From NCBI RefSeq assembly GCF_036669915.1, contig NC_089315.1, positions 2,471,953 to 2,535,952 of the forward strand: DNA of 64,000 nt, in the 5' to 3' direction. The notes beneath the pieces were generated by a model. That model made no database searches, was not told the DNA's origin, and saw nothing but the letters and a program-made list of their open reading frames with translations. This document shows positions 1-64,000 of this stretch, piece by piece (position 1 is the stretch's first letter; each line of letters starts with the position of its first letter). The position numbers were made by a program, and so were the translations under genes. Source of the DNA: Pocillopora verrucosa (taxonomy: Eukaryota > Cnidaria > Anthozoa > Scleractinia > Pocilloporidae).

Positions 1-773
1 TTTTTAAATTTATGCAGAGGCTAAACCAGTTGATAAGAGATAAAGCAAAACTGAACGAGCAATTATTTATCAGTTGGGCGCCTTCTTCTCAATCATTTCC
101 TCTCTAGTATCTGTGAGGGAGACTGACATTTCTCGTTGAGCCTCTGCAGCAACTGAATCTAGTATCTTTGTGGTATGTCATCACCTCCAGTGCGTAAATG
201 TTTGTGACGACGAGGACAAATCAAGATTTTTTAAGTCAAAATGTTTTTATCTTGTCATACAAGACAGGGGATATACACACAGGGGAAGTAGCTCACAACT
301 GAAGTCCCGGAAAAAATGTTTCACATTAGAAAAATAGATTTACTGAAATAGAGCTATGTAAAAATTTCTTACGAAGCCTTCTCATACGATGGTACGGTTT
401 CTTCTCGATGCCAGTCTTAAAGTATATCAATCTACTCAAAAAGAAATATATTCCCTGAATGGCCAATGGAAAATGTATAAATTATTTATAAAGTAAAATG
501 CCGATGATCCACATCTTAAAGATATCTAGAATCACTGCTGCAAGTTCAAGATAGTGTTTTGCCATCGTTTCTAAGGCTTCCTTCAACGTTTTTCAAATCA
601 ATGACACACACCCGACACGAAAACGTGAGTGGGCCAAGTCTTTTACTGGCTGCGTATTTCTAAATCAAATAGAATTGTCACTCTTCACCCTTCATATGTA
701 TATCTACATGCATCTAAATTGACTCACTGATTTCTTATTGGAACTGCTTCTTTATTGCGCATGATGTTAGAAT
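1..773. other. Left flank of the GPCR array
   Basis: This sequence is outside the duplicated units and I found no gene in it. TTTATT at 751-756 (AATAAA on the minus strand) lies about 20 bases past the stop of receptor A1 and could be its poly(A) signal, although that would make the 3' UTR very short. Nothing else is recognisable. Confidence 0.5.
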
Positions 774-1883
774 TCAATTTTCGAAGGACGATACGGATCG
801 GAGTCGGACACCGTTTTCTAGTTCTGGAATCTCGGAAGTGACAGTGCTTTGTGAAAACGTGGAAAGCCGGCGCAAAGATAAAGCAGGCTCGGCTGGTTTT
901 AAAGCAGGTTTAAGCGAAGTAAACAGATTTCTAAACGTAGCCTTAAAACGATTGTTGCTGAAGGCGTACAAAAAGGGATTAAGCGCTGAATTAAGGTAGC
1001 CCAACCACAACAACGACATGTAAACTTTGCAAGGAAACGACTCTTTCCCTAGAATGGTTTCGACGATGATGAAATAACAGTAAGGCTGCCAACAGAAGAA
1101 AAGCGCCAACAGGAAGGTGGCAGTCGTCTTAGCAGCTTTGACATTCTTGAAATACATCCTTTTTTCTTCTTTAGTAGGTTCCCGGATGGAGGGAAAGCCA
1201 TCTCGTTTGATAAATTGATTGTTTTTGACAGCAATACGGTAAATCAAGATGTAGAAAATGCATGTGATCATTAGCGGAAAAATGATATTGAAAAAAGAGC
1301 TAAGAATGTTGTATTCTTTAGTATAGGGCAGCATGCAGTTGTCTTTATCATCTGGCTCTCCCTTTTCTCTCCAACCCATGAAGACAAAAAGTGCCCATAA
1401 AATGCTGTAAAGCCAGATTACCATGATGACTAGTGAGGCTCTTTTTTGAGTCAGGAATTGTGCGGTCTTAAACCGAGCCAAAGGATCTCTGAGGGTCTTG
1501 TATCGATCCACGCTGATGGCCAAGAGGCTGAAAACCGAAATGGGTATGGTAATAAGATACACAACTTGCCAAATTATACAGAATGCTTCTCCATGATTCC
1601 ATTCAAAATCAATCCTAAAAAGTAACTCAATATCAAACGGCATCACTATGATTGCTGCAAGAAAATCCGAGAGAGCGAGGGACAGAATGAAGAGATCCGT
1701 GGGATTATTGCGGAGATGTCTATTGGCAAGTATTGCGAGACAGACCAACAAGTTTCCAAATACCGCTACAGATGTAATTGCTGTGGCGCAGGCCGAAACG
1801 GGATACGAAAACGTTTGTTCGAAAATGCACGGAGTGTACTCGTCGTGAGGTAAGTTGACAGCGGAGTTATTGTTCATCTTCAC
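774..1883 (-). CDS. Class A GPCR, receptor A1 (intact)
   Basis: An intronless seven-transmembrane receptor of 369 residues, expected at the plasma membrane and coupling to G proteins. Landmarks visible: G43-N44 (TM1), LALSD with D73 (TM2), C102 before TM3 pairing with C183 in the second extracellular loop, DRY at 126-128, W157 (TM4), P203 (TM5), CWQP at 264-267 (TM6) and NPFLY at 302-306 (TM7). The N-terminus has an N-glycosylation sequon (NNS), and the tail is Ser/Thr-rich with basic stretches. Position 3.32 is Tyr109 rather than the Asp that binds amines, so an aminergic ligand is unlikely; the true ligand is unknown. The second ATG, two codons in, could also serve as start. This is the only intact A copy; A2, A3 and A4 are broken. 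It contains the left breakpoint of the tandem duplication, near 942, so its C-terminal tail is unique in the window. Confidence 0.93.
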   Translation of the reverse strand: MKMNNNSAVNLPHDEYTPCIFEQTFSYPVSACATAITSVAVFGNLLVCLAILANRHLRNNPTDLFILSLALSDFLAAIIVMPFDIELLFRIDFEWNHGEAFCIIWQVVYLITIPISVFSLLAISVDRYKTLRDPLARFKTAQFLTQKRASLVIMVIWLYSILWALFVFMGWREKGEPDDKDNCMLPYTKEYNILSSFFNIIFPLMITCIFYILIYRIAVKNNQFIKRDGFPSIREPTKEEKRMYFKNVKAAKTTATFLLALFFCWQPYCYFIIVETILGKESFPCKVYMSLLWLGYLNSALNPFLYAFSNNRFKATFRNLFTSLKPALKPAEPALSLRRLSTFSQSTVTSEIPELENGVRLRSVSSFEN

Positions 1884-4800
1884 TTGGCGGTTCCAACGTT
1901 TAGGCTTTCTTGGGGAATTGGAACAGACTTCTCGTACAGCCAGTCAGTGGTTTTGTGATAACACAGCCTCAAGAGGTTCTTATGCAACGACGTTTCCTTT
2001 TTGGATTTTGGATTACTTTTAACAATTTGACACCAGTGATGGAAACAAGCTAAATATTTGAAGCATCAATAATATATCCAATAGTGCTGATCTGTTCAAC
2101 CGCGATAATTGAGTTTTGGCAGAGTTCACTACTTTTGTTATCATTTTTAGCAACGTCTCGATATCCGTTTGGAGTGACATTGGATGAGTAACTGACACTA
2201 TTATCGGTAAAACATGCACAGCTGTTATCTAACTTACTCGGTGGGAAACGTGACAGCTGCTGTATACAAAAAGGACTGAACTTTAAGCTGTAATCACGTG
2301 AATAGGTCATTCAAATCCGATCTTGGCGTATTCACAAGCGTGTCCTTAATTTACCTCGGCGTTTACCTTGGCATTATTGAGCGATTACATAATTCAATCA
2401 CAAAAACACTTGAAAAATTGTCAAAGAAAATGCTTGTCCTTAAAATAATAGTTCGTATCCGGAGAAATCTTAAGCACAATATAAGCATCACATTTGCAAG
2501 TACATGATTAAGTATCGCGTTATGTCTTATTTTCTAGTTGAGTCCAAAGCATTCGCGTTTTTTTTTTTCAAGAGCTAAAGAGAGATGTTTTTAAATATTT
2601 TTAAAGATTAAAGTTGTAGTGAAATCGCTTTGGTGCGCTTTCCCTTTATTAGGTATTGGCTGGAGATCGTTTCCATCAAAATGGCATAATCGTGTCGGTG
2701 TTTTTCTCTCGCTCACTACAGAGAGGAGACATGTCGGTAAAATGGCAGCTGTAGAAATCCACAACAATTTATCATTTGGGTTGCTTGATTGGCGGATTTA
2801 CCTTTTTCCCGAAAGCGTGTCTGGTCAGAAAGCTGCGGCTTCAGGTCAGGTTTTTTTTACCTATGGAGTTGATTCCTGCCTCTCTTCGCTCCGTCATCAT
2901 TCCTCTTTTTTTAGCATCGCGCAGAATGCCTATTGTTATCCTGTTCTCGCGACATTAACTTACAGTAGAAAAACAATTATAGATCTCTAACATTAACAGC
3001 AAAGCATAATCTGGCGAGCTATGATTGGTCAAAGATTACGAAAGCAATCATATTGATATGCCGTTAATTTTAGAATCTACTTTTTTTTGTGATATAAACT
3101 CATGGTGAGGAAAGGAAGTCGGAAAATGAACAAAGCCACAGCAATATTTCCTGTCAAGCTGTTCCCTTCTTTGAAAAATGTTTGCCCAGAAGGCCGGAGC
3201 TTTTGACACGTTCAATGACTGATACTTGTGCGCTTAGAATATTGACAAATCGTTCAAAATCAGGGGGAAAAGGACGCCGAAATGAAATTCGAGATACCAT
3301 TCTTTCTTCAAAAACAAATTAAACACTTCCTTCTTAGTTTGCCATCATCACTTAAATAAATATATCGTAGTTGAGTGGGAAAGCTAGTTTACTAAACTAT
3401 CTCTTTCAATCAAGTATTAACCTTGTAGGCCAAAGTAACGCTCTTTGTCGTTAGTTGATTAAACCCGCCCTGACTCTCTCCTAAGGCAACTGTGTCCTCA
3501 TAACAAAGCCTTGGGCTTGCACTTATTGGCTACAAAAACCGCATACAACACATACTGTGGGCTTTGCTAGAAATTCGCAGGTTGACCGTCGTTGAGGATA
3601 GGGTTGCATAGAGATGGTTGCTCTCTGATTGGTCGTGGATTACGTCATATCTTGCGATAGTCATCCAGAGCAAGTTGGTCAGTTAATAATGAGGCACATA
3701 TTTTCAAAATAGGCACTGCGTGATCCGCTGATTTTTACATGACGGGGAAAATTAAATGCATTTGATCATACTCATTAGTCTAAGACAAAAATTCGCCATC
3801 GCGAATGTGCCTACAAGTGCTTCAAATATTTTGGTTAAACACGTGTTTCCTTGAACTGGAACGGCTTTGGATTAGCAGTCAGTGCGTTCGAAAAGCATTA
3901 TACATAAGTTTGTAGTATATTGAAACAACGTACACTCTTCTGGGGATTTTTGGATTCTCGTGGGATTGTTAAAGTCAGAGAAAAAGGCCTGACTGACCAC
4001 ACAAAGGAGAAAGAGGCCATGAAAATTAACCTCATCATGACACTCTTACAACTACGGCATTAACCTTCTAAAATGGGGTTAGTAAGCTTTCGCGACTCTC
4101 CAGTACGTGTTTTAGCCTTTCCGCAGTTTGGCTTTTGTGTATTACTTTGAGTGATCTCCCTCTTCTGGAGGAAATGAGGGGCAAATCTTGTATATTTCGC
4201 TCAGCAATTGTTGTTGTGCTATTAAATGCCAGTTTTTTATTTATGACGATTAATTTTAGTCGAGGCACTGACGGTTGATAATGTGGGACATACTAAGGAA
4301 GTCATAAATTAACAAACTGTATGTTTCTGTAATGTTCATATAAATCACAATCATTACTAGAAATTACCTGATTAGAGAACTGTTCTTCCTCCTAATCTTA
4401 CATCACGACGAGGCTTTCGCGGAGAGAGCGGAATGGCAGTCACTGACATTAAGGCCTGCCTCCTCAAGAGCCTTTTTGTACATATATTTCCACTACTCTG
4501 TTGTCAGACTCCTTGGTTAAGTAAATCAGTGTTTATATATCCGTCTTTTTGAAGGTATCAACGCTGAATAATTGGAGAGTAAACACATGACGAAGTACCA
4601 AATTTACCATAATTTTGAGTTTTACTAGGAGAAGCGGGTAGACACTGAACTCTCCTTAGGGAAGATAAATAAGGGATAATTCAATATACATATTGTTGTT
4701 TATTGTTTTCAATATTTCATTTTTATTAAATTTGACTCTCCGAACTTCTATGATTCGAAAAATCTCCTTTTGTAATAAGCGGGCGTTTTTCTAACGTCAC

Positions 4801-5298
4801 ATAAAAGGGAATAAATAGATAAAAGAAACTTGTGCCCTTATTATAAAAAAGAGCTGTTATTAAAATACCTTGAAAACATCGTCTCACTTTACCTCGTGGA
4901 TAAGAAACAATTTCCATTTGAATCACGTTACATGGTATATCCACCAAACGTAATATTTTTGTCAAATACAGGTAGCAATCTACAAAAGGGTAGGCCGATA
5001 TAAGCGAATCTTTTGAGGTTCCCGCTTGGAATACACCACGGTCAAATTTACTCCGTTAAAGCAAATTGGTTGCCCATAGATATAATTTTCTTTTAAGGAG
5101 AATGATGTGTTAGTGGCATCCCACTTTTTTAAATGGAACATTCGAGAGACTGATCGAAATTCGTAGACTGATCCCAAGCTCGAAAACTTACACTCCTTAT
5201 TCTATTTACAAACATGGCGCTATTGATATTGCTGATCCTAACAGTATGCAGGATGAGTATCATACAGGAACTTCGTAGTAAGTCTCCCTCACCACAGA

Positions 5299-5430
5299 GT
5301 CTCTGTGGCTCAGTGGTAGAACATTGGAGCTCCAAGGCTCAACTTGAGTTCCTCATGGGAACTCAGATTTCTTTTTTTGACCCAAGCTCGTGACAAGACG
5401 AAAAACATTTTTCTCTATTTCTTTATCGAG
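5299..5430 (+). mobile_element. tRNA-derived SINE, copy in unit 1
   Basis: The stretch starts with a tRNA-like head containing a good RNA polymerase III A box (TGGCTCAGTGG), followed by a degenerate B-box region (GAGTTCCTC), a T-run near 5371, and a tail containing GCTCGTGACAAGACG. I recognise this head-and-tail arrangement from dispersed coral repeats. It lacks a proper tRNA fold, so it is not a functional tRNA. Equivalent copies sit in units 2 and 3 and were duplicated with the unit. Confidence 0.7.
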
Positions 5431-6636
5431 CTCAAAACTTATCATCTTTTTTATTCGATTTACTAATATCGTACTTGTTTTATTTTTATACCTACTGAGA
5501 TAAATCTAAGTCTGACCGCAGCTTTCTTAAGAATGATAGAGATGGTTCAAATTGGGTTAAGTGAGCCTTCAATAATGTCTCTAACGCACAAGCGATGTCT
5601 GACAACAAGAGTGAGTATCTTGTGAAAGTGCTCCTCAAAGTGAAATGCTTTTACAGTGTAAAGCACCGAATATTTAGATAAATAGAAAGTTTTCCTTGAC
5701 AACGAAATGGTTTCTTAACTCTATATTGGAACGCAGATCGTTCCCCTAGCGACACAAAAAACGTTTACAGTTTCTAGAAATGAGTGTGCAAATACTGTGC
5801 TATTTTTACAACTTAATCCTTATCTTTATATGTTATTTTACCGTCAGCAGAGTCTTGAAGATCTCTAAAGATTGGCTGAAATGCGCTACAGTAATAAGTA
5901 AAAAAAAAAAAAAGCTGGTGAAAATATAATTCATTTACAATTTCAATCCTTCTTTCGTTTACGATACATATGATGAATTCTGAAGCAAAATAGCAAAGAA
6001 ATTCCAAGTGATTCTCTCTGTTTCAAGATATGTTTTATATCAGTCACAGTCACAATTCACTGCTCAAGGTCAATCCTACTAAACTCAATCAAATGAGCTC
6101 TTTCACCACTATGGAGTGTAAATATCTGACGAAAATTTTGTTTAAGGATGCAACGAAACTTTCATTTCGGCTATGATGGCAGAACTACAATCTAGCTTAT
6201 AACTTCATCTTTTGGTTAAGGCTTCTTGAACAAATCAACATCGCCAGATGAAACCACTTATTTCCGTCTTTCCTATTTCAACAACACTTGAAGGAAATAT
6301 TGCAGCTCATAAATTGTTTTAATGGCAAAAAATAACCATGAAACGTCGAGACTACTCCCCAATTATCTTGTGAATTACTTTCGTGCAATTGCTGTCCATG
6401 AAACAAAACTCGAGGAAGTCTTTTCGAGAAAATTTAACCGTTTGTAGCTGTCGTTTGTACTCTCACTTGATCCTTTACTCAATAATTCGCTTTGTATTCA
6501 AGATTGTGTTTTAACGATATTACTTCATCTTGTCTGTGCAATGACGCTAGTCACCAAAATCAGAACCCGTATCATACATTAAGGCCGTTGGTAAAGTATT
6601 CAGTTTCAGTTTCCCGTAAACAAGGTTTACGAATTA

Positions 6637-6771
6637 ACAATTGGTACATATGTCAGCGTTCGTTCATCGAGATATGAAGCACGCGGGAAGTTTGGAGAAC
6701 ACGAAAGATGCCAAACTTCCCGCGTGCTTCATATATCGCCGAACGCACAACTGACGTATGAACCAATTGTT
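6637..6771. mobile_element. Long hairpin (MITE-like) element, unit 1
   Basis: An inverted repeat with a 24-bp perfect inner stem (6672-6695 pairing with 6711-6734) around a 15-base loop. The stem extends outward imperfectly to the AACAATTGG / CCAATTGTT ends. It has no coding capacity, and the fold-back form fits a non-autonomous DNA element. Confidence 0.7.
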
Positions 6772-7439
6772 TTATAACATTTCAATTTTTTTTCTCAAAG
6801 GGATTTGTTTGCTGACGTCATGAGCTTGCCCAATAGGAATATGAAGCACGCTCACGCAATTGAATTTGATTAGACAAATTTACTAGCTATGCTATAAATG
6901 CTTTTAGCAACTTAGTAAATTTTAACAGGAAATATCATAAATCGTGTGTAGCATTATCTTTTCAGATCTCTTAAACACTGCTATTAATCAATTAGAACTT
7001 TTTTCCTCAAAAATCCGTATTTGTCCAAGATTCCTGAAGTTCTATTTCTAAACACCCAGCGGTGGTGATGATAAAATTAAATTGCCGAACACTATATCTT
7101 AAACAAATATTGAGCTTTAGTTGCAGAAAAACAACAGTAACTCAAAATACGCCGGAGATATTTGTCCACCGATTAATGTGTGATTCGGGGGTGACCATGT
7201 AAAGATGAATTAGATGCTAGTCTAAGAGGATTAAGCCATCAAAATTTGAGGCCATTCGTCCACACTAGAGACTATAGCGTGAACTTTCAATTTCTCAATT
7301 AGTTTTAGGAAATCCTTATTTCAAATTTCCTTTCCTAACTGTAAGGATTTACTGTAATCAAGCCACTCTGGGGTATCTTATCATTCAGTTATGGTAGATT
7401 TGAACATGGCCTTGTTGCGACACTGTAGGTATAGTTATT

Positions 7440-7700
7440 AAATCGCGTTTAAGGAGTGGTCATTATTTCCCGCCCGGGGTGGGGTGGAGTTGGGTCGGAG
7501 CATTTTGGTTGTGTTACGTTAAAATTTACCTGATCCTCCCCCTCACTGGCAGTTAATTGCAGTCACTTTAGTATAGTCCCCCCTTTCACACTCTGTTGGC
7601 GAAGACTGATGCCCCCTCCGTTCTCTGTTTTCCTCTCTCCCCTGAAAACCATATCATTACAAATCATCCAAACCCTCCCACCCCCTCCCCACCCCAAACC
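7440..7700. repeat. G/C-skewed dispersed repeat, unit 1
   Basis: A block with a G-rich left part (GGGGTGGGGTGGAGTTGGG) and a C-rich right part (CCCTCCCACCCCCTCCCC). Its interior resembles the separate insertion at 28,190-28,487, sharing CTGATC..CCCCCTC, GGCAGTT and the GCGAAGAC.GAT..C..TCCG segment. It therefore belongs to a dispersed repeat family rather than to a gene. Confidence 0.55.
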
Positions 7701-9073
7701 TCCATTCGGTCGGTAGACAATGACTGCTTCATTAATCGGAAGCATATAAGTTACGGCCACGGTAAACACCGGCGTATAATGAGCCGCGCGTCTTTGTCCA
7801 AAATTTTTACAATGAATCAGGGTTGCAGATTATCAGCGAGAAAATCAGGAAGTCCCGCCATGATATATGTTTCTGGTTTATCGATACGTGAAAACAAGGA
7901 ATTGCAGTAATATGTCGATCACAACCTCGTTACTTTATTTTCAACATGTCCTTTATAAAAACGCTTGTGACAAACCTGTACTTACCCAAAATTGTGTTAA
8001 TAGCAAAAACGGGCGAAGCAGCCTTTATGTAAAGGCTAATGGCTATGACTAGACTAAACTGTGCGTTTTAACATGCCAGCTTTTCAACATTTCAAATTTT
8101 ATTGCTAAACTGAGCCAATGAAACAAAAGCAGCTAAAATTATTAGGCGATGAGATAAAGATAGCTATTCAATGACGACCAAGAAAAAATAGCTGTGGCTG
8201 TGAAAAAAGATCTTTAGTAAACAAGGTATCTAGCTTTAGCTTGGTAAGCAAAACAAACAAAAAATATAAAGCAGGTGATTTCAGATCAGTCCGAATTGTG
8301 TTTCGTATAGTCCAGTCACAAGCAGAAAGCCTGTGAATATATGTATTATGTACTGAATATTTGAATTATGTTTTAAGAGAACGTCAGCAGTTGACATTCT
8401 CTTGATAGATATAAAACCAAGATTTGTAACATTTGATCTCTTTGTTTTTGCAATTTTGTAAGTCAATTTTTTTCGAATTAAACATGTTTGCCCATATCTG
8501 ATAACCTCCAATATTTTGTAGAGGTTTATGTCTTACAGATATAATACTGAGACCACACGTCACTTCACCTACACTATCTCCATGTTCTACTGATTATGCA
8601 TCCCTAACTTCAATTTTCTGTCCCGATAATTTCAAGGATAAAGCACCACATCAATTTCAAACAAAATCTTGGTAAGCTCAGAAAATTTACATATAATATG
8701 TTCTCGCTAGATAGAGCTTCAATGGTCCTCTCAAAGTCCATCACGCTAATAATACATTTTTGCCATCAAATCTCTGAGAGTTACATGTCAAGTGACTCCT
8801 ACCGCAAACATAACTTATGATTACCGCTATTGCTTAAGCAGATACATTGCAATGTGATTATGTACCAAATGCATATGTTGTTATTACGTGACGGATCTAT
8901 ATAAGTGCTTAGGAAAATTCTTATTTGTAATGTAGTTGCTTTACAATATTCAAATTAAGAGCTTCGCAATAATGCAACAATATAATGTCTGTTGGTAAAT
9001 CATATTCAAATAACCCAGCCTTTTTAACCAAAGATTCTAGATCTTAAATTACCTCCTTGAGTTCTCACCACAG

Positions 9074-10198
9074 CTACCTCTCTGCCGCAGGCACTGATTC
9101 AAAAACTGAATCTTCATAATAGGATATGGATCGGAGACGGACACCGCTTCCCAGCTCCGGAATATCAGAGGTGACAGTACTTTGTGAAAACGTAGAGAGC
9201 CGGGGAAACAATGTGCACGGTTCAGCCCGTTTTACAGCTGGTTTACGCTTTTTATAAACAGCCTTAAAACTTTTGTTGGAAAAGGCAAAAAGAAACGGAT
9301 TAAGTGCTGAGTTAAGGTAACCGAACATTAATAACACTAGGGAAACCTCGTGAGGAAACGATTCCCAGTTTTCGCTGTCAATAGCACTAGAAGTGACAAA
9401 ATAAAAGTAAGGTTGCCAGAATAACAGCGCCAAAACGAACTTTGAAGTCGTCTTAGCCGCTTTGACATTTCTCAAATACACCTTTTTTTCATCCTTGGAG
9501 GGCTGCCGCATCGAAGGAAAGGTGCCTCGTTTGATGGATCGATTGTTCTTGACAGCAATGCGATATATGAGGACGTAAAAAAAGCATGTGATCATCAGCG
9601 GAAGAATATAATTAAGGAAGGACGAAACAAGGGCAAAGTTCTTTGTGTATGGCGGTATGCAGATGCCCTCATCATATGCTTCTCCTTCCTCTCGCCAACG
9701 CATGAAGACAAAAAACGGCCATAGTGAGCAATACAGCCAGATGATCGCTATGACAATTCGAGCTCTGGTTTGGGTCATGAACTGTGATTTCTTAAACCGC
9801 GACAAAGGATCACTGAGGGTTTTATATCGATCCACACTGATGGTCAATACGCTGAAAGTCGAGATGGGTACAGAAATCGAGTACACCACCTGCCAAACTA
9901 TGCAGAATGCTCTTCCATGATTCCATGCACCGTTAAGGAAAAGTGATTCTATATCAAACGGTACCACGATCGTTGCCGCGAGAAAATCTGAAAGAGCCAA
10001 GGAAAAAATGAAAAGATTCGTGGGATTGTGGCGGAGATGCCGGTTAGCAAGTATTGCGAAACAGACCAAGAAGTTTCCAAAGACCGCCACCACTGTGATA
10101 ACTATGTAACAGGCTGCAACAGGATACGAAAACTCTGGTCTGAAACCAAAGAAAACGTCTTCGTCGGTGGACGGATCTGCAGCGGAACTGTTGTTCAT
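9074..10198 (-). CDS. Class A GPCR, receptor B1
   Basis: An intronless seven-helix receptor of 374 residues, clearly paralogous to A1 and D. It begins MNNSSAADPSTDED with N-glycosylation sequons and keeps GN in TM1, LALSD in TM2, the TM3 and loop-2 cysteines, SVDRYKTL after TM3, and NSALNPFLF in TM7. The residue 18 before the DRY arginine is Tyr, not the aminergic Asp. TM6 is odd: it reads ALLFWQPY where B2 reads ALFFCWQPY, so one codon and the CWxP cysteine are missing, which may shift the helix register. The Ser-rich tail shares LSTFSQSTVTS with A1. The frame is otherwise undisturbed. It could be functional or in early decay. Confidence 0.88.
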   Translation of the reverse strand: MNNSSAADPSTDEDVFFGFRPEFSYPVAACYIVITVVAVFGNFLVCFAILANRHLRHNPTNLFIFSLALSDFLAATIVVPFDIESLFLNGAWNHGRAFCIVWQVVYSISVPISTFSVLTISVDRYKTLSDPLSRFKKSQFMTQTRARIVIAIIWLYCSLWPFFVFMRWREEGEAYDEGICIPPYTKNFALVSSFLNYILPLMITCFFYVLIYRIAVKNNRSIKRGTFPSMRQPSKDEKKVYLRNVKAAKTTSKFVLALLFWQPYFYFVTSSAIDSENWESFPHEVSLVLLMFGYLNSALNPFLFAFSNKSFKAVYKKRKPAVKRAEPCTLFPRLSTFSQSTVTSDIPELGSGVRLRSISYYEDSVFESVPAAER

Positions 10199-11564
10199 TC
10201 TTAAGAGGCTGTTCTGGAACGTAAATATCTTGCGGCTCTAGGTTGTAAAGAATTGAACTCAAACTTTTCCCGTAGCTTACTGGAGTTTTCTACCTTTGTA
10301 ACGCACCGGTCACTGCAGTATTCGATTTGCTCAACACAATAAAGCGCCGAAAGAAATTGATCATCGGCCGTCTCTTACAGCTTGTGATATTTTAAGGTTT
10401 TATTTAACCAGTGGCACTTGATTTTGGCAGAGTTTACCATACTCAATATCACTCTGACGTCTCCTTATTTACTGAAATTGCAAAAAGAAACCTAGAATTT
10501 TCGATGACTATATCATTATGAAAAACTGACAGATTCAAATTGAACCAGACATTTTAAAAGATGTATGGTTCAATTTCAATGCGGCTTAAAAGCTCCAATG
10601 ACTTGGGTTAGATTTTCGTCTGCAACCAAGTGATATAACTGAGCCACAATAAAATATGACAAAAACGATAATAATAAGGAAACTTCTAAAAATAACTCTT
10701 CGGGCTTAAAAAAAGGGATATTGCGTGAAATTTAAAATCTTGAAATATCTGAAACAATACTAACACAGAAATATTCATTATATTGTTACGTCTTATTTGG
10801 TTGAATTCACACTCGATATTTCACACATGCTAAAAGATTATATTTTCCAGAGAATAATGATTGAGTTGACATAATGCATTGTCTTGTATACTGGGCGGAG
10901 AGTTTTCCATCAAAATATCATTGTCGTGTTAAATCATCTAATGCAGTTCCCAATTATTTCCTAAATTAAAGTTAAGTATTATAGAACGTTGACCGGGAAA
11001 ACTTCTTTAAAATTTCTCAGTTTCTTTACAAAAGCATACATGTTGATCGGTCTGAGTCAATTTGGCAAACTTCAGCTCATCCTTTAGATGACATTTAGTG
11101 AAGTCTTTGTGATAAAAACATGTCGAAATCATTTCACCTTCACATACAGTATAGCTATAACCTATTTCATAAAACCCTAAAGGTCAACTTGGTAAGAAAT
11201 TATCTATCTGGAAGCAGAGTGGTCGCGCTGATAGGGAACTGGGTCTATATCCTCTCATCCTGCATTTCATCAGAAATGATTTTGGTTGAGGTGAGTTCTG
11301 CATCTGCTCGTCAGCTGTGCCCTGTAAAACACCTTTTAGTATGAATTTAAACAGTTGGATTTTTCTCATGTAATATCTTTTTCGTTGTTTGCTTACATCC
11401 AACCTTAAAGATCCCTCTGATTTAAGTTTGGAGAGTGGTCTTCTAAGCTCTTTGTCAACATTCGCTCTTCTGAGAAAACGAACAGCTATAACTAAGAAGT
11501 TTAGGTTGAAACTATACTGTTTTAGTATCGTGTTAAATCTAGCAAGTTCAGTGACATTTGAATC
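10199..11564. other. Spacer between B1 and C1, no gene recognised
   Basis: AT-rich noncoding sequence upstream of B1 and downstream of the C remnant. A minus-strand open frame of 72 codons (11,184-11,402) is kept in all three units with few substitutions, but it has no recognisable domain and is too young a duplicate for conservation to mean much. Confidence 0.6.
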
Positions 11565-11929
11565 CTAAATTGACAGGTGTGATCGATGTTTTAGGGAACT
11601 TTTTGCATACACAGCTCTGAAGTTCTTCTTCCGAAATACGAACAGAAAGGGATTCAGCGCCGAGTTGAGAAAACCAAACATCAACAGCACCATGTAGACT
11701 TCGTGGTCAAACGATGTCCACTTTTTGCTGGTAATGTTGTCAGAGACAAGCCAAAGGGCGTATGGCAGCCAGCAGACGAAAATAGCCAACACGAATACTG
11801 AGCTCCTTTTGGCTGCCTTGATATTCTTCAGATACATATCTTGTTGTTCATTCGTGAGTGGTTGGGATGAATTATGCTCTGTATTGCTTAGAGCCTTCTC
11901 ATGCTTTCGTATTATGTGATATACTAGAA
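11565..11929 (-). pseudogene. GPCR remnant C1 (late TM5 to TM7)
   Basis: Only the 3' part of a third receptor type remains. Reading upstream of the first ATG in frame gives VLVYHIIRKH (end of TM5), then a short third loop leading to MYLKNIKAAKRSS. After that come TM6 with VCWLPY and TM7 with NSALNPFLF, followed by a short basic tail. The frame is open, but TM1 to mid-TM5 are absent: sequence upstream of 11,930 switches abruptly to the tail region of pseudogene A2. It cannot form a receptor unless expressed as part of a fusion. The same truncation occurs in C2 and C3. Confidence 0.85.
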
Positions 11930-12855
11930 CTTAAAACGATTGTTGCTGAAGGCGTACAAAAAGGGATTAAGCGCTGAATTAGGGTAGCCCAACCACAACA
12001 ACAAGGAAACGACTCTTTCCTTAGAATGGTTTCGACGATGATGAAATAACAGTAAGGCTGCCAACAGAAGAAAAGCGCCAACAAGAAGGTGGCAATCGTC
12101 TTGGCAGCTTTGACATTCTTGAAATACATCCTTTTTTCTTCTTTAGTAGGTTCCCGGATGGAGGGAAAGCCATCTCGTTTGATAAATTGATTGTTTTTGA
12201 CAGCAATACGGTAAATCAAGATGCAGAGAATGAATGTGATCATTAGCGGAAAAATGATATTGAAAAAAGAGCTAAGAATGTTGTATTCTTTAGTATAGGG
12301 CAGCATACAGTTGTCTTTATCATCTGGCTATTCCTTTTCTCTCCAACACATGAAGACAAAAAGTGCCCATAAAATGCTGTAGAGCCAGATTACCATGATG
12401 ACTAGTAAGGCTCTTTATTGAGTCATGAATTGTGAGGTCTCAAACCGAGCCAAAGGATCTCTGAGGGTCTTGTATCGATCCACGCTGATGGCCAAGAGGC
12501 TGAAAACCGAAATGGGTATGGTATTAAGGTACATAACTTGCCAAATTATACAGAATGCTTCTCCATGATACCATTCAAAATCAATCCTGAAAAGTAACTC
12601 AATGTCAAACGGCATCACTATGATTGCTGCAAGAAAATCCGAGAGAGCGAGGGACAGAATGAAGAGATTCGTCGGATTATTGCGGAGATGTCTATTGGCA
12701 AGTATTGCGAGACAGACCAATAAGTTTCCAAAGACCGCTACAGATGTAATTGCTGTGGCGCAGGCCGAAACGGGATACGAAAACATTTGTTCGAAAATGC
12801 ACGGAGTGTATTCGTCGTGAGGTGAGTTGACAGCGGAGTTATTGTTCATCTTCAC
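11930..12855 (-). pseudogene. GPCR pseudogene A2
   Basis: A copy of A1 with several lesions. After 146 open codons there is an in-frame TAA (12,415-12,417) where A1 has AAA following FLTQ. A second stop, TAG, at 12,328-12,330 replaces the Gly codon before Pro-Asp-Asp in loop 2. A 16-base deletion near 12,002 then shifts the frame between TM6 and TM7. The coding similarity ends at 11,930, where it joins C1, so the C-terminal tail is missing. The WRE motif also has Cys in place of Gly before it. Not expected to give a receptor. Confidence 0.93.
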
Positions 12856-15800
12856 TTGGCGGCTCTAACGCTTAAACTTTCTTAGGGAATTGGAACAAAC
12901 TTCTCGTGCAGCCAGTCAGTGGTTTTGTGGTAACACAGCCTCACGAGGTTCTTATGCAACGACGTTTCCTTTTATTTTGGATTACTTTAAACAATTTGAC
13001 ACCAGTGATGGAAACAAGCTAAATAGTTGAAGTATCAATTATATATCCAATAGCGCTGGTCTGTTCAACCGTGATAATTGAGTTTTGGCAGAGTTCACTA
13101 CTTTTGTTATTATTTTTAGCTATGTCTCGACATCCGTTTGGAGTGACATTGGATGAGCAACTGACACTATTATCGGTAAAACATGCACAGCTGTTATCTA
13201 ACTTACTCGGTAGGGAAACGTGACAGCTGCTGTATACAAAAAGGACTGAACTTTAAGCTGTAATCACGTGAATAGGTCATTCAAATCCGATCTTGGCGTA
13301 TTCACAAGCGTGTCCTTAATTTACCTCGGCGTTTACCTTGGCATTATTGAGCGATTACGCAATTCAATCACAAAAACACTTGAAAAATTGTCAAAGAAAA
13401 TGCTTGTCCTTAAATAATAGTTCGTATACGGAGAAATCTTAAGCACAATATAAGCATCACATTTGCAAGTACATGATTAAGTATCGCGTTATGTCTTATT
13501 TTCTAGTTGAGTCCAAAGCATTTGCGTTTTTTTTTTTCAAGAGCTAAGGAGAGATGTTTTTTAAATATTTTTAAAGATTAAAGTTGTAGTGAGATCGCTT
13601 TTTTGCGCTTTCCCTTTATTAGGTATTGGCTGGAGATCGTTTCCATCAAAATGGCATAATCGTGTCGGTGTTTTTCTCTCGCTCACTACAGAGAGGAGAC
13701 ATGTCGGTAAAATGGCAGCTGTAGAAATCCACAACAATTTATCATTTGGGTTGCTTGATTGGCAGATTTACCTTTTTTCCCGAAAGCGTGTCTGGTCAGA
13801 AAGCTGCGGCTTCAGGTCAAGTTTTTTTTACCTATGGAGTTGATTCCAGCCTCTCTTCGCTCCGTCATCATTCCTCTTTTTTTAGCATCGCGCAGAATGC
13901 CTATTGTTATCCTGTTCTCGCGACATTAACTTACAGTAGAAAAACAATTATAGATCTCTAACATTAACAGCAAAGCATAATCTGGCGAGCTATGATTGGT
14001 CAAAGATTACGAAAGCAATCATATTGATATGCCGTTAATTTTAGAATCTACTTTTTTTGTGATATAAACTCATGGTGAGGAAAGGAAGTCGGAAAATGAA
14101 CAAAGCCACAGCAATATTTCCTGTCAAGCTGTTCCCTTCTTTGAAAAATGTTTGCCCAGAAGGCCGGAGCTTTTGACACGTTCGATGACTGATACTTGTG
14201 CGCTTAGAATATTGACAAATCGTTCAAAACCATTCTTTCTTTAAAAACAAATTAAACACTTCCTTCTTAGTTTGCTATCATCACTTAAATAAATATATCG
14301 CAGTTTACTAAACTAGCTCTTTCAATCAAGTATTTACCTTGTAGGCCAAAGAAACGCTCTTTGTCGTTAGTTGATTAAACCCGCCCTGACTCTGCGAAGG
14401 CAACTGTGTCCTCATAACAAAGCCTCGGGCTTGCACTTGTTGGCTACAAAAACCGCATACAACACATACTGTGGGCTTTGCTAGAAATTCGCAGGTTGAC
14501 CGTCGTTGAGGATAGGGTTGCATAGAGATGGTTGCGCTCTGATTGGTCGTGGTTTACTTCATATCTTGCGATAGTCATCCAGAGCAAGTTGGTCAGTTAA
14601 TAATGAGGCACATATTTTCAAAATAGGCACTGCGTGATCCGCTGATTTTTACATGACGGGGAAAATTAAATGCATTTGATCATACTCATTAGTCTAAGAC
14701 AAAAATTCGCCATCGCGAATGTGCCTACAAGTGCTTCAAATATTTTGGTTAAACACGTGTTTCCTTGAACTGGAACGGCTTTGAAATTAGCAGTCAGTGC
14801 GTTCGAAAAGCATTATACATAAGTTTGTAGTATATTGAAACAACGTACTCTCTTCTGGGGATTTTTGGATTCTCGTGGGATTGTTAAAGTCAGAGAAAAA
14901 GGCCTGACTGACCACACAAAGGAGAAAGAGGCCATGAAAATTAACCTCATCATGACACTCTTACAACTACGGCATTAACCTTCTAAAATGGGGTTAGTAA
15001 GCTTTCGCGACTCTCCAGTACGTGTTTTAGCCTTTCCGCAGTTTGGCTTTTGTGTATTACTTTGAGTGATCTCCCTCTTTTGGAGGAAATGAGGGGCGAA
15101 TCTTGTATATTTCGCTCAGCAATTGTTGTTGTGCTATTAAATGCCAGTTTTTTATTTATGACGATTAATTTTAGTCTAGGCACTGACGGTTGATAATGTG
15201 GGACATACTAAGGAAGTCATAAATTAACAAACTGTATGTTTCTGTAATGTTCATATAAATCACAAACATTACTAGAAATTACCTGATTAGAGAACTGTTC
15301 TTCCTCCTAATCTTACATCACGACGAGGCTTTCGCGGAGAGAGCGGAATGGCAGTCACTGACATTAAGGCCTGCCTCCTCAAGAGCCTTTTTGTACATAT
15401 ATTTCCACTACTCTGTTGTCAGACCCCTTGGTTAAGTAAATCAGTGTTTATATATCCGTTTTTTTGAAGGTATCAACGCTGAATAATTGGAGAGTAAACA
15501 CATGACGAAGTACCAAATTTACCATAATTTTGAGTTTTACTAGGAGAAGCGGGTAGACACTGAACTCTCCTTAGGGAAGATAAATAAGGGATAATTCAAT
15601 ATACATATTGTTGTTTATTGTTTTCAATATTTCATTTTTACTAAATTTGACTTTCCGAACTTCTATGATTCGAAAAATCTCCTTTGGTAATAAGCGGGCG
15701 TTTTTCTAACGTCACATAAAAGGGAATAAATAGATAAAAGAAACTTGTGCCCTTATTATAAAAAAGAGCTGTTATTAAAATACCTTGAAAACATCGTCTC

Positions 15801-16218
15801 ACTTTACCTCGTGGATAAGAAACAATTTCCATTTGAATCACGTTACATGGTATATCCACCAAATGTAATATTTTTGTCAAATACAGGTAGCAATCTACAA
15901 AAGGGTAGGCCGATATAAGCGAATCTTTTGAGGTTCCCGCTTGGATTACACCATGGTGAAACTTACTCCGTTAAAGCAAATTGGTTGCCCATAGATATAA
16001 TTTTCTTTTAAGGAGAATGATGTGTTAGTGGCATCCCACTTTTTTAAATGGAACATTCGAGAATGCTTAAGAGGTTGAAATTCGTAGACTGATCCCAAGC
16101 TCGAAAACTTACACTCCTTATTCTATTTACAAACATGACTCTATCGACATTGCTGATCCAAACAGTATGCAGGATGAGTGTCATACATGAACTTCCTAGT
16201 AAGTCTCCCTCACCACAG

Positions 16219-16350
16219 AGTCTCTGTGGCTCAGTGGTAGAGCATTGGAGCTTCAAGGCTCAACTTTAGTTCCTCATGGGAACTCAGATTTCTTTTTTTG
16301 ACCCACGCTCGTGACAAGACGAAAAACATTTTTCTCTATTTCTTTACCGA
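16219..16350 (+). mobile_element. tRNA-derived SINE, copy in unit 2
   Basis: Same element as at 5299. The A box region reads TGGCTCAGTGGTAGAGC, closer to a real tRNA than the unit 1 copy. It was duplicated with the unit. Confidence 0.7.
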
Positions 16351-17556
16351 GCTCAAAACTAGTCATCTTTTTTATTCGATTTACAAATATCGTACTTGTT
16401 TTATTTTTATTCCTACTGAGACAAATCTAAGTCTGACCGCAGCTTTCTTAAGAATGATGCAGATGGTTCAAATTGGGTTAAGTGAGCCTTCAATAATGTC
16501 TCTAACGCACAAGCGATGTCGGACAACAAGAGTGAGTATCTTGTGCAAGTGCTCCTCAAACTGAAATGCTTTTACAGTGTAAAGTACCGAATATTGAGAT
16601 AAATATAAAGTTTTCCTAGACAACGAAATGGTTTCTTAACTCTATATTGGAACACAGATCGTTCCCCTAGCGACACAAAAAACGTTTACAGTTTCTAGAA
16701 ATGAGTGTGCAAATACTGTACTATTTTTACAACTTAACTCTTATCTTTATATATTATTTTCCCGTCAGCAGAGTCTTGAAGATCTCTAAAGATTGGCTGA
16801 AATGCGCTACAGTAATAAGTAAAAAAAAAAAAAGCTGGTGAAAATATAATTCATTTATAATTTCAATCCTTCTTTCGTTTACGATATATATGATGAATTC
16901 TGAAGCAAAATAGCAAAGAAATTCCAAGTGATTCTCTCTGTTTCAACATATGTTTTATATCACTCACAGTCACAATTCACTGCTCAAGGTCAATCCTACT
17001 AAACTCAATCAAATGAGCTCTTTCACCACTATGGAGTGTAAATATCTGACGAAAATTTTGTTTAAGGATGCAACGAAAATTTCATTTCGGCTATGATGGC
17101 AGAACGCCAATCTAGCTTATAACTTCATCTTTTGGTTAAGGCTTCTTGAACAAATCAACATCGCCAGATGAAACCACTTATTTCCGTCTTTCCTATTTCA
17201 ACAACACTTGAAGGAAATATTGCAACTCATAAATTGATTCAATGACAAAAAATAACCATGAAACGTCGAGACTACTCCCCAATTATCTTGTGAATTACTT
17301 TCGTGCAATTGCTGTCCATGAAACAAAACTCGAGCAAGTCTTTTCGAGAGAATTTAACCGTTTGTAGCTGTCGTTTGTACTCTCACTTGATCCTTTACTC
17401 AATAATTCGCTTTGTATTCAAGATTGTGTTTTAACGATATTACTTCATCTTGTCTGTGCAATGACGCTAGTCACCAAAATCAGAACCCGTATCATACATT
17501 AAGGCCGTTGGTAAAATATTCAGTTTCAGTTTCCCGTAAACAAGGTTTACGAATTA

Positions 17557-17693
17557 ACAATTGGTACATATGTCAGCGTTCGTTCATCGAGATATGAAGC
17601 ACGCGGGAAGTTTGGAGAACACGAAAGATGCCAAACTTCCCGCGTGCTTCACATATATTGCTGAACGCACAGCTGACGTATGAACCAATTGTT
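17557..17693. mobile_element. Long hairpin (MITE-like) element, unit 2
   Basis: Counterpart of 6637-6771. The inner stem is kept, while the outer arm has drifted (ACATATATTGCTG against ATATATCGCCG). Confidence 0.68.
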
Positions 17694-18356
17694 TTATAAC
17701 ATTTTCAAATTTTTTTTTCTCAAAGGGATTTGTTTGCTGACGTCATGAGCTTGCACAATAGGAATATGAAGCGCACTCACACAATTGAATTTGATTAGAT
17801 AAATTTACTAGCTATGTTATAAATGCTTTTAGCAACTTAGTAAATTTTAACAGGAAATATCATAAATCGTGTGTGGCCGTTATCTTGTCAGACCTCTTAA
17901 AAACTACGATTAATCAATTAGAATTTTTTTCTCAAAAATTCCGTATTTGTCCAAGATTCCTGAAGTTCTATTTCTAAACACCCAGCGGTAGGGATGATAA
18001 AATTAAATTGCCAAACACTATATCTTAAAGAAATATTGAGCTTCAGTTGCAGGAAACAGCATTAACTGAAAATATGCTGGAGATATTTGTCCACCGATTA
18101 AGACGCTTGAAATAATTAATCAAATCCACCAATACTCCCAGGGTAATATAACAGATATTTGTCTCTTCATCAAGTAAATGCTGTCGAATGCATGCATAAA
18201 AAGATTGTTTGGTACTACAACACTCATTCACTTCAGCGAACACCACACCAAAGTTCAGTTTCTGGAGATTTTTATCTACGCACTCTCAATCGTTAGCTCC
18301 TTTTGAAGGTTCAATAACAGTTGTAGAGGCCGAGGAAACGCTTAACATTACTCAGA

Positions 18357-19403
18357 ATGAACAACTCTTCTGATCACGACTCCAGCGGTCTACGAACTCA
18401 AGAACCTTTATTCGATATCTCCCCGTTCTTCACTTACTCAGTCGCTTCTCTGTATATTGTCATCGTGGTGGTAGCCATCATTGGTAACCTGATGGTCTCT
18501 TACGCTATCCTTGCCGACAGAAATCTCCGTAATAACCCAACAAACCTCCTTCTCCTGTCTTTGGCAATCTCGGATCTTCTCACCGTAACTCTTGCCGTGC
18601 CATTTGACATTGAATTACTTTTACTGAACAGAAAGTGGAAACATGGCAAAACGATGTGTATTACCTTTCTGACGGTTTACCTCATCACTGTACCGACATC
18701 GATCTTTACCCTTCTGGCAATTAGCGTAGATCGCTATAAGACCCTCAAGGATCCACTTGGTCGATTTCGACGCTCGCAATTTATAACTCAACGAAGATCT
18801 TTGATTGTTATCGCACTTGTTTGGTCGTACTGCATTGTGTGGGCACTCCTTCCGCTCATGGGATGGCAAGATAGAAGTGTCGAGCCAATTTACAAAGGTA
18901 CCTGTTCGGTACCTTATACCATTGACTACAACATTCTCACTTCTATCATGAATTTCATCTTTCCGCTCCTTCTCACATGTGTGTTTTACATCCTTATTTA
19001 CCTCATCGCTCGCAAGCACCGCAACGTTAACAAAAGAGGTGGATTGCCGTCAACCTTTAGGCCCACTAAAGAAGATAACAAGATGTACTCAAGGAACATG
19101 AAAGCAGCCAAAACGACAGCCATGTTTGTAGTTGTCATATTTCTCTGCTGGCAGCCTTTCACCTACTTCAGCATCATTGCTAACCTAGTCGGTGATACAC
19201 GGGACCCATATCGCGTTGAACTCTTTTGGGTTCTTCTTATGTTTGGCTACCTTAACTCAGCGCTCAACCCCTTTCTGTTTGCCTTCCGTAACAAGAGATT
19301 TCAATCTGTATATCGGAAACTGCTTAGGTCGACCACACTGGGTAGGTTTAAGTTTCCCAGATTCCAGAAGAGGAAAGCAGAGAAGTACGTCTTCAATCGA
19401 TAA
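18357..19403 (+). CDS. Class A GPCR, receptor D (intact)
   Basis: The only plus-strand receptor, 348 residues, intronless. It has N-terminal sequons (MNNSS), G43-N44, LAISD in TM2, C101 and C183 for the extracellular disulfide, DRY at 125-127, W in TM4, CWQP at 264-267 and NPFLF at 304-308, plus a short strongly basic tail. Tyr108 occupies position 3.32, as in A and B, so amine binding is unlikely. It is more divergent than the A and B copies are from their own duplicates, so it is an older paralogue. The ATG follows a purine-rich context (CAGAATGA), and no upstream in-frame start was noticed. AATAAA at 19,720-19,725 could be its poly(A) signal. Ligand unknown. Confidence 0.92.
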   Translation: MNNSSDHDSSGLRTQEPLFDISPFFTYSVASLYIVIVVVAIIGNLMVSYAILADRNLRNNPTNLLLLSLAISDLLTVTLAVPFDIELLLLNRKWKHGKTMCITFLTVYLITVPTSIFTLLAISVDRYKTLKDPLGRFRRSQFITQRRSLIVIALVWSYCIVWALLPLMGWQDRSVEPIYKGTCSVPYTIDYNILTSIMNFIFPLLLTCVFYILIYLIARKHRNVNKRGGLPSTFRPTKEDNKMYSRNMKAAKTTAMFVVVIFLCWQPFTYFSIIANLVGDTRDPYRVELFWVLLMFGYLNSALNPFLFAFRNKRFQSVYRKLLRSTTLGRFKFPRFQKRKAEKYVFNR

Positions 19404-21250
19404 AATTGAAGCAGTGACGTGTGATTTTACAGCATCTTAACCTGGCTAGATTCAAATACACTTCTTTCAAAGCTGGTGAATATTCTTTGTTTGCCAAGGA
19501 GAACTGATAACATGTTATAAACTGCAAATCAGCTGAACGTAACAATATTTTGAACAAATTTCGCGCTCGAACTTCGATTGAACTGAAAAGTTAACTTTTT
19601 ACACACTAACATCAGCATGCATATTCTCCATACTGGGGTCAATTTGATAAGGAAAATACACTTGAAGTTTTTACATAAGTAATGTACAAGGGTAGTCCGA
19701 CTTTTAAATATAAGTATTTAATAAAGCAATATTATTCACTAGAATTTAGACCTGTATCTCGGGTCAGTACACTAGTGTAAATAACAAATGTACGAATTAC
19801 AAGAGGGTCGCAATGGGGTGATGGATTTTATGGCTTATGATTAATTTCTTCTCGTTGATTTTTTAGGAGTTTTTTTTCCACGATTAACTTTTTTTACGAT
19901 TAACGGTCAAAGGTTTTTTGTTTGCCGTTTTACAGATAAAGGTTGACCACATTAAGACCCTCTTACAAATGTAGACTCCGCTTGAATGTAAATATATTTA
20001 CATGTGCAATTAAAAATCGTTGCCGTCCTCTTAATACATGTGGCTTTGCTTCGTTTGCTTCGTTTGCTTTCAGTTTTATTGATCAAAAGTTGTTTAGCAT
20101 GTTATCGATACCTGCGGCAAAAAAGTTGCTTTTGGCTCAGCTCGAGAGGGAACATAGTTGAAATGATAGTTTTGGCGCCATTTTCGTCGACCGTGAAAAA
20201 GAAAATAAAGCAAGCAGCGTGAGAAAGGCTTTGGCGCAAACATAGACACTCTGAAACATAGACGCTCCGAAATATTTTATGGGCCAACATACGCAGATTT
20301 ACACCAAAAAATAGGCGAATCAAGGAAGACTGGTCCAGGGAGGGGAGGGGTGGGGAGTGGAGAGCTCATTGAGCTAGACGAGCCTGTCTTCGATGTTTAA
20401 GGCTGTGAAAGCACCAATATAGAACCAGTGAAGGTCGGCGATTGGGACATTAAATTTTGAGATCGTCTTCACAACAGCTTCTAGCGTTGAAGGTAAAATA
20501 ATTATACTCCGTATTTAAATAATTCAACTCTCTTAAACGTGCAAGTCCTATTGGTAATGAAATGAGAATGCTACTATCGTCATTTTTTACTCATGCAAGG
20601 GGAAAGAACTATCATATGTTGCCAAACAAGAGTAAAAGTTTCATAAACCAACTCAGATCTTAAAGAAACCCCTAACCCCACCCTGCAGCACTTACCCTTT
20701 TCCAACACGGAAGAACCAGAGCGACCGCTAACCCGGGGATAATAAATTTATCGTTATGTTGAATTTCTTTGCAAAAGGTGGCGTTGGAAGTTACACTGAT
20801 AAAGTGCAAGTGTCTACCGTGGAAACTGAGAGTGGTGAAATGGAAGAAGTAAGTGTAACGTAACGGTGCCCGCTCACTACAAATGTTACTCAAACGGGCA
20901 GTCGCGGCTTGTATTTTGCACTTGTGTTTTACAGGTCGAACTCTTGTAAAAATAAAAGTTAAACTCTTGTAAAAGTGTTATTAAATATGATTCTTACTAT
21001 CTTTTACACTTGTAGTACTACACTTGTAATTACAAGTCGGGCACTTATAATCTGGACTTGCAACGATGCCTATTATACTCGTTTTCGTCTGCACTTTGAA
21101 ACACATTGGTCCTAGTTGTAGATTACAGGTGTAAAAGTTTTACTAAACTAACCCCTGCTTTCTGTAAGTTTCCGAAAGTGCTGACAAGGAGAATTTGTTG
21201 GCAATCAAGAGATTCTTTTGTCGGCGAACATTTCCTTTATTCTTGTGACC
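19404..21250. other. Downstream of receptor D, no gene recognised
   Basis: Noncoding. It contains AATAAA at 19,720-19,725, a four-run guanine motif at 20,338-20,355 with G-quadruplex potential, and a patch at about 20,930-21,060 rich in CTTGTAAAA and CTTGTAATTACAAG repeats and palindromes. Confidence 0.5.
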
Positions 21251-21473
21251 TTAACCCTTTAGCTACCAGGGGTGATTAACATGTACTTTCTCCCTATAAT
21301 ATCCAAACATTATCTAACAAACGGGTGGTGAGAATACTAAAACTTATCAGGTAGAAGTTGTTATCTTAATCAAACACCAAATTCTCGTAACTTATCACAA
21401 GGATATGTGCAACAAGGAAATGTGTAACGGCCAAAGGGAAGAATTATCAATCAGATCTTGGGAGTTAAAGAGT
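21251..21473. mobile_element. TTAA-ended MITE, degenerate
   Basis: Begins TTAACCCTTTAGCTACCAGG and ends GGGAGTTAAAGAGTAA, matching the terminal inverted repeats of the better copies at 60,801 and 63,392. Its right end coincides with the right junction of the unit 2-only segment. Confidence 0.65.
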
Positions 21474-23373
21474 AAATGTGTGATTTGGGGTTGAGAATGT
21501 AAGGAGAAATTAGATGCTAGTCTAAAAAGGATTATGCCATCAAAATTTGAGGCCATTCGTGCACACTAGAGACTATAGCGTGAACTTTCAATTTCTCAAT
21601 TAGTTTTAGGAAATCCTTATTTCAAATTTCCTTTCCTAACCGAAGGAGTTACTGTAATCAAGCCATTCTAGGGTATCTTATCACTCAGTCATGGTAGTTT
21701 TGAACATGGCCTTGTTGCGTCACTGTAGGTATAGTTATTAAATCGCGTTTAAGGAGTGGTTATTATTTCCCGCCTGGGGTGGGGTGGAGTTGGGTCGGAG
21801 CATTTTGGTTGTGTTACTTTAAAATTTACCTGATCCTCCCCCTCACTGGCAGTTAATTGCAGTCACTTTAGTATAGTCCCCTTTTTTACACTCTGTTGGC
21901 GAAGACTGATGCCCCCTCCGTTCTCTGTTTTCCTTTCTCCCCTGAAAACCATATCATTACAAATCATCCAAACCCCCCCACCCCCTCCCCACCCCAAACC
22001 TCCATTCGGTCGGTAGACAATGACTGCTTCATTAATCGGAAGCATATAAGTTACGGCCACGGTAAACACCGGCGTATAATGAGCCGCACGTCTTTGCCCA
22101 AAATTTTTACAATGAATCAGGGTTGCAGCTTATCAGCGAGAAAATCAGGAAGTCCCGCCATGATATATGTTTCTGGTTTATCGATACGTGAAAACAAGGA
22201 ATTGCAGTAATATGTCGATCACAACCTCGTTACTTTATTTTCAACATGTCCTTTATAAAAACGCTTGTGACAAACCTGTACTTACCCAAAATTGTGTTAA
22301 TAGCAAAAACGGGCGAAGAAGCCTTTATGTAAAGGCTAATGGCTATGACTAAACTAAACTGTGCGTTTTAACATGCCAGCTTTTCAACATTTCAAATTTT
22401 ATTGCTAAACTGAGCCAATGAAACAAAAGCGGCTAAAATTATTAGGCGATGAGATAAAGATAGCTATTCAATGACGACCAAGAAAAAATAGCTGTGGCTG
22501 TGAAAAAAGATCTTTAGTAAACAAGGTATCTAGCTTTAGCTTGGTAAGCAAAACAAACAAAAAATATAAAGCAGGTGATTTCAGATCAGTCCGAATTGTG
22601 TTTCGTATAGTCCAGTCACAAGCAGAAAGCCTGTAAATATATGTATTATGTACTGAATATTTGAATTATGTTTTAAGATAACGTCAGCAGTTGACATTCT
22701 CTTGATAAATACAAAACTAAGATTTGTAACATTTGATCTCTTTGTTTTTACAATTTTGTAAGTCAAATTTTGTCGAATTAAATATGTTTGCCCATATCTG
22801 ATAACCTCCAATGTTTTGTAGAGGTTTATGTCTTACAGATAAAATACTGAGACCACACGTCACTTCACCTACACTATCTCCATGTTCTACTGATTAAGTA
22901 TCCCTAACTTCAATTTTCTGTCCCGATAATTTCAAGGATAAAGCACCACATCAATTTCAAACAAAATTTTGGTAAGCTCAGAAAATTTACATATAATATG
23001 TTCTCGCTGGATAGAGCTTCAATGGTCCTCTCAAAGTCCATCGCACTAATAATACATTTTTACCATCAAATCTCTGAGAGTTACATGTCAGGTGACTCCT
23101 ACCCCAAACATAACTTATGATTACCGCTATTGCTTAAGCAGGTACATTGCAATGTGATAATGTACCAAATGCATATGTTGTTATTACGTGACGGATCTAC
23201 ATAAGTGCTTGGGAAAATTCTCATTTCTAATGTGGTTGCTTTACAATATTCAAATTAAGAGCTTCGCAGTAATGCAACAATATAATGTTTGTTGGTAAAT
23301 CATATTCAAACAACCCAGCCTTTTTAACCAAAGATTCTAGATCTTAAATTACCTCCTTGAGTTCTCACTACAG
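21474..23373. other. Spacer of unit 2, right part
   Basis: Equivalent to about 7185-9073 of unit 1. It includes the G/C-skewed repeat copy near 21,740-22,000. From roughly 21,900 to 23,200 it is nearly identical to unit 3 (32,280-33,560), which suggests recent gene conversion. No gene recognised. Confidence 0.65.
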
Positions 23374-23454
23374 CTACCTCTCTGCCGCAGGCACTGATTC
23401 AAAAACTGAATCTTCATAATAGGATATGGATCGGAGACGGACACCGCTTCCCAG

Positions 23455-24501
23455 CTACGGAATATCGGAGGTGACAGTGCTTTGTGAAAACGTTGAGAGC
23501 CGGCGAAACGATATGCACGGTTCAGCCCGTTTTACAGCTGGTTTACGCTTTTTATAAACAGCCTTAAAACTTTTGTTGGAAAAGGCAAAAAGAAACGGAT
23601 TAAGTGCTGAGTTAAGGTAACCAAACATCAACAACACTGAGTGAACTTCGTAAGGAAACGGTTCCCAGTTTTCTCCGTCGATAGCACTAGCAATGCCAAA
23701 ATAAAAGTAAGGTTGCCAGCAGAAGAACAGCGCCAAAACGAACTTTGAAGTCGTCTTAGCCGCTTTGACATTTCTGAAATACACCTTTTTTTCATCCTTG
23801 GAGGGCTGCCGCATCGAAGGAAAGGTGCCTCGTTTAGTGGATCGATTGTTCTTGACAGCAATGCGATATATGAGGACGTAAAAAAAGCATGTGATCATTA
23901 GCGGAAGAATAACATTAAGAAAGGACGAAACAAGGATATAGTTCTTTGAGTATGGCAGTATGCAGATGCCATCATCATCTGCTTCTCCTTCCTCTCGCCA
24001 ACCCATGAGGAAAAAAAACGGCCATAGTGGGCAATACAGCCAGATGATCGCTATGACAATTAAAGCTTTAGTTTGGGTCATGAACTGTGAATTCTTAAAC
24101 CGCGACAAAGGATCACTGAGGGTTTTATATCGATCCGCACTGATGGTCAATAGGCTGAAAGTCGAGATGGGTATAGTAATCATGTACACCACCTGCCAAA
24201 CTATGCAGAATGCTCTTCCATGATTCCATGCACCGTCAAGGAAAAGTGATTCTATATCAAACGGTACCACGATCGTTGCCGCGAGAAAATCTGAAAGAGC
24301 CAAGGAAAAAATGAAAAGATTCGTGGGATTGCGGCGGAGATGCCGGTTAGCAAGTATTGCGAAACAGACCAAGAAGTTTCCAAAGACCGCCACCACTGTG
24401 ATAACTATGTAACAGGCTGCAACAGGATACGAAAACTCTGGTCTGAAACCAAAGAAAACGTCTTCGTCGGTGGACGGATCTGCAGCGGAACTGTTGTTCA
24501 T
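23455..24501 (-). CDS. Class A GPCR, receptor B2 (tail-truncated)
   Basis: A 348-residue B-type receptor with the full seven-helix core: LALSD in TM2, both extracellular cysteines, NPFLF in TM7 and an intact FFCWQPY in TM6, unlike B1 and B3. The DRY region reads ISADRY, with Ala replacing the usual Val. A single substitution (GAG to TAG, 23,455-23,457) stops translation after SDIP, removing the last 27 codons present in B1; the remnant of that tail runs to 23,374. Since the seven-helix core is complete, the protein could still work with altered tail phosphorylation or arrestin binding. It may be an early pseudogene or a shortened allele. Confidence 0.85.
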   Translation of the reverse strand: MNNSSAADPSTDEDVFFGFRPEFSYPVAACYIVITVVAVFGNFLVCFAILANRHLRRNPTNLFIFSLALSDFLAATIVVPFDIESLFLDGAWNHGRAFCIVWQVVYMITIPISTFSLLTISADRYKTLSDPLSRFKNSQFMTQTKALIVIAIIWLYCPLWPFFFLMGWREEGEADDDGICILPYSKNYILVSSFLNVILPLMITCFFYVLIYRIAVKNNRSTKRGTFPSMRQPSKDEKKVYFRNVKAAKTTSKFVLALFFCWQPYFYFGIASAIDGENWEPFPYEVHSVLLMFGYLNSALNPFLFAFSNKSFKAVYKKRKPAVKRAEPCISFRRLSTFSQSTVTSDIP

Positions 24502-26080
24502 TCTTAAGAGGCTGTTCTGGAACGTAAATATGTTGCGGCTCTAGGTTGTAAAGAATTGAACTCAAACTTTTCCCGTAGCTTAATGGAGTTTTCTACCTTT
24601 GTAACGCACCGGTCACTGCAGTATTCGATTTGCTCAACACAATAAAGCGCCGAAAGAAATTGATCATCGGCCGTCTCTTACAGCTTGAGATATTTTAAAG
24701 GTTTTAATTAACCAGTGGCACTTGATTTTGGCAGAGTATACCACACTCAATATCACTCTGACGTCTCCTTATTTACTGAAACTGCAAAAAGAAACCTAGA
24801 ATTTTCGATGACTATATCACTTTATAAAATAATTCAAACAGTACGCGCGCTCTGATTGGCCATAAAACCATTTTACATGAGCGTATGTAAACACGGTTTT
24901 CGTTCCTCTTTCATTAGTTATTTTATAAGAGAAATGTAAAATGGTTTCCGTGTTTACATAGCCTGATGTCCCACCTCCCAAGTGTTTACATCAGGCTATG
25001 TAAACACGGAAACCATTTTACATTTCTTCAATGAAAAACTGACAGATTCAAATTGAACCAGACATTTTAAAAGATGTATGGTTCAATTTCCATGCGGCTT
25101 AAAAGCTCCATAGACTTGGGTTAGATTTTCGTCTGCAACCAAGTGATATAACTGAGCCACAATAAAATATAACGAAAACGATAATTATGAGGAAACTTCT
25201 AAAAATAACTCTTCGGGCTTAAAAAAAGGGATATTGCGTGAAATTTAAAATCTTGAAATGTCTGAAACACAATGCTAACACAGAAATATTCATTATACTG
25301 TTACGTCTTATTTGGTTGAATTCACACCCGATATTTCACACATGCTGAAAGATTATATTTTACAGAGATTAATGATTGAGTTGACATAATGCATTGTCTT
25401 GTATACTGGCCGGAGAGCTTTCCATCAAAATTATCATTATTGTGTTAAATCATCTAATGCGGTTCCCACTTATTTCCTAAATTAAAGTTAAGTATTACAG
25501 AACATTGACCGGGAAAACTTCATTAAATTTTCTCAGTTTCTTTACAAAAGCATGCATATTGATCGGTCTGAGTCAATTTGGCAAACTTCAGCTCATCCTT
25601 TAGATGACATCTAGTGAAGTCTTTGTGATAAAAACATGTCGAAATCATTTCACCTTCACATACAGTATAGCTATAACCTATTTCATAGAACTCTAAAGGT
25701 CAACTTGGTAAGAAATTAACTATCTGGAAGCAGAGTGGTCGCGCTGATAGGGAACTGGGTCTATATCCTCTCATCATGCATTTCATTAGAAATGATTTTG
25801 GTTGAGGTGAGTTCTGCATCTGCTCGTCAGCTGTGCCCTGTAAAACGCCTTTTAGTATGAATTTAAACAGCTGGATTTTTCTCATGTAATATTTTTTTCG
25901 TTGTTTGCTTACATCCAACCTTAAAGATCCCTCTGATTTAAGTTTGGAGAGTGGTCTTCTAAGCTCTTTGTCAACATTCGCTCTTCTGAGAAAACGAACA
26001 GCTATAACTTAGAAGTTTAGGTTGAAACTACACTGTTTTAGTATCGTGTTAAATCTAGCAAGTTCAGTGACATTTGAATC
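24502..26080. other. Spacer between B2 and C2, no gene recognised
   Basis: Noncoding equivalent of 10,199-11,564, enlarged by the private fold-back insertion at 24,819-25,030. Confidence 0.6.
24819..25030. mobile_element. Fold-back element private to unit 2
   Basis: Inserted where units 1 and 3 read ATATCATTATGAAAAACTG without interruption. The right part forms a 40-bp perfect stem (24,930-24,969 with 24,988-25,027) around an 18-base loop. The left part repeats portions of the same arm and is bounded by TTATAAAATAA and TTATTTTATAA. There is no coding capacity. It looks like a composite non-autonomous transposon that arrived after the unit duplication. Confidence 0.8.
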
Positions 26081-26415
26081 CTAAATTGACAGGTATGATC
26101 GATGTTTTAACCTTTTTGCATACACAGCTCTGAAGTTCTTCTTCCGAAATACGAACAGAAAGGGATTCAGCGCCGAGTTGAGAAAACCAAACATCAACAG
26201 CACGATGTAGACTTCGTGGTCAAAGGATGTCCACTTTTTGCTGCTAATGATGTCAGAGACAAGCCAAAGGGCGTATGGCAGCCAGCAGACGAAAATAGCC
26301 AACACGAATACCGAGCTCCTTTTGGCTGCCTTGATATTCTTCAGATACATATCTTGTTGTTCATTCGTGAGTTATTCGGATGAATTATGCTTTGTATTGC
26401 TTAGAGCCTTCTCGT
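26081..26415 (-). pseudogene. GPCR remnant C2 (TM6-TM7)
   Basis: Counterpart of C1, with IFVCWLPY and NSALNPFLF. The join to the A3 remnant is altered by a short deletion, so the late TM5 residues seen in C1 are lost. The tail reads AKRLKHRSYLSI. Non-functional as a receptor on its own. Confidence 0.8.
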
Positions 26416-26420
26416 GCTTT

Positions 26421-26940
26421 ACGTGAAGGCGTACAAAAAGGGATTAAGCGCTGAATTAGGGTAGCCCAACCACAACAACGACATGTAAACTTTGCAAGGA
26501 AACGACTCTTTCCCTAGAATGGTTTCGACGATGATGAAATAACAGTAAGGCTGCCAACAGAAGAAAAGCGCCAACAGGATGGTGGCGGTTGTCTTAGCAG
26601 CTTTGACATTCTTGAAATACATCCTTTTTTCTTCTTTAGTAGGTTCCCGGATGGAGTGGAAATCCATCTCGTTTGATAAATCGATTGTTTTTGACAGCAC
26701 TACGGTAAATCAAGAAAAAAAGAGCGAAGAATGTTGTATTCTTTAGTATAGGGCAGCATAAAGTTGTCTTTATCATCTGGCTCTCCCTTTTCTCTCCAAC
26801 CCATGAAGACAAAAAGTGCCCATAAAGATGCTGTAGAGCCAGATTACCACGATGACTAGTAAGGCTCTTTTTTGAGTCATGAATTGTGAGCTCTTAAACC
26901 GAGCCAAAGGATCTCTTAGAGTCTTGTATCGATCCACGCA
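26421..26940 (-). pseudogene. GPCR pseudogene A3 (heavily deleted)
   Basis: Retains pieces from the second intracellular loop to TM7. The segment 26,421-26,700 is open and includes FFCWQPY and NSALNPFLYAF. Most of TM5 is deleted near 26,715. At 26,940 the sequence jumps from the DRY region straight to sequence that lies upstream of the gene in other copies, so the N-terminus and TM1 to TM3 are gone. The most eroded A copy. Confidence 0.9.
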
Positions 26941-28189
26941 TTTTGGATTACTTCAAACAATTTGACACCAGTGATTGAAACAAGCTAAATATTTGAAGCA
27001 TCAATAATATATCCAATAGTATTGGTCTGTTCAACCGCGATAATTGAGTTTTGGCAGAGTTCACTACTTTTGTTATTATTTTTAGCTATGTCTCGACATC
27101 CGTTTGGAGTGACATTGGATGAGCAACTGACACTATTATCGGTAAAACATGCACAGCTGTTATCTAACTTACTTGGTGGGGAAACGTGATAGCTGCTGTA
27201 TACAAAAAGGACTGAACCTAAAGCTGTAATCACGTGAAATAATCACGTGCATAATCGTGTCGGTGTTTTTCTCTCGCTCATTACAAAGAGGAGACATGTC
27301 GGTAAAAACGCAGCTGAAGAAATCCACAACAATTTATCATTTTGGTTGCTTAATTGCCAGATTTACCTTTTTCTCGAAAGCGTGTCTGGTCAGAAAGCTG
27401 CGGGTTCAGGTGAGCTTTTTTTTACCTATGGAGTTGATTCCTGCCTCTCTTCGCTCCGTCATCATTCCTCTTTTTTTAGCATCGCGCAGAATGCCTATTG
27501 TTATCCTGTTCTCGCGACATTAACTTACAGTAGAAAAACAATTATAGATCTGTAATATTAGCAGCAAAGCGTAATCTGGAGAGCTTTGGTTGGTCAAAGA
27601 TTACGAAAGGAATCATATTGATATGCCGTTAATTTTAGAATCTGCTTTTTTTGTGATGTAACTCATGGTGGGGAAAGGAGGTCGGAAAATGAACAAAGCC
27701 ACAGCAATATTTCCTGTTGAGCTGTTCCCTCCGGCCTTCTGGGCAAACACTTTTCAAAGAAGCTTTTGACATGTTCGATGCCTGATACTTGTGTGCCTAG
27801 GATGTTGAAAAATCGTTCAAAATCGGGGGAAAAGGACGCCGAAATGAAATTCGAGATACCATTCTTTCTTCAAAAACAAATTAAACACTTTCTTCTTAGT
27901 TTGCTATCATCACTTAAATTAATATATCGTAGTCGATTGGGAAAGCTAGTTTACTTAACTAGCTCTTTCAATCAAGTATTTACCCTGTAGGCCAAAGAAA
28001 CGCTCTTTGTCGTTAGTTGATTAAACCCGCCCTGACTCTCTCCTAAGGCAACTGATTTTTACACGACGGGGAAAATTGAATGCATTTGCTCATACTCATT
28101 AGTCTAAGACAAAAATTCGCCATCGCGAATGTGCCTACAAGTGCTTCAAATATTTTGGTTAAACATGTGTTTCCTTGAACTGGAACGGC

Positions 28190-28487
28190 TGTTGATACAG
28201 TCTGATCGCCCTAATTTGATTGCAAAACCTATTTTCCAGTCGACCCTGCCAAGGAACCAGCCTTTACTTATCATTTAGAGGGGGGGGGGGGGGGGGGGGC
28301 AGAAGTTACCTTATTCGATAAGGCTCTGATCTTGCCCCCTCTCATTGGCAGTTTATTGGGAGTCAATTTTCTTTAGTCCCTCAGTTATACTCGTTGAGCG
28401 AAGACAGATCCCTCTCCGTTTCCCCTAAAGACCGCGTGATCTTCTGCCCCCCCCCCCCCCCAGGCAATAAACGATACCCGGTTCCTT
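28190..28487. mobile_element. Insertion with G-tract and C-tract arms, unit 3 only
   Basis: About 0.3 kb that interrupts the sequence reading GGAACGGCTTTGGATTAGCAG in unit 1. It contains a run of 20 G (28,280-28,299) followed by CAGAAG and, facing it, CTTCTG followed by 15 C (28,447-28,461), with AAGGAACC and GGTTCCTT outside them. The layout is inverted-repeat. The interior is related to the 7440-7700 block, which suggests a mobile repeat family. Confidence 0.65.
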
Positions 28488-29918
28488 AGCAGTCAGTGCG
28501 TTCGAAAAGCATTATACATAAGTTTGTACTATATTGAAACAACGTACACTCTTCTGGGGATTTTCGGATTCTCGTGGGATTGTAAAAGTCAGAGAAAAAG
28601 GCCTGACTAACCACACAAAGGAAAAAGAGGCCAGGAAAATTAACCTCATCATGACACTCTTACAACTACAGCATTAACCTTCTAAAATGGGGTTAGTAAG
28701 CTTTCGCGACTCTCCAGTAGGTGTTTTAGCCTTTCCGTAGTTTGGCTGTTGTGTATTACTTTGAGTGATCTCCTTCTTTTGGGGGAAATGAGGTGCGAAT
28801 CTTGTATATTTCGCTCAGCAATTGTTGTTGTGCTATTAAATGCCAGTTTTTTTTTTATGACGATTAATTTTAGTCTAGGCACTGACGGTTGATAATGTGG
28901 GACATACTAAGGAAGTCATAAATTAACAAACTGTATGTTTCTGTAATGTTCATATAAATCACAATCATTACTAGAAATTACCTGATTAGAGAACTCTTCT
29001 TCCTCCTAATCTTACATCACGACGAGGCTTTCGCGGAGAGAGCGGAATGGCAGTCACTGACACTAAGGCCTACCTCCTCAAGAGCCTTTTTGTACATATA
29101 TTTCCACTACTCTGGTGTCAGACCCCTTGGTTAAGTAAATCAGTGTTTATATATCCGTTTTTTTGAAGGTATCAACGCTGAATAATTGGAGAGTAAAGAC
29201 ATGTCGAAGGACCAAATTTACCATAATTTTGAGTTTTACTAGGAGAAGCGGGTAGACACTGAACTCTCCTTAGGGAAGATAAATAAGGGATAATTCAATA
29301 TACATATTGTTGTTTATTGTTTTCAATATTTCATTTTTACTAAATTTGACTTTCCGAACTTCTATGATTCGAAAAATCTCCTTTGGTATTAAGCGGGCGT
29401 TTTTCTAACGTCACATAAAAGGGAATAAATAGATAAAAGAAACTTGTGCCCTTATTATGAAAAAGAGCTGTTATTAAAATACCTTGAAAACATCGTCTCA
29501 CTTTACCTCGTGGATAAGAAACAATTTCCATTTGAATCACGTTACATGGGTATATTCATTAAATGTAATATTTTTGTCAAATACAGGTAGCAATCTACAA
29601 AAGGGTAGGCCGATATAAGCGAATCTTTTGAGGTTCCCGCTTGGATTACACCACGGTCAAATTTACTCCGTTAAAGCAAATTGGTTGCCCATAGATATAA
29701 TTTTCTTTTAAGGAGAATGATGTGTTAGTGGCATCCCACTTTTTTAAATGGAACATTCGAGAATGCTTAAGAGGTTGAAATTCGTAGACTGATCCCAAGC
29801 TCGAAAACTTACACTCCTTATTCTATTTACAAACATGACGCTATTGATATTGCTGATCCTAACAGTATGCAGGATGAGTGTCATACCAGAACTTCGTAGT
29901 AAGTCTCCCTCACCACAG

Positions 29919-30050
29919 AGTCTCTGTGGCTCAGTGGTAGAGCATTGGAGCTCCAAGGCTCAACTTGAGTTCCTCATGGGAACTCAGATTTCTTTTTTTG
30001 ACCCACGCTCGTGACAAGACGAAAAACATTTTTCTCTATTTCTTTATCGA
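29919..30050 (+). mobile_element. tRNA-derived SINE, copy in unit 3
   Basis: Third duplicate of the element at 5299, with an intact A box region and the CCCACGCTCGTGACAAGACG tail. Confidence 0.7.
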
Positions 30051-31318
30051 GCTCAAAACTTATCATCTTTTTTATTCGATTTACTAATATAAAACAAGTA
30101 CGATGATCGTACTTGTTTTATTTTTATTCCTACTGAGACAAATCTAAGTCTGACCGCAGCTTTCTTAAGAATGATGCAGATGGTTCAAATTGGGTTAAGT
30201 GAGCCTTCAATAATGTCTCTAACGCACAAGCGATGTCGGACAACAAGAGTGAGTATCTTGTGCAAAGCTACAACAATAATGGATTATGATTTGAACTTGG
30301 CCTACATCAAGTGCTCCTCAAACTGAAATGCTTTTACAGTGTAAAGTACCGAATATTGAGATAAATATAAAGTTTTCCTAGACAACGAAATGGTTTCTTA
30401 ACTCTATATTGGAACGCAGATCGTTCCCCTAGCGACACAAAAAACGTTTACAGTTTCTAGAGATGAGTGTGCAAATACTGTGCTATTTTTACAACTTAAT
30501 CCTTATCTTTATATGTTATTTTCCCGTCAGCAGAGTCTTGAAGATCTCTAAAGATTGGCTGAAATGCGCTACAGTAATAAGTAAAAGAAAAAAAAAGCTG
30601 GTCAAAATATAATTCATTTACAATTTCAATCCTTCTTTCGTTTACGATACATATGATGAATTCTGAAGCAAAATAGCAAAGAAATTCCAAGTGATTCTCT
30701 CTGTTTCAAGATATGTTTTATATCAGTCACAGTCACAATTCACTGCTCAAGGTCAATCCTACTAAACTCAATCAAATGAGCTCTTTCACCACTATGGAGT
30801 GTAAATATCTGACGAAAATTTTGTTTAAGGATGCAACGAAAATTTCATTTCGGCTATGATGGCAGAACTACAATCTAGCTTATAACTTCATCTTTTGGCA
30901 AAGGCTTCTTGAACAAATCAACATCGCCAGATGAAACCACCTTTTTCTGTCTTTCCTATTTCAACAACACTTGAAGGAAATATTGCAACTCATAAATTGT
31001 TTCAATGACAAAAAATAACCATGAAACGTCGAGACTACTCCCCAATTATCTTGTGAATTACTTTCGTGCAATTGCTGTCCATGAAACAAAACTCGAGCAA
31101 GTCTTTTCGAGAGAATTTAACCGTTTGTAGCTGTCGTTTGTACTCTCACTTGACCTTTTACTCAATAATTCGCTTTGTATTCAAGATTGTGTTTTAACGA
31201 TATTACTTCATCTTGTCTGTGCAATGACGCTAGTCACCAAAATCAGAACCCGTATCATACATTAAGGCCGTTGGTAAAATATTCAGTTTCAGTTTCCCGT
31301 AAACAAGGTTTACGAATT

Positions 31319-31453
31319 AACAATTGGTACATATGTCAGCGTTCGTTCATCGAGATATGAAGCACGCAGGAAGTTTGGAGAACACGAAAGATACCAAACT
31401 TCCCGCGTGCTTCGTATATCGCCGAACGCACAACTGACGTATGAACCAATTGT
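31319..31453. mobile_element. Long hairpin (MITE-like) element, unit 3
   Basis: Third duplicate of the hairpin at 6637. The inner stem now has mismatches (CGCAGG facing CCCGCG). Confidence 0.68.
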
Positions 31454-33756
31454 TTTATAACATTTCAATTTTTTTTTCTCAAAGGGATTTGTTTGCTGAC
31501 GTCATGAGCTTGCCCAATAGGAATATGAAGCACGCTCACGCAATTGAATTTGATTAGACAAATTTACTAGCTATGCTATAAATGCTTTTAGCAACTTAAT
31601 AAATTTTAAAAGGAAATATCATAAATCGTGTGTAGCCATTATCTTTTCAGATCTCTTAAACACTGCTATTAATCAATTAGAATTTTTTTCCTCAAAAATC
31701 CGTATTTTTCCAAGATTCCTGAAGTTCTATTTCTAAACACCCAGCGGTGGTGATGATAAAATTAAATTGCCGAACACTATATCTTAAACAAATATTGAGC
31801 TTTAGTTGCAGAAAAACAACAGTAACTCAAAATACACCGGAGATATTTGTCCACCGATTAATGTGTGATTCGGGGATGACCATGTAAAGATGAATTAGAT
31901 GCTAGTCTAAAAGGATTAAGCCATCAAAATTTGAGGCCATTCGTCCACACTAGAGACTATAGCGTGAACTTTCAATTTCTCAATTAGTTTTAGGAAATCC
32001 TTATTTCAAATTTGCTTTCCTAACTGTAAGGATTTACTGTAATCAAGCCACTCTGGGGTATCTTATCATTCAGTTATGGTAGTTTTGAACATGGCCTTGT
32101 TGCGACACAATAGGTATAGTTATTAAATTGCGTTTAAGGAGTGGTCATTATTTCCCGCCCGGGAGTTGGGAGTTGGGTCGGAGCATTTTGGTTGTGTTAC
32201 GTTAAAATTTACCTGATCCTCCCCCTCACTGGCAGTTAATTGCAGTCACTTTAGTATAGTCCCCCCTTTTACACTCTGTTGGCGAAGACTGATGCCCCCT
32301 CCGTTCTCTGTTTTCCTTTCTCCCCTGAAAACCATATCATTACAAATCATCCAAACCCCCCCACCCCCTCCCCACCCCAAACCTCCATTCGGTCGGTAGA
32401 CAATGACTGCTTCATTAATCGGAAGCATATAAGTTACGGCCACGGTAAACACCGGCGTATAATGAGCCGCACGTCTTTGCCCAAAATTTTTACAATGAAT
32501 CAGGGTTGCAGCTTATCAGCGAGAAAATCAGGAAGTCCCGCCATGATATATGTTTCTGGTTTATCGATACGTGAAAACAAGGAATTGCAGTAATATGTCG
32601 ATCACAACCTCGTTACTTTATTTTCAACATGTCCTTTATAAAAACGCTTGTGACAAACCTGTACTTACCCAAAATTGTGTTAATAGCAAAAACGGGCGAA
32701 GAAGCCTTTATGTAAAGGCTAATGGCTATGACTAAACTAAACTGTGCGTTTTAACATGCCAGCTTTTCAACATTTCAAATTTTATTGCTAAACTGAGCCA
32801 ATGAAACAAAAGCGGCTAAAATTATTAGGCGATGAGATAAAGATAGCTATTCAATGACGACCAAGAAAAAATAGCTGTGGCTGTGAAAAAAGATCTTTAG
32901 TAAACAAGGTATCTAGCTTTAGCTTGGTAAGCAAAACAAACAAAAAATATAAAGCAGGTGATTTCAGATCAGTCCGAATTGTGTTTCGTATAGTCCAGTC
33001 ACAAGCAGAAAGCCTGTAAATATATGTATTATGTACTGAATATTTGAATTATGTTTTAAGATAACGTCAGCAGTTGACATTCTCTTGATAAATACAAAAC
33101 TAAGATTTGTAACATTTGATCTCTTTGTTTTTACAATTTTGTAAGTCAAATTTTGTCGAATTAAATATGTTTGCCCATATCTGATAACCTCCAATGTTTT
33201 GTAGAGGTTTATGTCTTACAGATAAAATACTGAGACCACACGTCACTTCACCTACACTATCTCCATGTTCTACTGATTAAGTATCCCTAACTTCAATTTT
33301 CTGTCCCGATAATTTCAAGGATAAAGCACCACATCAATTTCAAACAAAATTTTGGTAAGCTCAGAAAATTTACATATAATATGTTCTCGCTGGATAGAGC
33401 TTCAATGGTCCTCTCAAAGTCCATCGCACTAATAATACATTTTTACCATCAAATCTCTGAGAGTTACATGTCAAGTGATTCCTACCCCAAACATAACTTA
33501 TGATTACCGCTATTGCTTAAGCAGGTACATTGCAATGTGATAATGTACCAAATGCATATGTTGTTATTACGTGACGGATCTATATAAGTGCTTAGGAAAA
33601 TTCTTATTTGTAATGTAGTTGCTTTATAATATTTAAATTAAGAGCTTCGCAATAATGCAACAATATAATGTCTGTTGGTAAATCATATTCAAATAACCCA
33701 GCCTTTTTAACCAAAGATTCTAGATCTTAAATTACCTCCTTGAGTTCTCACTACAG

Positions 33757-34857
33757 CTACCTCTCTGCCGCAGGCACTGATTCAAAAACTGAATCTTCAT
33801 AATAGGATATGGATCGGAGACGGACACCGCTTCCCAGCTCCGGAATATCAGAGGTGACAGTGCTTTGTGAAAAAGTAGAGAGCCGGGGAAACAATGTGCA
33901 CGGTTCAGCCCGTTTTACAGCTGGTTTACGCTTTTTATAAACAGCCTTAAAACTTTTGTTGGAAAAGGCAAAAAGAAACGGATTAAGTGCTGAGTTAAGG
34001 TAACCGAACATTAATAACACTAGGTAAACCTCGTGAGGAAACGATTCCCAGTTTTCGCTGTCAATAGCACTAGCAATGACAAAATAAAAGTAAGGTTGCC
34101 AGAATAACAGCGCCAAAACGAACTTTGAAGTCGTCTTAGCCGCTTTGATATTTCTGAAATACACCTTTTTTTCATCCTTGGAGGGCTGCCGCATCCAAGG
34201 AAAGGTGCCTCGTTTGGTGGATCGATTGTTCTTGACAGCAATGCGATATATGAGGACGTAAAAAAAGCATGTGATCATCAGCGGAAGAATAACATTAAGG
34301 AAGGACGAAATAAGGATAAAGTTCTTTGTGTATGGCAGTATGCAGATGCCATCATCATCTGCTTCTCCTTCCTCTCGCCAACCCATGAGGACAAAAAACG
34401 GCCATAGTGGGCAATACAGCCAGATGATCGCTATGACAATTCGAGCTCTGGTTTGGGTCATGAACTGTGATTTCTTAAACCGCGACAAAGGATCACTGAG
34501 GGTTTTATATCGATCCACAGTGATGGTCAATAGGCTGAAAGTCGAGATGGGTACAGTACTCAGGTACACCACCTGCCAAACTATGCAGAATGCTCTTCCA
34601 TGATTCCATGCACCGTCAAGGAAAAGTGATTCTATATCAAACGGTACCACGATCGTTGGCGCGAGAAAATCTGAAAGAGCCAAGGAAAAAATGAAAAGAT
34701 TCTTGGGATTGCGGCGGAGATGCCGGTTAGCAAGTATTGCGAAACAGACCAAGAAGTTTCCAAAGACCGCCAACACTGTGATAACTATGTAACAGGCTGC
34801 AACAGGATACGAAAACTCTGGTCTGAAACCAAAGAAAACAGCGGAACTGTTGTTCAT
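33757..34857 (-). CDS. Class A GPCR, receptor B3
   Basis: A B-type receptor of 366 residues with all seven helices. Compared with B1, an in-frame 24-base deletion removes ADPSTDED just after MNNSSA. TM6 has the same one-codon loss as B1 (ALLFWQPY), whereas loop 2 reads CILPYTKN as in B2, so the gene is a patchwork. DRY (TVDRYKTL), the extracellular cysteines and NPFLF are present. TM2 ends SDFLAP, a proline not seen in the other copies. The full tail, as in B1, is retained. Open and possibly functional; ligand unknown. Confidence 0.87.
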   Translation of the reverse strand: MNNSSAVFFGFRPEFSYPVAACYIVITVLAVFGNFLVCFAILANRHLRRNPKNLFIFSLALSDFLAPTIVVPFDIESLFLDGAWNHGRAFCIVWQVVYLSTVPISTFSLLTITVDRYKTLSDPLSRFKKSQFMTQTRARIVIAIIWLYCPLWPFFVLMGWREEGEADDDGICILPYTKNFILISSFLNVILPLMITCFFYVLIYRIAVKNNRSTKRGTFPWMRQPSKDEKKVYFRNIKAAKTTSKFVLALLFWQPYFYFVIASAIDSENWESFPHEVYLVLLMFGYLNSALNPFLFAFSNKSFKAVYKKRKPAVKRAEPCTLFPRLSTFSQSTVTSDIPELGSGVRLRSISYYEDSVFESVPAAER

Positions 34858-36222
34858 TTTTAAGAGGCTGTTCTGGAACGTAAATATGTCGCGGCTCTAG
34901 GTTGTAAAGAATTGAACTCAAACTTTTCCCGTAGCTTACTGGAGTTTTCCACCTTTGTAACGCACCGGTCACTGCAGTGTTCGATTTGCTCAACACAATA
35001 AAGTGCCAAAAGAAATTGATTATCGGCCGTCTCTTACAGCTTGTGATATTTTAAGGTTTTATTTAACCAGTGGCACTTGATTTTGGCAGAGTATACCACA
35101 CTCAATATCACTCTGACGTCTCCTTATTTACTGAAATTGCAAAAAGAAACCTAGAATTTTCGATGACTATATCATTATGAAAAACTGACAGATTCAAATT
35201 GAACCGGACATTTTAAAAGATGTATGGTTCAATTTCAATGCGGCTTAAAAGCTCCAATGACTTGGGTTAGATTTTCGTCTGCAACCAAGTGATATAACTG
35301 AGCTACAATAAAATATGACAAAAACGATAATAATGAGGAAACTTCAAAAAATAACTCTTCGGGCTTAAAAAAAGGAATATTGCGTGAAATTTAAAATCTT
35401 GAAATATCTGAAACAATACTGACACAGAAATATTCATTATATTGTTACGTCTTATTTGGTTGAATTCACACTCGATATTTTACACATGCTAAAAGATTAT
35501 ATTTTCCAGAGAATAATGATTGAGTTGACATAATGCATTGTCTTGTATACTGGGCGGAGAGTTTTCCATCAAAGTATCATTATCGTGTTAAATCATCTAA
35601 TGCAGTTCCCACTTATTTCCTAAATTAAAGTTAAGTATTATAGAACGTTGACCGGGAAAACTTCACTACATTTCTTAGTTTCCATACAAAAGCATACATA
35701 TTTATCGGTCTGAGTCAATTTGGCAAACTTCAGCTCATCCTTTAGATGACATTTAGTGAAGTCTTTGTCATAAAAACATGTCGAAATCATTTCACCTTCA
35801 CATACAGTATAGCTATAACCTATTTTATAAAACTCTAAAGGTCAACTTGGTAAGAAATTAACTATCTGGAAGCAGAGTGGTCGCGCTGATAGGGAACTGG
35901 GTCTATTTCCTCTCATCCTGCTTTTCATCAGAAATGATTTTGGTTGAGGTGAGTTCTGCATCTGCTCGTCAGCTGTGCCCTGTAAAACACCTTTTAGTAT
36001 GAATTTAAACAGTTGGATTTTTCTCATGTAATATTTTTTTCGTTGTTTGCTTACATCCAACCTTAAAGATCCCTCTGATTTAAGTTTGGAGAGTGGTCTT
36101 CTAAGCTCTTTGTCAACATTCGCTCTGCTGAGAAAACGAACAGCTATAACTAAGAAGTTTAGGTTGAAACTACACTGTTTTAGTATCGTGTTAAATCTAG
36201 CAAGTTCAGTGACATTTGAATC
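34858..36222. other. Spacer between B3 and C3, no gene recognised
   Basis: Noncoding equivalent of 10,199-11,564. Nothing beyond the duplicated background. Confidence 0.6.
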
Positions 36223-36593
36223 CTAAATTGACAGGTGTGATCGATGTTTTAGGGAAGAAAACCTTTTTGCATACACAGCTCTGAAGTTCTTCTTCCGAAA
36301 TACGAACAGAAAGGGATTCAGCGCCAAGTTGAGAAAACCAAACATCAACAGCACCATGTAGACTTCGTGGTCAAACGATGTCCAGTTTTTGCTGGTAATG
36401 GTGTCAGAGACAAGCCAAAGGGCGTATAGCTGCCAGCAGACGAAAATAGCCAACACGAATACCGAGCTCTTTTTGGCTGCCTTGATATTCTTCAGATACA
36501 TCTCTTGTTGTTCATTCGTGAGTTATTCGGATGAATTATGCTTTGTATTGCTTAGAGCCTTCTCGTGCTCTCGTATTATGTCATATACTAGAA
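36223..36593 (-). pseudogene. GPCR remnant C3 (TM6-TM7)
   Basis: Counterpart of C1. TM6 reads VCWQLY, losing the CWxP proline, and TM7 reads NLALNPFLF. It joins the A4 remnant at the same junction as C1/A2. Confidence 0.82.
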
Positions 36594-37518
36594 CTTAAAA
36601 CGATTGTTGCTGAAGGCGTACAAAAAGGGATTAAGCGCTGAATTAGGGTAGCCCAACCACAACAACGGCATGTAAACTTTGCAAGGAAACGACTCTTTCC
36701 CTAGAATGGTTTCGACGATGATGAAATAACAGTAAGGCTGCCAACAGGAAGGTGGCAGTCGTCTTGGCAGCTTTGACATTCTTGAAGTACATCCTTTTTT
36801 CTTCTTTAGTAGGTTCCCGGATGGAGGGAAAGCCATCTCGTTTGGTAAATCGATTGTTTTTGACAGCAATACGGTAAATCAAGATGTAGAAAATGCATGT
36901 GATCATTAGCGGAAAAATGATATTGAAAAAAGAGCTAAGAATGTTGTATTCTTTAGTATAGGGCAGCATACAGTTGTCTTTATCATCTGGCTCTCCCTTT
37001 TCTCTACAACCCATGAAGACAAAAAGTGCCCATAAAATGCTGTAGAGCCAGATCACCATGATGACTAGTAAGGCTCTTTATTGAGTCATGAATTGTGCGG
37101 TCTCAAACCGAGCCAAAGGATCTCTGAGGGTCTTGTATCGATCCACGCTGATGGCCAAGAGGCTGAAAATCGAAATGGGTATGGTATTAAGGTACATAAC
37201 TTGCCAAATTATACAGAATGCTTCTCCATGATACCATTCAAAATCAATCCTGAAAAGTAACTCAATGTCAAACGGCATCACTACGATTGCTGCAAGAAAA
37301 TCCGAGAGAGCGAGGAACAGAATGAAGAGATTCGTCGGATTATTGCGGAGATGTCTATTGGCAAGTATTGCGAGACAGACCAATAAGTTTCCAAAGACCG
37401 CTACAGATGTAATTGTTGTGGCGCAGGCCGAAACGGGATACGAAAACATTTGTTCGAAAATGCACGGAGTGTATTCGTCGTGAGGTGAGTTGACCGCGGA
37501 GTTATTGTTCATCTTCAC
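36594..37518 (-). pseudogene. GPCR pseudogene A4
   Basis: A copy of A1 with the same TAA as A2 after FMTQ (37,078-37,080). A 17-base deletion near 36,746, lying between two GCCAACAG repeats, removes the start of TM6 and shifts the frame. The conserved Trp after FMG is Cys. The loop-2 stop of A2 is absent here, so A2 and A4 share one ancestral lesion and then decayed separately. Confidence 0.92.
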
Positions 37519-39249
37519 TTGGCGGTTCTAACGCTTAAACTTTCTTAGGGAATTGGAACAAACTTCTCGTGCGGCCATTCAGTGGTTTTGTAATAACACA
37601 GCCTAGCGAGGTTCTTATGCAACGACGTTTCCTTGTATTTTGGATTACTTTAAACAATTTGACACCAGTGATGGAAACAAGCTAAATATTTGAAGCGTCA
37701 ATAATATATCCAATAGTGCTGGTCTGTTCAACCGTGATAATTGAGTTTTGGTAGAGTTCACTACTTTTGTTATCATTTTTAGCTATGTCTCGACATCCGT
37801 TTGGAGTGACATTGGATGAGCAACTGACACTATTATCGGTAAAACATGCACAGCTGTTATCTAACTTACTCGGTGGGGAAACGTGATAGCTGCTGTATAC
37901 AAAAAGGACTGTAAACTTAAAGCTGTAATCACGTGTAAAATGTCATTCAAATCCGATCTTGGCGTATTCACAAGCGTGTCCTTAATTTACCTTGGCGTTT
38001 ACCTTGGCATGATTGAGCGAGTACATAATTCAATCACAAAAACACTTGAAAAATTGTCGAAGAAAATACTTGTCCTTAAATAATAGTTAGCACCTGGAGA
38101 AATCTTGAACACAATGTAAACATTACATTTGCAAGTACATGATTTAGTATCGCGTTATGTCATATTTCCTAGTTGAGTCCAAAGCATTCGCGTTTTTTTT
38201 TTTTAAGAGCTAAGAAGAGATGTTTTTTTTTTAAAATATTTTTAAAGATTAAAGTTGTAGTGAAATCGCTTTGGTGCGCTTTCTTTTTTTAGGTGTTGGC
38301 TGAAGATCGTTTCCATCAAATTAAAATGGCATAATCGTGTCGGTGTTTTTCTCTCGCTCACTACAAAGAGGAGGCATGTCGGTAAAGTGGCAGCTGAAGA
38401 AATCCACAACAATTTATTATTTTGGTTGCTTAATTAACTGGCAGATTTACCTTTTTCTCGAAAGCGTGTCTGGTCAGAAAGCTGCGGCTTCAGGTCAGGT
38501 TTTTTTTACCTATGGAGTTGATTCCTGCCTCTCTTCGCTCCGTCATCATTCCTCTTTTTTTAGCATCGCGCAGAATGCCTATTGTTATCCTGTTCTCGCG
38601 ACATTAACTTACAGTAGAAAAACAATTATAGATCTGTAATATTAGCAGCAAAGCGTAATCTGGAGAGCTTTGATTGGTCAAAGATTACGAAAGCAATCAT
38701 ATCGATATGCCGTTAATTTTAGAATCTGCTTTTTTTGTGATATAAACTCATGGTGGGGAGAGGAGGTCGGAAAATGAACAAAGCCACAGCAATATTTCCT
38801 GTTAAGCCGTTCCCTCCGGCCTTCTGGGAAAACACTTTTCAAAGAAGCTTTTGACATGTTCAATGACTGATACTTGTGTGCCTAGGATGTTGACAAACCG
38901 TTCAAAATCGGGGGAAAAGGACGCCGAAATGAAATTCGAGATACCATTCTTTCTTCAAAAACAAATTAAACACTTCCTTCTTAGTTTGCTATCATCACTT
39001 AAATTAATATATCGTAGTCGATTGGGAAAGCTAGTTTACTTAACTAGCTATCTCAATTAAAGATTTACCATGTAGGCGAAAGAAACGCCCTTTGTCGCTA
39101 GTTGATTAGCTCTGACTTCCTCCTGAGGCAACTGTGTCCTCATTACAAAGCCTTGGGCTCGCACTTATTGGCTACAAAAACCGCATACAGCACGTAGTGA
39201 GGGCTTAGCTAGAGATTCGCAGGTCGACCGTCTTTGAGGATAGGGTTTC
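36594..39249. repeat. Tandem unit 4 (partial)
   Basis: Contains only A4 and about 1.7 kb of its upstream sequence. Similarity to unit 1 ends at GAGGATAGGGTT (39,238-39,249; unit 1 about 3594-3605). The SHC promoter follows at once. Confidence 0.85.
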
Positions 39250-39264
39250 AACAGACGCGTAACA
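37519..39264. other. Upstream of A4, no gene recognised
   Basis: Noncoding counterpart of 1884-3605, ending the array. It includes the recurring open-frame region also seen at 2619, 13,589 and 27,247, which is broken or altered differently in each copy. Confidence 0.6.
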
Positions 39265-39330
39265 CGATCGCACGGATCTACGATCAATCGTTACGATCGA
39301 TCGCACGGATCTATGATCAATCATTACGAT
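39265..39330. repeat. Two tandem 33-bp repeats upstream of SHC
   Basis: The 33-base unit beginning CGATCGCACGGATCTA occurs twice, back to back (39,265-39,297 and 39,298-39,330), with two differences. It is rich in GATC and CGATCG palindromes and lies 240 bp before the SHC ATG, between the array end and the gene. It could be promoter sequence. Confidence 0.85.
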
Positions 39331-39569
39331 CAAGACGCGCTGCGAAGAGGAAATGCAATAAATTGAGACTCTTCTGTTCCGTGTTACTTCACAGTTCAAT
39401 TTTCGCTCCTCAGTTCGTTGCGTTCGTTGTTGGGTTTACTTCCTCTTTTGAGCCAGCGAGGTCGGTCAGCGAGAAAATTTCCAAAGCACTCTGGGACGGA
39501 TCCTGGGACAGCGGAAACTAAAGAGAATGTTGATATGGTATCTGGCGGTATTTGAAGTTTAAAACAATC

Positions 39570-42500
39570 ATGTTTGGAAAGAAAAAGCCCAGTGATCCCT
39601 CTGCTGAATGGACAAAGACTGGCAGTTTTGTTCACAAGCCTCAGAGGGGATGGCTTCATTCAGACAATTCGCTGAAGGAAGGCGGAGTTTGTTACGCTGT
39701 GAAAGTGAGTTGATGCTATGATCGATATTTTGAAACTCAAATAATTTTCATACAAATTAATTCAGTGAGTCCATTCACGTTCGATTTCAAGGTATTTTTG
39801 TTTCTCCCCTGTAAATCTGTTACAAATCAGAGTTTGATTATATTCAAGTCGAGGCAACTTTGATTCGCGGCCATCAAAATACCGCACAAGAGTGATCTTA
39901 TCAGAATTAGTGTTTCAATCGATGAGGATTCCGAATTAATCTGTTTTTAATCATTGTTCACAGTATGTTGGCTGTTTACAAGTTCTAAAGTCCATGCGAA
40001 CTCTCCCTTACGATCTTCGACAACAAGTTACAAGGTAAAATTTTAACTCTAACGAACATCAGGAACTGCTACGCAGTAATACTATACGTATACATGTTCA
40101 CTCATGTTATTTAAAAACAAAAGAACGTAACAAGGTTTCTATCTGACATCATCTATGAAATAGCGTCCCATGAAATCATAAAATAGTGGCTCCAAAATAA
40201 GGCAAAGATTATGCTCTTTTTCCTGTGTATCTAAATGACTATAAATGACTATCTAAGTTTGTAAACAGTAATTGATTTTTTGAGAAAGATTGAGTTACAT
40301 TTTTTTTTTATCACGCAAACATCATGATTTAATATTCATACCTTTGAGTTGGTAAAATTTTTAGAGTTATTGTATACTTTACATTCGCAGATCTTGAAAT
40401 ACTTTAAATGAACTACAGTATATCTCAGTTTAAGTGTTTCAGAAGAGGAAAAGTGTTCTTGGTCTTAAGTTTAATTCTTGCTACTGCCATGTTTGACCCC
40501 CCTATGGTTATAGTTTCCGACCTGTTTATTTCGTCAACATAAAATTTATGTGGTAATGCAGTGACATTCATGTAGTATCACTGAGGCTCACTAACTCCTG
40601 GCTTATCTGGGAATTGAAGTGTACAGTACAAATCTCCGAGTCTCTCTCGGCAGTTCAAGTGACAGTAAATCTCTCATATGAAGTTGACTTGGATTTTGGA
40701 CTCAAAGATTATATTTTTGTCTTTAAACAAAAATGAAAAGGGATTATGAAAAAAAGTTGGGTTTTTTTAGGCTAGCTAAGGGTTATTTTTTCTTATTTCA
40801 AATAGTGAGTGTTCTTTCTAATGGCTTTTCATTGGTTGGGAGAGACTGACCAAAGTGAAAAATTACCAAATTTAGACAGGGGCCTATTTTACCTATTTTG
40901 CCTTTTTCGAATAATGGGTATTCTTTGCAATGACTTTTTATTGACTGAGAGAGGCTGACTAAAGTGAAAATTACCAAATTTAGGAAGGGTTGGGGATGTG
41001 ACTCAAAGTAACAGATTTCCAGAGGGTGGTGTCTTTATGGTAGTGTGATGTGGATATCAAAATAGAATCATTAGCAATGTTTACTCTTTTTTTTACTTTT
41101 TAAATCTCAAAACTTATGTATCTATTCTTTGCACTTCAATCTACAATATATTTCTTGTTTAATTAGCTCTGAGAATTTGCTTTTAAATCAAACATTATTC
41201 TTTACTGAATATTTTTCTTCAGTTTCATTTACATTCCTCTCTGAAGAAAAAAGAGATAACCGTCAAAGAATTATGTGATGGATATTCAATTTTCCCTGTT
41301 CAAACTCTCATACAATTTTGCTGCAGACCTATTAACCAAATAACTCCCAGGATGTGATTCTTAATTCTTCCCTGTAGCTGCTACACATTTCCTTCTAAAT
41401 TAGTAACAAGAATTTGGTGTTAGATCAAGAAAACAACTACCTGGAGTGATAAGTTTGAGTATTCTCATTGCCTGTGTGCTGGATAATGTATAGATATAAT
41501 GGAGAGAAGTTATCTGTCAATCACTTCTGGGAATAAAATAATTTAATAAATAAAGTATTGATTCAGAAACATTTTTGACCTCAAATGTGTTTCGATGTAC
41601 GGCATAAAAATTGTTATCAATAATTTTTGTTGGTCATGGTGATATTTTTTGCATTGTAGGGAAGCTATCTTGAGATGTTCTGAAGCTGCTGGCTATCAGC
41701 TGTCAAGGAGAAAGAAGGTATGTTATGGAGAAAGGTAATAACTTTAGAAAAAATTTTCAACCAGCATAATTAAAAGTTATCAATGGCTTTTAATGTCCTT
41801 TTTACTCTTCTGCTCCCTCTCTGATATCTTTCACAGTGGCCACGGTATACAGGGAAAAAAACAATCACCAACAACTTGAGTGTTCCTGTACATTTTCTTT
41901 ATTGAAAATAAAATCTTTTTTCTAGAGGGCTGTACTTCCACAAAGCTTTTTATCATGATGATATATTTTGAGTTAGGTATATGATTGGTCAAAATTTTTA
42001 ACGGCATTTTTTGTGGTCTTTATCAGGCAGGAAAGAACATACAAAAGCTTCTAGGAGGTAATGATTGGAAGGATGTACTATTGTTAAGTCAGTTATGCTA
42101 TAATTTGTTTTTTGGAACTGTGACTATTACTTTTTTGATTACCCTGCTCAAAATTAAACATGACTTTCTATGTTTGTTGAACACAAGTTATGCAGTTTAT
42201 GATAAGGATGCATTAACTTGAATGTTCATGTACCTTGCACATTTAATTAAGGCTTTTTCATAATCTTGAACTTTATTCAAGTGTTAAATGAATCCCAAAA
42301 AAATGTGGTAGTCCTTTTGATATTATGAAACTGAATGCTGTTCATACAACTTGTGAAAGAGCCTGTACACATAATAAAGGTTTTTTCCTTATCTGTGGGA
42401 GCCTGCTGAGGATAAAAATGTTACCCTGTTGACACAAAAAAATGTGAAAAGCAAGAAGATTTTATGAGTTCCTATTTTACATGTGGATGTGGGCTGCTTA

Positions 42501-45500
42501 TTTGAAACAGTTTTTTTATATTCCAAATTGAAAACAATTATTATCAGTAAGACTAGCAGTTTTCTTTTCTCCCTTGTAAAATATTTAGAAGTCCCTGGTA
42601 TGGCAAACTCTGGCTGTGCTGTCAACATGACACTGTCATCCCTTGGTATCAAGTTGACAAGCATTGAAAATGGTAGAATTGTCGCTAATCATGACATGCA
42701 AGGGATTTCATTTGCTAGTGGAGGAGAAAAGGTATTTGATGGACAAGTCTAAGTATAGAATGTGGATCTAATTGCAGCAAGAGGTGAATAAAGTTTTCAA
42801 CTTAAGGCAGACTGTCGTCATTCAATCCTTGTGGTTGTTTAGAGTTTCTCATTATTTGAATTGACAACTATGCTTAGTGGCAAGATTACTGCGCCAGATT
42901 TTAAATGATGGCATACAAAGCAAACTTTTGTCTCTTTCAAATAAAGCAAATTTCATTAACTGAAGTTAAAAAACCCTTTCTCAGCTATAACATATTTGCT
43001 TATTGTCAGTTGTATTTGACTTGCATCGATATACTTTTCAAAGTGGAGATTGAAGTATATGGTTTGTCGAGCTGTTACACTTAAAAATCCCCTTGATCAG
43101 CGTAAACAATTGTCTTTGGTTTCCCTATGAAACACATTAGTTTCTAGTAATTATTATTTTGCTCTTTTAAATCTGTCATTGAAATAGTCTCTGTAGAATG
43201 TAATGTCACGTGTCATAGACCCTAGAGCTAAGCTAAAAGAAAAATTTTGTGGAACATTTTTTTTTTTATAGGACTGCATTGATATGATAGGATATGTGGC
43301 AAAAGATCATGTTAATGGAAGAGGTTTGTATTTTGTAATGGTTTTCATTTGTATAGATAACAGATAAGGAAGGATTGTCTTGAAGACTGAGTCTGAAATA
43401 TGTTTATGCTACATGTTCTGTTTACAGTTGTAGTGTTACAACATTCTTCTATATAAATTACAAATGAATCTAATTGCATCACAGATAAGTTTATTTTCTA
43501 AATTTGTGAAACATGTATACATTACGCTCACTTTTTCTTACTTGATATGGACAATTGCTTGTATGTACAATCAAATAACAAATTCATTTGTTTACAGCAG
43601 TTTCAGTAACATGCCAAGTTACTGACATAACATACAATTATAAACAAATGTGGGATTACTGTTTAGATTATGCTAGCCATCTTAATGTCGAGTGTGGCTG
43701 CCTCTCTTTCAAGCCCTTTGTAGTTATTGTACCCCATGAATAGTTTATAATTGCTGTAATTTAATTGTAACTGTTAAGTACAAAATACTTTTGTTATAGT
43801 TAGTACATGACTTTGTATTCATATATGATGCATTATAATGAAAGCTTACATATAATAACATCTATTTTCTTTCAGCTTGTTTTGTTCTGGATTGTGGAGG
43901 TGGGCTAGCTTATGATGTGATCAACACCATAGGACAAGCCTTTGAAATCCGTTTTAAGATGTTTTTACAGAATCCACCTCTTGCCACTGAGGTTCCTGAA
44001 AGGTAAGATGCAGAGACCACATGGTTGTTCTATACTCAGCTGTAGAAACATGACCAGCAAAGTTAACGCCTTCAGTGTCTTCCTCCTCTGTTCTACTTCC
44101 TCTGATATACCGTGAGTCTACTGTGCTTCTAGAGCTAAGTGATTTGGCAAATTGGTGGTTGTTAAGAGTTTCAAAGCTGATGTTTCAAGCATTAGCCCCT
44201 CATCAGGGTGAGTGGCCAATTACCTTTTTATACTCTTCCACCGATGCAGCACCACAGTTGCTTTAGAAACTAGAGCAGCTCATATTATGCTTTGTGTTCT
44301 GGTGACTTTAACTTGTCCCATTCTCTTGTCAAATTTTTCAAAATTATTTAGATAATGATGTAGCATTGTCTCTTATTGTTAATACTGTATTTTTTAATCA
44401 TTTCTAAGTCTTGTCTTTAAAAAAGAAGAAAAGATTACCATATTTCACATCTCTGTGTTATCAAATGTTGACAATTTTTCCTGATTTTGCACATGTTATC
44501 ATTGGTTTTGAGTTGCTTTGAAGGTAGTTGGAGCCTCAGAGATATTTTGTCACTGTCACTTCCAGTTGTGACCAATGGTTAAATATTCACTATTGTTTGT
44601 TGAATGTGCGATACAATGAGTGAAATTTAAACTATTTTCTTACAGATTTTCGGATACATTGTTTGATGAGAGTGAAGATCATACCTATGAGATGGAGTAT
44701 GAAGAACCAAAGAATGATGGATCACATGTATGAACACATTGCTTAGTTGTTCGCACTGAAAGCATATTGAATCATTAAACTAGTCATCAAGAATAATGGA
44801 AACTGAAACTATCAGTTAACAAGTTCTGACCGAATTTGTCAAATTCGTTAAGAGTCAAGCTTGTTCATTAGGTTTTTTTTATATGCACAGCTCCTATCTG
44901 CCCCCTTTTTTCTCCTCCTGGTTGAGGGATTGAAATAAAAGAATGTTACGCGGCCCACTCAATAGCTGAGGTCATTTTGTCTTGTCGTGTGATTCTGACA
45001 GCTCATGGAGGCCATATTCTTTTTTTTTTACTTTTTTGCAGTTGAGCAGACACAAAGCTTTGCATTATTTCCATGAAAACACAATGAATACATATGAGTC
45101 AAGTGGGTTAAATTTTGTAGGAAATTACTTTAAGGTCGCTCAAGGGGCTTTTGATGTAAAGAAAGATAGAAATAAATAATAATTCATTGGTAATTTATTT
45201 TCACTCATCTTCAGTTGCCGTCGCATGCATATGAAGCTCCAATTGATTCACGGCCAGCTGGTTACATGACGCTGAGAAACACATCATCAGATGCACTTGG
45301 AGACTATGACAATCCCAACAGACTGATGAATGCACATGGCTACGATGTCCCCAAAGGATCTTTGGTGGGTTACGAAGCCCCCAAGATCCAACACAAAGGT
45401 AAGGTTGGTTATGATGTGGACCATGTAATCTCGTAAGAAGTGTGAGTACAAATACTTTCCTATAAGCTTTTGAAGGTAATTTAATGAGTTTTCTTAACTG

Positions 45501-48166
45501 AGTTTCGTGTAATAATGTGAATTGGCCACCGTAGAGAGTTTCTGAAGCTGGCGTTTCTCGTTTGACTCGTTTTTTTCTCTCCTTTCAACTTTAGGTGACT
45601 ATGAGAATCCATCAGCGCGATCCAATAGTAGAAATGGCGTAAACCAGCCCGGTAGCCTTAAGTTCGCTGCAGGGGCGTGTTATGAGAATCCCAACGGTGC
45701 TGCTTTCTACGAGAATCCGCTTGCTGCTCCTGGAGTACCTGATAGAAGTGATAGCTTGGAGAGACATCCAGTTGACCAGCTAGACTTTTCGACATACGCC
45801 AACCCTTCCTCTCCGCCCTCTGGATCAGGTGGTTAATTATTTTGTTTCGTACCTGCTCATTAGCATATTCTGCCCTTTAAAAACGTTTTCTTAGTACAGA
45901 AAACTTACTTTTAGAGATCGCCTCAAAGCCTTTTAATGCAAGGTTTCTAGAACTTTTTTTCTACTCTATGGATGGCATGCATTTTAAGTCTCCACATACT
46001 CTTCTGTTTAAACTACAGCTTTTTTTAATTTTCAATTTTGGTTGTGTTTTGGTAAATCTTTTGGAAAGAGTGTTTCTTTTCAATACGTGATACATCATTT
46101 AGTTTCTTATACCTTACGAAAAAACTTTCAAACATTCAAGTGTGGTGTGTAATAACTTAGTGAGGTCAGATAAAAATTTTACGGGTAAAAATGTTTTAAC
46201 CCATGTACAGACTTCTTCTTACATTCTTACTTGTGAGTTTAAATGTATAGATGTCGATATATTATCTTCATTTCATTTATCTAACGATTGGTAGATTGAA
46301 TGTGTATTTCTTTGTTTTTTTCTCTTTAGAGAAAGAAAATAAGTGGGCAACATTTGATGAGGAGATGCCACCTCCTCCACTCCCAGCGGTAACTTATCCG
46401 GATGATCACGATTACCATACTCCCCGCCCCACCCCCACCCCAAGGAAAAGGCCCCCTGTACCTAAGCCATATGCTGCGACTAAGTCAGAGAAAGAAAAGG
46501 AAGACCGACAGCAGCATCAGCAACAATCAGCGCCAACAGATGGTACATTTACATTGTAACCTATAAAATAGTTTGTTCATTGGCTAATTATTTTCCGTAA
46601 TCGTCCAGAGTGCGTGAGAAATTTGACAAAGGAGGAATTTAACCCTTTGACCGCTAAGAGTGGCTAACATCTAATTTCTCTTTACAACATCACCCCTGTA
46701 TCACACACTTACGGTCAGGAGAATAAAGGAAATGATCACCATCTAAAAAAACTCGTGATTGTTTGACAAATTCTCCTTGTCAGCACCTTAAAAAAATGTA
46801 TAGCGAACCGTTGGAAGAATATGAATACTGATGCTAAAGCTATTTCTTTGGCGTACTTTAAAAAAGAGAAAATTCGGGACGCTCATTGACCACTAACCGA
46901 CAACCGGTGATGTTCAGGTTATTCTGATCTATGTAATGATTTTGTCAAGAAAACTCTGGCCCGACATCCAAGGCGTATTTTTTTAAACAAGAAAATTCAG
47001 GGCAAATTTTTGTAAACAAGAATAGGAAATGTGGAGGTTTGGCAGGCTGTACCAAGGATTTTCGTTTTCATGGGATCTTTTCCATCACAGATGCTCAATC
47101 CACCCCTCTGGAGTCTGAGGTGTGGTACCACGGTCCAATGTCTCGTGCCGAAGCTGAACTTCTTTTAGAAGATGAAGGAGACTTCCTGGTGAGAGAGAGT
47201 AAATCAAAGGCGGGACAGTATGTGCTGTCTGGAGTTCAAAACGGACAGCCTCGACATTTGTTGTTGGTGGATCCAGAGGGCAAGGTTCGTACAGCCTTTT
47301 GCCACGCTGAGAAATCTTTTTTATTTATGACGATGTTGTTATAGTAAAGCGTTGTTAACTATCAGAACGCTACATTGCTTCAATTTTCATTAGGGTGGTG
47401 ATATTTTGCCTGGGTGGGGCACTAGTCTAGTATTTTTGATTGATTATTGGTCACAAAAATTTCCTGCACCCCTTCGCTACAGTCTGTTCCGTTTTCTTTA
47501 AGCCAAACGGAGTCGCGCGAAGGAATTCTGTCGCCCCATGCCCACACGCGGCTCCCGCTTCATCCATGCTCCCTCACGGCATAAAAGAAACGAAAAAGAC
47601 TTGAAAGCAGGCTAGTTGGAATTACCACGCCTGTGTGAGAGGGAAGGGTCTCGCCTCGGCGCATTGGACCCTTTGATGCGTACTCTTGCGCGCAACCACG
47701 ACTACGCAAACAATTTACCAATTTCTGCAATCCTGTTTCAACAGTTTTCACGGCCAAACACGCTAACAAGTTAAATCTTGGATAATTATTTACTTCGATA
47801 TGTTGAATATGAAATTCACTAAATTGGTACTTCCCAACTTGTTTTTTGAGCGAGGGTTTGATTGCGCAGCAAGTCCTTAGCTTCATTCTCTGTCTCGGAC
47901 CCGGACCTTAATGAAGTCGTCAAGTCCTGTTGCTCTGGTGCGTTTTTTTCTAAGTCAGACCAGTAATTAATAATGGTTTTTTCAAAAGCGAAAGTCGTCT
48001 TTTTAACTACAGGTTAATTCTTGGTTTTTGTCCTCCACAGGTTCGAACGAAAGATCGCGAGTTTTCAAGTGTTCAAGAGCTCGTTGTATACCATGTAAAC
48101 CACGCTGTGCCAATCATCTCGTCGGGTAGCCAGGTCACAATAACACACCCTGTTCACAAGCAATAA
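39570..48166 (+). CDS. SHC1-like: SHC adaptor protein (PTB-CH1-SH2)
   Basis: Cytoplasmic adaptor linking activated receptors to Ras/MAPK signalling. Thirteen coding exons with GT-AG introns and consistent phase: 39570-39704, 39964-40034, 41660-41717, 42027-42057, 42589-42731, 43272-43323, 43876-44002, 44646-44727, 45215-45398, 45595-45828, 46330-46542, 47091-47284, 48041-48166; 549 residues. Residues about 13-205 form the PTB domain ([27 protein letters not shown] and [11 protein letters not shown] are Shc signatures). Residues 206-443 are CH1, with eleven tyrosines: YxxP sites at 224, 239, 276 and 286, and YxNP at 264, 297, 324, 333 and 362. A proline stretch (RKRPPVPKP) could bind SH3 domains. 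The SH2 domain (WYHG 455-458, FLVRES 475-480, pTyr-binding Arg478) closes the protein. The first exon has MFGKKK and no p66-like CH2 region; an upstream exon cannot be excluded. Length is close to human p52-p66. Confidence 0.95.
40801..40990. repeat. Imperfect tandem duplication, SHC intron 2
   Basis: A segment of about 80 bases beginning AAATAGTGAGTGTTC recurs 108 bases later as GAATAATGGGTATTC. Both run on to AATTACCAAATTTAG. Confidence 0.7.
41331..41531. mobile_element. TTAA-ended MITE, very degenerate, SHC intron 2
   Basis: ATTAACC..TAACTCCCAGGAT at the left and CACTTCTGGG at the right, with an interior resembling the family at 60,801 in inverted order (TTCTTCCCTGTAG, AAGAATTTGGTGTTAGATCAA). 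A weak member. Confidence 0.4.
44120..44275. mobile_element. Retroelement-like repeat fragment, SHC intron 7
   Basis: The sequence AAAGCTGATGTTTCAAGC followed by ATTAGCCCCTCATCAGGGTGA resembles a repeat often seen in cnidarian and other marine invertebrate retroelement ends (GACGTTTCGAGCGTTAGCCC type). Short and degraded; assignment is from memory of the family. Confidence 0.4.
46639..46841. mobile_element. TTAA-ended MITE (second subfamily), SHC intron 11
   Basis: Starts TTAACCCTTTGACCGCTAAG and contains the interior typical of this subfamily (CATCACCCCTGTATCACACA, ACAAATTCTCCTTGTCAGCA). The right terminal repeat is eroded, so the end is approximate. Confidence 0.55.
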
Positions 48167-51075
48167 CTGTTTTAACCTAACAACGATTCTTTTTAAGGCT
48201 AACCTTTGTGAAAACTGCAGCGACTTGAATCAATTATGTAAGTGCGTTTTAGTTTGACTCGTCTGATGCCCACACTACCGCTTCGTTTCAGCAAGTTAAG
48301 TGTGGTACTTCAAATACTTTGCATAAATACTGATTTGTAAAAACGATAGGAATTTATAGGGCGGGGTTGTGTTCATTAACTTTTAAGACACTTTCAGAAT
48401 CGTCGTTTGATTTGAGGAGAGCAGCGTTGCGATTTCTTCAAAGTACTCTCAGCTAATGAAGCCAAAGTTCATAAGCTGAATTCTTTTTATAAAGTTTTGT
48501 ACAAATAATACTTGTAAGGTTTTGTAAAACTTCGCTAACACAACTTTTTGATCAAGTATCGCATCGCACACAACACGATAGGAGTTAATGTTTTGTACAG
48601 GTATTGACAAAAGTATGATGTATTGTAGAGGGATTTTGAGGAAGGATGTTCATCAGAATGGTATAGAGCATTTTGATTGAGTGCCCAGTACCCCAAACCG
48701 TAGTAATTAGTACAGTCAATCATAACAGAGGCAAATATCTCAGAGGTCAATCAGAATGCGAAGCAAAAGTAAAGAAACTATCTAAAGTGCGGGAAAATGC
48801 CGTCGTGTGACCAAGTTGTTATGATTGGTTTAAGTTTAACATCTGATATGATTTGGATGTTAACGCGAGTTCTTCGAACTATTTACCGAACTTACTAATG
48901 CAAGAACAATGAAATCCCAGAGAACTTTCGTAAAAACTGTTCCACAATCAATCCAATTTTTTCTACAACCTTTGTAGAATAATTTAGTACAGTTATTAAT
49001 ATAATATAAAAACGAGATTTGCCAAATGAATTGACTACTTTTTAGAATGCTGATCAACTGATTGAAATAAACCTGATAACTAGCAGCTCATGAATAAAAA
49101 GATGAATATGCATGTTAACACCAGCAAGCTCTGGTTTGGTTTTAAAGCTAGAAATTGTTGCCCAGAAATACAAATAGTAATAGCAGGTCTATTATTTTAA
49201 ACTGAAAATCAAGTAATTTTACACTTTTTCTCCGCACAACTCTTCTTGTAGTATTACTAGAGTTGACACTTTTTTATATAACAACGGAAAGGAAAAGAAT
49301 GCACTTATGCCCTGACGTTCAATTATATTTCAAGTAAACAGTTGTGTTAAACTGTTTTTTTTTCTTATTTGAGAAAACATAAAAGACGACCCTAATTGTT
49401 GTATCACTCATATAACAATAAAAATCTTTGATCAGCACCCAAACTTTCAAGGTAGCATCGAGTGTAGTATTTGTTACGTAGTTTAAGAAGAGGTGTAAAT
49501 GTGTCTTTTTTTCGGTCACAAAGTTTAAAAAACCGAAGCACTCTAGTGTAGGAAAGGGTTGTTAATTGCTGTATTAGAAATAAATGTTACTTGAATTTCT
49601 ACATGTTGAATTTACTGGGTTTTTGAATCATGATCAACCAAAAATGGGAGAATGATCTCCTAGAGGTGTTTCAAACACGAAGAAGAAATAATTTGAAGGT
49701 TCAAGGCTTTGAAGTCTGAAAAAACACTGCCTTCAGTGTAAGATGATGGTATGGATACACCAGTTAAGATAATTATTTTCCTAAAAGTCGCATCTTCTTC
49801 GAGCAAATTACCGACGGTAATCTCTTAGTAGGCCTTAGGCATTGTCTGTTATTTACAGAACGTGGCGGAAAGAAAAAAAAAAAACGCCCAAACTGAGAAA
49901 AACCCCTTATGCTGTAGTCGGATACGAGGGAGGCACTACCGCGTACCAAACGGACAAGCTACAACTCTAGTTCTGCAGTGCTATAACTTCCAATGCCATT
50001 CTTAAGTTTATAACAATTTTAATAGTTCAATTTACACTTCAACTTAGAAAAACTTCACACCCAAGGTGACGGCTTTCCAAGACAGAGAGACGCCAGGGAC
50101 TAAATGAAGCAAAGAGGGACGGGCGCGGAAAACATTGGCAGTTTGAAAGCACTGATAAATTGACTCGTAAGACAGTTATCCGTCAATAACTTTTTACTGC
50201 TTGATGACACATTTTCGACAAAGTGCGGAGATAACATTAACGAGGAGTCCTGGTAACGTGAACACTAAATCTCACAAACTTCCACTAATCTCGAGTTACG
50301 GTAAACCTGGGTAAAATTGCATGTTGGTCGAAACATATTAGGATCTCGGTAGAAAAAGACTACTCTCTGCTTTAAGGAAACGAGATGAAACATTTGAGAG
50401 CGAAGTCGTTAAGGTTGGGGAGGGGGGGGGGGGAAAGGGTGAATTTGTTTTAGTTCACAGGGCGAACTTGCAAAGATGGTAGGGACGAACTTGTGCTCTG
50501 CTGGGGCGAAACCTCCAGATACCCGTTCCTTCTCGTTTTCTCAACTCACTATTGAATCTTTTCTAATAAACATTTATTTACATGTATGGCTTTTCTTTCA
50601 CTCAAAGACAACATACCCTACTTCAACAAAAACGTTATTCATCTATCGTAGAGCCGCGTGCTTGGTCAAAGATTTGTCTCTCAGTTTACTGTATTGATTT
50701 CCCCTGATATACTAAACCCATAATGACACTACACAGCGTGTTGAAGAACCAGTTTGCGTCAATTCTATTTGGTTATCGAGGTAATTGATTTTAAATGGAA
50801 CTGATCCCAGCAACTTTGAGCCTTGCCGTCTATCTTGCAACTCTCGTTGTATTTGAATCAGTCATATGCTTAGAAAAATGTCATTCTAAAGAGAAGGGGT
50901 TTTATAGTTACTTGAACATTCCATGAAATTCAGACGCACGTGGTGCTTTCCTCGGTGCAAATGCTGCAGTCAATTTTCGATGGAAGTTGAGAGAATCACT
51001 TCTGATGATGTCAATGAACATTCAAATTCCACCACAGACTACCCTAACATTTTTCCGCCCGCAGTAAAGCCTATG
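48167..51075. other. Tail-to-tail gap between SHC and LONP1
   Basis: No gene recognised. Both flanking genes end here. Candidate poly(A) signals are AATAAA at 49,066-49,071 for SHC and TTTATT at 50,573-50,578 (AATAAA on the minus strand) for LONP1. A G-rich run lies near 50,417-50,433. Confidence 0.6.
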
Positions 51076-61962
<10,887 letters not shown>

Positions 61963-62143
61963 GGCTGCTAGAAGAGATTTTAAGATATCACACGTGCGCT
62001 TAGTAACCTCTCCTCAGCCAGCGGTTTTTTACAACGGTCGTGCGCAGTAGAGTTCAATGCCTATGATGGCGGAGAATTTGGAGCGTGGTCTGTAAGATTT
62101 TGCAAAGAAATTCTTCTTGCACTAGGACGTGTTTTAAATAGGC
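61963..62143. promoter_or_regulatory. Putative bidirectional promoter, LONP1 / SR factor
   Basis: Only 181 bp separates two divergent ATGs, so the two transcription starts must lie in or very near this stretch. It contains a CACGTG E-box (61,991-61,996), a TGCGCAGTA half-site resembling NRF-1 (about 62,041-62,049) and GATGGCGG (about 62,066) resembling YY1. No TATA box is obvious. The factor assignments are motif-level inference. Confidence 0.65.
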
Positions 62144-63100
62144 ATGAGTGGCAGGATCTACTGCGGGAGACTGCCTCCCAATGCTTCAGAAAAGGATTTA
62201 GAGTCTCTGCTGAAATCCTTCGGCAAAATTCGTGACATTGATTTCAAGGAGGGATATGCTTACGCCGTTTTCAAAGACTACAACGATGCTGACAGAGCTG
62301 TACAAGAACTCAACGGAAAAGAGTTTATGGGCCAGAATATTCTCGTCGAAAGAGCTAAAGATATTAGAAATGGTGTCGGGGGCTATACCATAGCCGGCGG
62401 ATACACTGCAAGGGTTCGCCAGCCTAAACCACCCCCAGTGCGGACTAACTTTAGAATCCGCGTCGAAAACCTTCCGGCGAGAGCCAAATGGTCTGAGCTC
62501 AAAGAGTTTATGAGCGTAGCGGGAGATGTTACTTTCGCAGATACGCACAGAAGAAGGCCAGGCGAAGGAGTCGTTGAATTTTCAAACAAGGAGGACATGA
62601 TCAACGCGTTAGAGTCGCTTGACAAGCAAGAGTTCTTGGGAAAGAAAATTAGACTTGTCGAAGAAACTCCTCGTTCCACAAGAGAACGGTCTCTCTCAAG
62701 ATCAAGGTCTCTGTCGCCAGCTCCGAAGAGAAAAAGACATTCTTCGTCGCCTTCTTTGTCTCACTCAAAATTGCGTCGCTCACATTCACGTGATAAGTCA
62801 CAGTCGCCCGAAAGAAGCAGTAAAAAGCATTCACATTCTGCATCGCCTACTCGTTCAAGTCGTCGTCGATCAAGATCACGATCTTCATCAAATCACAAGT
62901 CAAAGTCTCATTCTTCTCGGAGAAGAAGATCACATTCCAAGTCTCCTAAACGATCTCGTCATAAGTCCAGATCCAGATCAAGCTCTAAGTCGAAAAGCAA
63001 GTCAGAAAGACATTCCTCGTCAAAAGATAAATCACGGAAGAAGAAGAAACATAAATCAAGGTCTCACTCACGGTCAGAGTCACCGAGAAGACGGAGATGA
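62144..63100 (+). CDS. SR splicing factor, SRSF4/5/6-type
   Basis: A 318-residue nuclear splicing regulator in a single exon. RRM1 lies at about residues 4-73, with RNP2 IYCGRL (5-10) and RNP1 EGYAYAVF (36-43). A Gly- and Pro-rich linker leads to a second, pseudo-RRM at about 103-174, where the family heptapeptide SWQDLKD is replaced by KWSELKE (115-121); the key Trp116 is kept. Residues from about 181 to the end are a long Arg-Ser domain that SRPK/CLK kinases would be expected to phosphorylate. Vertebrate relatives have several introns, so the lack of introns is notable. It could be SRSF4, 5 or 6-like; the sequence does not discriminate. Divergent from LONP1 with a 181-bp spacer. Confidence 0.93.
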   Translation: MSGRIYCGRLPPNASEKDLESLLKSFGKIRDIDFKEGYAYAVFKDYNDADRAVQELNGKEFMGQNILVERAKDIRNGVGGYTIAGGYTARVRQPKPPPVRTNFRIRVENLPARAKWSELKEFMSVAGDVTFADTHRRRPGEGVVEFSNKEDMINALESLDKQEFLGKKIRLVEETPRSTRERSLSRSRSLSPAPKRKRHSSSPSLSHSKLRRSHSRDKSQSPERSSKKHSHSASPTRSSRRRSRSRSSSNHKSKSHSSRRRRSHSKSPKRSRHKSRSRSSSKSKSKSERHSSSKDKSRKKKKHKSRSHSRSESPRRRR

Positions 63101-64000
63101 TGACAGAAGACTATGATAGAGACAGACAGCTATGTTTTGAAGATGGTAGTATACATGTACTACATGCACTTGATCACATTTCTGTTATTTTTTTCTGTAC
63201 ATGCAAAGTGCTATGGAAATTCTGTTAGGAACAGACATAGTTTTAGACATTTTTTACCAACAGGGTTTCCTGGATGTAATATAACCACTTAAATATTAAG
63301 ACCATTATTGTACTGTATTTTCATGTTCCTTTAGATATTACTGAGTTTGACTTTTCACTTGATAACAGTAAATTGGCTGCACTAAGCAAGTTTAATCCTT
63401 TAGCTCCCATGAGTGACCAAGACAGAATTTCTCCCTACAATATCAGTACAGTATCAAGCAAACAGGTGAGGAGAATAAAGTTGAAAACTCAACTAGGGGA
63501 CTACAAGTTGATTCAATACCAAATTCTCCAAACTGACATCATGAGTATTTAATGACAGACAGTAGGAGGAATTACTAATGAGATCTTGGGAGTGAAAGGG
63601 TTAAATGCAAAGAATACTGCAAGAAAAAGGTGACAGTTTATCTCATTTAGTGAATATTTACTATCGTGTAGCACGTAAATGTTGTGGGAGTTTTATTTTG
63701 CAGAATGACCATTTGTTTGAATTGGAATTTCAAGGAGGATCTAGTTTGTGCAGTTCTTAGTTAACAAAGGTAACATCAATAAAGAAAGAAAAGTTATACT
63801 GTTATATGAAATTTCTAATTTGTCAAGTTGTGCAAAGTGGAGCTATATAAGATATGATTTATAAATGGATATTTTGTGCAAATCCAACTTCAAATTGTAG
63901 AAATTTAGATATTTTTACTCCATTCAGTTTGAGTGAAAGAAAGTTTTATTTTGTCTGATTTTTTCATCAAATATAAAAATCTAGAACCCTTAAAATTTTT
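63101..64000. other. 3' region of the SR factor
   Basis: Presumed 3' UTR and flank. AATAAA occurs at 63,778-63,783, so the transcript may include the MITE at 63,392. No other gene is seen before the window ends. Confidence 0.55.
63392..63604. mobile_element. TTAA-ended MITE downstream of the SR factor
   Basis: Same family and orientation as 60,801 (TTAATCCTTTAGCTCCCATG to GGGAGTGAAAGGGTTAA). It may lie inside the SR factor 3' UTR. Confidence 0.78.

Follow-up and report, generated by a model that had tools for sequence, protein, structure and literature searches.

A tandem array of class A GPCR genes that appear to be intronless, probably from a coral, and the likely order of its duplications and deletions

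How does a tandem cluster of receptor genes come to hold copies in very different states, and are the copies that stay open still used? This question is raised by a window of 64,000 nucleotides (bases 2,471,953-2,535,952 of contig C4, in an assembly of 353 Mb and 52 contigs), in which receptor genes range from intact to heavily deleted. Tandem expansion of orphan GPCRs is large in coral gene content and has mostly been counted and seldom dissected. In the available part of PMC10236652, rhodopsin-like GPCRs were the commonest domain among coral-amplified families (34 of 192 orthogroups), the expansions of amplified families differed by genus, and the rhodopsin-like families arose by tandem duplication, as in the array described here. 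That part of the source counts families, whereas this array could be resolved event by event, into blocks, shared deletions and conversion. The array is a further case of the known tandem amplification of coral GPCRs, and an unusually legible one: loss by single deletions, of two genes together and then of a third, can be set against the retention of a fourth.

We added 60 kb on the left and 10 kb on the right to the window and compared the joined stretch with itself by BLAST; negative coordinates below lie left of window base 1. Long repeat pairs within the window showed 96.7%, 96.8% and 96.2% identity over 10.9, 9.8 and 9.7 kb, far above chance, and the homology between the left stretch and the window begins at -16966, corresponding to window position 3608. 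Alignment of the edges gave an identical unit start at -16966, 3608 and 14522 and an identical unit end at 3608, 14522 and 39250. Both marks of a tandem array, a repeated joint and outer edges that match this joint, were thus found; two of the three internal joints are visible, and the third, near 28053, was removed by a 238-bp deletion. From the self-comparison of the window with the 60 kb to its left and from the edge alignment, the array consists of four head-to-tail blocks, V0 to V3, each originally carrying genes in the order D-B-C-A, and spans from about 17 kb left of the window (-16966) to 39250. The initial annotation had begun the array at 942, which is the edge of a deletion and not of a unit; the actual start lies 16,966 bases left of window base 1. 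The four tandem units that it described stand as four blocks, in a different phase (a D-B-C-A repeat with joints at 3608, 14522 and ca. 28053), and the window cuts through the array.

Other copies were sought in the genome by 7tm_1, A1 and spacer searches in which the best candidates were scored. The 7tm_1 profile search gave at least 150 scored matches. With a 2.5-kb spacer probe, no full copy was found in the 52 contigs beyond the four array places among the best 40 of 1558 candidates; V0 was matched in two pieces, and the remaining matches covered only one dispersed repeat within the probe.

The founder block V0 (-16966 to 3608) enters the window only with its 3' end (1 to 3608), which holds A1 and its flank, and D0, B0 and C0 lie to the left. 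A1 (774 to 1877, minus strand) is an uninterrupted, apparently intronless gene for a class A GPCR of 367 aa (7tm_1, E=3e-52). C0 (-1718 to -678, minus strand, 347 aa), B0 (-5936 to -4800, minus strand, 379 aa) and D0 (-11808 to -10702, plus strand, 369 aa) are uninterrupted as well. Two more divergent receptors, E2 (-18223 to -17090) and E1 (-23851 to -22748), lie beyond the founder block. A1, B0 and D0 share a tail stretch, R-R-x-S-T-F-S-Q-S-T followed by I-P-E and V-R-L-x-S, which is weaker in E1 and E2; because of the serines and threonines in it, we guess that this stretch may be a regulatory phosphorylation site. Of the later blocks, V1 (3609 to 14522) holds B1, a C1 stub and A2, with D deleted; V2 (14523 to 28052) holds D2, B2, a C2 stub and A3, its right joint being the one lost in the 238-bp deletion; and V3 (28053 to 39250, the right edge of the array) holds B3, a C3 stub and A4, again with D deleted. 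Frames, alignments and Pfam matches bear out the inventory previously listed for the window: of the A genes one is intact and three are dead, the B genes number three and are all open, C is present as three stubs and D as one gene. D had been described as unique, which is so within the window only, since D0 is present in the founder block.

The blocks differ in age. In three spacer stretches V0 is 9-14% apart from V1-V3, and in the 3' part of C 6-7%, whereas V1-V3 diverge among themselves by 1.7-4.8% in the spacers; V0 is therefore the outgroup block. The loss of C and A followed this split. In V1-V3, C0 up to about -1289 is fused to A1 from 942, and this joint is exactly readable and identical in C1/A2 and C3/A4; in C2/A3 a small extra deletion covers it, with collinear sequence on either side. 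Since V1, V2 and V3 have the same C/A joint, a single shared deletion of ca. 2.2 kb, reaching from the first ca. 203 codons of C across the intergenic DNA to the tail of A, accounts for all the C stubs and all the A tail losses together. A reading of the 942/11930 joint as a tandem-duplication joint was ruled out, as V0 has C0 next to A1 with neither gene damaged.

For the C stubs, C0 is the full-length counterpart. The C1 stub (11488 to 11929, minus strand) is the TM5-TM7 part of C with 92.3% identity to the C0 region; the C2 stub (26004 to 26420, minus strand) and the C3 stub (36146 to 36593, minus strand) are C-terminal fragments with 90.4% and 92.6% identity. Among the dead A copies, all on the minus strand, A2 (11930 to 12849) has lost its last 168 nt to the C/A deletion and carries two in-frame stops and a 16-bp deletion. 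A4 (36594 to 37512) likewise lacks the last 168 nt and has one in-frame stop and a 17-bp deletion; an in-frame stop at codon 145 is common to both. A3 (26424 to 26939) has lost its 5' part in a 491-bp deletion and also its tail, and has further indels and stops; the list of its stops is unreliable as the alignment ran across the deleted stretch.

D occupies the same position in V0 and V2. V1 and V3 lack the segment between two TTAA sites and keep one TTAA (scars at 7171 to 7178 and 31856 to 31863); the right-hand TTAA of the segment is intact in V0 and mutated in V2. D2 (18357 to 19403, plus strand) is open over 348 aa, with a 49-bp deletion that shifts the C-tail frame and replaces the tail present in D0. 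From the window alone, the natural reading would be that D was inserted as a unit into V2, as V1 and V3 are without it at the same site. The founder block, which the spacers mark as the outgroup, has D0 at the homologous place, and this makes such an insertion extremely improbable; on the same homologous founder position, D as a transposed insert was rejected. The loss of D in the V1/V3 lineage may have involved a MITE (21251 to 21474) with inverted ends of the TTAA-CCCTTTA type, whose right end coincides with that of the segment absent from V1 and V3. A piggyBac-like MITE is marked by a TTAA target duplication and by TIRs ending in CC[C/T]T. Among seven copies of the MITE listed, two have TTAA at both ends and others at one end or in mutated form, and no empty insertion allele was seen. 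Coral CMITEs, which are piggyBac-like, have ends beginning with CCCTTT and TTAA at their insertion sites, and excision at TTAA is reported for them (PMC2872659, in its available part). The array MITE resembles these in its CCCTTT ends and may do so in its TTAA sites; it differs in length (ca. 220 bp as against ca. 100 bp for the CMITEs in that source) and in the other TIR letters. We give even odds that faulty repair at the MITE end caused the loss of D, a mechanism that concerns a single event; a plain 4-bp microhomology deletion would be the alternative route.

Taken in order, a founder block D-B-C-A would have been duplicated in tandem; in the duplicate, the one 2.2-kb deletion would have knocked out C and A together, C losing its front and A its tail along with the DNA between them; the damaged block would then have multiplied to three copies, which kept exchanging sequence; and a second deletion, from TTAA to TTAA, would have removed D from the V1/V3 lineage. 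The net product of the later duplications would be three copies of receptor B, each with in-frame or tail lesions, and one D. We put the probability at about 0.85 that the locus, from an anthozoan and probably a coral, is a tandem array of class A GPCR genes, apparently without introns, with this order of events. The block structure, the main order, the lesions and the mosaicism described below are read from the DNA sequence. The birth-and-death turnover proposed for the array in the initial annotation is thereby supported, and the shared deletions and spacer divergence allow it to be arranged into events.

The exchange between copies is seen in the informative-site labels, which form 200 runs against a shuffled mean of 327, with none of 5000 shuffles as low; the younger blocks are thus mosaic. 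V2 and V3 share an identical tract of 1207 bp (21884 to 23090 = 32267 to 33473), which is a product of recent conversion or crossing-over. The same tract, together with spacer differences among V1-V3 of a size that very divergent alleles could reach, would also be expected if alternative haplotypes of a shorter locus had been placed in tandem by the assembler, and the number of the three younger blocks in the assembly could be wrong. Such an artefact of the array is nevertheless quite unlikely and is largely rejected: the spacers of V0 differ far more than those of V1-V3, two internal joints equal the outer edges, which the joining of whole haplotypes would not yield, D is present in V0 and V2 and absent from V1 and V3, and the probe search described above gave no further full spacer copy among the candidates scored.

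A tandem array formed by duplication leaves the state of its B copies to be considered. All three had been described as open; they are open in frame, and none is intact relative to B0, against which their lesions were scored. B1 (9074 to 10198, minus strand, 374 aa) has lost Cys6.47 (the Cys codon in CWxP) together with four codons downstream of TM7. B2 (23455 to 24501, minus strand, 348 aa) lacks the four codons after TM7 and has a premature stop in the C-tail ca. 26 codons early. B3 (33757 to 34857, minus strand, 366 aa) lacks Cys6.47, the four codons after TM7 and eight N-terminal codons. These lesions would suit a reading in which the B copies of V1-V3 are all pseudogenes that are open merely by chance. 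Several rates point the same way: the replacement rate in the B copies is close to the spacer divergence, pairwise omega among B1-B3 is 0.58 to 3.5, and omega after the split from V0 is not significantly below 1 (B2, 0.52, p=0.19; B1+B3 ancestor, 0.59, p=0.41; B3, 3.0, p=0.24). In simulations with 3% neutral divergence, 33% of 330-codon frames remain open by chance.

Against chance stand the kind of indels, the placing of the replacements and an omega of 0.38-0.54 between B0 and B1-B3. Only two indels were found in B among V1-V3, both multiples of three and neither a frameshift, as against 43 indels shorter than 200 bp outside B, 8 of which are multiples of three and 35 are not. The polarised changes in B number 49 replacement and 14 silent, in counts that leave out columns gapped in any of B0-B3 and take B0 as the ancestor, a polarity in part disputed by the gene tree and by donor matching. 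Just 2 of the 49 replacements fall on invariant columns (65 columns, defined from seven founder-type paralogs), as against the 19% expected from their share of codons (p=0.002). Because the frame was kept and invariant residues were avoided, the B copies are probably still in use; we infer that they would still be translated and under some constraint. We hold the pseudogene account to be possible and rather doubtful.

Constraint apart, the replacements in B may have altered ligand binding. On the B1 branch, free-ratio omega was 7.3 (p=0.0095, or ca. 0.05 after allowing for five branches), and B1+B3 taken together gave 5.1 where the null is 1 (p=0.005, the signal being stronger when only the helix bundle is taken), for a foreground chosen post hoc. 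In pairwise comparison, B1-B3 gave 28.5 replacement and 2.5 silent changes (Fisher p 0.03-0.08 depending on rounding). The extracellular half holds 28 of the 49 replacements (p=0.002 when compared with all codons, p=0.011 with helices and loops only), with region borders and generic residue numbers set from class A anchors after the differences had been seen. In each of the three pairs, replacement in this half is higher than noncoding change in the flanks (p=0.00005, 0.016 and 0.0015), and the sites replaced across the B copies include 3.33, 3.36, 5.39, 6.55 and 7.35. As proof of selection on the pocket, this enrichment is weakened by a null weighted by family variability, under which p=0.063, and by the pairs with B2, in which silent change in the extracellular half is equally or more raised (0.088) and points to conversion or an older tract. 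B3 shows no extracellular excess (3/8), B1 and B3 have lost Cys6.47, the substitutions are few, and gene conversion violates the tree model. Positive selection on ligand binding by the B copies, clearest for B1, is therefore put forward tentatively, as possible and short of probable; for B1 itself the evidence is suggestive of selection.

Conversion was considered through the matches to possible donors. The gene tree groups B0 with B1 and B3 and leaves B2 outside (support 90/76), in conflict with the spacers. Codons 276-291 of B2 seem A-like, matching A1 at 5 of 6 informative sites, and the apparently derived sites of B2 match A1 at 7/10 and E1 at 10/13, so that the polarity of B2 is partly doubtful. 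Conversion would explain the gene-tree conflict and the A-like codons, the case for it being thin, and the high silent change in the pairs with B2 may reflect conversion or else a tract of greater age. None of A1, C0, D0, D2 and E1 stood out as donor of the B1 changes; where the donor differs from B0, the changes match A1 at 2/6, C0 at 5/10, D0 at 2/9, D2 at 2/9 and E1 at 3/8.

What the receptors might bind was approached through their class. Pfam 7tm_1 (PF00001) matched all seven proteins tested (A1, B1, B2, B3, D, the C1 stub and the first part of A2), and 7tm_1, N1.50, D2.50, C3.25, D-R-Y, W4.50, P5.50, P6.50 and NPxxY/F were all found, which mark class A. Among the eleven tabulated array proteins and nearest kin, Cys6.47 of CWxP is present in nine (A1, B0, B2, C0, D0, D2, E1, E2 and F) and absent from B1 and B3; position 5.42 is Ser or Thr in 11/11. 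Lysine at 7.43 is the criterion for opsins; the residue here is Tyr or Phe in 11/11. NCBIfam gave no matches for A1 and B0, Rfam at the gathering threshold gave nothing in the window, and Pfam gave no matches for seven small ORFs of the window or for 54183-54527.

By sequence, the top solved structures were histamine H2, adrenergic, dopamine D1 and 5-HT receptors, with some muscarinic and TAAR entries lower (best 60 of 760 and 867). A model of B0, a helical bundle of low-to-medium confidence (mean pLDDT 66.5, pTM 0.67), matched beta1-adrenergic structures in its first 16 places and then H2 and D1 (best 50 listed). Histamine H2, beta-adrenergic and dopamine D1 receptors are thus the top PDB matches by both sequence and fold among the best rows listed. 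Biogenic amine receptors carry Asp3.32 as their amine anchor. In the array proteins and their nearest kin, 3.32 is Tyr in 10/11 and Phe in one (E2), and the Tyr aligns opposite the Asp of H2. In predicted fold and in sequence, then, the array receptors resemble amine receptors but have Tyr where these have the anchor Asp3.32. The chemosensory or peptide/lipid-sensing function given as probable in the initial annotation is a candidate role.

Of the class A proteins of this genome, which holds at least 150 7tm_1 matches, a census took in 87 (the tree set supplied 31 and a further 60 fetched loci supplied 56, four duplicates being dropped). It found 19 with Tyr3.32 and Pro3.37 and one with Phe3.32 and Pro3.37. 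Among these 20, 18 have Asp2.61, and 17 of the 18 have Asp or Glu at 2.63. Asp3.32 was found in eight of the 87; one other protein has Pro3.37 and one other Tyr3.32. All 20 form one group in the tree with moderate support (84/81, midpoint root), and all belong to the tree set, whose members had been picked mainly for their similarity to A1; neither tree nor census includes the truncated protein C1_29.11. The array receptors, judged by these residues, belong to a clade apparently marked by Tyr3.32 (Phe in E2), Pro3.37 and acidic 2.61/2.63, which a homology search would label amine receptors and which lacks the amine anchor of the biogenic amine receptors.

Related cases are known. PMC11087051, in its available part, places the class A receptors of cnidarians in sub-clusters separate from the amine and peptide receptors of bilaterians; it also covers deorphanised receptors of Nematostella. 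PMC4695389, in the part available, states the Asp3.32 amine-anchor rule and describes the clade III TAARs of teleosts, likewise an expanded amine-receptor-like group that lost Asp3.32; those carry Asp5.42, whereas 5.42 is Ser or Thr in the array and the candidate acidic site is 2.61/2.63. No description of the array or of the Tyr3.32/Pro3.37 signature was found in the open-licence literature at the level of titles and abstract openings.

The ligand of the array receptors would be small and perhaps cationic and would sit in a pocket that has no Asp3.32, and Asp2.61/Glu2.63 is a conceivable, if doubtful, substitute anchor for such a ligand. A fuller account, which we offer as speculation and consider improbable as a whole, would be that an amine-receptor-like anthozoan clade swapped Asp3.32 for Tyr3.32/Pro3.37 while the acidic anchor moved to TM2 (Asp2.61/Glu2.63), that a block with two of its four receptors already disabled by one deletion was multiplied for receptor B, and that the B copies were retuned at ligand-facing sites by replacements and by conversion from neighbouring A copies, perhaps dead ones too. 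A1, B0, C0 and D0, with the pocket positions, provide concrete candidates for ligand finding.

The assembly (353 Mb) is close in size to that given for P. cf. effusa (347 Mb) in the available part of PMC10236652. The cnidarian origin suggested in the initial annotation agrees with 74 GFP-family matches in two clusters on contig C1, which fit an anthozoan.

A self-inverted stretch of approximately 136 bp was found in the spacer of each of the three younger units of the receptor array, V1, V2 and V3 (6636-6771, 17556-17693 and 31319-31454, respectively). When the window and its left flank were compared with themselves, a counterpart of window positions 6634-6895 was missing from V0, the founder block. 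Judged by this absence, it appears as if a palindromic element was inserted into the spacer after the founder had split off. The unit spacer also contains a dispersed repeat of ca. 280 bp (window about 5174-5469), for which a search with a spacer probe gave, among the matches listed, at least 35 further genomic places with 77-81% identity.

On the right, the array edge at 39250 is adjoined by two copies of a 33-bp repeat (39265-39331), and an exon with an SH2 domain lies ca. 8 kb beyond the array (46940-47344, + strand). Further to the right, a single open frame (62138-63100, + strand) encodes a 320-aa protein of the SR splicing factor type, with RRM domains and an RS-rich tail; the gene is apparently without introns.

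A degraded relative is located on C9 (1084049-1085008), a chromosome-size contig other than C4, which carries the array. It matches A1, the uninterrupted class A receptor of V0, at 44%, contains four stops and is a remnant of related receptors beyond C4.

Elsewhere in the genome, two GFP-family clusters on contig C1, one near 0.67-0.88 Mb and the other near 28.36-28.79 Mb, with 74 matches between them, many being separate exons, constitute a large fluorescent-protein gene array.
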